Source of the DNA: a virus
Strand: one strand, 5' to 3'
Length of the DNA stretch: 47,157 bases
IMG/VR virus record: IMGVR_UViG_3300037245_003411
Location: 1-47,157 of that record
Shown: in pieces, positions 1 to 47,157 of the stretch
Layout of the letters: every line of letters begins with the position of its first letter
Numbering within the stretch: position 1 is the first letter of the stretch
Notes under the pieces: model-generated
What the model was told of the DNA's origin: nothing
Seen by the model: the letters and a program-made list of their open reading frames with translations, nothing else
Database searches by the model: none
Position numbers and translations under genes: made by a program

Positions 1-14
1 CTTGTTTGATAAAA

Positions 15-41
15 TTGACAATGTTCTCCGCGTAGTATAAT
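15..41 (+). promoter_or_regulatory. Candidate rightward promoter with short spacer
   Basis: TTGACA at 15-20 and TATAAT at 36-41 are both perfect sigma70 hexamers, but only 15 bases separate them (17 is optimal). It would read rightward, antisense to the small leftward genes at 180-785. The opposite strand of the same box reads TTATACTACG (31-40), a string also found at 864-873, so a leftward -10 is possible here too. The second copy of this segment is at 47045-47071. Confidence 0.4.
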
Positions 42-88
42 CGTATGCAAAGAACAAAATGAATTCGATCAAATAATTAAATTATTGT

Positions 89-124
89 TTAACTCCTGGG
101 AGTGTCCCGGATTAAGTTTGTCAA
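89..124 (-). CDS. Tiny leader ORF, 11 codons, TTG start
   Basis: The peptide would be MTNLIRDTPRS. Its main support is the very strong Shine-Dalgarno AAAGGAGGAG placed six bases before the TTG codon, in a leftward leader where other tiny ORFs also have strong ribosome-binding sites. It may be a leader peptide, a mini-gene or chance. No function can be assigned. Confidence 0.3.
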   Translation of the reverse strand: MTNLIRDTPRS

Positions 125-179
125 TTGACTCCTCCTTTTAAGGATAGCTTACTAAGTCTTGAATCAAACTGTGAATGAA

Positions 180-191
180 TTATTTCTTCAT
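180..191 (-). CDS. Three-codon mini-gene (MKK) with strong SD
   Basis: ATG AAG AAA TAA follows AAAGGAGG at a spacing of about five bases. Lambda-type mini-genes of two or three codons with strong ribosome-binding sites are known to trap peptidyl-tRNA. Whether this one is translated is an inference; the arrangement itself is plain in the sequence. Confidence 0.25.
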   Translation of the reverse strand: MKK

Positions 192-219
192 AAATCCTCC
201 TTTTGTAATTTAATATTGC

Positions 220-372
220 TTATCTTTTAATTTTGATAACAAATTGATCTCTGATTTTCTTTAATTTGAGAGCAAGTTTGTTATCTTTATGATATAGATG
301 ACGTGAATTGATGGCGTAATACCAATCAAGCATTGTGCAAATATCTTCGTAAGTAAGATCTGAAGTGTTCAT
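220..372 (-). CDS. Hypothetical small protein, 50 aa
   Basis: A 50-residue protein beginning MNTSDLTYEDICTMLDWYY and ending in a Lys/Arg-rich helix. The start is supported by AAGGA seven bases upstream. It lies in the leftward early transcript, directly downstream of a copy of the 24-bp palindromic repeat (387-410), whose T-tract almost touches the ribosome-binding site. Charged and soluble, with no recognisable domain. The function is unknown. Confidence 0.6.
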   Translation of the reverse strand: MNTSDLTYEDICTMLDWYYAINSRHLYHKDNKLALKLKKIRDQFVIKIKR

Positions 373-386
373 ATTATATCCTTTTC

Positions 387-410
387 AAAAACGAACCTAT
401 GTGCGTTTTT
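387..410. repeat. 24-bp dispersed palindrome, copy 1
   Basis: Arms AAAAACG and CGTTTTT flank a 10-base core. Read in the sense of the downstream leftward gene the core is CACATAGGTT, identical to copies 2, 5 and 7. It lies in the gap between the 63-aa gene and the 50-aa gene and ends a few bases before the latter's ribosome-binding site. Confidence 0.9.
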
Positions 411-538
411 GGTTTATAAATGGTGTTTCCTGGAATGTCCAGGGTACACCAGTATTTACCACAAGTATTTTAATTACTTTCAATGCTGTTGATGCTTTCA
501 TATCCAGTGATTTAATAAAGACATCTTGTTTGAAGAAG

Positions 539-730
539 CTAATCATCTAAATCCTCCAGAGATAATAAATATTGATGACATGAATGAGCATGGTGAATTA
601 CTTCATTAACAGGACCACGGAAATCAAAATATCCACAACTCCATTCATTCTTGCTTCGTGGTGGATAAATACTTATCACCTTATAAACAAAGAATATGAA
701 GCATAACAACAATAACCACATGATAATCAT
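539..730 (-). CDS. Small single-pass membrane protein, 63 aa
   Basis: Residues 1-21 form one hydrophobic helix (MIIMWLLLLCFIFFVYKVISI), followed by a short polar tail rich in His, Asp and Glu. GAGG eight bases upstream supports the start. It is an early leftward gene close to the divergent control region. Small membrane proteins at this position are often host-takeover or superinfection factors in other phages, but nothing in the sequence shows that here. The function is unknown. Confidence 0.65.
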   Translation of the reverse strand: MIIMWLLLLCFIFFVYKVISIYPPRSKNEWSCGYFDFRGPVNEVIHHAHSCHQYLLSLEDLDD

Positions 731-740
731 AATATTTTCC

Positions 741-785
741 TCACTGTTTGTATTTAGTTATAGAATAAGTATAAAAAACACTCAT
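741..785 (-). CDS. Candidate leader peptide, 14 aa
   Basis: The ORF MSVFYTYSITKYKQ is preceded by GGAGTG at ideal spacing. It begins about 13 bases after the start site predicted from the leftward promoter at 805-832. Its stop codon overlaps the ribosome-binding site of the 63-aa membrane protein gene, so the two are probably translationally coupled. It could be a leader peptide. Too short to judge by similarity. Confidence 0.4.
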   Translation of the reverse strand: MSVFYTYSITKYKQ

Positions 786-804
786 ATTCACTCCAAATAT
801 GCCA

Positions 805-832
805 ATTATACTACAATAATATGGATAGTAAA
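805..832 (-). promoter_or_regulatory. Leftward early promoter
   Basis: On the minus strand TTTACT (plus 827-832) is followed after 16 bases by a perfect TATAAT (plus 805-810). It points at the leftward early operon starting at 785. It lies nearly back-to-back with the rightward promoter at 842-870, so the two form a compact divergent switch region. Confidence 0.55.
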
Positions 833-841
833 AGAAATTTG

Positions 842-870
842 TTGTAATCTTACTACTGCGCGGTTATACT
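842..870 (+). promoter_or_regulatory. Rightward promoter for a leaderless transcript
   Basis: TTGTAA (842-847), a 17-base spacer and TATACT (865-870). The ATG of the first rightward gene is at 878, only seven bases beyond the -10 box, which is where transcription would start. No Shine-Dalgarno sequence precedes that ATG. Together these suggest a leaderless mRNA. Confidence 0.5.
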
Positions 871-877
871 ACGACTC

Positions 878-1429
878 ATGGAAGCTCCTATAATACCACC
901 CAAGACTAAACAAAATAACGCAGAACTACAGTATCGTTACGATCACATTATTACTCTCTTAGCTAAAGGATTAAAGAGAGCTCAAATCTTTGTAGATCCG
1001 ACTGTCCTCTCCTGGAGAATGAGTAACGGATCCTTAGATAAGTATTTGCAGCATTCTAAGGGTGAGATCGTCTCTAACAGCCAACAGGCACGTACTGAGC
1101 ACTTAGGACGTGCTGTGATGAACCTTGACTACCTGTATAAGCTTACTCTGGACCAGACTATCATCCAGGAAGGAGAGGACAAGGGTAAGACAGTGAAGGA
1201 GCCGCTGCCAGCGATCAGAGTGTGTCTTGATATCCAGAAGGAGAAGAACAGACTCCTGAAGCTGAGTGATGTGTACAACCCAGTGGGTGCTGATATACCT
1301 GAAGAGCTGGTTCCGGATGAAGTACACAAGATGTTGGATGCAGTTAACATACTGAACGCACCTAAGATACGTACGATAGACCTGGATGCTGAGTTCGGTA
1401 AGAAGCTGATAGCCGGTTCAAGCAAGTGA
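878..1429 (+). CDS. Putative terminase small subunit
   Basis: A 183-aa protein. Residues about 20-60 could form a small helical DNA-binding domain. Residues about 70-135 are an amphipathic helical stretch ending IRVCLDIQKEKNRLLKLSD, which resembles the oligomerisation region of small terminases (DNA recognition for packaging). It is the first gene of the rightward transcript, about 4.6 kb from the large terminase, an unusual separation. Codons are richer in G/C-ending forms (CTG, AAG, GAG, GTG) than the neighbours, suggesting a different origin or a highly expressed gene. No ribosome-binding site is visible, so it is probably translated as a leaderless message. A different DNA-binding role is possible. 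Confidence 0.5.
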   Translation: MEAPIIPPKTKQNNAELQYRYDHIITLLAKGLKRAQIFVDPTVLSWRMSNGSLDKYLQHSKGEIVSNSQQARTEHLGRAVMNLDYLYKLTLDQTIIQEGEDKGKTVKEPLPAIRVCLDIQKEKNRLLKLSDVYNPVGADIPEELVPDEVHKMLDAVNILNAPKIRTIDLDAEFGKKLIAGSSK

Positions 1430-1650
1430 GTCTTGGTTGGCTCAATACCATGAATGTTATTAGATCTCTATGCCAACACATTATCATGGTTGTATCTTTC
1501 TCTTCTTACGTGTTTGATACAGGAAACTTCCTATATATCTCAAATCCCGACTCCCTCTCCCTCCCCCATTGGATTTTCCCACCCTATACACATTACGAAA
1601 GACTTCGTTACTCTAAAAAATTATGGTAAGGAAATTGCAGGAGGAAAGTA
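1430..1650 (+). other. Gene-free gap with polypyrimidine tract
   Basis: No convincing gene is present: overlapping ORFs of 65-67 codons lack ribosome-binding sites and have low-complexity Ser/Pro/Ile sequence. The stretch holds a C/T-only run near 1549-1567 and a short hairpin (ACGAA/TTCGT near 1590-1610). A packaging (pac) or regulatory site next to the small-terminase candidate is conceivable, but nothing proves it. Confidence 0.4.
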
Positions 1651-2061
1651 ATGAAGATGAAAGGCCGGGATATAGTGAAAAGAGTTAAAAATATTTTTCG
1701 GAAGAGGAGTTTCTATATAGTTTACTGGGGAAGAGGAATAAGGTTTGTCTTTCCGGAGAAGACAGTATTATGGGAATACAAAACGAAAACGAAAATCACT
1801 AATAATTTTGAGGAGAAGAGAATGGAAGGCCAGGATATAAAGAAAGTGGGTAAAGGCGCAAAAGTCTGGTCAGAAATGACAGATGGAGAGAAAGATGATT
1901 ATCTCGGTTCATTGGGTGGTTGTAGTAGTTGTGTTTATTGGTCAAGAGTCTTAAACAATTATAGACAAGAAACTGGTTGTGTATGCCCGATTGGAATAAA
2001 AGGCATTCAAATATATGATAATGGGTGTACTGCACTTTTATCTACAGCGTACAATAGTTGA
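1651..2061 (+). CDS. Hypothetical protein with Cys-rich C-terminus and internal start
   Basis: A 136-aa ORF with GGAGGAAAG before the first ATG. The N-terminal 50 residues are strongly basic. The C-terminal half has C-x2-C, C-x-C and a further Cys, which could bind a metal. A second in-frame ATG at 1822 has its own good ribosome-binding site (GGAGAAG), so a shorter 79-aa product (MEGQDIKKVG...) may also, or instead, be made. The two parts read like two joined genes. I do not recognise the family. Confidence 0.55.
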   Translation: MKMKGRDIVKRVKNIFRKRSFYIVYWGRGIRFVFPEKTVLWEYKTKTKITNNFEEKRMEGQDIKKVGKGAKVWSEMTDGEKDDYLGSLGGCSSCVYWSRVLNNYRQETGCVCPIGIKGIQIYDNGCTALLSTAYNS

Positions 2062-2116
2062 AAAATAAAATCGAGGCTACACCTTTATAAATAAACAGTT
2101 GCGCAGGGAGTGAATA

Positions 2117-2275
2117 GTGGATGATCCAATTGGATTTAAAATAACAGTACGAGAAGATCTAAGATCTCCTGAAGTGGAGAAATGGTTGAAAGAGGTTGAG
2201 GAGATGATGCAAAAAGATTTTATGCCTTCTTTGCGTATCGCATTGGCGGTTATAGTTGGAAGTGAATTTCTGTAA
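2117..2275 (+). CDS. Hypothetical small protein, 52 aa, GTG start
   Basis: The protein begins MDDPIGFKITVREDLRSPEV and contains an acidic amphipathic helix (residues 18-33) followed by a hydrophobic C-terminus (IALAVIVGSEFL). The GTG start is chosen because GCAGGGAG lies at suitable spacing. It belongs to the rightward block of small genes and overlaps the open frame that leads into the next one. Function unknown. Confidence 0.5.
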   Translation: MDDPIGFKITVREDLRSPEVEKWLKEVEEMMQKDFMPSLRIALAVIVGSEFL

Positions 2276-2327
2276 AATAATTGCGGGAGAGTATGATCCT
2301 GTAAAAAATATTTTCGAGGAGAAGATT

Positions 2328-2555
2328 GTGAAAAATAAAAAGTTGCGCGGGATTATTATACAGTTGAATGAATTGAAAGATATGCAAGGTACCGATGGGA
2401 CGTGGAATTATGATTCCTATATGCTTGGTATGTATAATGGGATGGAGATGTGTATCGCGCTATCGGAAGATAGGAAGCCGGTTTATCGAACTGCTCCGGA
2501 AGTATGGGGTAAGGATAAACAGGTTCCGGAACTTGCGAGATCTAGTCATGAGTGA
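2328..2555 (+). CDS. Small conserved phage protein (WNYD-YMLGMYNG type), 75 aa
   Basis: The core TWNYDSYMLGMYNGMEM followed by DRKPVYRTAPEVWG resembles a short protein common in many phage genomes and annotated only as hypothetical. I chose the GTG at 2328 because GAGGAGAAG precedes it; the frame stays open upstream to a TTG at 2256, so a 99-aa form is possible. The end overlaps the next gene by eight bases (ATGAGTGA). Confidence 0.6.
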   Translation: MKNKKLRGIIIQLNELKDMQGTDGTWNYDSYMLGMYNGMEMCIALSEDRKPVYRTAPEVWGKDKQVPELARSSHE

Positions 2556-2886
2556 ATTGGCTGGAAAAAAATACGTTCCGGAATTGGATCATTATCTTAA
2601 AGAAGTGGATTACCATTTGTACCTGGATACTCATATCGATAAATTTCTATTGGATCATTACAGTGGGGATATTAAAGAGTTTATGGATCATGAAAAATCT
2701 GTTATTGCAGATGCGCTTGCTTATAAAATCAAAGAGTGCAAGTTGGATAGTTGTATCATTACAAACGATATTGTGGTTGCTGGTTGTCCTGTACAAAGGC
2801 TTGAAGCAAATGTATGGATATTCTCTAAGGCAGAGCTGGAGCGATTTAAAGAAGAAGTTCGCGCGGAGGCGCTTAGCGGAAAATGA
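2548..2886 (+). CDS. Hypothetical protein, 112 aa
   Basis: Starts at the ATG inside the overlap with the preceding stop; the frame is open further upstream but that part is antisense-like and lacks a good ribosome-binding site. The protein (MSELAGKKYVPELDHYLKEV...) is acidic and helical, with a C-terminal helix SKAELERFKEEVRAEALSG. The stop overlaps the next ATG as ATGA, so translation is coupled. No family recognised. Confidence 0.65.
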   Translation: MSELAGKKYVPELDHYLKEVDYHLYLDTHIDKFLLDHYSGDIKEFMDHEKSVIADALAYKIKECKLDSCIITNDIVVAGCPVQRLEANVWIFSKAELERFKEEVRAEALSGK

Positions 2887-3146
2887 GTAATCAGCGGCTG
2901 AGCGAGAAAAACACAAATAAGTACAGAAAATTATTTCCGGATCTTACGATCCTTAAAGCTACGACCTGGGGTCATAGCAAAGCACTGTGGTGTGAAACAG
3001 GACTGTTTATTTTCCAGGATGATAAATTGATATTGAATGAGGATTGGAATGGATTTGGCCATAGTATAAGTTGTCCAATGAAGTCTGTAACCTGGACCGA
3101 AGTGTATGGAAAAGAATACATATATAATCCGGAGGATATTAAATGA
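2883..3146 (+). CDS. Hypothetical protein, 87 aa
   Basis: Begins MSNQRLSEKNTNKYRKLFP and contains several Trp and aromatic residues in what looks like a small beta-rich domain. It is joined to its neighbours by ATGA overlaps on both sides (2883 and 3143), showing a tightly coupled translation unit. No recognisable motif. Confidence 0.65.
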   Translation: MSNQRLSEKNTNKYRKLFPDLTILKATTWGHSKALWCETGLFIFQDDKLILNEDWNGFGHSISCPMKSVTWTEVYGKEYIYNPEDIK

Positions 3147-3757
3147 AAGATATGGGGTGTCATGTAATTGAGAAATACGTTGAAGGGTATCACTATATGA
3201 TCGGTACAACTGTTGAAAAAGAAGACGGCCTTTACCTGGCTTCAAAGGATGGACTTAAAAAAACATACAGCAATAATGGCCCGGAAGAAAGAATGGTATC
3301 TATTAACCATAAAATATATTTTGAAATTGAAGAGGAAGGAATCAAATCAGTAAAACCGCCATTGGGTATTACACCTAAATATATTCATGATCAGGAAAGA
3401 AGTAATGATCTGGTAGAGGCTATTCAAAGATATCTTTCTGCTGGCAGGGAAATTCCCTTGGAATGGATTGAAGAGTTTAATGAGTTTTTTAAGAAAGTCG
3501 AAGAGATTGGCGTGATCAGTCTTAATGGACATCTCCATGAGATAGAATCGATTGAAGAAATACCTGAAGATGGAGAGTTTGATGTAAGCAAGGTTTACGA
3601 ACAGAAAGATGTTTGCAAATGGGGAGATTTTGTTTGGCAGTTTCAGGGCAAAGTCTGGAGACCTTATCCTGGACCGAAATATGCTTCATTCCCGTATGCG
3701 CAAAAAAAGACTATTGGTATATATCCCAGTGAAAAGGATGGTTGGAGAAAAATATAA
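3143..3757 (+). CDS. Conserved phage protein with IPLEWIEE motif, 204 aa
   Basis: The middle part (residues about 73-112) reads PLGITPKYIHDQERSNDLVE... then GREIPLEWIEEFNEF, a stretch I recognise from many short phage proteins of unknown function. The C-terminus VCKWGDFVWQFQGKVW resembles a separate small aromatic domain. The start overlaps the preceding stop (ATGA). Length and composition are ordinary. A role in host or DNA metabolism is possible but not shown. Confidence 0.65.
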   Translation: MKDMGCHVIEKYVEGYHYMIGTTVEKEDGLYLASKDGLKKTYSNNGPEERMVSINHKIYFEIEEEGIKSVKPPLGITPKYIHDQERSNDLVEAIQRYLSAGREIPLEWIEEFNEFFKKVEEIGVISLNGHLHEIESIEEIPEDGEFDVSKVYEQKDVCKWGDFVWQFQGKVWRPYPGPKYASFPYAQKKTIGIYPSEKDGWRKI

Positions 3758-3758
3758 A

Positions 3759-3947
3759 ATGTGTGAAGATTGTAAGTATTTTTACAAATCAAAATCCACT
3801 CGTTCAAAAACAAGTTATGAAGCATTGATGGATAAATACATAACTGTCGATGCTCCTGGAGTAATGGAAAGATGCTGTGGTATAGAACCCATGGCAATTA
3901 TCCTTGATGATGATCAGCCGGTTTGTAGCCATTTTGAGGAAAAATAA
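3759..3947 (+). CDS. Small zinc-binding-type protein, 62 aa
   Basis: Begins MCEDCKYFYKSKSTRSK. The C-x2-C pair at the N-terminus plus the later RCCG and VCSHF cysteines fit a small zinc knuckle. The ATG at 3759 is chosen because it follows the previous stop directly and has GGAGA upstream; the longer open frame overlaps the previous gene. One of four cysteine-paired small proteins in this stretch. Confidence 0.6.
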   Translation: MCEDCKYFYKSKSTRSKTSYEALMDKYITVDAPGVMERCCGIEPMAIILDDDQPVCSHFEEK

Positions 3948-4145
3948 ATGTCTGAAAAAATATTAGATTTTCCGGTAAACACAGGTCGAGTACATACCTG
4001 TAATGTTTGTGGAAAACAATCCACATGGTTGGATGGATGGATGTGGAAATACAAATTTCATAAAGGCAACAGTTACGGTGATCCTGGATGGGAAGAAACA
4101 TATATAACCTGTTCTGATAAATGCAGAAACCAAAAACGCACATAG
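3948..4145 (+). CDS. Small zinc-finger protein, 65 aa
   Basis: CNVCGK near residue 18 and CSDKC near residue 55 form a typical four-Cys zinc site with a Trp-rich linker (WLDGWMWKYKF). The ATG follows the stop of the preceding gene with GAGGAAAAA as ribosome-binding site. The last codons run into copy 2 of the 24-bp palindrome. Probably binds nucleic acid or protein; the target is unknown. Confidence 0.65.
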   Translation: MSEKILDFPVNTGRVHTCNVCGKQSTWLDGWMWKYKFHKGNSYGDPGWEETYITCSDKCRNQKRT

Positions 4146-4155
4146 GTTCGTTTTT
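4132..4155. repeat. 24-bp dispersed palindrome, copy 2
   Basis: Arms AAAAACG/CGTTTTT with core CACATAGGTT in the sense of the downstream + strand gene. It overlaps the 3' end of the 65-aa zinc-finger gene and precedes the 90-aa gene. The 24-mer is the exact reverse complement of the plus-strand sequence of copies 1, 5 and 7, because those serve leftward genes. Confidence 0.9.
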
Positions 4156-4180
4156 GAAATAAATATACAGGGAGAAGAGT

Positions 4181-4453
4181 ATGGGAAAAACATTGAATAA
4201 TACAGAGGTTTCCGGAGCGCACAAGAATGTTCCGGATCTTGAAGTTTACGGAGATGGAGATCTTTTTAAACTATTAGCAAAAGCATCTTCCAAAAAAGAG
4301 GGGTGGATGAAATCTACCAAAGGGATGGATGTCGGGACTGGAGTTGTTGTCCAGGTAACTACACAACAGGATGATCAGGTTGCTGAAGCATTATGCTTTA
4401 TACCTGGTGCCAGACTTGAAGGGAATGCAAAGGATGGCTGGAAAATAGCTTAG
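4181..4453 (+). CDS. Conserved phage hypothetical protein, 90 aa
   Basis: The sequence NNTEVSGAHKNVPDLEVYGD, then DLFKLLAKASS and GWMKSTKGMDV, matches a short protein I know from many unrelated phage genomes, always unassigned. It likely folds as a small beta domain (VVVQVTTQQDDQVAEAL). It is preceded by the palindrome copy 2 and AGGGAGAAG and followed directly by an intrinsic terminator, so it closes a transcription unit. Confidence 0.7.
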   Translation: MGKTLNNTEVSGAHKNVPDLEVYGDGDLFKLLAKASSKKEGWMKSTKGMDVGTGVVVQVTTQQDDQVAEALCFIPGARLEGNAKDGWKIA

Positions 4454-4474
4454 TATTTGTACACTCATTTATTG

Positions 4475-4505
4475 GGGGTGCTCAATAAGAGCATCCCTTT
4501 ATTTT
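4475..4505 (+). terminator. Rho-independent terminator
   Basis: A nine-pair stem (GGGGTGCTC with GAGCATCCC, one G-T pair, loop AATAA) is followed by TTTATTTT. It sits 22 bases after the stop of the 90-aa gene and ends the first rightward block of small genes. Confidence 0.8.
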
Positions 4506-4519
4506 AACAGGAGATTTTT

Positions 4520-4972
4520 ATGGAAGACAGCAAATCAGCAACATTGGAACACATTGCATTAGTTAAGCGAATCGGTATTAAGTTTGTAGTATCCCTGCAG
4601 AACCGGTTGATTGTTCACGACAAGTCGAAACTGAGAGAACCGGAGAAAAAGTATCTTGACAGATTTTCTCACAAATTGAAAGGATCCACGTATATGTCTG
4701 AGGAATATAAAGGCTTCCTTAAAGATATGAAATTCGGGCAGGAGCATCATTATGCAAACAATGACCACCATCCTCAATATTTTGATGATGGAGTCAAAGG
4801 GATGTCCTTGATCGCTGTTATGGAGATGTTGATTGACTGGTGCGCCGCAGTCCAGAGGCATGATGATGGAAACATTCTTACCTCTATCGAAGTGAATCAG
4901 AAAAGATTCGGGTATGGTGATGAAGTAAAACAGATACTCCTCAATACTGTAAAGGAGATGAATTGTGGGTAA
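4520..4972 (+). CDS. DUF5662-family protein, 150 aa
   Basis: The HxxxV start region, HDKSKL (residues 34-39), EEYKGFLKDMK, EHHYANNDHHPQYF, MSLIAVMEMLIDWCAA and the closing R-H-DDG...INQKRF-type segment match the DUF5662 pattern, a mostly helical phage family with clustered His and Asp residues reminiscent of HD-domain metal sites. A phosphohydrolase activity is plausible but unproven. AGGAG precedes the ATG. The end overlaps the next gene by eight bases. Confidence 0.8.
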   Translation: MEDSKSATLEHIALVKRIGIKFVVSLQNRLIVHDKSKLREPEKKYLDRFSHKLKGSTYMSEEYKGFLKDMKFGQEHHYANNDHHPQYFDDGVKGMSLIAVMEMLIDWCAAVQRHDDGNILTSIEVNQKRFGYGDEVKQILLNTVKEMNCG

Positions 4973-5318
4973 ATTAACCACTCTCCAACAAAAAGTAGAA
5001 GATTATATCGAGAATAATCGGATCCATCTAAGTTCTTTTGCTCTTTTTAATAGTAATAAATTTAAAAATAAAGAGGCTATGGATGTAGAAATAAAGCATG
5101 CAAGAGTTGTTCTTGCTGGTAAACTTGTAGAAAAGCTTATGAGTGAAGATAAGATGAAACAATATTTAAGAGTAATCCCACCAGAAAAAGAGGAGACAGA
5201 TACTACTTTGGAATTTGAAGTTTTTATTTTCTCTGGTGCTCAGATTAGGAGTTTTATAGAGTTGATTCAAAGTCATGGCATAGTAAAATTATTTCCTAAT
5301 TCCAAGATAATACATTGA
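4965..5318 (+). CDS. Hypothetical protein, 117 aa, GTG start
   Basis: Begins MGKLTTLQQKVEDYIENNRI and appears to be alpha/beta, with a hydrophobic strand LEFEVFIFSG near residue 85. Start overlap with the preceding gene and GGAG upstream support the GTG. It ends in TTGA, where the TTG can serve as the start of the next small ORF. No family recognised. Confidence 0.65.
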   Translation: MGKLTTLQQKVEDYIENNRIHLSSFALFNSNKFKNKEAMDVEIKHARVVLAGKLVEKLMSEDKMKQYLRVIPPEKEETDTTLEFEVFIFSGAQIRSFIELIQSHGIVKLFPNSKIIH

Positions 5319-5470
5319 ATTTTATACAGAAGTTAATAAAAGTCCGGAATGAGTTTAGGGTTATGGGAATGACCAGGGCTGAAGCTGAAGAGATTGCTGA
5401 AGGGATAATCGAAAGACTTCCCAGGAAAGCAAGAAGATCGGCTGCGAGGAAAATAAGGAATAAAAAGTAA
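5315..5470 (+). CDS. Small basic protein, up to 51 aa
   Basis: The frame opens at a TTG overlapping the previous stop (TTGA) and contains ATG codons at 5363 and 5369. The last has AGGG at suitable spacing and would give 33 residues starting MTRAEAEEIAEGIIERLP. The C-terminus is very basic (RKARRSAARKIRNKK), suggesting nucleic-acid binding. Which start is used is uncertain. Confidence 0.5.
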   Translation: MNFIQKLIKVRNEFRVMGMTRAEAEEIAEGIIERLPRKARRSAARKIRNKK

Positions 5471-5502
5471 TTCTATGCTACTATAATTCCAAGGAGAATA
5501 AT

Positions 5503-6039
5503 ATGAGAAACAGATATGTGAAGAAATGCGCATGTGACAGCAACCCGGTTGTTCTAAAGAAAACAGTAAAATTGCGTAAGGAAGTTCTGGACATTGAGAT
5601 AACTGTATCATGTCCGGAGTGTGGGAGGCTTTATAAAGAAGTTGTTGCAAAGAGAACCCATATGGAAAACCCGGATATTCTTTTAGAAACTGGTTACGAT
5701 GAATTGCTAATCGATTCAGATAATACAGGAGCTGAGGATGAATCTAACGGATCAGGAGAACTTCAACAGGAAGCAGAAAACACAGAAGGGAATCGGCAGG
5801 AAGAAAAATCGTCTGATACTGCGCCGGAAGAAAAAACTGAAAAAGCTGAACCAAAGGATCCGGAAAGAGACTCTGATGAAAGTTCCGAGAAAGGTCCTGT
5901 CGAAAAAGAGGAGGCACCGAAACGCAGAAGACCTCCTGGAAAGGCTGCAAGAGATAAGGATATAAATAAACCTGTCTATGAGAAAACTACTGAAGAGGCT
6001 TTGAAAGATAGTGGGGTTCCAAAGGCAGATCTTTTTTGA
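5503..6039 (+). CDS. Zinc-ribbon protein with long acidic tail, 178 aa
   Basis: Residues 1-60 carry a four-Cys site (CAC near 9-11, CPEC near 37-40) typical of a small zinc ribbon. Residues about 70-150 are a disordered, Glu/Asp/Lys-rich tail, ending in a basic patch APKRRRPPGK. It lies directly before the large terminase and its stop overlaps the terminase TTG start (TTGA). It may assist packaging or handle DNA ends; that is inferred only from position and charge. AAGGAGAATAAT precedes the ATG. Confidence 0.65.
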   Translation: MRNRYVKKCACDSNPVVLKKTVKLRKEVLDIEITVSCPECGRLYKEVVAKRTHMENPDILLETGYDELLIDSDNTGAEDESNGSGELQQEAENTEGNRQEEKSSDTAPEEKTEKAEPKDPERDSDESSEKGPVEKEEAPKRRRPPGKAARDKDINKPVYEKTTEEALKDSGVPKADLF

Positions 6040-7625
6040 CAAGAAAAGCAACAAATGAGTTTTATGATAAAACTTTATCTGATGCAAAAAGGTTAGGAGG
6101 TTTATCATTAAAACTCATTATGAGAGAACTGGTTCTTAAGGACCGGTTCTTTTTATTAACTCGCGTACTAAAACGAATAGATGCTGATAATGATTGGTGC
6201 TTTGCCAGATGTAGGGAGGTAGAAGCAGATCCGGACTATAGACTTGATTTGTGGGCCAGGGAACATTATAAATCAACAATCATTACTTTTGCCGGATCCA
6301 TACAGGAAATATGCAAAAATCCGGAAATTACTATTGGAATTTTTTCTTTTAATCGTCCAATTGCTAAATCATTTCTTAAACAGATCATGACAGAACTTGA
6401 AAGTAACCATACTCTTCATTGGCTTTTCCCGGAAATATTCTGGTCAAATCCAAAGAAACAGTCAAAGAAGTATGGATTTAAGTGGTCAGAGAATGAAGGT
6501 ATTACTGTCAAAAGAAAAGGTAATCCTAAAGAACAGACTGTTGAAGCCTGGGGCGTTATTGACGCACAGCCCACATCAAAGCATTTTACGTTGCTCATTT
6601 ATAATGATATCGTTACTGATAAAACAGTAATGACTGCAGGTATGAGAGAAAAGGCAATCGCTGGTTGGAGATTGTCTCAGAATCTTGGTTCAAGAGCAAC
6701 TAATTATCGCCAATGGTATGAGGGAACTATTTATCATCCTTATGACACATATCACACAATTCGGAAATCTGGTGAAATGTCTGTTGGAGAGGTTGATGAT
6801 AAAGTTGTAATTAGAGTTATTCCACGGATTTACCCTGCAACCGAAAATGGGAAAGCTGATGGTAAGCCGGTATTTATGACAATAGGCGAACTTGCAGCTA
6901 AATACAGGATGATGGGACAGTATATTTTTGCAGCGCAGATGCTTCTCGACCCTCTTCAAGAGGATAAACAAGGTTTTAATGTAGAATGGATGAGATACTG
7001 GCCGGCACAGAAATGGAATGGGATGAATATAATTATTCTCTGCGATCCAGCTTCTAAAAAAGGAAAGAGAAATGATTACACGGTTTTTTTCGTTATTGGC
7101 CTCGGCCCGGATAAAAATTATTACATCATTGATATTATTAGAGATAAGCTTTCGCTTACCGAAAGAGCGACCACTCTTTTCAAATTACATCAAAAATATC
7201 AACCAATCTTCGTGGGCTACGAAGAGGCTGCTATGCAGACGGATAAGGAGCATTTTGAATATGTAATGGAACAACATAATTATAGGTTCCTGATCACTTC
7301 CTTAAGAGAGGGTCCAAGCCAAAGTAAGAATGCAAGGATCCAGTCTCTTGTTCCTTTGTTTGAACAGAGCAGAATGTGGTTTCCAGAATCTCTTAAGTAT
7401 ATAGATTTTGAATACAAAGAATTGGATATGGTGGAAATATTTATACAGGAAGAATTTGAAATATTTCCGTTTATAGAACATGATGATATGCTTGATACTT
7501 TAGCCAAGGTCAATCACAAAGATATATTTATTCCATTCCCGGAAGGAACAATCGAAGAAATATATGGATTTACAGATGATTCTGCCCTGGCTAATGATGA
7601 AGAGGAGTGGGATATATATGCCTAA
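6036..7625 (+). CDS. Terminase large subunit
   Basis: 529 aa. This is the motor ATPase and nuclease that packages DNA through the portal. A Walker-A-like WAREHYKST is at residues 73-81, a hydrophobic strand ending in acidic residue (LLIYND) near 186-191 fits Walker B, and the RNase-H-like nuclease shows D337 (ILCDPA), E396/E397 (GYEEAA) and D483/D484 (HDDMLD). The TTG start is coupled to the previous stop. Followed immediately by small genes and the portal, in the usual order. Length is typical. Confidence 0.92.
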   Translation: MTRKATNEFYDKTLSDAKRLGGLSLKLIMRELVLKDRFFLLTRVLKRIDADNDWCFARCREVEADPDYRLDLWAREHYKSTIITFAGSIQEICKNPEITIGIFSFNRPIAKSFLKQIMTELESNHTLHWLFPEIFWSNPKKQSKKYGFKWSENEGITVKRKGNPKEQTVEAWGVIDAQPTSKHFTLLIYNDIVTDKTVMTAGMREKAIAGWRLSQNLGSRATNYRQWYEGTIYHPYDTYHTIRKSGEMSVGEVDDKVVIRVIPRIYPATENGKADGKPVFMTIGELAAKYRMMGQYIFAAQMLLDPLQEDKQGFNVEWMRYWPAQKWNGMNIIILCDPASKKGKRNDYTVFFVIGLGPDKNYYIIDIIRDKLSLTERATTLFKLHQKYQPIFVGYEEAAMQTDKEHFEYVMEQHNYRFLITSLREGPSQSKNARIQSLVPLFEQSRMWFPESLKYIDFEYKELDMVEIFIQEEFEIFPFIEHDDMLDTLAKVNHKDIFIPFPEGTIEEIYGFTDDSALANDEEEWDIYA

Positions 7626-7788
7626 AACATTACCAAAACTAATCGATGTTATAAATGAAATCAAGAATGATGCAGTAAGAAACTCACTAAAGGCTGCCAG
7701 TAATCATTTGACAGATCTCTCAATCAGGAATATTGTTGATTATATACGAATTTTGGAAATTAAAGCGGAGGGCAAAGATGGCAGATAA
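7618..7788 (+). CDS. Hypothetical protein, 56 aa
   Basis: Begins MPKTLPKLIDVINEIKND and is predicted to be two or three helices ending IRILEIKAEGKDGR. The ATG overlaps the terminase stop by eight bases and has GAGGAG upstream. It overlaps the following gene by eleven bases. Small helical proteins between terminase and portal occur in BPP-1-type phages; the role is unknown. Confidence 0.6.
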   Translation: MPKTLPKLIDVINEIKNDAVRNSLKAASNHLTDLSIRNIVDYIRILEIKAEGKDGR

Positions 7789-8368
7789 AATTAATTGGAA
7801 AGGCATTCCGGGATTAACTGTTGAAGTTATAAAAGAATTAACAAAACTTCCTGCTAATATTGCAATGAAAGCTTTTGAAGGATTAAGTTCAGCGAGTGGA
7901 TCGTTGGCAGATATAACAGCCGACCAGGTAAGATCTTATAGAAGCACTGACCAGGGTGATGCTTCTCGCCTTTCGGTTCAAAGTGGAAGCGAAGGAGGGG
8001 TGCAGCCCACACAGCAGGAAACATTTGCAGGTCGTCCTGCAGCTTTTCCCCGGGATGATTCTTTACGTGGGTCCGAAACATTCGGAGCTGGTTTTACACC
8101 TATACAAACAGAACGGTCAACTGGCAAACCTCCGGAAGCTATTGCTCAAGAAAGAAGAGTTTCCCCTTATACAAGATCAACAGCGCTGAAAGATACCGAA
8201 GGGAATCAATTGACAGAAGAGAGCCTTACAAGTCTGAATGATGCAGATATTACTGAAAGGTATACTGTCTTCTTCGGAGAAAAACCAAAAGATGCGAAAG
8301 TTGCACGATCAGAATTGCTTGATCTCTTTAAGAGTTTTAGTAAATCTGTTAATCCTGTACTTAATTAG
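7778..8368 (+). CDS. Structural-region hypothetical protein, 196 aa
   Basis: The start MADKINWKGIPGLTVEV is chosen for its GGAGGG ribosome-binding site. After an N-terminal helix region the middle (residues about 45-135) is low-complexity, rich in Ser, Gly, Thr and Gln, then a short helical C-terminus follows (DAKVARSELLDLFKSF). Position between large terminase and portal suggests a virion or assembly factor. No family recognised. Confidence 0.6.
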   Translation: MADKINWKGIPGLTVEVIKELTKLPANIAMKAFEGLSSASGSLADITADQVRSYRSTDQGDASRLSVQSGSEGGVQPTQQETFAGRPAAFPRDDSLRGSETFGAGFTPIQTERSTGKPPEAIAQERRVSPYTRSTALKDTEGNQLTEESLTSLNDADITERYTVFFGEKPKDAKVARSELLDLFKSFSKSVNPVLN

Positions 8369-8377
8369 GAGTAGTCA

Positions 8378-9997
8378 ATGGCACCAAAATTATCAGATTT
8401 AGACAACAGGTTCGATGCTCTCGAAAGTGAAAATATTAAACAGAGAGATACATGGGCTGAAATAGCAAAGTACACCAATCCATCGATGACATTACTTTTT
8501 GAAGGTGATGACACAGACGGAAAACTATATGCAAAAGATGTATATGATACAACTGCTATCGATAGTGTAAAAACATTTACTGATGGTGTTGTTGGAAATT
8601 ATGTATCAAAAAGTAATACATGGATGGGAATGATGGCAGTGGATCCGGAAGTTAACCGGAAGAAAACTGTCCAGGAGTTCCTGCAGGATGTAAATAAGAG
8701 AATGTTTGCTGCTTTATCCAGAAGTAATTTTTACAATGTAATTTCTCAATACACTACTTTGGGTATCACGATTGCGACTGCTACTATGTATGTTCAGGAG
8801 GATCCAAAGTTTGGCCGGATTATTTTTTCTGTACGCCATCCGATTGAAGTTTTTATTGATCAGGATTGGTATGGTAAAATTGATACATGTTTCCGGAGAA
8901 TAATCGTAACAGCAAAAGCAGCTGGAGATTTCTTCTTCAATGAAAAAAGTAAGTTTTCTGAAGGTTTAACAAAAGCAATAAACGATGATCCTTTCTCAAA
9001 ATTTAATTTTCGACATGCTGTATTCCCTGCAACTGGTGAATATTTTAAATATCCTGGCGTTACAGGGAATTATGCTTCTATTTATTGGGAGGAAGGAGAA
9101 GACAAAGAATTGAGCGTGGGAGGCTATGATAGTTTTCCGTTTGTTTCATGGCGATACAGACAGGAAGGTAATGAAATTTATGGTCGTGGTCCTTCTCATG
9201 ATGCTCTTCCCGATATCAAAAATGTAAATGCAATGAAACATGATATAATGAAGTATTCTCAGAAGCAAGGCGACCCTCCACTTAATATTCCTTATGAGAT
9301 GAAAGGGAAAGTCCGGAATAAACCTGGTGGAGCAAATTATTATCAGGATACTGGTAGAGTTGTTTCTCCTTGGAATTCAGCAAGTAATATTCCTGTTACA
9401 CTTGAACAACTTAAGGATATGCGAGCACAGATTGAAAATCATTATTATGTTCCTTATTTTAAAATGCTTACCGGTCTTACTCAAAGAATGACTTCTTTCG
9501 AAGTCGCTGAAAGGAAGAGTGAACAGGCCACATTAATTTCAACTCCAATAATCAAATATGAGAGTGAAGCTCTTGATGAACTTCTTTTTCGTGTGTTTGA
9601 AATCGAAAGTGCAGCTGGACGAATGCCTGATATTCCAAACGAGCTTCAAGGAGAGGTTACCTGGCAGTATAATGGTCCTCTTGCACAGATTCAGATCAGA
9701 ACAGCAAAAAATGATGGGATAAAAGCGACTATAAATGATCTTGAAAGGATTGTACCATTCGCTCCTCAAGTAATACAGACTTTTAATTGGGATCAGGTAG
9801 CAAGGGATCTTGCAATGAATAATGGATTTCCTGCAAAGGATATATTTTCTGAACAGGAAGTTGAGAAAAAACTTGCTGAACAAAAACAGTTACAAGAACA
9901 GCAAAATCAACTTGCAGCTGCTGAGTCGATGGGGAAGGCCATGCCTGGTCTTAATCAGGAAATTGTTGAAGGTTCACCTGCAGAGGCTCTTTTATGA
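8378..9997 (+). CDS. Portal (head-tail connector) protein
   Basis: 539 aa. It forms the dodecameric ring at the head vertex through which DNA passes. The sequence has the pattern of the podoviral head-to-tail connecting family (T7 gp8/BPP-1 type): early ESENIKQRDTWAEIAKYTNPS, DGVVGNYVSKSNTWMGM, the GRGPSHDALPDIKNVNAMK helix entry and MTSFEVAERKSE, then a Gln-rich helical C-terminus. Start supported by GGAG. Length typical. Next to terminase and scaffold as expected. Confidence 0.9.
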   Translation: MAPKLSDLDNRFDALESENIKQRDTWAEIAKYTNPSMTLLFEGDDTDGKLYAKDVYDTTAIDSVKTFTDGVVGNYVSKSNTWMGMMAVDPEVNRKKTVQEFLQDVNKRMFAALSRSNFYNVISQYTTLGITIATATMYVQEDPKFGRIIFSVRHPIEVFIDQDWYGKIDTCFRRIIVTAKAAGDFFFNEKSKFSEGLTKAINDDPFSKFNFRHAVFPATGEYFKYPGVTGNYASIYWEEGEDKELSVGGYDSFPFVSWRYRQEGNEIYGRGPSHDALPDIKNVNAMKHDIMKYSQKQGDPPLNIPYEMKGKVRNKPGGANYYQDTGRVVSPWNSASNIPVTLEQLKDMRAQIENHYYVPYFKMLTGLTQRMTSFEVAERKSEQATLISTPIIKYESEALDELLFRVFEIESAAGRMPDIPNELQGEVTWQYNGPLAQIQIRTAKNDGIKATINDLERIVPFAPQVIQTFNWDQVARDLAMNNGFPAKDIFSEQEVEKKLAEQKQLQEQQNQLAAAESMGKAMPGLNQEIVEGSPAEALL

Positions 9998-10284
9998 GTG
10001 ATTCTGATGACTCTGAAGAACTTTATCATTCATGGCATAAACATCGTGCAATTCTTACAAAAGAAGAACGTATACAACTCGAAACTGATTTTCAACATGC
10101 CTTTGGAGATCCTGCAAGTGCCAGAGTTCTCAAAATGATTCTGTCAGACCTTTGTTTTTTTCGAAGATGTGAAAATGAAGAAGAAGTTGTGCTTAATAAT
10201 TATGCGAAGAAACTCTTATCTTACCTGGGGGACTGGGATGTAGGTTCAGAGGATTCTATCATATATAAGTTATTAAATATTTAA
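9994..10284 (+). CDS. Bbp19-like protein, 96 aa
   Basis: The stretch FGDPASARVLKMILSDLCFFR matches the short signature of the Bbp19-type proteins, found beside the portal in BPP-1-like podoviruses. The ATG overlaps the portal stop (ATGA). Its role is not known in detail; the conserved position suggests head morphogenesis. Family assignment is from memory of the motif. Confidence 0.6.
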   Translation: MSDSDDSEELYHSWHKHRAILTKEERIQLETDFQHAFGDPASARVLKMILSDLCFFRRCENEEEVVLNNYAKKLLSYLGDWDVGSEDSIIYKLLNI

Positions 10285-10293
10285 GGAGATTTT

Positions 10294-11004
10294 ATGGGCG
10301 AAGAAGAATTTACAGAAGCAGCTCCATGGCAAGCGCAAACAGCAGGGGACAATAAGACAAACACCAAGCTTTTCAGACATAGAACAATTGATGATTTATC
10401 CAATTATACTTTAGAACTTGAGGATAGAGTCGGTAAAATTCCTGAAAATGCAGTATATTTACCTGGCGAAGAGGCTACAGATGATGAAAAAACTGCATTT
10501 TATAAAGCATATGGTGTTCCTGAAGCTGTTGATGGATATAAAAAAATTGACACAGGACTAGAACCCGGTGTAGACTTCACCGAAGAGGATCTTTCGAGTC
10601 TCGCTACAATGGCTCTTAAGGAAAAGTTTAGACCAGGACAGCATGAAGCAGTCCAGAAATGGCTTGTAGAATCTGTTAAGGAAAAACTTACCAAAAGAAA
10701 TGAAGAGGTAAAAGTCCAGAAAGCGAAATTAACTGAAGGATATAAAGAAAAATGGGGAGAAAATTACAAGCCAAACTTTGACGCAATGAACAAAGCTGTT
10801 GCTTTCTTTGATGGCGAAGATGGTAATGGAGAATTTAAAAGATTCTTAAATGAAAGTGGTGCTGGTAATTTCCCGAAAGTGGTAGAATTTCTCGTTGAGA
10901 AAGGTTTATCACTTAATGATGATTCATTGTTGGAAGGTGATAGAGGTGGCAGAGCGCAAGAAAGGCCAACTCAGATTCATTATAAATCAATGGATAATTT
11001 GTAA
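10294..11004 (+). CDS. Putative scaffold protein
   Basis: 236 aa, acidic, mainly helical and coiled-coil-like (residues about 105-155 rich in Glu/Lys), immediately before the major capsid gene. These are the usual features of an internal capsid scaffold. The segment YKAYGVPEAVDGYK is common in scaffold proteins of podoviruses. AAGGAG precedes the ATG. Confidence 0.75.
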   Translation: MGEEEFTEAAPWQAQTAGDNKTNTKLFRHRTIDDLSNYTLELEDRVGKIPENAVYLPGEEATDDEKTAFYKAYGVPEAVDGYKKIDTGLEPGVDFTEEDLSSLATMALKEKFRPGQHEAVQKWLVESVKEKLTKRNEEVKVQKAKLTEGYKEKWGENYKPNFDAMNKAVAFFDGEDGNGEFKRFLNESGAGNFPKVVEFLVEKGLSLNDDSLLEGDRGGRAQERPTQIHYKSMDNL

Positions 11005-11094
11005 AACCTGATAAACAGGCATATTCGATAACCATAGGGAATCGGATCTGGTAATTGACGGAATTGCTCAAACAAAACTTTTTAGGAGTTTAGG
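11005..11094 (+). other. Scaffold-capsid gap
   Basis: Ninety bases without a gene. They contain a short CCTG/CAGG hairpin just after the scaffold stop and TTGACG at 11056-11061, but no convincing -10 box at the right distance. AGGAG before the capsid ATG is strong. Possibly an mRNA-processing or weak promoter region for high capsid expression. Confidence 0.3.
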
Positions 11095-12060
11095 ATGGCA
11101 ACAAAAACGTCAACAGATCCAACCCTATCGGATCTGATTGCACAAACTAAAGACGACGAATTCCTTCCAATTATCGATACGTTGATGGAAGAATTCGAGG
11201 CGCTTGAAGATATGGTATGGGTCGAATCCAATGGTCCTACAGAACATCTTTATTCACAGACTCTCAATGAACCTTCCGGTACATGGAGATCGATCAATGA
11301 AGGTGTGGATCAGGAACGAGCCCAATTCAAACAGCTTAGGGAATCTATGGCCTTTCTCGAATCCTTTTCACAGGTGGATGACAGACTGGTTCGTATCTCT
11401 AAGAATAAACAGAAACTTCGTTCAAATCAGGATGCAAGATTTATAGCGGGTATGGGAAAAACCTTTGCCAGTGCATTTGTATCTAACCCTGACAACACAC
11501 CACTCGCCTCAAAGTCTTTTAATGGACTTCGTACCCGACTGGATGATTTGTCTGCTGCAAATGTCACTGGAGCTGCTGACACAGGAGCGCTTACCTCTCT
11601 GTTTCTTATACAGTGGGGAGAAACTAAGATCCATATGATCTTTCCTGCAGGCTGGAAACATGGTCTTGCGAAAGAGGATCTTGGACTTGATACCGTTCTC
11701 GATGCTGATGGTAAAAAGTACAGAGCGTGGTTATCTCGCTACGAATTGGCAGTAGGCCTTGTAATCAACAATACCAAAAATATCGCAAGAATATGTAATA
11801 TCCTTTCTACAGACGATATTGCAACCAGCGGTGTTGACGATCTGTTGATTAAGGCTCTTAATTTAATGCCGGGAAGAGGAAAAGGCGCAATAATTTATGG
11901 TGATACTTCAATGCTTTCCCAGTTCGATATTGCGGTTAAGGACAAATCAAATGTGAATCTGAGTATTGCAGATGCATTTGGTCGTCAGATCACCACCTTC
12001 CTTCAGAGACCTATCAAACTGATCGAAGCAATTGGTGTAGCCGAGGACGTAGTAGCCTAA
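11095..12060 (+). CDS. Major capsid protein
   Basis: 321 aa. It has the look of the BPP-1/epsilon15-type HK97-fold capsid protein: an N-terminal arm with the dimer-like acidic segment, WRSINEGVDQERAQFKQLRESMAFLE, a Lys/Arg-rich segment ARFIAGMGKTFA and a final beta strand IKLIEAIGVAE. Codon choice is more regular and GC-richer than in adjacent genes, as often seen in highly expressed capsid genes. Flanked by scaffold and cement protein. Confidence 0.88.
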   Translation: MATKTSTDPTLSDLIAQTKDDEFLPIIDTLMEEFEALEDMVWVESNGPTEHLYSQTLNEPSGTWRSINEGVDQERAQFKQLRESMAFLESFSQVDDRLVRISKNKQKLRSNQDARFIAGMGKTFASAFVSNPDNTPLASKSFNGLRTRLDDLSAANVTGAADTGALTSLFLIQWGETKIHMIFPAGWKHGLAKEDLGLDTVLDADGKKYRAWLSRYELAVGLVINNTKNIARICNILSTDDIATSGVDDLLIKALNLMPGRGKGAIIYGDTSMLSQFDIAVKDKSNVNLSIADAFGRQITTFLQRPIKLIEAIGVAEDVVA

Positions 12061-12073
12061 GGAGGGTTGATCT

Positions 12074-12478
12074 ATGATTTATGATTCAAAACTTATGTTC
12101 AACGCCAGAACATCTGGTGTTGATGTTCCGATGGCTCTTGCAGGATCAACTGAAACTATTGTCTTCACAGACATAGTTGATCTGAAAGCAGAGCATACAC
12201 TCAAGGGCAAACCAGCCTTTGTAGGTATAAGAATGGTGGTCGTGGCCTCTACTGTGACAGCTGGTATAACATGCCAGTTCAGCATAACTCACTGTGCAAC
12301 TGTTGGTGGTACTTATACCCAGTGTGGTCTTTCTGCAGTTTATGAGGTTGCAGTTCTTCTGCCTGGTGTAGAGATTAAGGTTCCGATAACTGAAGATCTT
12401 CACAGGTTTGTGAAATGTTCTGTCATTGATGTAGGCGTGGTAGCAGCAGCTACAGCACTTGCTGGAATCATCACATAA
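12074..12478 (+). CDS. Capsid cement/decoration protein (Bbp16-like)
   Basis: 134 aa, almost all beta, with alternating hydrophobic Val/Ile/Ala and Thr. It lies directly after the major capsid gene, where BPP-1 carries its cement protein Bbp16, a jelly-roll that stabilises the shell. The N-terminus MIYDSKLMFNARTSGVDVPM fits that family. Ends in a strong terminator that closes the head module. Confidence 0.7.
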   Translation: MIYDSKLMFNARTSGVDVPMALAGSTETIVFTDIVDLKAEHTLKGKPAFVGIRMVVVASTVTAGITCQFSITHCATVGGTYTQCGLSAVYEVAVLLPGVEIKVPITEDLHRFVKCSVIDVGVVAAATALAGIIT

Positions 12479-12480
12479 TT

Positions 12481-12514
12481 AAAATGGGGTAGGGATAACC
12501 TGCCCCATTTTTTT
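12481..12514 (+). terminator. Strong rho-independent terminator after head genes
   Basis: AAAATGGGG pairs with CCCCATTTT, with further AGG/CCT pairs inside, followed by seven T residues. It starts right after the cement-protein stop. A copy of the 24-bp palindrome follows at once. Confidence 0.9.
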
Positions 12515-12515
12515 G

Positions 12516-12539
12516 AAAAACGCACCTACATTCGTTTTT
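12516..12539. repeat. 24-bp dispersed palindrome, copy 3
   Basis: Arms AAAAACG/CGTTTTT with a divergent core CACCTACATT. It is placed between the terminator at 12481-12514 and the ribosome-binding site GGAGG (12540-12544) of the tail adaptor gene, so it touches the ribosome-binding site directly. Confidence 0.85.
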
Positions 12540-12548
12540 GGAGGTTTC

Positions 12549-13118
12549 ATGCCAAACAAATTAAATATTATAAATATGGCACTTCTTCTTGCCGGTGAAG
12601 AACAGATTGCCGATATAGATGATGATTCAAAACCTGCAAATACAGCGAAAGCATTCTGGGATCTTTGTCTTCAAAGTCTGATATCAAGGCACGATTGGTC
12701 CTGGTCTATAAAAAGAGTCACATTAAGTCCTGATACAGAAGCACCTGATTTTGGATATACAGCCAAATTCCTACTTCCAGATGATTTTAATCATATTGTT
12801 ATAAATATCATTGATGATCCGGAAGAAGAAGAATTTGATTACAGAATTGAGGGAGAATTTTTACATTATAGTTCCGATACATTGGAATTAAGATATTCTG
12901 CAAATATAACAAATGTAATAATTCTATCAGCAATGGCCTCAGAAGCCCTCACATATCTTCTTGCTGCAAAAATAGCAGCTGCATTAAGTTCAAGTCCGGA
13001 GAAACCAAATGTTTATCTTGGGAATGTCTATGAAAATAGATTATCATTAGCAGTTACCCAGGATCCGGTAGGAATAGGAATTTTGTATTCAGTTGAATCC
13101 TGGCCGGATACAAGATAA
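12549..13118 (+). CDS. Tail adaptor (T7 gp11-like tail tubular protein A)
   Basis: 189 aa. The start MPNKLNIINMALLLAGEEQI with the following helix WDLCLQSLISRHDWSWSIKR is characteristic of the tail tubular A/head-completion adaptor that joins the portal to the nozzle (compare INxALxxLG...A...RD..L..H.W.FA). The ATG is preceded by GGAGG, which touches palindrome copy 3. The stop overlaps the next ATG. Confidence 0.82.
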   Translation: MPNKLNIINMALLLAGEEQIADIDDDSKPANTAKAFWDLCLQSLISRHDWSWSIKRVTLSPDTEAPDFGYTAKFLLPDDFNHIVINIIDDPEEEEFDYRIEGEFLHYSSDTLELRYSANITNVIILSAMASEALTYLLAAKIAAALSSSPEKPNVYLGNVYENRLSLAVTQDPVGIGILYSVESWPDTR

Positions 13119-15052
13119 TGGAAGAATATCAAATAAATTCATTCTCCTCAGGAGAATTGACACCGAGAGTAGCTGGAAGAATAGATACTCCTGTATACAA
13201 AAATGGCGCAAGAACAATATTAAATGGAATTGTTCTTCCTCAGGGAGGAGTAACACGTAAACCTGGATCATTTATGCTTCTTGCTATCACTACTGGTGGT
13301 AGTCTCCTGGAATTTCAAGGGACTGATGGAGTCGGGTATATTCTTATATTCCATGATGATTTGATTGATATATATCTTGAAGGAACAAAGATTGATGATA
13401 TTGATCCTTCCGGATACTTAATAGCAAATATACCAAGTATTCAATATTCAGTAGATGGCAATGATATTTATCTTGTTAATGGTTTTCAAACTCCGCGTAT
13501 TATTACTTACGTACCGAGTACAGGGTTATTCTCTATTGCTGCTTATTCTAATCCAACAATGCAATCAACCTGGGACAATACTGCTGGTTTTGCATCAAGT
13601 GGTAATTATCCATATGCTGTCACCTTCTATGAAGGTAGATTGATTTTTGGGAATACTGATAATTTCCCACAGCACATATGGGGGAGTAATGTAAAAGATT
13701 ATTCTCTTTTTGATGAACTTGCAGATCCTATTGTTGCAACTGATGGATTTGAGATAAAGGTAAATTCAAAAAGAGGGCCAAAGGTTTTATGGCTTAGTGG
13801 ACAACGTGGTCTATTTGTCGGGACAAGTCGTGGGGTTTTCAGTATATCGGATGAAAATCAACTTCTATCACCTGTATCTCTGATCTCAGCAAAGCAAAAC
13901 TCAGCTTATCCTGCAAATACTATTCCTGGATTTGAACTTGGGGGTGAATTGTTTTATGTCCAAGCAGGAGAGAGGAAAGTGAGGCTTGCTGTATTTGATG
14001 CTGACAGAGATATCTATGATACTCCTGATATTACTTCCGTTGCAGAACACATTACTATTGGAAGAATAAAAAAAGTAGTTGTTCAGATGCTCCCAGAAAC
14101 TTTGATCTGGGCTATCCTCGAAAGTGGAGATATAATTACCTGGTCTTATAACAAGGAAAATGGCGTTACTGCATGGACGAAATTGTCAACAACCGGGGAA
14201 TATAAAGATATCGCAATTACTCGGGAAGGAAATACTGAAACTGTCTATGTAATTGCTGATAGAGATGGTACAGAATATCTTGAAAAATTAACTCCAATTG
14301 ATTTTGCAGATAATGACTATATGTATCTTGATAGTGCTCTAACAATAACTTTTGGCGATCTTTTAACTATTTCAAGTATTGAAACTATTGCAGATCGTGT
14401 AAAAGTCACAACTTCCGGGGCTCATGGATATTCTGGAGGAGAATATGTTGGTGTTTCTGGGACAGGAATTGATGGAATTGACAGTGTGGTATTTTTTGTA
14501 GAATTGGATACATCGACAACCTTCTTTTTGCTTGATGAAATATTGGAATCTGATATCGAGATTGATATCTCTCCTGCAGTAACTCAAGGTAATGTCCGGG
14601 AAGCAGATAACACAATCCCAGGGCTTTCACATTTGGAAGGATTTGAGGTTCATATTATGAGTGGACCTGTTAATATAGGATCTGATACTGTTTCCGGCGG
14701 TGAAGTAGAAGTTGTTACAAGGAGAACTACTTTTACTGTTGGTTTGAATTATTATACTGACATAATTCCAATGAATATTGGTATTGCAAAAAGTCGAAAG
14801 AAAAATATCAAACATATTGCTGTTGAACTCTATAAATCTATTGCCCCAAAGGGCGGTAAAGACGAAAATAATCTTGATTTTTTCAGATATGAGAGGAATA
14901 TAGTAATGAATGAAGCAGCTGAAATGTTTACAGGTCTTTCTGAAATTCCACATAGAGGTGGATCTGAATATGCCGGAGAAATACTGATCAGGCAGTCTTT
15001 ACCATTACCTATGACAGTATTGTCAATAATTGCTGAGATGGAGGTATATTGA
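13118..15052 (+). CDS. Tail nozzle (T7 gp12-like tail tubular protein B)
   Basis: 644 aa, predominantly beta. N-terminal features NSFSSGELTPRVAGRIDTPVYKNG and GVTRKPGS (residues about 5-50) are the hallmark of the nozzle/tail tubular B family, where the protein begins by describing how it sits under the adaptor. The late part contains a receptor-platform-like region. Overlaps the preceding stop by one base set (TAATG) and gives GGAGG for the next gene. Confidence 0.88.
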   Translation: MEEYQINSFSSGELTPRVAGRIDTPVYKNGARTILNGIVLPQGGVTRKPGSFMLLAITTGGSLLEFQGTDGVGYILIFHDDLIDIYLEGTKIDDIDPSGYLIANIPSIQYSVDGNDIYLVNGFQTPRIITYVPSTGLFSIAAYSNPTMQSTWDNTAGFASSGNYPYAVTFYEGRLIFGNTDNFPQHIWGSNVKDYSLFDELADPIVATDGFEIKVNSKRGPKVLWLSGQRGLFVGTSRGVFSISDENQLLSPVSLISAKQNSAYPANTIPGFELGGELFYVQAGERKVRLAVFDADRDIYDTPDITSVAEHITIGRIKKVVVQMLPETLIWAILESGDIITWSYNKENGVTAWTKLSTTGEYKDIAITREGNTETVYVIADRDGTEYLEKLTPIDFADNDYMYLDSALTITFGDLLTISSIETIADRVKVTTSGAHGYSGGEYVGVSGTGIDGIDSVVFFVELDTSTTFFLLDEILESDIEIDISPAVTQGNVREADNTIPGLSHLEGFEVHIMSGPVNIGSDTVSGGEVEVVTRRTTFTVGLNYYTDIIPMNIGIAKSRKKNIKHIAVELYKSIAPKGGKDENNLDFFRYERNIVMNEAAEMFTGLSEIPHRGGSEYAGEILIRQSLPLPMTVLSIIAEMEVY

Positions 15053-15627
15053 TGAGAGTTATTACTAGAATTATACTTTCACCATTTCAAAAATCTATTA
15101 TTGATCCAATTTCAGTAGGATTAGGAATATTAAGTTTTGGATTTAGTGTTTTATCGAGCAGTTCTGCGAAAAAAGACCAAAGAAGAAGAGAGAGAGAAGA
15201 GAGGGCACGTAGAGGAAGGCAAGCAGTTGCTGATGCTGCTACTGCAAGATTGAATGCCGAACAACTTGGTATTCAAAAAGAGGCATTTGGAAGACAATCT
15301 GAAGAACAAATTGGTGATATTGGCGAAGCAGGTGCAAGTGTATCTGCTGAACGAGCTGCACTTGCTGCAGCTGAAGGATTTGGTGGAGGTGGTACTGCAA
15401 GATCAGTACAGGCCGGGATAAGCAGGCGAGTAAACAGAGATATTATGAGAGTAAGGGATTCTCTTACTGAACAAACAGATATATTTAATTTACAAATCCA
15501 ACAACAAGAAGAACAGGCTGAATTTTTTGACATAGAGGCTACTTTTGCTGGAGGAAGTGGATCAGTATTCGGATTTGGTAGAGAAAGGGACCCTAATAGG
15601 CCTTCTTCAGCTTTTAGAAGGAGATAA
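15052..15627 (+). CDS. Internal virion/ejection protein (T7 gp14-like)
   Basis: 191 aa. A hydrophobic segment near residues 18-35 (PISVGLGILSFGFSVLSSSS) is followed by a Arg/Glu/Ala-rich helical region and a Gly-rich loop (GFGGGGTA). That is the architecture of the membrane-inserting ejection protein gp14 of T7-like phages, which forms the outer-membrane part of the DNA channel. ATG at 15052 is chosen (GGAGG upstream); a TTG at 15049 is also possible. Confidence 0.72.
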   Translation: MRVITRIILSPFQKSIIDPISVGLGILSFGFSVLSSSSAKKDQRRREREERARRGRQAVADAATARLNAEQLGIQKEAFGRQSEEQIGDIGEAGASVSAERAALAAAEGFGGGGTARSVQAGISRRVNRDIMRVRDSLTEQTDIFNLQIQQQEEQAEFFDIEATFAGGSGSVFGFGRERDPNRPSSAFRRR

Positions 15628-15629
15628 TA

Positions 15630-17951
15630 ATGGCGCCAAGAGTATTAAGAAGAGGTCCACAGTATACCCTTGATGTAAAAACAAGAGTTCCTACAGGACA
15701 GATTCAAAGAACTAAGACACCAGATCTTATTTCTTCACCAGATACAAGACTATCAGAAGTATTTGGTTATTTAGGACAGGGACTCAAAGTACTTGGATAT
15801 AGTTTAAAAGATTTTTTCAATCAGAATAATCAAAGAAATGCCGACACTGGTTGGGGTGATATGCTTCCGGAAGTCCAAGATACTTATAATCTTATGGATA
15901 CCAAAAGTGTTGATCAGTTAAAAGAACTTAATTTACAAGCTCTTTCAAGATATGAAGATCATATTAATACTCTAGATTACAATGATAAAGTAAAAGATAA
16001 AATGAAAAGTGATCTTTCTGATTATTCAGCAAGAAAGATGGAACAATTATATGGAACGGGACTTGCGGAAGATAGAATTGCAAATGCCAGAAATCTTGAT
16101 GCAAAAATATTAATCGCTGTTAAAAATGAAGATAGTGGAGCAGCTTTTAAGGCAATTGGAGATGCTTCAATTGGTGAAGATGCCTGGCTTGATCCGGAAA
16201 CTGCAAAACTTATGTCTGAAAAAGTTATCAGTGATGTATATTACGAAACAACTAAAAATGATCTTGCTGAACTTCCATATAGAAAAGCCTTTGATATTAT
16301 AACTGCGCAGGCAGAAGATGAAGAAGGAAATTTGTCTTATGTTAATTATTCTGATCTTACTGGTGCAGATCGAACTACCTTAATAAAAACAATAACTCAG
16401 GCCGGGACACTTGAAGAACAGAGGAAAAGTATTGCTAAATTTGATGCAGAAAGTGAAGCATTGAATTCACTTTACTCTAATGAAATAAGTATTACTGATT
16501 TTATGAAAACAGATTATGAAAATTTAAATACAACAGATAAGATAGGTTTGGTTAATGCCTATGAGTCACAGCAGAGAGTAGAAGTTGCCAGACTTGATAG
16601 CATTGCTTCTGAACCTATTTGGAGAGATATAAATAATAAAGTTATTACAAACCCTGATACAATAAGAGCTAATAGTGATCCTCGACTTACAGAAAGAACA
16701 CGAAGAGAAATGATCAGTTTCCTTGAATCAGGTATAAGGGCTCCGGATCCGTACAAAGAAGCAACTGCTTTTTCACGTGATAGATTAGATGAACTAATGA
16801 GAAAAGCTGCAAATGGAGATGAACCTTTTGGCTTGATGAGATCTGCTCTTAGACTTACAAAAGAAACTGATGATAATGATTTTCCTTTATTGTATGGAAC
16901 GGATTATAATAGATTCTTAAAAGATATACAAAATAAAGCTGCATTAAGTAAATTAACCTCAGTTGTAAATGGAGCTGAAAGAGATCCCAGGTTTATTGAT
17001 AAAAAAACAGAACTTCAAGATCCTGTTATGTTTGATGAGTTCGTCAGAACTTATACAGAATTATTTTATAATCAAATAAATGAACAAGATCCAGAAAAGC
17101 AAATGAATATAGATGAATTCAGGAGTATGGCTGATAAACTCATAGATACAATATCTGATGAAAAATTACAGAAAGAGTTCAGAGATGTTTCTGTTTCTAA
17201 TCAAACTGTAGGTACTGGTTTACTTACATCATTCAGATTGCCTTTTACACATAATGCAATGGAAGATGCTGTTACTGCTTTAAATGAAGGGATGTATGAT
17301 GCAATGAAATTTATTGAACCTGAAGCATGGAGTCTGTTTCAAAGGAAAATGATAGAACAATATGAATTGATAAAAGACAAACCATACGATAAAGAACTAA
17401 GATTATATAAAGATAAAATCCCTGTATTTTTGAATGAAAAAGGTGAAGAGGAAATGATAATAATTTCCGGTAATATTCCCCAGGTAGTTTCTCTTAATGC
17501 AGGACTTGATAAATATCAAAATCTTGCATTAGGTTATAGTGTTGGAGATGTAAATCCAGAAAATGAAACAATGCTGTCTACTGGGTGGTTTAAGATTACA
17601 GATGACTCTGTTGATAAGTTCGGAACTGCTTATGGTGGTCTGATAATACGGCCTAAAGGTAAAGAAGAATTTTATATAATGACTGAGACTTTGAGAGGAG
17701 TTATAGTTAGGCCGTTCCATGGTAATCCTAATTCTCAAGAAGATATTGCAGCTGCTGTAAAAGATGTAACAAATCCTATAATACAAATTGAAGAAGAAAA
17801 TAATGCATTGACTGATGTTGAAAATGCAATAAGAAATACAGCTCCAAGAAGTTATTATAGTTATCCATCATTAACTCCTGTAATAGATCCTGAAGTTCCT
17901 ATTACTCCAGCCCAGAAGGCTCAAGAGGCTTTAAAAGCAGGGAGGTTCTAA
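15630..17951 (+). CDS. Internal virion/ejection protein (T7 gp15-like position)
   Basis: 773 aa, largely helical and acidic, with no transmembrane segment. It lies between the gp14-like and the giant gp16-like proteins and is close in size to T7 gp15 (747 aa), which forms the periplasmic tube of the ejectosome. Assignment rests on order and size; no catalytic motif is visible. AAGGAG precedes the ATG. The stop is followed directly by TTG, the next start. Confidence 0.65.
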   Translation: MAPRVLRRGPQYTLDVKTRVPTGQIQRTKTPDLISSPDTRLSEVFGYLGQGLKVLGYSLKDFFNQNNQRNADTGWGDMLPEVQDTYNLMDTKSVDQLKELNLQALSRYEDHINTLDYNDKVKDKMKSDLSDYSARKMEQLYGTGLAEDRIANARNLDAKILIAVKNEDSGAAFKAIGDASIGEDAWLDPETAKLMSEKVISDVYYETTKNDLAELPYRKAFDIITAQAEDEEGNLSYVNYSDLTGADRTTLIKTITQAGTLEEQRKSIAKFDAESEALNSLYSNEISITDFMKTDYENLNTTDKIGLVNAYESQQRVEVARLDSIASEPIWRDINNKVITNPDTIRANSDPRLTERTRREMISFLESGIRAPDPYKEATAFSRDRLDELMRKAANGDEPFGLMRSALRLTKETDDNDFPLLYGTDYNRFLKDIQNKAALSKLTSVVNGAERDPRFIDKKTELQDPVMFDEFVRTYTELFYNQINEQDPEKQMNIDEFRSMADKLIDTISDEKLQKEFRDVSVSNQTVGTGLLTSFRLPFTHNAMEDAVTALNEGMYDAMKFIEPEAWSLFQRKMIEQYELIKDKPYDKELRLYKDKIPVFLNEKGEEEMIIISGNIPQVVSLNAGLDKYQNLALGYSVGDVNPENETMLSTGWFKITDDSVDKFGTAYGGLIIRPKGKEEFYIMTETLRGVIVRPFHGNPNSQEDIAAAVKDVTNPIIQIEEENNALTDVENAIRNTAPRSYYSYPSLTPVIDPEVPITPAQKAQEALKAGRF

Positions 17952-20900
17952 TTGGGTCTTTTAGAAGAATATATTTTACAGCAGCCTCAAGGAATACTGG
18001 ATGATTACGAAAGACAACAGAATGATCCTATTGCTTTCCAGGATGAGAGACTTCAAAGTTATTTGGAGTCTCCTTTTGCGTATAATAGAGTTTTAACGGC
18101 AGAGGATCCTATCGAGGAAAGACAAAGGCTGGAAAATATATATCATCTTTCTCAGTATTACAATTTTGACATGGGGAAAGTTCATGCGAATTATGATGCA
18201 ATTTCAAGACATTATTTTGGTGAAGGGACTATAGAAACAAATAATCAGGTTATAAAAGATGCTCAACAGGCCGGTAAACTTTCAATAGAAATAGATGAAT
18301 TAAAATCAGATTACATGGATGATGAAAACCCGGACTTCCGGGAATTGATTCAAGGGAAAATAGACTTTTTAAATGCTCAAATGCCTCCAGAAGATGCTTT
18401 AAAGAGGAATTTGCCAGTAGCCAGTGCAAAAGAATTTATGCGTAATGTACCAAACTGGATCAATGTTGCAGAAGAAACAACACCGTTTAAGGCTGTATAT
18501 GATCATTATAAGCTCATGAGTGAACTCAAAAAAAATGATCCGGATAATCCTCTATTAAAAGGAACTTTAGGATCCGCAATAGTTGCTTTAGTGAATTATG
18601 TTGCAGAAGCAAAAGGCAAACCTTATATTCCAACAGAACTTGCTTTCCTGGGAGGCCCTGCAGGATTGGTCGCTGGAGCGTGGAAAGTTTATGAAGACCG
18701 TGAAACTGCAAGTACGTATTATGACTTAGATAAGATTCGATTTATAGATTCCGAAGGTAAGGAAGTCGGGCTTGATGAGAATATAAAGAGAGGTATTGCT
18801 CTTGGTTTCGGTGGATTAAAAGCAACTGCAGAAGTTTGGTCGGATGTTGTTGCTTTTAAAGGTATTCCCGGGATAGATAAAATATTTGAAAAGGGATTTG
18901 CTTATATGGCATCAAGGGTTTCTGCCAAAGCAACTCTTAATAATGTTTTGACAAAAATTCTATCGAAAGGGCTGGCTATTACAGGAGCCGAGATAGGTAC
19001 TGAATGGATCCAGGCAAGTATAGATTTATCTGCAAATAGTTTTGCTGATTTCCTTGAGGAAGAAAAGGAATTATTACAGGATTTTAAGGTAACGAAAGAA
19101 GAAGTATTTTCAACTTATAAAGAAGTCCTGATAAAAACTGCTCTTGCTACAGCTCCTTTGGCACTTCTTGGCGCAGGCGCGACAGGAATAAGGTTATCAA
19201 TCAATAGTCCTGTAATGGAGAATATAATTCGTAGAAACATTCAAAATCTTGGAGATAATTTTACAGCAAAAGCCGCAATTGACGGAATTAAAGAGGATCC
19301 GGAATTTCAAAGACAAATTGGCACAGTTCCTGAAGTAACTATTATTGATATCGTGGCCAGAAAAGAGGCACTGATTACTAAGGATTTCGTCTCTGCTATG
19401 GAACGGCAGGTCGCTGAAGGCGTTGAGGAAGGTGCGAGTCCCATAACACAGATTGATGAGGAAACAGGTTTAAGGCGTCCATTGGATGAAGACACAGAAG
19501 AGTTTAATGTTGCACGTGAAACATTCAAACAAGAGAATATTGATAATTATTTTCCTGCAAGAGATTTGAGTGATGTTGAACTTAAAAGGATTTATCAGGA
19601 GACAATTGTTGACTTTGGATTAGATCAGGATCAGGAAGGACTACCAGGATTATCTTTTGAGCAATTCAAAACACAGAGACAGGAATTCACATCCAGTTAT
19701 ATAAATTGGAGAACTACTCCGGAGGCTCAGAGGTTTTTAGCAACTCTTTCTCCTGCTGTCGATGTTATACAAAGAGTCATCGATAACGCTGTTGTAGAAG
19801 ACGCTGGCAGTACGCTTGCAAGGCATTCAGAGGAACTTGGTCGGATTGTATCAGAAGCAAAGGCCGGAGGCGATGTACAGACGATATTGGATTATAACAT
19901 TCAAAAAGATCTGCAGATCGAGGCTATTGAATCTGAAATTGAGAGACTGCAGGAACTTGGTAGATCTACAAAAGATCAAAATCAGATTAATCTTGTAAAT
20001 CAACAGATCCGGGAATATATAGATGCAAAGCACGAATTAACATCTTCCCGGAACGAACTTTCTACAATACTCGAACTTGTAGCCAGGGAATTGTTTAATG
20101 AGACACGAATTCAGAGAAATCTGGAACGTACTGCTGCCGGACTTTTTGAACATCTTGAGTTTCTCGATTCTTTTGAATACGAACAGTTTTTAGAAGGAGA
20201 AGCTTCAATAATGGAGGCTTTTGCAAATATAACTAAAGACCGATTGATAAGTCAAGACTTGCCAGGAGAAGGCCTAGATATATTTGATAGTGCAAATGAT
20301 GAGTTTCGTATGCAACTTGAAAAAGATTTTGCTGAAATGAGGCCAATCTTGGCAAGTCTTGTTCGAGAAGGAAGGCATATAGAAACTCGAAATGCTCAAA
20401 GAGAGTTGGTTGTTGGTATAATGCAGAAGTCTCTTTCTAATTATCTAAAACTACAGGGAGAAAGATATATTAAATCAATAAATGTAGATATAAGTAAAAA
20501 TATTTCTCTGCCTCGAGCAGAAATGATTGAGAAAATCCAAAAAGCTGTAAATCTGGTTGATGGAATTAAAGAAGAAGATATCGCAGCTGCAAAAGTATAT
20601 GTTCAGAAAACCTTCTACTATAAAGATGGAACCCCTATAGAGTCTATACAAGGAGAAAATGCAAAAACAATTGCATCCACACTTCTTAACGCTATGGAAA
20701 TTACATTTGATGAAAATCTTGATGTAATTGGACCGAAATTAAGTTTGTCAGATTTAATCCATCTCAAAACAGAGGTAGATCTTCTTCGTTATCTTGGAAA
20801 GGTGGAACTATCTGAGGCAAAGAAAGGAAATCTGATCTCTGATGAGATCCGGAAATCTGAATTTCTTGTCTACCAGGAGAATGTAGTTGAGACTTCAGAA

Positions 20901-22826
20901 AAGAAAAAGAATATCTTTAAAGGTTTGAATTTTTTCAGATTACAATCTTATCAATGGGGGCATAAGATTTTTGGAGATCAGGGTAGGAAATTGTTCTGGA
21001 CTGATTTTTTAACAGCCTTTAATGAAAAAGTAAAAAACCTTGATCAGCGATCAGAAGCTGTAAGAGAAGCAATCAATGATGATCAGTATGAATGGGGTGA
21101 GAAAATGTATGAAACCCGAGTGGTTGGCGATCATGATTTCATGCTCCAGGATCTTCTTTATATGTATGTTGGCCGGCATGATCCGGATATTCGAACAAAT
21201 ATTCTGTACAAAACTCAAGATATTGATCCAAATACAATGTCTGAATATATTGGGGAAGTTGATGGTACAGGACTTATTGATGAAGAACTTAAAGATTTTG
21301 AAAAAACTGCGGCAGAAACTATTGCTAATGATCTTCGAGCTGCTTATAACGATATCCGGGTAACATATGAAGAAGCTACAGGACAGCGCCTTGGATTTAT
21401 TGATGCATATCTTCCTTTAATCAGATTAACACTAGGGCAAAAAGATCTTGAGCAGGAATTGGCAATTACAATGCTTCGCGGGACAGATCAATCAACGGAT
21501 CCGGCAAATAAAAATTTCCTTCTTGTAAGAGATGTAACTACAAAAGAAAATGCTACTCCAGTCAGGACTGATCTATGGGGTATCTGGCAGGATTATGTAC
21601 AGAAACAGGAGCATTATATTAACCTAAATGACTGGGTCCGTAAGTCCAGGGCTTTTATTGATGATTCTGAAGTTTCTGCAACAATTACAGAAAATTACGA
21701 TAAAAGTTGGACAGATGGAATTAAGAAATATGTTGATGATATAGCTACCCCGGGAAGACTTCATTCTTCTTCAGCTTTTGATGAGACTGTTCGCAGATAT
21801 AAACATAATGTTGCCCTTGCTAACCTGGCGCTTAAATCAAATATTATTCTTAGACAGCTTCCATCCTCTCTTTTATATGTTGAAGAGGCTGGAATTGGAA
21901 ACTGGATGGGTTCACAGTTGAATTTCTTGAATTTCAAAGAGAATATGTACAAAGATTCAAAAGGAAAGCTCAGACATAAGATGGTAGATTTTATCAATGA
22001 ACATGATCCTTCTACAATAAAATCTCATACTGAATATGATTTTCTTAATTACAAAAGGCCAGATACAAAAGGCCAGAAGTTTAAAAGGAAATTTGATAAA
22101 TTTGGTATGAAAGGAATAAGTGCAGCTGACACAATGGTTAAAACAATTGGATGGACTGCAGTTTATAATCGATATCTTACCGATCTCGGACATGAAGGCG
22201 CTGTTTCTAAAGCCAGGGATTGGACAGCACTTACTCAGCCATCGAGTAATAAATTATCTCTTCCCGGGATGTACCGACACAGCGAGATGGCAAACGCTCT
22301 ATTTATGTTTACTCAACAGCCTGTAAAGCTGCTTAATCATTTAACCGGAGAAGTAGTTCCGAATGTATTCGGAAAAGATGGGAATAGGATGGCAGGATTT
22401 TATGGATTACTGGCTCTTGGGATGAGTAATTCAATAATATGGGCTCTTACCAATAGAAGAGTTCCTGAAGATGCAGAGGATTGGTCTGCAGCTTTATTCC
22501 TTGGTGGCATTTCATGGATCCCCGGATTTGGCCGAACAATGGCCAGACATTTAGAAGGGAAAAACAGTTACAGTTCTTCTCAATTCCAGGATCCGGCAAT
22601 CGGAGTTTTGGATATTGTAAATCCTCGTGTATATTTGGATTCTATAAATGCTGCACAATCCGGGGATATGGCTAAATTTAATACTCAATTTAATAACATT
22701 ATGAAGGGAGCAGGAGTCTGGTTTGGTGTTCCATCAGGGTTTATAATAAAAGCTAAAGATGCGCTGGGCGAAGAGGATTGGTGGTCACACCTGTTTCTCG
22801 GCGGCCCATTAGGAGAAAAGAAATGA
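17952..22826 (+). CDS. Giant ejection protein (T7 gp16-like position), 1624 aa
   Basis: The largest protein in the genome. It sits where T7 encodes gp16, the inner-membrane part of the ejectosome. I see hydrophobic stretches (ALATAPLALLGAGATGI near residue 400, YGLLALGMSNSIIWAL near 1490) and long helical regions, but no clear lytic transglycosylase motif. The C-terminal region (FMFTQQPVKLLNHLTGEVVP) resembles the conserved end of large podoviral internal proteins. TTG start directly after the preceding stop. Stop overlaps the fibre ATG (ATGA). Confidence 0.68.
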   Translation: MGLLEEYILQQPQGILDDYERQQNDPIAFQDERLQSYLESPFAYNRVLTAEDPIEERQRLENIYHLSQYYNFDMGKVHANYDAISRHYFGEGTIETNNQVIKDAQQAGKLSIEIDELKSDYMDDENPDFRELIQGKIDFLNAQMPPEDALKRNLPVASAKEFMRNVPNWINVAEETTPFKAVYDHYKLMSELKKNDPDNPLLKGTLGSAIVALVNYVAEAKGKPYIPTELAFLGGPAGLVAGAWKVYEDRETASTYYDLDKIRFIDSEGKEVGLDENIKRGIALGFGGLKATAEVWSDVVAFKGIPGIDKIFEKGFAYMASRVSAKATLNNVLTKILSKGLAITGAEIGTEWIQASIDLSANSFADFLEEEKELLQDFKVTKEEVFSTYKEVLIKTALATAPLALLGAGATGIRLSINSPVMENIIRRNIQNLGDNFTAKAAIDGIKEDPEFQRQIGTVPEVTIIDIVARKEALITKDFVSAMERQVAEGVEEGASPITQIDEETGLRRPLDEDTEEFNVARETFKQENIDNYFPARDLSDVELKRIYQETIVDFGLDQDQEGLPGLSFEQFKTQRQEFTSSYINWRTTPEAQRFLATLSPAVDVIQRVIDNAVVEDAGSTLARHSEELGRIVSEAKAGGDVQTILDYNIQKDLQIEAIESEIERLQELGRSTKDQNQINLVNQQIREYIDAKHELTSSRNELSTILELVARELFNETRIQRNLERTAAGLFEHLEFLDSFEYEQFLEGEASIMEAFANITKDRLISQDLPGEGLDIFDSANDEFRMQLEKDFAEMRPILASLVREGRHIETRNAQRELVVGIMQKSLSNYLKLQGERYIKSINVDISKNISLPRAEMIEKIQKAVNLVDGIKEEDIAAAKVYVQKTFYYKDGTPIESIQGENAKTIASTLLNAMEITFDENLDVIGPKLSLSDLIHLKTEVDLLRYLGKVELSEAKKGNLISDEIRKSEFLVYQENVVETSEKKKNIFKGLNFFRLQSYQWGHKIFGDQGRKLFWTDFLTAFNEKVKNLDQRSEAVREAINDDQYEWGEKMYETRVVGDHDFMLQDLLYMYVGRHDPDIRTNILYKTQDIDPNTMSEYIGEVDGTGLIDEELKDFEKTAAETIANDLRAAYNDIRVTYEEATGQRLGFIDAYLPLIRLTLGQKDLEQELAITMLRGTDQSTDPANKNFLLVRDVTTKENATPVRTDLWGIWQDYVQKQEHYINLNDWVRKSRAFIDDSEVSATITENYDKSWTDGIKKYVDDIATPGRLHSSSAFDETVRRYKHNVALANLALKSNIILRQLPSSLLYVEEAGIGNWMGSQLNFLNFKENMYKDSKGKLRHKMVDFINEHDPSTIKSHTEYDFLNYKRPDTKGQKFKRKFDKFGMKGISAADTMVKTIGWTAVYNRYLTDLGHEGAVSKARDWTALTQPSSNKLSLPGMYRHSEMANALFMFTQQPVKLLNHLTGEVVPNVFGKDGNRMAGFYGLLALGMSNSIIWALTNRRVPEDAEDWSAALFLGGISWIPGFGRTMARHLEGKNSYSSSQFQDPAIGVLDIVNPRVYLDSINAAQSGDMAKFNTQFNNIMKGAGVWFGVPSGFIIKAKDALGEEDWWSHLFLGGPLGEKK

Positions 22827-24442
22827 TTACAACCTTAATTTCAATAGTAAATACATTAGCTGAAACTTCAGTAAATGATTATCCTGTAAATTACAAAATT
22901 ACGGATAAAGCACATGTTTTTGTTTTTTATGTAGATGACACAGAACCTGAAGTTGAATTGGTTCAAGTTGCAGAATTTACTGCCGGAGCTGATAATGAAT
23001 ACAAAGTAAATGCAATCACTGAATCTGGTTTTAATGTTGAATTAAGAGATACTTATACTGCTGCTGATGATAGAAAAATCTCTATCCGTAGAATTGTACC
23101 TACTACTCAAGAAGTTGAATATCCACCAGGTAACGATTTTCCTGGGTCAACCCATGAGAGAGCTCTGGATAAATTAACAGCAATAGTTCAGCAATTTAAT
23201 GAAACTCTTGCCAGGCAGATTGGTATGCCTCTTTCTGAAGATGCAGAATCTATGACATTACCTAACTTTATATCTAATTATTATCTCGGCCTTGATGGTG
23301 ATAATAATTTAATCTGGAAAATTGGCACATTCGCGCCAGGAAATGATGAGATCAAAGATTCTCATATTGACTGGGGCACTGGTGCTAATCAGGTTTCTGC
23401 TGAGGATATGCCAATTGAAGATTCCGGGACTTTGTATACAGCAGAAGATGTTGAAGCAGCTTTGGCTGAAGTAAAATCACAATCAGATACACATGAAGCA
23501 AATGATGGAAGTGATCATACTTTTATTGATCAGGATATAAAATCATCTGCAAGTCCAGAATTTGCTGGTATAACTATTGATGGATTAGATTATACGAATA
23601 CTCCTATGCTACCTTATTTGGAAGGTGCTGGATTAAGTATTTCTGGAATAGGTAATCCAGCTATCGCTGCTCTTGATTCAACGCACATTGCTTTTATCGA
23701 TACAACATTAGATCAATTAAGAACATACTTATGGAATGGATCTGTTTGGGTTTTAGAAGGTGCTGGATTAGATATTGGTGGTATAAGTAATCCATTAACT
23801 TTGTCTGCTCTTGATTCAACACATGTTGCTTTTATTGATCAAACAGTAGCCCAATTAAGAACATACGTATGGAATGGATCTATCTGGGCGTTAGAAGGTT
23901 CAGGGTTTGGCATTTCTGGTATAAATAATCCAGCTCTTACAACTCTTGATTCAACGCACATTGCTTTTATCGATGCAGCATTAGAAGAACTAAGAACGTA
24001 TGTATGGAATGGTTCTGTTTGGGCGTTAGAAGGTTCAGGGTTTGGCATTTCTGGCATAGGTGTTCCAGCTCTTACAACTCTTGATTCAACACATGTTGCT
24101 TTTATTGATGATACATTAGAAGAACTAAGAACGTACGTATGGGATGGTTCTGTTTGGGCTTTAGAAGGGGCTGGGTTAGATATTTCTGGAATAACTCAAC
24201 CAGCTATTACAAGTATAAATTCAACACATATTGCTTTTATTGATGCAACATTAGAAGAGTTAAGAATATATATATGGGATGGATCTGTATGGGTTTTAGA
24301 AGGTCCCGGGTTAAGTATTTCTGGTATAAGTAGTCCAGTTCTCTCTGCTCTTGATTCAATGCATGTTGCTTTTATCGATACAACATTAGAAGAATTAAGA
24401 ACATATAAATATAAATATTATTTAGTAAGTAGAAGTTTATAA
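22823..24442 (+). CDS. Tail fibre 1 with six-fold repeat (propeller-like)
   Basis: 539 aa. Residues 1-130 resemble the T7 gp17 N-terminal anchor that attaches fibres to the tail (VNDYPVNYKI..., ISIRRIVPTTQEVEYPPGNDFPG). Residues about 266-530 are six repeats of about 45 aa (LEGxGLxISGIxxPAxxxLDSTHxAFIDxTLxELRTYxWNGSVWx). Such repeats with THxAF/RTYxW strands suggest a six-bladed beta propeller, a probable receptor-binding domain. A short basic tail (YKYKYYLVSRSL) ends the protein. AGGAGA precedes the ATG. Confidence 0.78.
   Translation: MITTLISIVNTLAETSVNDYPVNYKITDKAHVFVFYVDDTEPEVELVQVAEFTAGADNEYKVNAITESGFNVELRDTYTAADDRKISIRRIVPTTQEVEYPPGNDFPGSTHERALDKLTAIVQQFNETLARQIGMPLSEDAESMTLPNFISNYYLGLDGDNNLIWKIGTFAPGNDEIKDSHIDWGTGANQVSAEDMPIEDSGTLYTAEDVEAALAEVKSQSDTHEANDGSDHTFIDQDIKSSASPEFAGITIDGLDYTNTPMLPYLEGAGLSISGIGNPAIAALDSTHIAFIDTTLDQLRTYLWNGSVWVLEGAGLDIGGISNPLTLSALDSTHVAFIDQTVAQLRTYVWNGSIWALEGSGFGISGINNPALTTLDSTHIAFIDAALEELRTYVWNGSVWALEGSGFGISGIGVPALTTLDSTHVAFIDDTLEELRTYVWDGSVWALEGAGLDISGITQPAITSINSTHIAFIDATLEELRIYIWDGSVWVLEGPGLSISGISSPVLSALDSMHVAFIDTTLEELRTYKYKYYLVSRSL
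23618..24410 (+). repeat. Six tandem repeats of 135-138 bp in the fibre gene
   Basis: Units begin with the LEG codons at 23618, 23753, 23891, 24026, 24161 and 24296. Units 3 and 4 are nearly identical over long stretches, showing recent duplication; others differ mainly in loop residues. The period is constant except for one added codon in unit 2. This allows expansion, contraction or recombination of the receptor-binding part. Confidence 0.9.
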
Positions 24443-24479
24443 ACAATAGAATGTAATACTTTTTAAAAGGAGAATAAAA

Positions 24480-24668
24480 GTGAAAAGGTTGTTAATCTTT
24501 GTTGTTATTTTATTATTAGTTTTGATTACATCTTGTCCAACTCCATTTGGTATTTTGTATGGAGACAAAATAATACACTGGGATGGAGAAGTTGAATCTA
24601 TAGAAGATTGGATTGATGGAGATGATGATACAACAGATGTGACGGTTATTGTTACATGGCCAAAATAA
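24480..24668 (+). CDS. Small lipoprotein, 62 aa
   Basis: MKRLLIFVVILLLVLITSC gives a basic start, a hydrophobic core and a lipobox (ITSC) with the lipid-bearing Cys at residue 19. The mature part is short and acidic (EDWIDGDDDTTDV). The GTG start has AAAGGAG upstream. It sits between the two fibre genes. Phage lipoproteins beside receptor-binding genes can block superinfection by masking the receptor (as T5 Llp does); this is an inference from position. Confidence 0.7.
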   Translation: MKRLLIFVVILLLVLITSCPTPFGILYGDKIIHWDGEVESIEDWIDGDDDTTDVTVIVTWPK

Positions 24669-24671
24669 TTG

Positions 24672-24695
24672 AAAAACGCATGTAGGTGCGTTTTT
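24672..24695. repeat. 24-bp dispersed palindrome, copy 4
   Basis: Arms AAAAACG/CGTTTTT with core CATGTAGGTG. In this copy the first core base pairs with the last, so the stem is longer than in the others. The T-tract merges into the GGAGG ribosome-binding site of fibre 2. Confidence 0.88.
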
Positions 24696-24704
24696 GGAGG
24701 ATAG

Positions 24705-27700
24705 ATGTTAAGCACGCTGACAACAATAGTTAATACTCAATGCACAAGCCTCCTTGTTTTCGATTATCCGGCAAATTATCAAATTCAAATTGAAGATCAA
24801 ATCGAAGTTTACTATGTCGATACTGGTGGAAATGACAATCTCCTCGATCTGACTTCCGATTACGAAATCACAGATATCTCTGAAACCGGTTTTAACGTCC
24901 AGCTGGTTACATCTTATGATGAAGGTATTCTGTCAATACGCAGGAGAACCAATCTCCAGCAAGAAGTAGATTTTGTAGAAGGTACTGATTTTCCTGCAGA
25001 GGTTTTTGAGAAAACACTTGATAAGCACATGATGGCTATCCAGGAGATAGATGAGAAAGCATCCAGGGCGATCAGAACTCATCCAAGTGAAAGTGCTGCA
25101 GATCTCATTCTTCCAAATGCCGAAGATAGAGCAGATAAGTTTATTGCCTTTAATAGTGATGGATCAAAAGTAATTGCTTCTGAAGGATCTCTCAGTGGTC
25201 CAGTAGAAAATATTATTTGGGATAAATTGCAGTTCAATGATGATCCTCCGGATCCTGCAAGTGAACCCGCTGGTCTCTTGTGGTGGAATAAAGAAGATTA
25301 TGCTCTTAATGTTGCAACTGGAATCGGACCAGTTCTTCAGGTTGGCCAGGAGTCTTATGTAATTGTCTATAATGGAACTGGAGAACAAATCGATAATGGA
25401 GCTGCTGTTTATCCTATCGGTGGATTTCAGGGAAGACCTTCTGTTGCAAAAGCAAATTCTCTCAGTCATGTAAAAATACTCGGTGAAGTTTTAATAGCTA
25501 CAATGGATATCCCTGATGGAGAATTTGGAATAGTTACACAGTTCGGGAAAGTCCGGGGAATCGATACAAGTTCATGGCCGTTAGGTAGCACTTTATGGGT
25601 ATCTGATGCTATTGATGGAGCTTTGACGAATGTTAAGCCGGAATTCCCAAGTTATGCAATTCAGGTTGGCGGCGTTACAGTTTCTGATGCAGATGGAGAA
25701 ATAATAGTTACAGTTAAAGGTATTCCAGAGAATACTATTGTTAATTTCTGGAATGGTACATTCCGGGAAACTATTGATTTTCTTGTAACGAGCAATGGAA
25801 CTGTTATTACTGGATCTCTTACTCCTGCTAACGGCCATGATGATATGACTATGATATTCAGTGATGGACTTACATTGTTAGATACAGATCCTGCAGTAAC
25901 CATTGAACTTGTTCCAGGATCAGATTCTGTCCCTGTTTTAAATTATGTTTATATTCCTAAAAGTACAAAAGTTCTTACAGTAAGTACTTCCGGATGGCCT
26001 TCAACACAGCATATAAAAGTTGCAAATATTCTTTTAAAAACTGCAGCAGCTACAGAGAATGAAGGAGCTTTAAAAAATCAAAATTGGAATGATCATATTG
26101 AAGATACAGATACGTTCCAGGGCCATTTGTCTCATATTGGTGAAAGGATGAGGCAAGAACATGCAAAATGGGATATCGGAATTGCAGGATCTGTGACTAT
26201 TGACTCAGGTCCATCTCCTGATGATGTTTTTGTAGCTGTTGATTCCGGATATGTATATCAAATGCACAGACAGTTTTTTCCTGCACTTAATATGGAGACA
26301 GGCGAAGATATTCATATAGTGAATAATTTCGCTACCCCTTACAAAGCAACTGATAATTTAAACACAGAAACCCTCGATGCTAATGGAGATAGTTTGGCAA
26401 ATGGAAGTTTCAGTTTTGTTGTATGGGGAGTTCAGAATAAAACAGGCCAAACTTCTCATTTAATGCTCAACCTTCCTACTGGGAAATATTCTAAAAATAA
26501 TCCGGAATCTGCTGTTAATGATGCAGTGAATTATTCTGTATATGATATTCCAAAGGAATTTCAGGGAGTTGGTTTTCTAATTACCAGATTTACATTTGTT
26601 CTTTCAACTAACGGTCTTATATGGACCTTGCACGAAACACAGGATTTAAGAGGCAAAATACCAAATAATGTTGCCGGGGGCGGCAGTGGTGGAGGTGCTG
26701 AGACAACTTCTATACCAATAGGTTCCTCAATGGCCTGGAATGAGAGTGCAATCCCGGTTGGATATCTTCGTGATAATGGACAAGAAGTTAGCAGAACTAC
26801 TTATTCTGATCTCTTTGCTGTAATTGGAACTGCTTATGGTGTAGGAGATGGAAGTACTACCTTTAATTTACCTAAGAGTGATTTTGATAGTGGATGGATC
26901 ACAGTTGGAATAACATGGGGAGCAGGGAATAGTATAACTATAAATCATGGTTTAAGAGTAGCTTTTGGTGAATATGAAAAACAAATACTTATAAGAAATG
27001 ACGCTGTTCCAGATAAGATCTACAATGCTAAACACCAAGTATATGCATCAGGAGATTATGGACAGCAATTGAATGGTTCTAATACTGATGAACTCAATAA
27101 TTGTATTTTACAAATAGGCAATATATCATCGAGATATATCCCTGATACTGGAGTAGGTGCTGTTCCAGTTCCGACATCAGGATGGTCGTACAAAGTAATA
27201 TTAGTAAGAAAAGACTTCCCGGCTAATTCTATAATCCGAGCAACCAATACTTCGGTAACTCTTGAAGCTGTGACATCGGATACTATAGCTGATTTGATTG
27301 TTACTAATTCAGCAACTTTTCAGGGTGCTACTGAAGCAGAACAGGGAATAACAGTACCAGTACTACATGTACAGGATCAGAAGAGTAGTGGAACGGCAGG
27401 AGGTACTTCTGCAGCAGGAGTAAATATTAGAGTGTTAAATATAGTAAGAACTAACACTATTATAGGTGCAAGTTTAGATATAGGAACAAGTAGAATAACT
27501 CTACTAGCTGGAACATATAAAATAACTGCTTCTGCTCCTTCTTTTAAAGCAGCTTCACATAGAATATATTTATATAATATAACAGATGCAGCAGATGAAG
27601 TGTTGGGTGCAAGTTCTTACACTGGTACAGCATATGCTGTGACCACTCATTCTTTAATACAAGATATTTTTACCATAACAGCAACTAAAGTATTTGAATT

Positions 27701-27806
27701 AAGACATCATATTGCTTCTGCATTTGCTACAAATGGGTTAGGGGTAGGTGGAAATCTTGGACAAGTAGAAATATATGCAGACGTATTTATAGAGAAAATA
27801 GGGTAG
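24705..27806 (+). CDS. Tail fibre 2 with collar domain, 1033 aa
   Basis: Residues 1-140 are paralogous to the start of fibre 1 (VNT...DYPANYQIQ..., LSIRRRTNLQQEVDFVEGTDFP), so both anchor to the same tail site. Residues about 668-725 (IGSSMAWNESAIPVGYLRDNG...YSDLFAVIGTAYGVGDGSTTFNLP) are a clear phage tail-collar domain. The last about 150 residues (LAGTYKITASAPSF..., EIYADVFIEKI) look like a C1q/TNF-like trimeric tip. A Gly-rich hinge (GGGSGGG) precedes the collar. Likely the second receptor-binding protein. Confidence 0.82.
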   Translation: MLSTLTTIVNTQCTSLLVFDYPANYQIQIEDQIEVYYVDTGGNDNLLDLTSDYEITDISETGFNVQLVTSYDEGILSIRRRTNLQQEVDFVEGTDFPAEVFEKTLDKHMMAIQEIDEKASRAIRTHPSESAADLILPNAEDRADKFIAFNSDGSKVIASEGSLSGPVENIIWDKLQFNDDPPDPASEPAGLLWWNKEDYALNVATGIGPVLQVGQESYVIVYNGTGEQIDNGAAVYPIGGFQGRPSVAKANSLSHVKILGEVLIATMDIPDGEFGIVTQFGKVRGIDTSSWPLGSTLWVSDAIDGALTNVKPEFPSYAIQVGGVTVSDADGEIIVTVKGIPENTIVNFWNGTFRETIDFLVTSNGTVITGSLTPANGHDDMTMIFSDGLTLLDTDPAVTIELVPGSDSVPVLNYVYIPKSTKVLTVSTSGWPSTQHIKVANILLKTAAATENEGALKNQNWNDHIEDTDTFQGHLSHIGERMRQEHAKWDIGIAGSVTIDSGPSPDDVFVAVDSGYVYQMHRQFFPALNMETGEDIHIVNNFATPYKATDNLNTETLDANGDSLANGSFSFVVWGVQNKTGQTSHLMLNLPTGKYSKNNPESAVNDAVNYSVYDIPKEFQGVGFLITRFTFVLSTNGLIWTLHETQDLRGKIPNNVAGGGSGGGAETTSIPIGSSMAWNESAIPVGYLRDNGQEVSRTTYSDLFAVIGTAYGVGDGSTTFNLPKSDFDSGWITVGITWGAGNSITINHGLRVAFGEYEKQILIRNDAVPDKIYNAKHQVYASGDYGQQLNGSNTDELNNCILQIGNISSRYIPDTGVGAVPVPTSGWSYKVILVRKDFPANSIIRATNTSVTLEAVTSDTIADLIVTNSATFQGATEAEQGITVPVLHVQDQKSSGTAGGTSAAGVNIRVLNIVRTNTIIGASLDIGTSRITLLAGTYKITASAPSFKAASHRIYLYNITDAADEVLGASSYTGTAYAVTTHSLIQDIFTITATKVFELRHHIASAFATNGLGVGGNLGQVEIYADVFIEKIG

Positions 27807-27808
27807 GT

Positions 27809-28114
27809 ATGACTAAAGCAGAAGAAATCATTACTAAAGTCTCAAGAGACCTGCAAAAGTTGACACAATTGGTAACCGGGAATGGTAGTATTGAAGGATC
27901 TATTATGCACAGGGTTAAAATACTTGAAATAAAGGATATGGAAATATTGGAAAAGATTGATATCGCGATAAATAGACCGTGTGTTTACAAGGAAGCGATA
28001 GAAAAGGAGGAAGCTTTGAAAGAGAAACATAGAAATTTCAGGATTGGCGATATAGCTAATGTCATTCAATTGGTGTTATTATTTTTAGTAGTATATGGAA
28101 TGTTTATTCAATGA
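27809..28114 (+). CDS. XhlA-like coiled-coil/TM protein, 101 aa
   Basis: A helical N-terminal part with heptad-like repeats is followed by a single C-terminal transmembrane segment (VIQLVLLFLVVYGMFI, residues 84-99). This topology and size resemble the XhlA-type proteins that work with holins. It opens the lysis region after the fibres. Recognition is by topology only. Confidence 0.5.
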   Translation: MTKAEEIITKVSRDLQKLTQLVTGNGSIEGSIMHRVKILEIKDMEILEKIDIAINRPCVYKEAIEKEEALKEKHRNFRIGDIANVIQLVLLFLVVYGMFIQ

Positions 28115-28143
28115 ATTTGGCCTATGGCCACAAGGAGTGAAAG

Positions 28144-28401
28144 ATGAAAGAAGATAAATTAATTATGGCAAACTCAGGACAGTTCGGAGGAGTACACGAA
28201 GCAGGAACAACAGCGCTTACTGGAACATGGCTTAAAATCCATTGTCTTACTGCTACCACCTTTGCTACATTGACAAGTAATATAACTGGTGATGCTCTGA
28301 CAGGGATAGCTCATCCGGAAGGAACTATTCTTTACGGAATTTTTACAGCCATAACACTGACAAGTGGTGAGATTATTGCCTATAATGCAGTTCCATATTA
28401 G
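28144..28401 (+). CDS. Small virion-type protein, 85 aa
   Basis: Beta-rich and neutral, with TWLKIHCLTATTFATLTSNITGDALTGIAHPEGTILYGIFTAITLTSGEIIAY. This pattern (WxxIxxLTxxxFxxLTxNxxG, G-x-x-x-PAGTxLYGxFTAIxLxSG) is common in short phage proteins of the tail or capsid region and is usually unassigned. AAGGAG upstream supports the start. Confidence 0.65.
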   Translation: MKEDKLIMANSGQFGGVHEAGTTALTGTWLKIHCLTATTFATLTSNITGDALTGIAHPEGTILYGIFTAITLTSGEIIAYNAVPY

Positions 28402-28410
28402 GAGGTAATT

Positions 28411-28860
28411 GTGTTTTTCCAAGATGATCCAGAATTAAAGTTCGATGCTAAGAGTGATTGCTACCTATTTGATATCCTGAAAATACATGAGATCGTTGGC
28501 AAGCATACGTTTACACGGGATCAGATAAAGAATCTCAGAAAAGTATCTGTGCGGACCAAATTCATTGGAGAGGATGGGTATTTGAATGCGAAAGGCATAT
28601 CTGGCCTTGCTACAGTTGCTTCAGGACTTACTGGAGTACATGTATACATTAAGAGAGTCACGAACAACGATCCTTTTAATTTTCTTATTGGTGAGTTTGG
28701 TCGTGCTTTATCTGGTGGTAGGCATGTGCGTCATTTCAATCTCATGGAAATGGATGCACCTGAATTAGTTCAATGGGATCCCTGGAGTAAAGCAGGAGCC
28801 AGGACAACAGGCATTGGTAAGATTGTAGGTTTCAGATATCTGTTCGCGGAGTTGCTATGA
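28411..28860 (+). CDS. Papain-like cysteine peptidase-type protein; endolysin candidate
   Basis: 149 aa. The N-terminal SDCYLFDILKIHEIVG has a Cys at 17 starting a helix; later RHVRHFNLMEMD (His 105/108) and WDPWSK (Asp 123) follow in the order and spacing of the Cys-His-Asp triad of C39/papain-like peptidases. It resembles a family I know as DUF261, seen mainly in spirochaetes and their plasmid-prophages; that link is from memory. No other lysozyme, amidase or glycosidase is visible, and it lies between XhlA-like and holin-like genes, so a role as cell-wall endopeptidase is likely. GTG start with AGGAGG. Confidence 0.5.
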   Translation: MFFQDDPELKFDAKSDCYLFDILKIHEIVGKHTFTRDQIKNLRKVSVRTKFIGEDGYLNAKGISGLATVASGLTGVHVYIKRVTNNDPFNFLIGEFGRALSGGRHVRHFNLMEMDAPELVQWDPWSKAGARTTGIGKIVGFRYLFAELL

Positions 28861-29072
28861 AGATGACAGACTTACAGAGAAAGAAGTTATCCTCAAGAAG
28901 ATTCTTGACCGTTATATGGGCGTGTCTTGTCCTTACTTCCTGGGGTACTCTGAGTTTAATTGCAAATGTAACACATCCGTGGATGAGTGTTGTTATGCCT
29001 ATAATTGCTGGAATACCTGTAAGCTATGTAACAATCACTTCACTTAAAAAGAAAAAGGAAGGAGAAGAATGA
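28857..29072 (+). CDS. Holin candidate, two TM segments, 71 aa
   Basis: Two hydrophobic helices (about residues 16-37 and 42-60, joined by a short THPW turn) and a strongly basic/charged tail (SLKKKKEGEE) fit a class II holin. The start overlaps the previous stop (ATGA) and the end overlaps the spanin-like gene (ATGA), forming a coupled lysis cassette. Holin function is inferred from topology and position. Confidence 0.6.
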   Translation: MKMTDLQRKKLSSRRFLTVIWACLVLTSWGTLSLIANVTHPWMSVVMPIIAGIPVSYVTITSLKKKKEGEE

Positions 29073-29548
29073 AATGCTTAAAACTATTATTACCACTTTT
29101 CTTGTTGCTGGTATTATTTATGGCGCTGCCTGGTACTCTATTGGCAGAAACGACCTCGGAGAAATACGAACGAATTACGACGAATTTGACAGAACTTTAC
29201 AAGGAGTTCTCGGTGATAGCCGTGAACTCAGAACTGACTCTGATGGATTTGCAAGAGATATTACCGAAATTACAACAACAAGTAGAAGAATTAACAAAAG
29301 AAGTGGAACTATTAATGAAGGATTCATCATTCTTAATGGAGACTTCGGAGGAGTTCTTGTTAAAGTGGACCAACTTGAAGGCTGGAATAGACAATATCTC
29401 ATCGGGGTTAGAGATTTTGGAGATGAACTCTATAGCCTTAGACAAGTCAATAAAGAAAGCGGAGCTCAAGAGTAATATTGGATTAGGGATTTCTGGATTT
29501 AATCTTTTATTATTATTATTGATCTCTATATTCTTTGGAAATAAATAA
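29069..29548 (+). CDS. Spanin-like protein A (secreted, C-terminal TM), 159 aa
   Basis: Residues 1-26 form a signal peptide (LLLVLFMALPGTLLA|ET). Residues about 55-130 are coiled-coil, and the last about 25 (LLLLLLISIFFG) form a membrane anchor. It is encoded in frame 2 across the whole of gene B (29074-29475, frame 1). Codon choice is atypical (TTA/TTG/CTA, TCG, ACG), as expected for an overprinted frame. Both genes can use the same AGGAAGGAG. A spanin-type envelope fusion role is an inference from topology. Confidence 0.55.
   Translation: MKCLKLLLPLFLLLVLFMALPGTLLAETTSEKYERITTNLTELYKEFSVIAVNSELTLMDLQEILPKLQQQVEELTKEVELLMKDSSFLMETSEEFLLKWTNLKAGIDNISSGLEILEMNSIALDKSIKKAELKSNIGLGISGFNLLLLLLISIFFGNK
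29074..29475 (+). CDS. Spanin-like protein B (i-spanin type), nested, 133 aa
   Basis: One N-terminal transmembrane anchor (IITTFLVAGIIYGAAWYSIG, residues 4-23) is followed by a charged periplasmic domain, as in Rz-type inner-membrane spanins. Codon use (CTT, AGA, GGA, GAT) matches the rest of the genome, so this is probably the older of the two overlapping frames. The entire gene lies inside protein A's gene in another frame. The ATG is nine bases after AGGAAGGAG. Confidence 0.6.
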   Translation: MLKTIITTFLVAGIIYGAAWYSIGRNDLGEIRTNYDEFDRTLQGVLGDSRELRTDSDGFARDITEITTTSRRINKRSGTINEGFIILNGDFGGVLVKVDQLEGWNRQYLIGVRDFGDELYSLRQVNKESGAQE

Positions 29549-29549
29549 T

Positions 29550-29706
29550 TTGCACTGGCAGGATTCGAACCTGCAACGGTGACTAGCCGCCCAATTGTTA
29601 ATTACTGGCTATTATCTCTAACTTTACCAGTGAGTCGTTCTCTGTCTCGGCTATTAGAGTCATATACCGAGTTCAATGAGGTGTCTACCAATTTCACCAC
29701 AGTGCA
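29550..29706 (-). tRNA. Oversized tRNA-like element (Leu-type ends), possibly interrupted
   Basis: On the minus strand the first seven bases TGCACTG pair perfectly with the 3' CAGTGCA, followed by discriminator A. The T arm is perfect (GCAGG, loop TTCGAAT, CCTGC). The D region GTGAAATTGGTAGACAC is that of class II (Leu) tRNAs. Between D and T arms there are about 110 bases instead of about 45, with two hairpins (CTCGG/CCGAG and ACTGG/CCAGT), and I find no standard anticodon arm. Total 157 nt. It may be interrupted by an insert, degenerate, or a tRNA-like regulator. It lies at the 3' end of the early transcript. Confidence 0.6.
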
Positions 29707-29708
29707 CC

Positions 29709-29756
29709 GCCTGTCTGTGCTTTTACGTGGAACTATACTTACAGGCTTTCCCCACG
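29709..29756 (-). ncRNA. Candidate H-type pseudoknot upstream of tRNA-like element
   Basis: Two helices cross: GCCTGT (29709-29714) with ACAGGC (29741-29746), and CGTGG (29726-29730) with CCACG (29752-29756). They immediately precede the tRNA-like element on the minus strand. A pseudoknot directly 5' of a tRNA-like fold is uncommon; the pairs are short, so chance cannot be excluded. Confidence 0.3.
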
Positions 29757-29797
29757 ATTATAAAGTCCAGAGCCGAAGCGCGGGACTAAAAACCTAA

Positions 29798-30178
29798 TCA
29801 ATTTACAAAATCAATATCAGGTATAATGGCTTTTGGTTTAAAAATAACTCTGTAATGATATGCTGATACCTTTGCAGAATCAAGTTGTTCAACAAAAGGA
29901 AATACATTATCTGCTCTGCCTAAATAATGTTTTTTAAACTCATTCGGTCCAGTCTTAACCGTAACAACAAACTTATTGGTGAAAAACTCAACAGAACAAA
30001 ATCCTTCAATACTTAATATATATTGGTCTGTTATTCCATTGTAAAATACAACCCTTCTGTAGATCTCAAATTGATCCGCTGCCCTTGATAGATTTGAAGA
30101 AGCTACATCCGCATCTGTACATCCGAAAAATGAAAATACAATAATGATGCTTATGAAAATAAATATAATCTTTTTCAT
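29798..30178 (-). CDS. Phage beta-sandwich lipoprotein, 126 aa
   Basis: MKKIIFIFISIIIVFSFFGC is a lipoprotein signal with Cys at 20 and an unusual Phe-Phe before Gly-Cys. The mature part DADVASSNLSRAADQFEIYRRVVFYNGITDQYILSIEGFCSV is the signature of the phage beta-sandwich lipoprotein family, found in many phages and of unknown function, possibly superinfection exclusion. It is the last gene of the leftward transcript. GAGGG lies upstream of the start. Confidence 0.8.
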   Translation of the reverse strand: MKKIIFIFISIIIVFSFFGCTDADVASSNLSRAADQFEIYRRVVFYNGITDQYILSIEGFCSVEFFTNKFVVTVKTGPNEFKKHYLGRADNVFPFVEQLDSAKVSAYHYRVIFKPKAIIPDIDFVN

Positions 30179-30227
30179 ATAAAACCCTCATGTGATTGAT
30201 ATCAGTCCATACGGACAAGATTCATTA

Positions 30228-30443
30228 TTAAAAATTCTTAGGTATCTCTCCCAGTCTTAACCCAAGAGGTTCCCAGTTTCCGTCTATCCTGGCATCACTT
30301 CCTTGGCACTTTTTTTTAATTTTCCAATTACCGGCAGTTGCATGAAAGACAGATCCGTTTGGATACTTAAGATAGCAGAAATCACCTCTTCGAAGGATGG
30401 CTGTGTTTTCAGGAGATTTTTTAATAGCTTCTTTCCATGTCAT
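30228..30443 (-). CDS. Hypothetical protein, 71 aa
   Basis: Begins MTWKEAIKKSPENTAILRRGD and contains several aromatic and basic residues in a compact beta-like core (FCYLKYPNGSVFHATAGNW). AGGAAAT precedes the ATG, which overlaps the previous stop. No family known to me. Confidence 0.6.
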   Translation of the reverse strand: MTWKEAIKKSPENTAILRRGDFCYLKYPNGSVFHATAGNWKIKKKCQGSDARIDGNWEPLGLRLGEIPKNF

Positions 30444-30625
30444 TTTTTTATTTCCTGTAATAGTTTAATAAGATCAGAAGATTTCATATCGGTAATTGGA
30501 ATAAATACCTGTGGAGTAGTTGTTTTCGATATCCATTCTGATATTAGTTTATTACCAAATGCTGTCCCTTCAATATAGCCATCATGTTTGCCTTTGTTGT
30601 AAAAATAAGTTTCTTTTTCGTTCAT
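30440..30625 (-). CDS. Hypothetical protein, 61 aa
   Basis: MNEKETYFYNKGKHDGYIEGTAFGNKLISEW suggests a helical protein with a conserved-looking KHDGYIEG turn; the rest is helical (SSDLIKLLQEIKK). Start overlaps the RusA stop, end overlaps the next start, so the three are coupled. Unknown function. Confidence 0.6.
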   Translation of the reverse strand: MNEKETYFYNKGKHDGYIEGTAFGNKLISEWISKTTTPQVFIPITDMKSSDLIKLLQEIKK

Positions 30626-31074
30626 AATTTCAATCCAAATACATCTTCAGTTTGCTGTCTTTTGATCTCTGCGAGATCATCTGCAGGAACTTCAGTGAGT
30701 TCGATAATAAGATAATCATCATATTTATTTTTGGATCCGGAATTAGGGTGATAAGTCCTTACAAGGTTTATATTCCTGATAAACTTGTCATTGACCAAAA
30801 CGCCGGCATCCTCAAGTGCATCACCAACAGCTTTTTCTATATTCCCGGTATCGGCCCGAGGAGAAAGACAGGTTGTTATTTGCATATCAACATATCCCTC
30901 AATAAGAGGAGCGCCTTTTATAGATCGAACAATAGAATCTTTGTATTTTCGGAAATCAGGATTTTCAAAAATTCTTCCAACCCATTTTTGTTTAAACTTA
31001 TCATATAGTGCTCTTGCAAGATGCCATCTGTTTACAGATAGAACCTTTCCTCTCCAATAAAATATATTTCCCAA
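30622..31074 (-). CDS. rusA: RusA-like Holliday junction resolvase
   Basis: 150 aa. The catalytic acidic residues lie in PRADTGNIEKAVGDALEDAGVLVND (D75, D85, D96), the arrangement of RusA-family resolvases that cut four-way junctions. In phages it resolves recombination intermediates before packaging. The TTG start has GGAGG upstream, at the end of the HNH gene. Fits the Erf/SSB/helicase recombination set of this operon. Confidence 0.85.
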   Translation of the reverse strand: MGNIFYWRGKVLSVNRWHLARALYDKFKQKWVGRIFENPDFRKYKDSIVRSIKGAPLIEGYVDMQITTCLSPRADTGNIEKAVGDALEDAGVLVNDKFIRNINLVRTYHPNSGSKNKYDDYLIIELTEVPADDLAEIKRQQTEDVFGLKL

Positions 31075-31075
31075 A

Positions 31076-31471
31076 CTATCCTCCTGTTTGTTTTTCCCAT
31101 TTCATTTTTGCATCATAGTTGAGATGACAATATTGACACATAGCTTTCAATCTGTTGTCTGAAACTTTATGATTTTGTGAGTCATGATCAAGATGGGCCA
31201 CAGTTAAAACTACTGTAACGTTTTTAGGGGTAATAATTTTCCCGAATTCTTTAAATCTTATCATGTCAGAAAGACCATCAATCCAAAAAGTTTTACGTTT
31301 ATAAACTGTCTGGTGGTTCAGTCCTATTGTTTTAATATCCAGTTGGAAGGAATGGACTACAGCATGGTTCTCAAGCCCGCATATTTCACATTTATTATTT
31401 GCTCTCAGGAGTATCCGGGGAACAATTTCCGTTTTCCAGTTTTTTGGATACTTGCTGTAATCTATTGGCAT
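31076..31471 (-). CDS. HNH nuclease-like protein, 131 aa
   Basis: CEICG (C28, C31) and CQYC (C112, C115) hold a zinc site around an HNH core: AHLDHD (H93, D95, H96), SDNRL (N106) and HLNYD (H116). This matches phage HNH endonucleases of the early recombination region. It may process replication intermediates or act in packaging. The stop lies two bases before the TTG of rusA. Confidence 0.82.
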   Translation of the reverse strand: MPIDYSKYPKNWKTEIVPRILLRANNKCEICGLENHAVVHSFQLDIKTIGLNHQTVYKRKTFWIDGLSDMIRFKEFGKIITPKNVTVVLTVAHLDHDSQNHKVSDNRLKAMCQYCHLNYDAKMKWEKQTGG

Positions 31472-31479
31472 ATTGTCTC

Positions 31480-32028
31480 CTAAAATGGAACGTCATCATA
31501 ATCAAAGCCAGCTGCTTGATTTGGTTTATAAAAACCTTGATTCTGGGTCACAGGAGGCTTGTTTTCAAGTGCCTGTGCGAAAGGGCTCTTTGCCTTAGGA
31601 GATCCACCCTGACCCCCTACAAATCCTTCCTGGTCGGGTTTTTGCTGCTGTCTCTGTTGTGGAGCTGCATTTTGTTGAGGTGGTTGACTCTGATTTGAAC
31701 TTTGCTGTGAGTCTCCTGCAGTAAAGCTTAAATTTTTGACAATGAATTTCATTGCACTTCTTTTCTGGCCATCCTGATTTTCCCATCTTTCATGCTTTAT
31801 TTCTCCCTGGATGTTGACCGGTTTTCCTTTCAGTAGATACTGGTGAAGATTTTCAGCAGTCTTACCGATAATTTCACAGTTAAAGAAATTGGTATGTTTA
31901 TATTCTTTATAACCTGTATTATTGGCAATTGTAAATGTGGATTTTGGTGTATCCTTTTGACCGAAAGTTGAGTATTCAGCGTCTGCAGTAAGTCTTCCTT
32001 CGATCATGAACAGATTCATATTAGCCAT
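31480..32028 (-). CDS. ssb: Single-stranded DNA-binding protein (SSB1)
   Basis: 182 aa. Residues 1-105 form an OB fold (MNLFMIEGRLTADAEYSTFG, FTIANNTGYKEYKHTNFFNCEIIGKTAENLHQYLLKGKPVNIQGEI). The C-terminal half is Gln/Pro-rich and ends in the acidic tip DYDDVPF, which recruits partner proteins in bacterial SSBs. It follows the replication-initiator-like gene with a short overlap. Confidence 0.9.
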   Translation of the reverse strand: MANMNLFMIEGRLTADAEYSTFGQKDTPKSTFTIANNTGYKEYKHTNFFNCEIIGKTAENLHQYLLKGKPVNIQGEIKHERWENQDGQKRSAMKFIVKNLSFTAGDSQQSSNQSQPPQQNAAPQQRQQQKPDQEGFVGGQGGSPKAKSPFAQALENKPPVTQNQGFYKPNQAAGFDYDDVPF

Positions 32029-32896
32029 TAGTGGCCTCCTTTTTATTTACTATACTTGAAAGAGCATCAGTAAAGGAAAAATCTTTATTTTCGTCTTTCA
32101 TTCTGTTAATTTCTACTTCTTCAGCATCTCTTCTGCTGATTCTATCGATTTCTATTTTACAATTTGGATCATGACCGACAGAACGTCCACAATGGGTACA
32201 TGTTTTTGCCGGTCGAACTTTACTTAATGCCAATTTGCTGAGCATTCCATGAAATACAGAGAATGAATACCCAGCTTTATTCTTATGCCTGGTGAAATCT
32301 GCAATAGCATTATCTTTGTCAGAAAAGAAAATTTCAATATATTTTTTGAGAGTTTCAAATCCATGGGTTGTAAGATCTAAGATCAATAATTTTGCTTCTT
32401 TACCTGACCATGGCAGCTTTGCTGCAAAACCGGATATCTCTTTTGTTTTCGCTTCATAGCGAGTTTTGAAAAGCTCTCGGATGTCGGATTTTTGCTGCTT
32501 TACAATAAGATTATTAGAATTAATATCTTTAGTATTAATATTTAAACTATTAGTATTATTATATATATTTAGTAGTTGTTGATTTCCAGTAGGTGATACC
32601 TGTTTTTGCACACTTTCATAAAAAGTAATGTCCCATCCTCCGGTGGATTGATCAGTGTTTTTTACTCGTTTTTTAAATAGATATCCGAAAGTTTCAAGCT
32701 CTGTTAATGCTGTATTTATTGCATCACGGCCTTCAGAAAATTGAGAATATAAATGGTTTAAATGGAGTTCCCAATCATCCGGAAGAGTCATAATGTAACC
32801 AAATATTCCTTTTGCCCTGGCTGAAATCTTTGTATTTTGGAATATTTCGTTACACATAACTGTGAAGTTTTTTGTTTTATTGATTTTAACTATCAA
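32021..32896 (-). CDS. Replication initiator-like (helix-turn-helix) protein
   Basis: 291 aa. Residues about 10-80 (KISARAKGIFGYIMTLPDDWELHLNHLYSQFSEGRDAINTALTELETFGYL) match the winged-helix start of phage replisome organisers/initiators. A C-terminal CTHCGRSVGHDPNC could bind zinc. TTG start placed directly after the previous stop (TAATTG). Beside SSB, as is usual for such initiators. Probably recruits host replisome to the origin. Confidence 0.72.
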   Translation of the reverse strand: MIVKINKTKNFTVMCNEIFQNTKISARAKGIFGYIMTLPDDWELHLNHLYSQFSEGRDAINTALTELETFGYLFKKRVKNTDQSTGGWDITFYESVQKQVSPTGNQQLLNIYNNTNSLNINTKDINSNNLIVKQQKSDIRELFKTRYEAKTKEISGFAAKLPWSGKEAKLLILDLTTHGFETLKKYIEIFFSDKDNAIADFTRHKNKAGYSFSVFHGMLSKLALSKVRPAKTCTHCGRSVGHDPNCKIEIDRISRRDAEEVEINRMKDENKDFSFTDALSSIVNKKEATNG

Positions 32897-33124
32897 TTAT
32901 TCACCATCCTTTAAGGCTTCTTTAATAATGGCATCCATGTTTTGTCGAGCAATACCCCAAGGTACATCTCTCCGTGTTTTATCAAGTTGTTTTTCAAGAT
33001 CTTCCAAAGTATCCCTTAACTTCTTTATTTCTATTTCGTGATCTTTAGATCTTACCCATTCGCCTGTTTCACAGGCTATTCCAAACTTTATTTTGTCTTG
33101 TAACTCAAATCTTTCAATTGACAT
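32897..33124 (-). CDS. Coiled-coil hypothetical protein, 75 aa
   Basis: Helical throughout with heptad spacing (IEIKKLRDTLEDLEKQLDKTRRD). The C-terminal ALKDGE is the same as in the next gene upstream, and a 20-bp exact repeat (32899-32918 and 33127-33146) covers both gene ends. This suggests a small duplication. Function unknown. Confidence 0.55.
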   Translation of the reverse strand: MSIERFELQDKIKFGIACETGEWVRSKDHEIEIKKLRDTLEDLEKQLDKTRRDVPWGIARQNMDAIIKEALKDGE

Positions 33125-33146
33125 CTATTCACCATCCTTTAAGGCT
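32899..33146. repeat. Pair of 20-bp exact direct repeats
   Basis: The same 20 bases occur at 32899-32918 and 33127-33146, at the 3' ends of two adjacent coiled-coil genes, each coding for a Lys-Asp-Gly-Glu end. They are probably the trace of a local duplication and could mediate deletion of the 75-aa gene. Confidence 0.8.
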
Positions 33147-33568
33147 ATTAAATACCCGATATCTATATCTCCAGTTATTGATTCTGCTATACCTCTTTGA
33201 TTTACAGACACATTTTTTATTACAAGATCCAAAGCAGCCCTTAACTTCTTAATCTCATTTTGTTTATTTAGATTTTCTTGCCCTAAGTTATCATTATATC
33301 CAGCATATTCAATTGAGGATTCGTGAAGCTTTTCTATCTTGGCATCTCTGGATTCCATAAGTTCAGCCTGATTGTTGTTTATTTCTACAAGGTTTTTACA
33401 ATCCTGGTTTAGCTTCTTTATTTCTTCATCACGGGATTTCCAGCATGTTTGCCATGCTGCCCACATTCCTTGAACCTCGTTAGATTCATATAGCTTACTT
33501 TTAGTTTTGGTTTTAGTTAAATTAAAACCCCGATAAAACTTCTCAAACTCTTCTCTTCCTTTATCCAT
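33125..33568 (-). CDS. Coiled-coil hypothetical protein, 147 aa
   Basis: Begins MDKGREEFEKFYRGFNLTKTK, followed by long helical Glu/Asn/Leu-rich coiled-coil (KLNQDCKNLVEINNNQAEL). The N-terminal half EEFEKFYRGFN... WAAWQTCWKSRDEEI resembles short proteins found in many phages before EaxxA-type genes. GGAGGAATAAG before the ATG is strong. Shares its end with the 75-aa gene. Confidence 0.6.
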   Translation of the reverse strand: MDKGREEFEKFYRGFNLTKTKTKSKLYESNEVQGMWAAWQTCWKSRDEEIKKLNQDCKNLVEINNNQAELMESRDAKIEKLHESSIEYAGYNDNLGQENLNKQNEIKKLRAALDLVIKNVSVNQRGIAESITGDIDIGYLIALKDGE

Positions 33569-33569
33569 C

Positions 33570-34055
33570 TTATTCCTCCGGCCTATAATCTGTTGGTGGT
33601 GATGGCTGTGCTGTTTGTACTATGACTATTTCATATGTTATCATAGCTTTTGCTTCATGATATTTAGAATAATCCCACTTTTTACATTCATCTAATCGCC
33701 AAACCAAAGCATTACCCGGATACGGCTTACCCATGATTTTTTCATATTGCTCTGGAGTGTAGTAGATTTGGATTACTTTTTCTCCTTTACATGTAAGGCA
33801 TGTAATTTTATAAGAACCTCCAACCTGTGTCTTAGGATAAAAGTATCCTTTACCCCCACACTCAGGACAGACTTTTTCAGTAGGGAGAAGATCAGTTGCT
33901 TTTTTTCCACCTTGGTACGATATAAAAAACATAAATACTTCACTATCCTCGAATCTACCATCTTTATCTAAATCATAATTAGTTTCACACATAGATGTCC
34001 AAACACGCCTTTCTACTCTCATCCACTCTTTAAACTCTTCCTGTATTTTATCCAT
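33570..34055 (-). CDS. Protein with DnaJ-type zinc motif, 161 aa
   Basis: CPECGGKG and CLTCKGEK (about residues 63-90) are CxxCxGxG-like modules typical of DnaJ-type zinc domains. The N-terminal part is helical (EEFKEWMRVERRVW). The ATG at 34055 is chosen for AAGGAAA upstream, overlapping the previous stop (ATGGATAA); a form starting 18 bases earlier is possible. Function unknown. Confidence 0.62.
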   Translation of the reverse strand: MDKIQEEFKEWMRVERRVWTSMCETNYDLDKDGRFEDSEVFMFFISYQGGKKATDLLPTEKVCPECGGKGYFYPKTQVGGSYKITCLTCKGEKVIQIYYTPEQYEKIMGKPYPGNALVWRLDECKKWDYSKYHEAKAMITYEIVIVQTAQPSPPTDYRPEE

Positions 34056-34209
34056 TATTATTTCCTTGTTCATCCTTTACTGCTTTTTCATAATCGCGGC
34101 CTAATTGAAAAGCATCCCATATTTTACGATTATGAATGAATGACATTTTGTGAATTGAAAGATGTGCTATTTTAAGTAAAATAATTTCAGATTTTCTTAA
34201 TTCTTTCAT
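34048..34209 (-). CDS. Hypothetical protein, 53 aa
   Basis: Begins MKELRKSEIILLKIAHLSIH; helical and basic with an acidic/Asn-rich end (DEQGNNNG). GAGGTTAAA before the ATG. Its last codons overlap the start of the DnaJ-zinc gene as ATGGATAA, the same arrangement as at 46331-46338. Unknown function. Confidence 0.6.
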   Translation of the reverse strand: MKELRKSEIILLKIAHLSIHKMSFIHNRKIWDAFQLGRDYEKAVKDEQGNNNG

Positions 34210-34219
34210 CAATTTAACC

Positions 34220-35764
34220 TCAAAATGAGAGTTTATGTGATTTGATCATATCGATCATAACGGATGCCTGAGCCTTCATTATGTGAGAGTCGTATTGGTA
34301 TCCAATTTTTGTTAAAAGGTATTTCTGGCCCCGTGTAGCCTTACCTATCATGGGAATATAGCCGTTCTTGCTGTAGATATCTATAAGATGGGAAGCTTGC
34401 GCCTTGTCCAGGTTGGACCAGTAAACTCCATATCTGTTTAAAATATCAATTTGTTTAGGTGTTATTGTACCCGAAAGTTTTCTGCCTTCGTATGTAATGT
34501 CGAATTCTCCGGAGATATCTTCTCCCATCAGTTCAGCTGCAGAGAAAGGATCGAATTGTTCGAATCCATATTCCTTTGTCATTAACCTGTTTGTCAGGTT
34601 TTCCGGTTTTTCCCATTCAATTCGTGCAGCTTCCAATGTGGCGAAGAGATCTACCTCTTGCCCTCCCAGAATGGTTGTCTTTTCTCTGAGTTTTTCGGGA
34701 TAGTTTTTAGTTGCGAACAATTCATATGGTTGCACAAGATTAAGTCGTGTCGAGTTATAGGTGAACTCGACAAAAACCAACCGTGTTTTTCCAGGGGCCA
34801 ATCGCGTGCCACGACCGACAAGCTGACAGTACAGTGGCCTGGATGCAGTAGGCCGTATATTAACGATTGCTTCCACTGTAGGTTCATCAAAACCTTCAAG
34901 AAGAATATTACAACTGACCAAATGTGAAATTTGCCCGGTTTTAAATTTGTAGAGAATATTGCCCCTCTCTTTTTTTCTATCTCCAGATAAGTAATCAGCA
35001 TCTAATCCTATCCTTTGCAGCTGCTCTGCCATGACTGCAGATGATTTTACATCCGGCATAAAGATCATGGTTTTCTTATCAGCTGTCACTTTTTTTATAC
35101 TATTTCCCAAAGGGATAATATATTTCAACATTACTTCACCGAGCTGTTTATCGGTGTAATCTTTTCCGGATACCCTGAGCTGAGTGAGATCTATATCCAG
35201 ATCAGTAACTCGGTACCCAATTATTTTTGCAAGAAATCCTTCTTTGATAGCTTTATGAAGAGGATATTCATATGCAATCACATTAAAGACAGTACCGAGT
35301 TCTTTTTCATCAGCACGATCTCCAGTGGCTGTAGCTCCTACCAGACTGTATCCTGTGAAATAATTAAGTATATTCTGATAAGTTTTTGCTACGGCATGAT
35401 GAGCTTCATCCACAATAATCAACTGGAAGTGATCTTTCGGCCATCGTTCCAGTCTACTATTCTGCATGGTCTGTACGGATCCGACTACAATTGATGCTTC
35501 GCGGCTTGCTCTATGTTCTGCTTTTTCTTTGTCTGGATAAATCCCAAGTATTTCAAAGGCTTTTGCTATAGCCTGGTCAACAAGTTCCTCTGTGTGTGCA
35601 AGGATTAACACTTTCATTCCAAAATTTGTGCAACGGCCTGCAGTTGTTACGAAGACCACCGTTTTTCCAGTACCGGTGGCCATAAGTAACAGTGGGTTAT
35701 TACCAGAAACAATTTCTGAAACAACCGCTTCGTCAGCTTCTTCCTGGTAATACCTTAATTTCAA
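34220..35764 (-). CDS. SF2 DEAH-box helicase
   Basis: 514 aa. Walker A ATGTGKT is at residues 29-35, DEAH at 119-122, motif III GATATGDR at 143-150 and motif VI QLVGRGTR at 314-321. This is a full UvsW/T5 D10-type superfamily-2 helicase. Such phage helicases drive branch migration and replication restart. The C-terminal third (after about 380) is less conserved. Overlaps the DUF3102 gene by four bases. Confidence 0.9.
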   Translation of the reverse strand: MKLRYYQEEADEAVVSEIVSGNNPLLLMATGTGKTVVFVTTAGRCTNFGMKVLILAHTEELVDQAIAKAFEILGIYPDKEKAEHRASREASIVVGSVQTMQNSRLERWPKDHFQLIIVDEAHHAVAKTYQNILNYFTGYSLVGATATGDRADEKELGTVFNVIAYEYPLHKAIKEGFLAKIIGYRVTDLDIDLTQLRVSGKDYTDKQLGEVMLKYIIPLGNSIKKVTADKKTMIFMPDVKSSAVMAEQLQRIGLDADYLSGDRKKERGNILYKFKTGQISHLVSCNILLEGFDEPTVEAIVNIRPTASRPLYCQLVGRGTRLAPGKTRLVFVEFTYNSTRLNLVQPYELFATKNYPEKLREKTTILGGQEVDLFATLEAARIEWEKPENLTNRLMTKEYGFEQFDPFSAAELMGEDISGEFDITYEGRKLSGTITPKQIDILNRYGVYWSNLDKAQASHLIDIYSKNGYIPMIGKATRGQKYLLTKIGYQYDSHIMKAQASVMIDMIKSHKLSF

Positions 35765-36408
35765 AACTTACTCTCCTTATAATTTCCAATCAATCCACCA
35801 ACACAGATATTACACCCCTTTCCACTGCAAAGAGGGCAATCTTCCATATCGTTAGGATCCCATGAGCGAAGAACATCTACCATGTCTTTAATATTTCCAA
35901 ACATATGACCAAGTGATTCCGGAGTAGTAGAATTTCTTAAGCCTATAAGTCTTCTCCAAACAGATTCCATTTGGTTAATCAATGGTTCAAGATGATCCCA
36001 ATAATCATAAGCTGATATTTGACCATGAGCTTCTGTATCTGTAGGAGTCACATCTACCATTCCATTTTCATCAGTATTTTCGTGAACTGGGTTTTTGTGG
36101 ATGTGAACATCCTGATCTTCCTCTTTTACAGGAGATATCAATAAGTATGCTTCGCTTAAACCATTTGCTCCAAGCTTTTCGAACTGGTCCTTGTTTGAAT
36201 ACACAGACATGTATTTCTGTGCAGTACGGATAGAGAATGGTAAATTCTCCTGCAGCCAGGGCGTAAACTCTCCATGATCAAAGTTTTCTTTTTGCTCAGT
36301 AAGCATTTCACCTACTTCTATAGCAAGATGTAGAGTACCAAGTTGTCTGCTTTGAAATTCGAGATGTTTTTTTATAATTCTTTCTGTGAGATTTTTAACT
36401 ATTTCCAT
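35761..36408 (-). CDS. DUF3102-family protein, 215 aa
   Basis: AIEVGEMLTEQKENFDHGEFTPWLQENLPFSIRTAQKYMSVY (about residues 26-67) is the classic DUF3102 signature, a helical domain found in phages and mobile elements, possibly DNA-binding. The C-terminus has CPLCSGKGCNICVGG, a likely zinc site. The start overlaps the CAP gene; the ATG at 36408 is preferred (GGAG upstream) over a TTG at 36420. Confidence 0.8.
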   Translation of the reverse strand: MEIVKNLTERIIKKHLEFQSRQLGTLHLAIEVGEMLTEQKENFDHGEFTPWLQENLPFSIRTAQKYMSVYSNKDQFEKLGANGLSEAYLLISPVKEEDQDVHIHKNPVHENTDENGMVDVTPTDTEAHGQISAYDYWDHLEPLINQMESVWRRLIGLRNSTTPESLGHMFGNIKDMVDVLRSWDPNDMEDCPLCSGKGCNICVGGLIGNYKESKF

Positions 36409-36865
36409 CATCATCTCCAATCATTACATAAGCGGTAAAAAATATATTACCGTTTTTTTTACTATAGCCGGCTCCTATGAACCGGCCTGAGGGATTAAGT
36501 AGAGCTTCTTTATGGGGCTCTGACATCATAAATAAAAGAAATATTTGGTAAGGTAGATAATCAGATGGGCCTGAAGCGAGGACTTCAAGAAGTGTTGAAG
36601 TTGGAATGTCATAATTTGTACATAAAGAATTAAATTCAAATTCTGTCAGTATAAAATGATCAATATTCCCATTCTTTGCCAGGATTTCTGAGTATGTAGT
36701 AGCTACTTTTTCAATATTTACATTTCTTTCCAAGGGTATAAGATCCATGCTTTCCCTTATAGTATTTACATGGAAATAAAAATCCGATGTATATTCATCG
36801 GCTTGTGCTTCATAACAAGAAAAAAAGAGAAGCACAAAAATAAAAATTAGTAAAACTTTTTTCAA
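36395..36865 (-). CDS. CAP-domain lipoprotein
   Basis: 156 aa from the TTG start at 36865. MKKVLLIFIFVLLFFSC is a lipoprotein signal (Cys 17). The mature part has CAP/SCP features: LNxIR-type start (VNTIRESMDLIPLERNVNIEKVATTYSEIL), LLEVLASGP, SEPHKEALLNPSGRFIGAGYSKK and a closing FFTAYVM strand. CAP proteins are extracellular or periplasmic. GGGAGG lies five bases before the TTG, which overlaps the previous stop (TTGA). An early-expressed lipoprotein suggests action at the host envelope. Confidence 0.75.
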   Translation of the reverse strand: MKKVLLIFIFVLLFFSCYEAQADEYTSDFYFHVNTIRESMDLIPLERNVNIEKVATTYSEILAKNGNIDHFILTEFEFNSLCTNYDIPTSTLLEVLASGPSDYLPYQIFLLFMMSEPHKEALLNPSGRFIGAGYSKKNGNIFFTAYVMIGDDDGNS

Positions 36866-37794
36866 CTTATCCTCCCGCATAATTCGCTGACCGGGCAATA
36901 CTTTTCACATTTAGTATCTTTTCCGGTATCTTTGTTGTGCCATCTCTCCTTTTCTGAACATTTTGGAGGGCATAATTTCTGCAATGCATCCCATCGTTCA
37001 TCTTGAGAGAGTTTTTCTGTTAATCTGAAATCGATAATATTTTGAGCAGTGGTGCTTTTTTCATCAATGTAATCATCAATGATTTTATCATCGAGTATTT
37101 TTACTTCCTCAAAATATGTATTTTTGTTAAGTCCTTGCTCCTTTGTGGCTGCTAATCCACCATCTCTCAATACAAAGAAGATCATTAACCTGGAAACTGT
37201 TATTCCAAGATTCTCCTCAATGGCTTTTTTGTATATATTAAGCTGAAATTCATATTGAGATTTATCTGCAGATGCAGGATCCAGTATCCATTCGCCTTTC
37301 ATTTTTTTCTGGCCTTTCCTGGCTCCAGATTTGAAAAACTTTTGTACTCCAAACTCATCAATATCCGGAATATACTTTTTTTGCCATCCTTGAAATTTCC
37401 TGACAGCAAAAGCTCCCTGATTTTTGTAATCAGTAAGCCAGTAGTCTTTATTGAATTGCTGATCCAGCAAATCCAATTTACCCTTTATATTTCTATAAAT
37501 GAGTTCTTTTTCATGGAAAGGATTGTCCGGATCTTCCATGACATTATGCTTAAATGTCCCTGCAACCGCAAAGGCACTCGCGTCCGGATCAACACAGTAA
37601 AATGTGGTGTATTTTAAATAGGTCTCCCTTTTCCCATTATAAAGATCTGTGACATGGAGATATCCATCCCACTCTCTTTCCACACCGATGGCTTTAAGAT
37701 ATGGCAATGGAAAGCCTTCCATTTGTATTTTGCCGGAAAGGACATCAGCGATCTCGTACTTTTTGTCACCTTCAATGAACCATTTAGCTGGCAT
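36862..37794 (-). CDS. Cas4/RecB-like PD-(D/E)XK nuclease
   Basis: 310 aa. FKHNVMED (about residue 83), GKLDLLDQQFNKDYWLTDYKNQ (D and K near 107-125, the D-ExK site) and QLNIYKKAIEE (about 185) match the RecB/Cas4-type nuclease fold. Cysteines near the C-terminus (CPPKCSEK...CEKYCPVSELC) could hold a Fe-S cluster as in Cas4/AddB-type enzymes. In this operon it would supply ends for the Erf annealing protein. Confidence 0.78.
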   Translation of the reverse strand: MPAKWFIEGDKKYEIADVLSGKIQMEGFPLPYLKAIGVEREWDGYLHVTDLYNGKRETYLKYTTFYCVDPDASAFAVAGTFKHNVMEDPDNPFHEKELIYRNIKGKLDLLDQQFNKDYWLTDYKNQGAFAVRKFQGWQKKYIPDIDEFGVQKFFKSGARKGQKKMKGEWILDPASADKSQYEFQLNIYKKAIEENLGITVSRLMIFFVLRDGGLAATKEQGLNKNTYFEEVKILDDKIIDDYIDEKSTTAQNIIDFRLTEKLSQDERWDALQKLCPPKCSEKERWHNKDTGKDTKCEKYCPVSELCGRIS

Positions 37795-38671
37795 TTTCTT
37801 CTCCTTTGCCCCGCATAAGCCGGGCTCGTTTAATTTTACCTTTTATATGGGGATAACTGCGTTCAATTATCTCCCATCCTTCATTATGTTGAAGATTATG
37901 GTGCGATCTGTGAGCTGCGATCCAATTCCAGGGCATCTCATAAATCGTTCCATCAGCTCCGGCAGATATAATGTGCATTCTTTCGATTGGATCTGTATCG
38001 ACTCCTGAGAGAGCACATAACTCGCAAACAGGATGGTTTTCTTTATACCTGTCCCAAGACATTGTTGCTTCAAGCTCTTGCAGCGGATCCTTCTCTTGTT
38101 CATATCTCCACCTATACCAGCCTTCCCAAAGTTTTTTCATATCATGGCCGATTGATTTTAGAATTTCATCAGGTATATCAGAAGAAGCCAGTTCGTTTAA
38201 AGCTCCTTCAACAATTTTTGCCATTTCGGTGGTTGTCATAGAAGGATCACTGGTTCTTTTTGGTAAAGAAATGCCGGTTAATGGATTTGTCACCCAGATA
38301 GAATGTTTTTCAAGGAATCCTTCATGGATCCAATACATATCATCTTTTGTCGGTTCATAACCATTTGTAGCAATAAAGAAGAATCTTTCGATTCCTCGAA
38401 GTGTAGAGTTTTGATTATTTGTTCTCCGGAAGGAGACTGTGGAGATTCTAAGTAAAGGATTTTCTGTAAATTGGAATGCGAGCTCTGAACCATTGGCGCT
38501 TAAAATTGATGCCTTAACATTAAGAGACAAATCAAGTAGTACATCCTTTTCTGCTTTTAAAGAATGTACTACAAGTTCTCTTATGAATTCTTTCTGATCT
38601 GTAGGGACTTTAACTGTTAAGCCGATACCTTCAATTGTGTCTTTCAGTTCGACTGTAGCTCTACCGTTCAT
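37784..38671 (-). CDS. HNH-type protein, 295 aa
   Basis: The C-terminal third holds CELCALSG...MHIISAG...NWIAAHRSHHNLQHNEGWE, a Cys-pair/HNH-like arrangement of phage nucleases acting on branched or single-stranded DNA. The N-terminal two-thirds (MNGRATVELKDTIEGIGL...) is of unknown type, alpha/beta. The start overlaps the YopX gene. A recombination nuclease is likely. Confidence 0.6.
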   Translation of the reverse strand: MNGRATVELKDTIEGIGLTVKVPTDQKEFIRELVVHSLKAEKDVLLDLSLNVKASILSANGSELAFQFTENPLLRISTVSFRRTNNQNSTLRGIERFFFIATNGYEPTKDDMYWIHEGFLEKHSIWVTNPLTGISLPKRTSDPSMTTTEMAKIVEGALNELASSDIPDEILKSIGHDMKKLWEGWYRWRYEQEKDPLQELEATMSWDRYKENHPVCELCALSGVDTDPIERMHIISAGADGTIYEMPWNWIAAHRSHHNLQHNEGWEIIERSYPHIKGKIKRARLMRGKGEENAS

Positions 38672-39038
38672 GTGTGGTCCCGATTATTTTATAATTAAAA
38701 GCACTATGAGCATGTATTTCTATGTATTTTGGTAATGAGGATTTCCCTTTAACACGTTTAAGCATTATGCAACCTTTATGCATTACAACTTCTCTCAATA
38801 CCTCCCTGTCTGTTTTATAGTTATTGCTTACAAGATCACCAAAGAATACATCTTTCCCCTGCATTTTATAACCGGTGTATTGTTCTTCGTTTTCATAAGG
38901 ATAATCTGTAGAAATAGCAAGATGTTTTGAATCTTTTTCTAATTGCCTTTCACAACCTTCATCATATAAATCTTTTAAACTAAAATAAAAAAATCTTTTA
39001 TATTGTGTATCCCATGCTCTAAACTTAGTTTCTCTCAT
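38661..39038 (-). CDS. YopX-family protein
   Basis: 125 aa. RETKFRAWDTQYKRFFYFS at the start and EEQYTGYKMQGKDVFFGDLV in the middle are the YopX domain, common in phages, of unknown function and resembling an SH3-like barrel. The palindrome copy 5 lies directly before its GGAGATATT ribosome-binding site. Confidence 0.85.
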   Translation of the reverse strand: MRETKFRAWDTQYKRFFYFSLKDLYDEGCERQLEKDSKHLAISTDYPYENEEQYTGYKMQGKDVFFGDLVSNNYKTDREVLREVVMHKGCIMLKRVKGKSSLPKYIEIHAHSAFNYKIIGTTHER

Positions 39039-39048
39039 AATATCTCCA

Positions 39049-39072
39049 AAAAACGAACCTATGTGCGTTTTT
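39049..39072. repeat. 24-bp dispersed palindrome, copy 5
   Basis: Same sequence as copies 1 and 7 (core CACATAGGTT in leftward sense), with one extra A in the tract. It overlaps the last bases of the 378-aa gene and is followed closely by the YopX gene. Confidence 0.9.
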
Positions 39073-40207
39073 ACCTGATTATCATTGCAGCACCGCGAAG
39101 AGTGTTGATTGCCTGAAGCATAGCATTACGACCAATTTCGCATTCAACTTCTTTCATATATTTTGCTAAAGAAGCAGCACAGCCGGTTAATATCTCTTTA
39201 TCAGTTTTCTTGGACTCAGTAGAAAGATGTGTGCCAGTAGGACAAAATTGAGGTCCTGCAGGAGAATCCATTTCTCGATCATATTCAGTATTATAAATAA
39301 CCTCTTCTTTTTCCGGGGTATCAAATCCAAGCATTTCCCCAAGAGAAGCGTCTTTGTCGGTGGCCAGGGTATCCTTTTTACTGATAGGTATACCTTTCGT
39401 AAAACCGAAAAGAACATCTTTCTTAAAAGTGTTTGTTTCAGATGACTCAGTATTTTCTACAAGAGATTTATTTTGTTCTCTAAGATCATCATTTTCTTTA
39501 ATAAGAGCAGTCTGCTTATCATTAAATTCTTGGTGATATTTTTTCATAAGTGTAAACAACGTTTGAAACTCTTCTTCGGTTGTTTCCTGGAATAAATCAA
39601 GAAGTGGATGAAATTGAGAATAAGGAAGAAGCAATTCTTTACGTTCATCAAAGATTAACTGCTGTGCATCTTTCTTTTTCTGTGCATCCGAGTTTTTGAT
39701 AATATCTGCTTTTATCTTTTCATCAGCTGCTACTATACCAGTAAGATGGATTTTCCATGCTTCTTCCGGCATATTACCAAGGTCAACAAAAGAACTATCA
39801 ACATTGTAAGGTTCAAGGAGAGCAAGCCTTTTCTTTTTAAGTTTATCTATTTTTGCCTGAGCTATTCTTTCAAAATGTTCCTCAACTTCCTTAAGAGCTT
39901 TTTCTTTTTTTGTAGTTTCCTCTTTCAGGTTGTTGTAAAGAGTCTGTATAACCTTTCCTGCAGCATTATATTGAGCTTTTTCCTTTGTTTTCCAATTCTC
40001 TCCATCAATACGAACCTTCTGTATTCGTAGTCGAAGAGACCTGGCTTCCCCGGATACTTCCGTGGATATCTCTTTTTCAAGAACAGCTGTATATTCATCA
40101 TTCATCAAGGCAAGGCCAGCTTCCATATCCCTATAGGCTTTTCGAACTGCCTTTGCTTTCGCATCGTCGAGAGGAGTGAGTATTACGGTTAAGGCTTTAT
40201 CATCCAT
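39071..40207 (-). CDS. Coiled-coil recombination-region protein, 378 aa
   Basis: Residues about 20-130 and 190-260 are highly charged coiled-coil (EKAQYNAAGKVIQTLYNNLKEETTKKEK). Such proteins accompany Erf in many phages (DUF1351-type), but I do not see a catalytic site. The start ATG has AGGAG upstream. May assist DNA annealing or chaperone Erf. Confidence 0.6.
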   Translation of the reverse strand: MDDKALTVILTPLDDAKAKAVRKAYRDMEAGLALMNDEYTAVLEKEISTEVSGEARSLRLRIQKVRIDGENWKTKEKAQYNAAGKVIQTLYNNLKEETTKKEKALKEVEEHFERIAQAKIDKLKKKRLALLEPYNVDSSFVDLGNMPEEAWKIHLTGIVAADEKIKADIIKNSDAQKKKDAQQLIFDERKELLLPYSQFHPLLDLFQETTEEEFQTLFTLMKKYHQEFNDKQTALIKENDDLREQNKSLVENTESSETNTFKKDVLFGFTKGIPISKKDTLATDKDASLGEMLGFDTPEKEEVIYNTEYDREMDSPAGPQFCPTGTHLSTESKKTDKEILTGCAASLAKYMKEVECEIGRNAMLQAINTLRGAAMIIR

Positions 40208-40799
40208 TCTGGGCTCCTGTTTTCATTTCATTAAGTTGTTTTTCGGCATCCTTGAGTATAGCCGGATCATTTTTATTATCTTCCAGGTATTTAATCATGC
40301 CATTACCAATCTCAATGGTGACTTTCTTGCCATCTATTAAAGACCTAACTTCCTCTACAAGCTTTATTGCAAATGCTTCGTTTTTGGAAGCTTCTTCTTC
40401 ATGTATATTATCACCAATTTGATCCGGGTCATCTCCGGACATCATCATTGTAATTTTCATGAGTAGATACTTCAGTGTGTAAGTGAAGGCAGATCCAGCG
40501 CCTTTGTCTCCCGTAGAAGATCCCTGTCCAACAGAACTGACTTCTATTTCGTGCTTATCCTCAAGATCAATAATTGTGAATACCATTCCAAGAGTAGTCA
40601 CGCTTCCCATTCTGGAAAGATGTTCAATTCTTTTTGGTACAATTACCAGCATCTTTTCAATAAATGCAGGGCGAAGAATCTCAAGGACCTTTCTTTCAGT
40701 AAGAACTGTATAAGATCCCTTAGTTCCCATTTCAATTTTTCCATCTTTCTGAATGAGTTTGTTCTCTTTCATAATCTCGTGAATTTTCTGATATACCAT
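40200..40799 (-). CDS. erf: Erf-family single-strand annealing protein
   Basis: 199 aa. SSVGQGSSTGDKGAGSAFTYTLKYLLMKITMMMSGDDPDQ (about residues 88-127) is the ERF superfamily signature; the N-terminal KGSYTVLTERKVLEILRPA fits too. It anneals complementary single strands during circularisation and concatemer formation. It is flanked by the coiled-coil protein and shares the operon with nuclease and SSB. Confidence 0.9.
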   Translation of the reverse strand: MVYQKIHEIMKENKLIQKDGKIEMGTKGSYTVLTERKVLEILRPAFIEKMLVIVPKRIEHLSRMGSVTTLGMVFTIIDLEDKHEIEVSSVGQGSSTGDKGAGSAFTYTLKYLLMKITMMMSGDDPDQIGDNIHEEEASKNEAFAIKLVEEVRSLIDGKKVTIEIGNGMIKYLEDNKNDPAILKDAEKQLNEMKTGAQNG

Positions 40800-40810
40800 G
40801 CTAATCTCCT

Positions 40811-41179
40811 TTAAGATTTCTTTTCTATGTAAAAAATATTGGTTTCTTTATCGTAATACCATCTAATTTCATCATATTGAATATTTTCAGGGTAATTACA
40901 ATTATTTGATTTATGAGATGATACATTCTCCAATCTTAAAGTTTTGAAGTCTGATTCTGCTGCAGGATCTATCGGGCCACGGCATCTAACCCTTTTCTCA
41001 TAAGATTCAATATCCTTATACACAGTAAAATAAATTGTCCCAGCAGGAAGGGTCTCTATTTTAACCTTCCAGGGTTTCTCCATCTTTAAATCATATTCGA
41101 GTATACTTCTGGCTCTCTTGTATGTTTCATCCAGTCTATGATCATTTGTTGAAGTATCAAAATCAGGATCATATCTCAT
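40811..41179 (-). CDS. Hypothetical protein, 122 aa
   Basis: Begins MRYDPDFDTSTNDHRLDETYKRARSILEYD; mixed alpha/beta. AAGGAG upstream. The short distance to erf (12 bases) suggests co-translation. No family recognised. Confidence 0.6.
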   Translation of the reverse strand: MRYDPDFDTSTNDHRLDETYKRARSILEYDLKMEKPWKVKIETLPAGTIYFTVYKDIESYEKRVRCRGPIDPAAESDFKTLRLENVSSHKSNNCNYPENIQYDEIRWYYDKETNIFYIEKKS

Positions 41180-41194
41180 TCTATTCTCCTTGTA

Positions 41195-41380
41195 TTATTT
41201 CCAATATCTGGAATTTGGTTCTAAATTATCAAGAATCCTTAAAACATCTTCAAGTGCATCTTTATAACCACCTGCATATCCTTCGAGAGTCATAGCTGAT
41301 CCATAAATTCCAGAAGAATTACCCTTGATTTCCTTTTCACAATTTTTAAATAATATTTTTATATTTGTTTTAATTTTCAT
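41195..41380 (-). CDS. Hypothetical protein, 61 aa
   Basis: Begins MKIKTNIKILFKNCEKEIKG, with a C-terminal helix YKDALEDVLRILDNL. Start overlaps the stop of the 109-aa gene. Unknown function. Confidence 0.55.
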   Translation of the reverse strand: MKIKTNIKILFKNCEKEIKGNSSGIYGSAMTLEGYAGGYKDALEDVLRILDNLEPNSRYWK

Positions 41381-41706
41381 TCAACAGTTCCTTGAATTAT
41401 TGTTACCCAGTCATTCTCTAATTCTTCCAGATCATATCCGAATTTAAGAGCAATGTAGTGCGCATAACTCCAAATATGATCTTGAACATCTTTAGAGAAT
41501 AATCCTGGATAGATTTTATAATGAGCTGTTCTTTTATATGCAGTAAAGTATGCGCGGTAAGCCATTCTCTTTGCACCAAGGGTTTTTCTTTTTATCAATC
41601 GTTTTATTAGACCATGAGCTAAAGACTTTAAAGCATGATTGGCTGCGTTCTTGTACCATGTGTGACTAGACTCGTAACCCCAGTATTCTAATATAATAAC
41701 ATGCAT
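41377..41706 (-). CDS. Basic hypothetical protein, 109 aa
   Basis: The N-terminal part is very basic and aromatic (HALKSLAHGLIKRLIKRKTLGAKRMAYRAYF), suggesting binding to nucleic acid or membrane; the C-terminus is acidic (EELENDWV). It is the first gene after the strong leftward promoter at 41732-41760. GAGG lies upstream of the ATG. Confidence 0.6.
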   Translation of the reverse strand: MHVIILEYWGYESSHTWYKNAANHALKSLAHGLIKRLIKRKTLGAKRMAYRAYFTAYKRTAHYKIYPGLFSKDVQDHIWSYAHYIALKFGYDLEELENDWVTIIQGTVE

Positions 41707-41731
41707 TTTAATCCTCTAAGCGGTAAAAAGG

Positions 41732-41760
41732 ATATTATCACAATATTATCTATGAGTCAA
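41732..41760 (-). promoter_or_regulatory. Internal leftward promoter
   Basis: TTGACT (plus 41755-41760), a 17-base spacer and TAATAT (plus 41732-41737). It starts transcription about 20 bases before the 109-aa gene and would drive the downstream recombination genes. A palindrome copy sits just upstream. Confidence 0.7.
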
Positions 41761-41773
41761 AGAATTTATTTCA

Positions 41774-41797
41774 AAAACGTACATAAGTTCGTTTTTG
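41774..41797. repeat. 24-bp dispersed palindrome, copy 6
   Basis: Arms AAAAACG/CGTTTTT with core AACTTATGTA (leftward sense). It lies between the stop of the 114-aa gene and the internal promoter, that is upstream of a promoter instead of a ribosome-binding site. Confidence 0.85.
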
Positions 41798-41798
41798 G

Positions 41799-42143
41799 TT
41801 AAAAAGTAATGATTTCAACAAATCCTGATTTAGGATAGCTATCTTCTTCCAATTTTTTTTCTCGAGAAGATACATTGTCAGGATAAAACCAATCACCATC
41901 TTTGTCTTTTTTCATACCATTATTAATCAATGTTTCGTCTGTATCGATTCTAAGATATGAAGGATCTGGATAATTGCGAATTGTGAAATCTACTATAATT
42001 CCTTTAACAAAAATGTAATCAATATCACCATTACCATTTACAAATATTTCACCAGTTGTTCTATAAGGTTTTTCAACCTGGCTATTATCTGCCAGAGATC
42101 CTTTCATTATTTCCATGGCTTCGTCCAATGCTCCATTATTCAT
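41799..42143 (-). CDS. Hypothetical protein, 114 aa
   Basis: Contains RIDTDETLINNGMKKDKDGDWFYPDNVSSREKKLEE, a type of DxDGxWxYPDNV ending seen in other short phage proteins. Starts MNNGALDEAMEIMKG and overlaps the previous gene. It ends just before palindrome copy 6. Unknown function. Confidence 0.6.
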   Translation of the reverse strand: MNNGALDEAMEIMKGSLADNSQVEKPYRTTGEIFVNGNGDIDYIFVKGIIVDFTIRNYPDPSYLRIDTDETLINNGMKKDKDGDWFYPDNVSSREKKLEEDSYPKSGFVEIITF

Positions 42144-42372
42144 CTTTTAATCCTTCAAGGATTCTTCTTGCAATTTCAATTTCAGCATCTTTTTCTGAAT
42201 TGAAATATTCAAAATCTATGTTTTGATCACCATAATTTTTAACGTGATATACAGTTTTTATTTTATTATCCCATTTGTAAAATCTGACACCAGTAATAAT
42301 TCTTTGGTATGCTTCTCTGTCTTTTATGATCCAGACAACATCATCAATTTCTAACGGCACATCAATTTTCAT
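42136..42372 (-). CDS. Hypothetical protein, 78 aa
   Basis: Begins MKIDVPLEIDDVVWIIKDREAYQRIITGVRFYKWDN, which looks like a small barrel domain followed by helix EKDAEIEIARRILEGL. Similar one-domain proteins occur in many phages. AGGAGAAAA precedes the ATG. Confidence 0.6.
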   Translation of the reverse strand: MKIDVPLEIDDVVWIIKDREAYQRIITGVRFYKWDNKIKTVYHVKNYGDQNIDFEYFNSEKDAEIEIARRILEGLKDE

Positions 42373-42381
42373 AATTTTCTC

Positions 42382-42603
42382 CTATAGATTTTTAACGATC
42401 ATTTCGTTATGGTAATCTTTATATCGTTTTGTGTTTTTCTTTTTATAATCATCCCAAACAATTTCATTGAATTTTTCAGCAATATACCAACGGAGTTCAA
42501 CACCATCCCATTCTTCAGGAAGTTTCATAAAAGAGAAGGTAATTTGTTCTTTTACTGTATCTATCATTGAATCAACAAAATCTAACTGTCCTGTTCTGGT
42601 CAT
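42382..42603 (-). CDS. Hypothetical protein, 73 aa
   Basis: Begins MTRTGQLDFVDSMIDTVKEQITFSF; WDGVELRWYIAEKFNEIVWDDYKKK suggests a small alpha/beta fold. AGAGGTATAAT upstream. Unknown function. Confidence 0.55.
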   Translation of the reverse strand: MTRTGQLDFVDSMIDTVKEQITFSFMKLPEEWDGVELRWYIAEKFNEIVWDDYKKKNTKRYKDYHNEMIVKNL

Positions 42604-42604
42604 A

Positions 42605-42799
42605 TTATACCTCTGTTATTTCAATATCGTGAATATGCCAATAGCATTGAAATCTATATGCTTTGTAATCAGAATAAGCGAATTTATTACGAACATAATA
42701 TTTGTTAGCTCTAATTTCCATAAGTTTTTTAGCTTTATCTTCGTCATCCAGGACCACGGCTTTTATGACATCATTCATAAAAATACAATAAGCAATCAT
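42605..42799 (-). CDS. Hypothetical protein, 64 aa
   Basis: Begins MIAYCIFMNDVIKAVVLDDEDKAKKLM and has an aromatic second half (YSDYKAYRFQCYWHIHDIEI). It overlaps the previous stop by one base. It resembles other phage proteins of the MxxYxVxxNDxxxA type. Unknown function. Confidence 0.6.
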   Translation of the reverse strand: MIAYCIFMNDVIKAVVLDDEDKAKKLMEIRANKYYVRNKFAYSDYKAYRFQCYWHIHDIEITEV

Positions 42800-42996
42800 T
42801 ATTTGTTCCTTATTCTGTAATACGAGATAGCGGCATCAGAGAAATAACTGAATTTGGCTTCAATTGAATAAAAGAATTTAGCATCAAGATAATATTTATA
42901 CTTTTCCCAAAAAGTATCACCATATTCATCTATTTGTTTGACCATTTGTTCGCGCTGATCATTAACTAGGCTTTCATGAATAATTTCAATATTCAT
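42799..42996 (-). CDS. Hypothetical protein, 65 aa
   Basis: Begins MNIEIIHESLVNDQREQMVKQIDEYGDTFWEKYKYYLDA; helical and aromatic. Overlaps both neighbours by a few bases, so it is part of the coupled small-gene run. Unknown function. Confidence 0.6.
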   Translation of the reverse strand: MNIEIIHESLVNDQREQMVKQIDEYGDTFWEKYKYYLDAKFFYSIEAKFSYFSDAAISYYRIRNK

Positions 42997-43352
42997 AAGA
43001 TACTTCTTAGTTGATTTTTGGTTAAAAAATTAACTTTGATATTTTCTATTGGGGTTTGAACATTTTCAACGGTATATGTTCCATCATCAAATTCTTTCTC
43101 CGGACCGACAATTAAACCATTGCCGGCAAGAACCTGGAAACTATCAAGACGGAAAAACATAGACTCTTCTGTTAATGTGAGTAATCCTTCGTCATCGACA
43201 AATAAAACGTCACCATTTGGATATGAAGCGCCAGCTGTAAAACATTTACATTCAATGCGATCATGCATTTCTGCTATGCGGCTTTCGCTATTGGATGACA
43301 ATTCAACATAGTGAACTGATTTTTCTTTTGAGTTAATAAATATTGCTTTCAT
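42993..43352 (-). CDS. DUF3846-like protein, 119 aa
   Basis: KAIFINSKEKSVHYVELSS..., GDVLFVDDEGLL and VLAGNGLIVGPEKEF match the DUF3846 pattern of small phage proteins. The ATG at 43352 has GGAAGGAAAA upstream. It overlaps radC, whose stop is just inside. Function of the family is unknown. Confidence 0.65.
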   Translation of the reverse strand: MKAIFINSKEKSVHYVELSSNSESRIAEMHDRIECKCFTAGASYPNGDVLFVDDEGLLTLTEESMFFRLDSFQVLAGNGLIVGPEKEFDDGTYTVENVQTPIENIKVNFLTKNQLRSIL

Positions 43353-43795
43353 AATTTTCCTTCCTCCAAAAAACTGTAATATCCACATTTTGAGATAATT
43401 ATATGATCAAGAACTTCGATACCAATAATAATACCGGCATCTTTGATTCTTTTTGTAATTTCATTATCTTCCTGTGATGGTTCTAAATTCCCGGAAGGAT
43501 GATTGTGGATTATAATTATGGCTGCAGCGGAATCGATAATTGCCTGTCTGAATATCTCTCGGGGATGTACAAGTGTTCTGTTAAGTAATCCTATAGAACA
43601 TACTCTGGTCTCAATAACTTCATGGGCTCCATTCAGAGAAGTGACTATGAAATGTTCCTGGTTCTTTTCTGCATATTCCCATACCGCAGGAAGAATATCT
43701 GATGGAGCTGTTATTTTTTTAACGGGGTTAGCTGTCTCTAAAGCAAAAAGCTCATTAAGAAGATATTCTTTTGAGTAAATCAATTCATCATTCAT
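43349..43795 (-). CDS. radC: RadC/JAB-domain protein
   Basis: 148 aa. The JAB/MPN+ metal motif HNHPSGNLEPSQED (residues 97-110) is perfect, preceded by AIIDSAAAIIIIH. RadC-type proteins occur in mobile elements and phages and may act on DNA or on proteins. Palindrome copy 7 lies directly before its GGAGAATC ribosome-binding site. Confidence 0.88.
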   Translation of the reverse strand: MNDELIYSKEYLLNELFALETANPVKKITAPSDILPAVWEYAEKNQEHFIVTSLNGAHEVIETRVCSIGLLNRTLVHPREIFRQAIIDSAAAIIIIHNHPSGNLEPSQEDNEITKRIKDAGIIIGIEVLDHIIISKCGYYSFLEEGKL

Positions 43796-43806
43796 TGTGA
43801 TTCTCC

Positions 43807-43830
43807 AAAAACGAACCTATGTGCGTTTTT
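43807..43830. repeat. 24-bp dispersed palindrome, copy 7
   Basis: Identical to copies 1 and 5 on the plus strand (core CACATAGGTT in leftward sense). It fills the gap between the 184-aa gene stop and the radC ribosome-binding site. Confidence 0.9.
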
Positions 43831-44384
43831 CATTTATTTTGTAGAATACATATGTAGTCGTGGATAAACTTTTCAATTTTAATTAAAGTATTAATTTCTG
43901 AAGAATCTTCATCAGTGGTGCATACAGTAAAAACCAATCCTACATTAGGATCAGGTATTCTGTAAGGAATATTATCAATAGGTTTCCAATAATATGTCCA
44001 AGAAAGGTCATCTTTTGTTCTTTTTTTGGGAAAACAAATTCCCATTCCTGAGACATTATCTGGGATAATACCTGTTTTCTTATATTCGTCAATTACATCG
44101 TGAGATGCAAAACATGCAACATAGTTTTTGGCAAGATCTTCCTCAGTCGCATTAATGAAATTATAATTGTTAAGTGATAATTCATCATTAGGTATACCAT
44201 AGCTCATTGTCCATTTAAAGTGGTCATTCAAAACTGGATTTGGAATCATAATTGGAAATGATTGGTCTCCATTTTCTCTTAATTCAATCCAGGCTTTACG
44301 GTTTGCTTTTGATGCAGATAGAACAGCAAGTATCGCAATATTAATATTTTTAGTTGCTTGTGACCAATTTGTATAAATATCCAT
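43830..44384 (-). CDS. Hypothetical protein, 184 aa
   Basis: Begins MDIYTNWSQATKNINIAILAVLSASKANRKAWIELRENG; mixed fold with an aromatic centre (DLSWTYYWKPIDNIPYRIPDPNVGLVFTV). AAGGAG precedes the ATG. It follows an intrinsic terminator, so it starts a new part of the operon. No family recognised. Confidence 0.6.
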   Translation of the reverse strand: MDIYTNWSQATKNINIAILAVLSASKANRKAWIELRENGDQSFPIMIPNPVLNDHFKWTMSYGIPNDELSLNNYNFINATEEDLAKNYVACFASHDVIDEYKKTGIIPDNVSGMGICFPKKRTKDDLSWTYYWKPIDNIPYRIPDPNVGLVFTVCTTDEDSSEINTLIKIEKFIHDYICILQNK

Positions 44385-44431
44385 TATATTTTGTCTCCTT
44401 CATCCTCGATCTGAGGGTCTGTACTTTTAGC

Positions 44432-44471
44432 AAAAAAAATAAATGATCTCCCGGGTGCTTATTTCCCGGGA
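44432..44471 (-). terminator. Leftward terminator after SSB2
   Basis: On the minus strand TCCCGGG pairs with CCCGGGA around a nine-base loop (plus 44449-44471) and is followed by a T-rich stretch ending in eight T residues (plus 44432-44439). It stands 34 bases after the SSB2 stop. Part of it is also the 12-bp palindrome TTTCCCGGGAAA. Confidence 0.7.
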
Positions 44472-44504
44472 AAAGCGATATCAGGTTTCAACCCTGTAAG
44501 ATCA

Positions 44505-44843
44505 TTAACTTGAAAACAATGGTTTAAACTCAACATGTTCAGCGACAATTTTTGTGTTTTGCATATTGTCGCCGGATTCACTGTTAACCCATCTGTTTTG
44601 TTTGAGTCTACCAACAATACGGACACCACGGCCTTTTTTAAGGTATGTTCTGCAGGTATCTGCGAGCCCGTTCCAAACTTCTACATCGAAGAATGAAACT
44701 TCTTTTTCTTGTTTGTCATTCTTTTTATAAGAACGATTGTTTGCTATGGAAAAATTGCAAACTGCTTTGTCCGATTTTGTTGTTGTGAATTCCGGATCTC
44801 TTGTCAAATTACCTTCGATTAAAATCGAGTTCAATTGGTTCAT
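44505..44843 (-). CDS. Second single-stranded DNA-binding protein (SSB2)
   Basis: 112 aa OB-fold protein: MNQLNSILIEGNLTRDPEFTTT, CNFSIANNRSYKKNDKQEKEVSFFDVEVWNGLADTCRTYLKKGRGVRIVGRLKQNRW. It is shorter than SSB1 and lacks the Gln-rich linker and the DYDDVPF tip. Two SSBs in one phage suggest separate roles (early protection versus replication partner). Confidence 0.9.
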   Translation of the reverse strand: MNQLNSILIEGNLTRDPEFTTTKSDKAVCNFSIANNRSYKKNDKQEKEVSFFDVEVWNGLADTCRTYLKKGRGVRIVGRLKQNRWVNSESGDNMQNTKIVAEHVEFKPLFSS

Positions 44844-45022
44844 GCTACTCTCCCTGTAAAATGATTTCTTTTCTGATGTTTCTGGAGATCAATGGAAGGA
44901 AAATCCATTCTCTTCTGCATCCATACTCTATCATCAATCTTCCAGTCATCAAGATCTTTCAACGAAAGATCCATACTGTGTTCCTGGCACTCCATGCCAT
45001 ATGCTGCATCATTTAAGCTCAT
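44840..45022 (-). CDS. Hypothetical protein, 60 aa
   Basis: Begins MSLNDAAYGMECQEHSMDLSLKDLDDWKIDDRVWMQKRMD; acidic and helical. AAGGAGGATGA precedes the ATG. The stop overlaps the SSB2 start by four bases, so the pair is coupled. Unknown function. Confidence 0.55.
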   Translation of the reverse strand: MSLNDAAYGMECQEHSMDLSLKDLDDWKIDDRVWMQKRMDFPSIDLQKHQKRNHFTGRVA

Positions 45023-45204
45023 TCATCCTCCTTAAGGATAGGGTGTATAGTTCCTGCTTCAGGATGAACAAAGAATTTATCAGATTGATTACTGAACCAT
45101 CTGAAAACTGTGTCCATTGGTCGTATCCTTGCTATACCTGGGTATAAATCTGCTAATTCATCCCATGTTAAGGCAGGCCCATATTTTATTGTATTTTCAT
45201 TCAT
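45019..45204 (-). CDS. Hypothetical protein, 61 aa
   Basis: Begins MNENTIKYGPALTWDELADLYP. GGAGGATGA precedes the start, in the same form as the downstream gene. First gene after the terminator at 45258-45289, so it must be reached by readthrough or by a promoter I do not see. Unknown function. Confidence 0.55.
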   Translation of the reverse strand: MNENTIKYGPALTWDELADLYPGIARIRPMDTVFRWFSNQSDKFFVHPEAGTIHPILKEDE

Positions 45205-45257
45205 TCATCCTCCAATATATTTTGTGTACATTTAACGCTCCTTATTTTTATTGGAGC

Positions 45258-45289
45258 AGAAAAAAAATAACCTCCTCTTTCGGGGAGGC
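45258..45289 (-). terminator. Leftward rho-independent terminator
   Basis: On the minus strand GCCTCCCC, a GAAA loop and GAGGAGG form a hairpin with one mismatch, followed by TTATTTTTTTT. It comes directly after the stop of the 130-aa gene (45296). It should partly end transcription of the first early block. Confidence 0.88.
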
Positions 45290-45295
45290 ATTTGA

Positions 45296-45688
45296 TTAAC
45301 CTACATTGTAACGTTCCATGTATTCAGGGACGTATTCGTTCCATTCCCATATAGGAAACGGCCTGATGTATTTCTCATCAGATCCAAAATCACGACCATG
45401 CGAGGGCATGAAATTGGTATTTGTATCTGGTGGGTCATAATCAGAAGGTTTTGAATCATCTCCGATTGTATCGACGATCTCAAAAGGTTTGAAATCGTAC
45501 ATGGAGATGACTTGCCAAAAATCAGCATCTTTTTCAGACATGATTGACATGTGTTTGAAAGTTAAATGCCAAATACCTGAGTGCGATAGTTTATAACCAT
45601 CAGAGTAATAATCTCTGATGGCTTTAAACTTGATTAACTGATCCTTAGGCTTGTTCCTGAGGTCTTCAGCAATTTCAAACCGGTTCAA
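45296..45688 (-). CDS. Hypothetical protein, 130 aa, TTG start
   Basis: From the TTG that overlaps the previous stop (TTGA) the protein begins MNRFEIAEDLRNKPKDQLIKF. A longer frame reaches an ATG at 45745 but would overlap the previous gene by 61 bases. The sequence is acidic with DYDPPDTNTNFMPSHG in the middle. It ends just before a strong terminator. Unknown function. Confidence 0.55.
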   Translation of the reverse strand: MNRFEIAEDLRNKPKDQLIKFKAIRDYYSDGYKLSHSGIWHLTFKHMSIMSEKDADFWQVISMYDFKPFEIVDTIGDDSKPSDYDPPDTNTNFMPSHGRDFGSDEKYIRPFPIWEWNEYVPEYMERYNVG

Positions 45689-46113
45689 AGATTGTTTACC
45701 ATTACTACATGGTACATTGTGAACCAGTGAGAAGGAAATCGACATTTTCCTGATTCCGGGTTGAATGTACTTTTGTATTTCCCGGAAGAATCAAGAAGTT
45801 TCATACAGTACTTATCATCATCACCGATAAGAGTAATCTTATCAGCTTCATCAGGTGTAAGTGCTGAAAGTTTTGCGATTCCCTTTGCAACATCTTTGAT
45901 GATTTCAAAATCAAGGTCAAAGTGTTTTCCTGTGAGAGCAATGAAACCGTAGAAGTTTCTGTTAAATACAGTTTTCAGGGTCTCAGGCATTGTGTTGTCT
46001 CTTGCGAGAAATTCCAGCTGCTCCATAGCTTCTTCAAATGTCTTGAAGTTGGAAGGGTTGAAGATTGTAGTAATCTTTGATTCTTCTGTCTTCTGTAGGT
46101 CTTTTCTGGTCAT
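45685..46113 (-). CDS. Hypothetical early protein, 142 aa
   Basis: The ATG at 46113 is chosen because AGGAGA lies just upstream; a longer frame begins at an ATG located in a hairpin loop at 46164. The protein begins MTRKDLQKTEESKITTIF, is acidic and alpha/beta, and ends FPSHWFTMYHVVMVNNL. Two strong hairpins precede it (46126-46139 and 46154-46175), which may stabilise or regulate its mRNA. Unknown function. Confidence 0.6.
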   Translation of the reverse strand: MTRKDLQKTEESKITTIFNPSNFKTFEEAMEQLEFLARDNTMPETLKTVFNRNFYGFIALTGKHFDLDFEIIKDVAKGIAKLSALTPDEADKITLIGDDDKYCMKLLDSSGKYKSTFNPESGKCRFPSHWFTMYHVVMVNNL

Positions 46114-46125
46114 GATGTTCTCCTG

Positions 46126-46175
46126 GGCGCCATAGCGCCGTGTGATATTTATTAAGTCTCTCATACGAGAGACTT
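46126..46175 (-). promoter_or_regulatory. Two hairpins in the leader of the 142-aa gene
   Basis: AAGTCTCTC/GAGAGACTT (46154-46175, tetraloop) and GGCGC/GCGCC (46126-46139, tetraloop) are both perfect. They occupy the short gap between the 52-aa and 142-aa genes. No T-run follows on the minus strand, so they are more likely processing or stability elements than terminators. Confidence 0.6.
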
Positions 46176-46179
46176 TTAA

Positions 46180-46338
46180 TTAAGCTCTGATTCCTGTTGA
46201 GGCAAAGTATAAAGATTCATACAATATCCAGCAATCATCATTACACATGATTTTAGGTGTAGAAATAAGTATGTCTGTTTCATGAATATCGAGCCAATCA
46301 AAGAAAGGCTCGAATTCTCCTAGATTACTGTTATCCAT
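46180..46338 (-). CDS. Hypothetical protein, 52 aa
   Basis: Begins MDNSNLGEFEPFFDWLDIHETDIL and ends LYFASTGIRA; acidic. GGAG lies upstream. Its start overlaps the end of the 47-aa gene as ATGGATAA. Too short for standard gene finding but with a clear ribosome-binding site and coupling. Confidence 0.6.
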   Translation of the reverse strand: MDNSNLGEFEPFFDWLDIHETDILISTPKIMCNDDCWILYESLYFASTGIRA

Positions 46339-46474
46339 AATAAGCTCCTTCAGTTTCATATTTCTGTGAAGCTAAATCATCAACTGTGACTTCTTCTCTG
46401 ATTGATTCTGGAAGATCAAGAAAATCTCTGATAACGTCTTCTTCATGTCTTGTGTACCATTCTGTATAACTCAT
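46331..46474 (-). CDS. Hypothetical protein, 47 aa
   Basis: Begins MSYTEWYTRHEEDVIRDFLDLP; acidic and helical (SIREEVTVDDLASQ). CGGAGAACGCT gives a good ribosome-binding site. Coupled by overlap to the 52-aa gene. Unknown function. Confidence 0.6.
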   Translation of the reverse strand: MSYTEWYTRHEEDVIRDFLDLPESIREEVTVDDLASQKYETEGAYYG

Positions 46475-46543
46475 AGCGTTCTCCGTATTTCTTACTCCCT
46501 CTTGTCGAGGTGTAACTAATCCAGCGCATGTGTTGAGCCTGAG

Positions 46544-46685
46544 CTGTCAAGGGGCAAAATGATTCAATTCTCTTTCATTCTTAGAATTGTGTCATTTTGA
46601 TTTAAAAGAAAAAAAATAAATAAATTGAACTTTACTTAATACGAACTCTAATTTATTTATTTTCTTTCTGACTTGCCCTTGATAG
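46544..46685. repeat. Nested inverted repeats forming a three-way fold
   Basis: An outer helix (46544-46557 with 46673-46685, one bulge) encloses two hairpins: a 17-bp stem with two mismatches (46555-46571 with 46583-46599) and a 20-bp A/T-rich stem with one mismatch (46607-46626 with 46650-46669). Far more pairing than expected by chance. Candidate origin, partition or structured RNA. Confidence 0.85.
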
Positions 46686-46726
46686 GGAGTGGTGACCATG
46701 CCAAAATCAAACAACCGCGACGAATA

Positions 46727-46773
46727 GCTCCCTTCGGTACTCCGGTCATTAAAGCCGGCTGTAAGGAGGGAGC
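46727..46773. repeat. Hairpin with double stem
   Basis: GCTCCCT (46727-46733) pairs with AGGGAGC (46767-46773), and inside, CCGG (46742-46745) pairs with CCGG (46755-46758). It lies between the nested repeats and the 39-aa gene. Could be an RNA regulator or part of the origin. Confidence 0.65.
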
Positions 46774-46821
46774 ATTGAAGTAATAAATAGTTGATTATTT
46801 AGAGTATGAGGAATTGGCTAT

Positions 46822-46941
46822 TTACTTTCCTTCAAGTTTAGCCAATGTAATAAGTTTTGAATTATCATTACCAGGTCCAAACTTCTTGATAGATCGTTTG
46901 AGAGCTTTGATCTGTTGTGCTTTGCTGCCTTTGTTTTTCAC
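46822..46941 (-). CDS. Small basic protein, 39 aa, GTG start
   Basis: From the GTG start (GGAGG five bases upstream, overlap GTGA with the preceding stop) the protein is MKNKGSKAQQIKALKRSIKK followed by FGPGNDNSK... It is strongly basic and could bind nucleic acid. An ATG at 46953 in the same frame lacks a ribosome-binding site. Confidence 0.6.
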   Translation of the reverse strand: MKNKGSKAQQIKALKRSIKKFGPGNDNSKLITLAKLEGK

Positions 46942-47021
46942 GATGTCCTCCATAGAAAGATTATTATGAGAAAGATGAAACAAAATCTAAGAATAAGTAG
47001 GCTGAATGATAAAGAGATCAT
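46938..47021 (-). CDS. Tiny hydrophobic membrane peptide, 27 aa
   Basis: MISLSFSLLILRFCFIFLII plus a short end WRTS forms one membrane helix. AAGGAGAATATC precedes the ATG. The stop overlaps the start of the 39-aa basic protein (GTGA), and its last codons contain that gene's ribosome-binding site. Possibly a tiny toxin or inhibitor; no evidence of activity. Confidence 0.5.
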   Translation of the reverse strand: MISLSFSLLILRFCFIFLIIIFLWRTS

Positions 47022-47030
47022 GATATTCTC

Positions 47031-47157
47031 CTTGTTTGATAAAATTGACAATGTTCTCCGCGTAGTATAATCGTATGCAAAGAACAAAATGAATTCGATC
47101 AAATAATTAAATTATTGTTTAACTCCTGGGAGTGTCCCGGATTAAGTTTGTCAATTG
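47031..47157. repeat. Terminal direct repeat, right copy
   Basis: Exact copy of 1-127. It marks the closure of the circular contig. Confidence 0.95.

Follow-up and report, generated by a model that had tools for sequence, protein, structure and literature searches.

In the Streptomyces phage phiC31, a temperate siphovirus, conserved inverted repeats that are dispersed, dyad-symmetric and intergenic are bound by the phage repressor, mainly at early promoters. The operators of the C1 repressor of phage P1 are asymmetric and are located at promoters. C1 binds operators that are dispersed across P1 (PMC8198154). Cluster A mycobacteriophages (L5, Bxb1, TipsytheTRex) carry stoperators, many short sites spread genome-wide, mostly in promoterless gene gaps and in some cases at promoters, with a consensus that differs from one subgroup to the next (PMC6550527, PMC9283540). 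Stoperators are 13 bp long, asymmetric, bound by a monomer and dependent on orientation; their reader is an immunity repressor, encoded by the phage and carrying an N-terminal HTH, which blocks elongation when bound. In cobaviruses, bidirectional intrinsic terminators that are GC-rich stand between the converging arms of phage genes (PMC6775973).

Here we analyse the IMG/VR virus record IMGVR_UViG_3300037245_003411 (47,157 bp, 37% G+C), the whole of which is referred to as the window, and the seven 24-bp palindromes that it carries. The palindromes resemble Cluster A stoperators in being dispersed, mostly in short intergenic gaps and all seven at gene boundaries, in having a lineage-specific consensus (8.81/10 identity within versus 4.66/10 between genomes of the clade), and in mixing few promoter sites with many boundary sites. 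They differ in being 24-bp dyads, the orientation of which flips in two relatives (L057 and G002), and the window is without a recognised repressor, integrase or parABS system. We do not file them as stoperators, because they are palindromic, are not fixed in orientation in all relatives and have no recognisable repressor. Like the phiC31 repeats they are dispersed, dyad-symmetric and intergenic, but most copies are promoterless and the carrier is a T7-like podovirus. The P1 operators offer a precedent for the arrangement proposed here of one repressor with many dispersed sites, but differ in asymmetry and promoter location. An A-tract/T-tract inverted repeat is common to the cobavirus terminators and the window sites, whereas the window stems are AU-rich and precede genes of the same operon.

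The repeat and its genome

The virus is an uncultured T7-like podovirus of bacteria, with genes arranged in two arms. The plus arm is structural (terminase large subunit, T7-type portal, capsid, tail tubular proteins A and B, ejection proteins and tail fibre), and the minus arm encodes helicase, SSB, Erf, RusA, HNH and RadC-like proteins. The record has 127-bp direct terminal repeats (1-127 and 47031-47157), comparable in size with the terminal repeats of VpV262 (138 bp) and ICBM2 (159 bp), and probably represents a complete genome. The nearest capsids among named phages are approximately 32-34% identical and include those of BPP-1/phiV10-type podoviruses. Among the scanned window proteins we recognised neither a CI-type repressor nor an integrase or ParA, so that a lysogenic role is unsupported; RNA polymerase was likewise not recognised among these proteins, and no ParB was found in the window. 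The clade-mates are also uncultured, and one of their contigs is binned in a Spirochaetes MAG (2.6 Mb), which hints at Spirochaetes as host. Other features of the window include two different SSB genes (31480-32028 and 44505-44843), as in the relative G016, and a tail gene (22778-24442) holding 5.8 tandem copies of a 135-bp unit at 23617-24405. On the minus strand, a tRNA-like gene (29550-29706) has good acceptor, D and T arms, but 74 nt are inserted at its anticodon arm. ARAGORN predicts tRNA-Val(aac) with an intron, and an Rfam match is absent; the gene, which lies between the two gene arms, may be a tRNA that has been disrupted or a former attachment site.

The pattern AAAAACG-N10-CGTTTTT occurs in exactly seven exact copies in the window, and no spacer other than 10 gives the pattern. 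It was found 0 times in 200 dinucleotide-Markov genomes, and the reversed pattern has a count of 0 in the window. All seven copies of the original prediction, with arms AAAAACG and CGTTTTT, were thus recovered, the start of the sixth being corrected from 41774 to 41773. Each copy falls within a non-coding gap or at its edge (P = 0.075 for a single site, approximately 1e-8 for seven), at gene boundaries of both early and late operons. The copies constitute a genuine set of DNA sites, spread over the genome and under selection, with the symmetric consensus AAAAACG-n-AC-n-TA-n-GT-n-CGTTTTT.

Site 1 (387..410, minus strand) separates the first gene of the minus strand (220-372) from the region of divergent early and late promoters. 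Site 2 (4132..4155, plus) overlaps the 3' end of the ORF 3948-4145, 25 bp before the ORF 4181-4453. Site 3 (12516..12539, plus) directly precedes the Shine-Dalgarno sequence of the tail tubular A gene (12546-13118), and is itself directly preceded by a GC-rich hairpin with a T-run (12486..12514, plus) that follows the capsid genes and, as read in the sequence, resembles an intrinsic terminator. Site 4 (24672..24695, plus) is placed in the same way before the tail fibre gene (24705-27806), directly ahead of its Shine-Dalgarno. Site 5 (39049..39072, minus) is found between the stop of the gene 39071-40207 and the YopX-like gene 38661-39038, site 6 (41773..41796, minus) between the genes 41799-42143 and 41377-41706, and site 7 (43807..43830, minus) between the RadC-like gene 43349-43795 and the stop codon of the gene 43830-44384. 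Site 6 adjoins a sigma-70-like promoter match, TTGAAA-18-GATAAT (41745..41774, minus; a match to the consensus only), of which the -35 element overlaps the T-tract of the site, in agreement with the original prediction that one copy precedes a promoter. Five of the window sites stand between a stop codon and the next Shine-Dalgarno. As had been claimed, four copies (387, 4132, 39049 and 43807) are identical when read toward the downstream gene (AAAAACGCACATAGGTTCGTTTTT); the copy at 24672 is nearly symmetric, and that at 41773 fits better in the opposite sense. The claim that six copies end within a few bases of a ribosome-binding site is upheld for five, which end 0-5 nt upstream of a Shine-Dalgarno (12516, 24672, 39049, 43807 and, loosely, 387), but not for 4132, at approximately 13 nt.

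A shared frame with lineage-specific cores

Relatives were gathered by TerL and MCP similarity and by pattern search. Checking them for the motif, as originally suggested, reveals that the same 24-bp frame is conserved across the clade, with an inner 10 bp that is specific to the lineage. The cores are CGCATGTACATTCG in G008, CGAAAyyAGTTTCG in G002 (4 copies), CGCAAGTAGTTGCG in G009-G013 (up to 6 copies), CGAAAGGTGTTTCG in L057 (2 copies), CGACACACGTGTCG in G003/G004 (4 and 3 copies) and CGACACrCGTGTCG in G016 (7 copies). The carriers are monophyletic with support of 0.988 in a TerL tree that covers all but G008 and G004, and dispersed dyads of this kind are absent from VpV262, ICBM2 and 76 further TerL relatives. 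In the Spirochaetes MAG the motif is restricted to the phage contig, and so it is not a host site. Scanning viral_contigs with the core of the window itself gave 13 contigs with one match each, which were put down to chance; a helicase-based scan returned generic helicase relatives only, without the motif, and a scan with the protein encoded at 37784-38671 returned only G016. In G003 (L040), another conserved box, AGTnnGACTnCAGAGACTTnAGT, comes after the sites (1182-1234 and 9395-9471).

The within-genome excess of inner-10-bp identity described above was reached in 0 of 5000 label permutations. Gene-by-gene comparison of the window with G010 identifies five pairs of sites in equivalent positions: 387/7558 (within the same divergent region), 12516/16529, 39049/78, 41773/2377 (where the G010 copy is followed by a similar TTGACG...GATAAT) and 43807/4471. 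In all five pairs the frame is kept and the core is switched, in the same direction, to the spelling of the other phage, and such concerted change is what one would expect if a single reader had changed its specificity. Dyad symmetry is preserved through the core changes. The position of site 3 is matched in G008, G002, G010, L057 and G003, so that in six phages a copy is placed after the capsid-gene terminator and before the Shine-Dalgarno of tail tubular A, with the qualification that the G003 copy stands ahead of a small gene immediately preceding tail tubular A. Equivalents of the terminator-like hairpin are present in these five relatives and in G016, where the motif is absent before the tail tubular A gene. 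Site 4 has its counterpart in G016, at 8646.

Proposed regulator and candidate proteins

The best reading of the sites is that they are dyad operators, dispersed over the genome and placed in the manner of stoperators. We give a probability of roughly 0.55, somewhat better than even, that the copies are dispersed double-stranded DNA operators for one dyad-binding regulator that co-evolves with them and is probably encoded by the phage. Among the four readings offered by the original prediction, that of operators for a phage regulator is best supported, given the concerted lineage-specific cores and the dyad symmetry. Each site would be a 24-bp dyad in which the A-tract/CG outer arms are fixed and the inner 10 bp provide the specificity, and the reader would be a single trans-acting, symmetric (dimeric) DNA-binding protein, probably encoded by the phage. 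At promoterless boundaries the bound protein may block elongating host RNA polymerase in the manner of a stoperator, and at the promoter-adjacent site it may act as a classical operator control.

The DUF3102 (PF11300) protein encoded at 35761..36420 on the minus strand is a candidate reader, judging from its HTH-like segment (PFSIRTAQKYM) and the CxxC pairs in its C-terminal part. It is present in the window and in G016, and the other contigs stop short of that region. Its AlphaFold model is poor (pLDDT 48), and a literature search on DUF3102 found nothing. A second candidate binder is the 183-aa small-terminase-like protein encoded at 878..1429 on the plus strand, modelled as an HTH with a helical hairpin. 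It has a homologue in every clade phage covering the region, each time with a motif copy within approximately 500 bp, and its family is absent from 85 motif-less loci. No significant fold match to the model was found with Foldseek and VIA-align, only weak helical-hairpin matches, small terminases among them. Because of this resemblance to a small terminase, the presence of the protein may only mark the clade.

Competing explanations and implications

The identical orientation of copies relative to the downstream gene had been taken as an argument for function in RNA, but the argument does not hold across relatives: in L057 the two copies, each read relative to the gene downstream of it, are exact reverse complements of one another, and every copy of G002 faces one way whatever the direction of the gene. 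An mRNA hairpin beside the Shine-Dalgarno, serving as a weak bidirectional terminator, a processing site or a translational operator for an RNA-binding protein, would explain why many copies stop 0-3 nt short of a Shine-Dalgarno and why four window copies share one orientation. A hairpin can be folded in all copies, the strongest reaching -6.4 to -10.1 kcal/mol (G002, G003 and the window copy at 24672), but the other six window copies fold at -1.7 to -5.2 kcal/mol, including only -1.7 kcal/mol at 12516 and -4.5 kcal/mol, with a C-U mismatch, for the four identical copies. Arm pairs 1-10 of 31 sites are almost always Watson-Crick, and G-U pairs are not enriched among the exceptions (2 G-U versus 18 mismatched cells, i.e. 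2/20 non-Watson-Crick). The outer A and T tracts are nearly constant though they add little to a hairpin, and the central TA is constant in the window, G008 and G010 though it would be in the loop. Two G016 copies are intragenic, at 139 in the DUF3102 gene and at 17670 in the tail tubular B gene. These observations on pairing, folding, orientation and intragenic copies lower the likelihood of a role in RNA, which we regard as unlikely but retain because most copies are so near a Shine-Dalgarno. As for termination, another of the original readings, 0 of 6 scanned window sites scored as terminator-like (24672 being outside the scanned regions), a GC-rich terminator is already present directly upstream of 12516, and the window sites do not have the stable GC-rich stem with a U-run of an intrinsic terminator.

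If the site were, or activated, a phage-specific promoter with its start just past the T-tract, this would suit the tail tubular A position, where the site is squeezed between terminator and Shine-Dalgarno with no space for another promoter, as well as the G that often follows the T-tract and the TTGAAA-18-GATAAT adjoining 41773. Most other copies have no convincing promoter at the site. Before the tail tubular A gene the motif is not an obligatory promoter, because G016 keeps the terminator there without the motif. In T7, read-through beyond the capsid terminator is normal, which counts against the need for a promoter here. A phage-RNA-polymerase promoter of T7 or N4 type would call for an encoded polymerase, but no RNA polymerase family match was obtained among the scanned proteins, and the 1624-aa window protein resembles a T7 gp16-type ejection protein and has no DxDxD motif. 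A promoter element is therefore quite unlikely; readings of the motif as a Bacteroidetes -7 box and as an N4 hairpin promoter were considered and dropped. Sites for genome maintenance or packaging, either centromere-like as in prophage N15 or recognised by the small-terminase-like protein, would be consistent with the constant proximity of a copy to the 878-1429 homologues, the absence of that family at motif-less loci, the predicted fold of the protein and the ParB-like gene of VpV262. This explanation is nonetheless improbable: the window has no ParA or ParB, partition or packaging needs no strict gene-boundary placement in both operons, and with pac sites all over the genome packaging would start at scattered points, which does not fit the defined 127-bp terminal repeats of the window. 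The sites also do not behave like the module-exchange or recombination joints originally envisaged, because their positions are conserved between phages while the cores change. A mobile or selfish repeat would differ in position between relatives, but the window shares positions with G010, and six phages share the one before tail tubular A. A dif-like recombination site was rejected, as there is no enzyme and the genome would be scrambled. Non-functional repeats homogenised among copies by short-homology recombination are conceivable given the encoded Erf-type annealing protein, and such homogenisation could mimic concerted evolution and so counts against operators, though 24 bp is very short. 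Conserved positions with diverged cores, symmetry kept throughout and boundary placement require selection, making homogenisation very improbable.

A broader form of the operator reading is tentative and rather doubtful: that a non-integrating, T7-shaped podovirus controls its entire genome through dispersed dyad operators that act as roadblocks and are recognised by a novel type of regulator (e.g. the DUF3102 HTH/zinc protein), the code being re-spelled in concert at all sites in each lineage, so that a stoperator-like system would have evolved independently outside the actinobacteriophages. If the sites are operators, they would constitute a natural series of co-evolved site alleles within one phage clade, paralleling the immunity groups of mycobacteriophages but with symmetric sites and a T7-type virion. 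The regulator would be findable directly, since the binder must have shifted its specificity in step with the sites, and elongation control at gene boundaries would have arisen more than once.

What the first reader, a model, noticed from the sequence alone, without database searches (positions are those of the whole stretch)
29549..29757. 157-nt tRNA-like element with perfect ends but no normal anticodon arm, at the convergence of the two transcripts
Seen: a perfect 7-bp acceptor, 5-bp T arm with TTCGAAT loop, discriminator A and a class II (Leu) D arm on the minus strand. Between them lie about 110 bases with two similar hairpins, both ending TAATAGCC near the 3' side, and no 5-bp/7-loop anticodon arm. 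The centre also holds an open frame of 21 codons (ATG at 29663). Inference: an interrupted tRNA, an RNA decoy mimicking tRNA, or a broken gene. A short intron of a known self-splicing class would be too small.
Basis: partly seen in the sequence, partly recalled or inferred. Interest (0 to 1): 0.82.

Follow-up and report, generated by a model that had tools for sequence, protein, structure and literature searches.

The report
tRNA-shaped phage RNA lacking an anticodon
This phage carries a small RNA gene folded like a transfer RNA at its ends but with the decoding arm replaced by another structured segment; the same layout recurs, unannotated, in many phages, so it looks like a widespread and unstudied RNA type rather than a broken gene.

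Summary
The minus strand 29706-29550 encodes a 157-nt RNA with a perfect 7-bp acceptor, class II D arm, 5-bp T arm (TTCGAAT), discriminator A, and a 106-nt middle without an anticodon arm. No such shell arose in 300 shuffles of the window. ARAGORN and Rfam do not recognise it. It is not a one-off. Pattern scans that left the acceptor free found the same shell in many (pro)phages: 36 of 61 hits with distinct acceptors pair 7/7 (permuted mean 0.8, maximum 5), base 8 is always T, and base 73 is A in 45 of 53. A sister type with T loop TGCAAAT (56 of 72; permuted mean 1.6) occurs unannotated in cultured Lactobacillus, Leuconostoc, Weissella and Enterococcus phages. At one syntenic locus the shell is constant while the middle is wholly replaced. 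One 205-nt copy is shared by two phages with unrelated flanks. An intron-interrupted tRNA is not supported for this type, although the same test shows real small introns in other phage tRNAs. Coding, degeneration and antisense to its own phage are not supported. Best reading: a non-decoding, tRNA-framed RNA carrying a variable domain, with T4 species 1 RNA (rnaC) as the nearest known analogue. The function is inferred, not shown.

The parts
29550..29706 (-). whole tRNA-like RNA, 157 nt including discriminator A73 (29550)
   Evidence: sequence; strict shell scan 1 hit, 0 in 300 shuffles
29700..29706 (-). acceptor stem, 5' strand TGCACTG
   Evidence: 7/7 Watson-Crick with 29551-29557
29551..29557 (-). 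acceptor stem, 3' strand CAGTGCA
29681..29697 (-). class II type D arm GTG AAATTGGTAGA CAC with the GG of tRNA positions 18-19
   Evidence: same D arm in the related shells
29575..29680 (-). variable middle in place of the anticodon arm and variable loop
   Evidence: no 5-bp/7-nt anticodon arm, contiguous or spliced, under the standard setting
29646..29671 (-). hairpin 1, CTCGG..CCGAG
   Evidence: present in the free MFE fold and in the cloverleaf-constrained fold
29604..29631 (-). hairpin 2, ACTGG..CCAGT
   Evidence: present in both folds
29616..29659 (-). possible loop-loop pairing CTCTAA (29654-29659) with TTAGAG (29616-29621)
   Evidence: direct reading of the sequence; not tested against chance
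29577..29589 (-). variable-arm-like hairpin CGG-CTAGTCA-CCG two bases before the T arm
   Evidence: a helix ending 0-4 nt before the T stem is enriched in the class
29558..29574 (-). T arm GCAGG TTCGAAT CCTGC
   Evidence: 5/5 pairs, canonical loop
29798..30178 (-). gene upstream on the same strand, relative of phrog_478 (labelled recombination directionality factor); context only
   Evidence: PHROGs E=7e-48

Best explanation
A non-decoding, tRNA-framed phage RNA. Shown: acceptor, D arm and T arm form a complete tRNA shell; there is no anticodon arm; the middle is a different structured segment; and the same shell with other middles is widespread in phages, under strong pairing constraint. Inferred: it is transcribed with the leftward operon, cut out by RNase P and 3' tRNA-processing enzymes and perhaps given CCA, so that the shell acts as a stable frame for the middle. 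Also inferred: the middle is the working part and binds a target (protein or RNA) that differs between phages, which would explain constant shells with replaced middles and several paralogues per genome.
For: Strict shell absent from 300 shuffles. Acceptor pairing in hits that were not selected for it: TTCGA type 36 of 61 distinct acceptors at 7/7 against a permuted mean of 0.8 and maximum of 5, T8 in 53 of 53, A73 in 45 of 53; TGCAAAT type 56 of 72 against mean 1.6 and maximum 6; genome set, pairs 3-5 28 of 28 with 4-6 pair types against a maximum of 21 in 500 shuffles. Up to 13 matches per contig to one conserved T-arm/acceptor end, with differing middles. Phages 8014-B2 and Lenus: same syntenic place, same shell, different middle; VEsP-1 and EFDG1: near-identical 205-nt element in unrelated flanks. 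Compensatory changes inside the middles of related copies. A helix ending just before the T stem is enriched. Neighbouring genes are often phage genes. T4 rnaC, with a similar T arm, hairpin and replaceable middle, is expressed late and was seen on a Northern blot (PMC9697503).
Against: No expression, processing, charging or binding data exist for the window's phage. No relative with the window's own middle was found, so its own pairs were not tested by orthologues. The closest relative of the neighbouring gene (L002, 82%) lacks the element. The unconstrained MFE (-47.5) breaks the D arm, and the cloverleaf form is 2.6 kcal/mol weaker. No terminator and no convincing promoter was found. The scans fixed the D arm and T core, so conservation of those parts cannot be claimed from them.
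Confidence: 0.5

Rival explanations
1. Decoy: the acceptor and elbow mimic a tRNA in order to occupy a tRNA-binding protein (RNase P, EF-Tu, LeuRS/SerRS, or a tRNA-targeting defence enzyme). The middle is variable because of an arms race.
For: tRNA core without decoding ability; fast-changing middles and several paralogues per genome; A73 preference in the TTCGA type, a Leu identity base by general knowledge.
Against: No target is known. In the TGCAAAT type the discriminator varies (A 49, T 15, C 5, G 3), against a strict charging role. If the shell alone were the bait, the varied and structured middle would be unexplained.
Confidence: 0.22
2. Precursor of an ordinary tRNA interrupted by a small intron in the anticodon arm.
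For: Small introns do occur in other phage tRNAs: 27 of 47 class I cases give a perfect spliced arm against 0.18 expected. L142 reads as Leu(UAA) with an insertion, and L192 does so by direct reading. ARAGORN -i offers Val(aac) for the window.
Against: The window's class gives 3 of 75 against 1.7 expected (relaxed 14 against 7.2). For the window only a weak relaxed reading exists (Val AAC), and Val is not a class II tRNA. The GTTACTT motif of the class I introns is absent (0 of 76).
Confidence: 0.1
3. A degenerate tRNA-Leu that has lost its anticodon arm.
For: The D arm and A73 are Leu-like; this phage has no other tRNA.
Against: The shell is perfect, and acceptor pairing is maintained through many compensatory changes in independent copies.
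Confidence: 0.07
4. A very small tmRNA-like RNA with a short tag reading frame.
For: Same topology: tRNA ends with the anticodon stem replaced by a long insertion. The window has a 21-codon ATG frame.
Against: ATG frames are not longer than in shuffles (mean 9.7 against 11.2 codons). A D stem is present. No Rfam tmRNA match.
Confidence: 0.03
5. A recombination cassette or attachment-site remnant: the shell serves as homology for exchange, and the RNA has no function.
For: Sharp element borders in the VEsP-1/EFDG1 pair and swapped middles between 8014-B2 and Lenus; the neighbour is annotated as a recombination directionality factor.
Against: An attP carries only the 3' part of a tRNA, whereas here both halves pair. 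Different acceptors covary rather than staying identical as a homology block would.
Confidence: 0.08

Closest known systems
T4 species 1 RNA (rnaC), NC_000866 70908-71046
   Same: 139-nt phage RNA with perfect T arm CCGGG-TTCGAAT-CCCGG, a hairpin just before the T arm, acceptor-like ends (one A-U to G-C double change in relatives), no anticodon arm, and a middle that differs wholly in Enterobacter phage EnC15. Expressed late, function unknown (PMC9697503).
   Different: The acceptor has two U.U mismatches, no canonical D arm was seen, and there is no sequence homology to the window's element.
tmRNA
   Same: tRNA acceptor and T arm with the anticodon stem replaced by a long insertion.
   Different: 157 nt rather than about 350; D stem present; no tag frame above chance; no Rfam match.
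Class II tRNA (tRNA-Leu)
   Same: D arm, T arm, T8, G18G19 and A73 of Leu type.
   Different: No anticodon arm, contiguous or spliced; 106-nt middle.
GOLLD and ROOL phage RNAs
   Same: Large structured phage RNAs of unknown function near tRNA genes; found in some of the same loci (L163, L271, L292).
   Different: 400-600 nt, no tRNA shell, no similarity.
Small-intron tRNAs of phages (class I D arm, found here)
   Same: tRNA ends separated by about 70-100 nt in phage genomes.
   Different: Splicing on paper restores a full anticodon arm there but not in the window's type.

Membership tests
tRNA (Rfam RF00005) | acceptor, D arm and T arm | tested here: met
tRNA (Rfam RF00005) | anticodon arm of 5 bp and 7 nt | tested here: not met
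tRNA (Rfam RF00005) | score over the gathering threshold (29 bits) | tested here: not met
   14.4 bits, T arm only
intron-containing tRNA | splicing on paper gives a canonical anticodon arm | tested here: not met
   class 3/75 against 1.7 expected; window only a weak relaxed reading
tmRNA | tag reading frame | tested here: not met
   ATG frames not longer than shuffles; frames with other resume codons were not tested
tmRNA | Rfam covariance model match | tested here: not met
   no hit at E<=1
tmRNA | SmpB binding and trans-translation | not testable with these tools
   needs experiment
T4 species 1 RNA (rnaC) | T arm plus preceding hairpin | tested here: met
T4 species 1 RNA (rnaC) | sequence homology | tested here: not met
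   the window element found no T4-like phage
T4 species 1 RNA (rnaC) | late, stable expression | not testable with these tools
   no RNA data for this phage
anticodon-less tRNA-like phage RNAs (class described here) | 7-bp acceptor, T8, D loop with GG, T arm, no anticodon arm, middle of 23-160 nt | tested here: met
phage attachment site in a tRNA gene | only the 3' part of a tRNA present | tested here: not met
   5' acceptor strand and D arm are present and pair

The most novel reading that the evidence does not exclude
A previously undescribed, very widespread class of phage RNA: a tRNA shell without an anticodon arm that serves as an interchangeable frame for fast-evolving RNA domains, passed between phages as a unit and present in several versions per genome.
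Probability: 0.4. Interest if true: 0.88.

Novelty: new variant of a known kind. Interest (0 to 1): 0.74.

Why it matters
If right, annotation tools miss a common phage RNA class, including in cultured phages of Lactobacillus, Leuconostoc, Weissella and Enterococcus, and T4 species 1 RNA, long without a function, gains many analogues to compare. It offers tractable laboratory models for asking what a tRNA that cannot decode does in infection (stable frame, decoy or regulator).

Tried and rejected
Rfam on the window gave nothing beyond the T arm. Close relatives: nucleotide and protein searches for neighbouring genes brought only distant phages, two short contigs for the portal protein, and an element-free closest neighbour. 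The GATARTAG motif shared with L009 is not a class feature; the pattern found only L009's own contig plus a tandem tRNA array. Coding/tag idea rejected: frames not enriched. Antisense to its own phage: longest match 13 nt, shuffles up to 14. Host tRNA acceptor mimicry: no host tRNA-like 3' end with the same acceptor in five genomes. Common middle motif: none found. Intron reading: rejected for this class. Papers: no text prints the D-arm motif and no paper found describes such RNAs; the library lacks most subscription journals and preprints, so prior description cannot be excluded. Not done: a covariance model of the class, a count over whole phage collections, and any test of the kissing-loop pairing.

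Full report
OBSERVATION. The element is on the minus strand, 29706 to 29550: acceptor TGCACTG/CAGTGCA, T8-G9, D arm GTG-AAATTGGTAGA-CAC, T arm GCAGG-TTCGAAT-CCTGC, discriminator A. Between D and T arm lie about 106 nt with two hairpins, both followed by or containing TAATAGCC, and a small CGG..CCG hairpin two bases before the T arm. A strict scan for this shell finds exactly this one in the window and none in 300 dinucleotide-preserving shuffles. The RNA folds better than shuffles (z -3.1); its free MFE (-47.5) opens the D arm, and the cloverleaf-constrained fold costs 2.6 kcal/mol. ARAGORN reports no tRNA in the window. Rfam recognises only the T arm.

CONTEXT. The window is a 47-kb IMG/VR phage record with terminase, portal and tail genes on the plus strand and replication-type genes on the minus strand. 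The element follows a phrog_478 gene on the same strand. The nearest relative of that gene, L002, has no element there, so it is accessory. Two other contigs with a phrog_478 relative carry a shell nearby: L009 (149 nt, same strand, downstream) and L076 (about 199 nt).

THE ELEMENT IS ONE OF MANY. A scan of viral contigs for a class II D arm and a T core 85-115 nt apart left the acceptor free. After removing ordinary tRNAs, 36 of 61 hits with distinct acceptors pair 7/7; permuting the 3' strands gives a mean of 0.8 and a maximum of 5. Base 8 is T in 53 of 53 and the discriminator is A in 45 of 53; neither was in the pattern. Some contigs carry many copies with the same ends AGTCAGG..CCTGACT and different middles: up to 13 matches to the conserved 3' end in one 41-kb contig. 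A scan of bacterial genomes and a second viral scan showed a sister type with T loop TGCAAAT, a 6-bp T stem and AT just before it (66 of 72). Its acceptors pair 7/7 in 56 of 72 distinct cases (permuted mean 1.6, maximum 6). In the genome set, pairs 3-5 form in 28 of 28 with 4-6 pair types, against at most 21 in 500 shuffles. In the TGCAAAT type the middle can be as short as 23 nt, so the shell does not depend on any particular insert. The scans fixed the D-arm and T-core letters, so no conservation is claimed for those.

CULTURED PHAGES. Seven records of named phages carry a complete, unannotated TGCAAAT shell: Leuconostoc Ln-9, Lactobacillus phiJL-1, ATCC 8014-B2 and Lenus, Lacticaseibacillus R24.2, Enterococcus VEsP-1 and EFDG1; Weissella WC29P3 was found earlier. 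In 8014-B2 and Lenus the element lies between the same two tRNA-Arg genes with a nearly identical shell and downstream flank, but the middles share no clear similarity. VEsP-1 (39 kb) and EFDG1 (148 kb) share a nearly identical 205-nt element in unrelated flanks. Related middles within Firmicutes show compensatory changes, and a helix ending 0-4 nt before the T stem is enriched in the TTCGA type (mean score 13.5 against 11.05 in shuffles). The middle is therefore structured and replaceable as a unit.

IS IT AN INTERRUPTED tRNA? As a control the same scan was run with a class I D arm. There, 27 of 47 interrupted elements give a perfect spliced anticodon arm (0.18 expected), mostly with the insertion after base 28. 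This is a separate and notable finding, and it shows the test works. The window's class gives 3 of 75 against 1.7 expected under comparable settings, and a relaxed setting gives 14 against 7.2. For the window the only relaxed reading is a Val(AAC) arm, which is not credible for a class II frame. A spliced tRNA is therefore unlikely, though a few members such as L142 may be intron-bearing Leu tRNAs.

MECHANISM. Shown: a conserved tRNA shell, no anticodon arm, a structured replaceable middle, several paralogues in some genomes, transfer between phages. From general knowledge of tRNA enzymes: acceptor plus elbow suffice for RNase P and 3' processing, and LeuRS does not read the anticodon. Inferred: the shell gives processing and stability, and the middle does the work on a target that varies. 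The variable discriminator of the TGCAAAT type argues against obligatory charging. A decoy for a tRNA-binding protein is the main rival. No expression data exist for this phage.

CLOSEST KNOWN. T4 species 1 RNA (rnaC) has a perfect T arm, a hairpin just before it, acceptor-like ends with one compensatory change among relatives, and in Enterobacter phage EnC15 an unrelated middle. It is expressed late and its function is unknown (PMC9697503). It has U.U mismatches in the acceptor and no clear D arm, so it is an analogue, not a proven relative. tmRNA shares the topology but not the tag frame, the size or the absence of a D stem.

VERDICT. Real, not a broken gene, and a member of a widespread unannotated class. 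The class identity is well supported; the function is not. Novelty is rated as a new variant of tRNA-like RNAs because T4 species 1 RNA and tmRNA share the principle. The searched library is incomplete, so an earlier description cannot be excluded.

Noticed in passing
L310, L317, L319, L343, L349, L352, L362, L367, L370, L372, L383 (viral contigs): Phage tRNAs with class I D arms carry insertions of about 44-75 nt, mostly after tRNA base 28; removing them on paper restores a perfect anticodon arm (27 of 47 against 0.18 expected). Two motif groups: GTTACTT near the 3' end (11 against 0.3 expected) and CAGCAR after a hairpin (8 against 1.4). Too small for known self-splicing introns.
   Followed up: partly
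L142 8714-8858, L192 1815-1946: Both read as tRNA-Leu(UAA) with a 50-60 nt insertion between bases 32 and 33; the insertion itself starts with a 5-bp stem.
   Followed up: partly
L087 588-742, L156 518-672, L159 4199-4338, L143 3170-3319: A different tRNA-like type: anticodon-like arm with loop YNGTCTC and a giant variable arm; L087, L156 and L159 share the motif ATATGGGTTGACCACAAA. In L087 and L156 a tmRNA lies nearby.
   Followed up: no
L243, L261, L268, L273, L276, L281, L289, L308 (Listeria species): A TGCAAAT-type shell with a well conserved middle in eight Listeria species; in L243 it follows an azlCD-like gene pair rather than phage genes, a possible chromosomal copy.
   Followed up: no
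L432 (Enterobacter phage SonariX): A feature annotated as tRNA-Met is the relative of T4 rnaC, so the annotation looks wrong.
   Followed up: partly
window 29709-29756, minus strand: Just upstream of the element a possible H-type pseudoknot: CGTGG (29752-29756) with CCACG (29726-29730), and GCCTGT (29741-29746) with ACAGGC (29709-29714).
   Followed up: no
window 29069-29548 and 29074-29475, plus strand: Two overlapping open frames in different phases, perhaps an overlapping spanin pair; no family match for the longer one in PHROGs.
   Followed up: no
L163 1293-1710; L271 3160-3769; L292 2870-3493: GOLLD or ROOL RNAs lie close to the tRNA-like shells in some (pro)phage loci.
   Followed up: no
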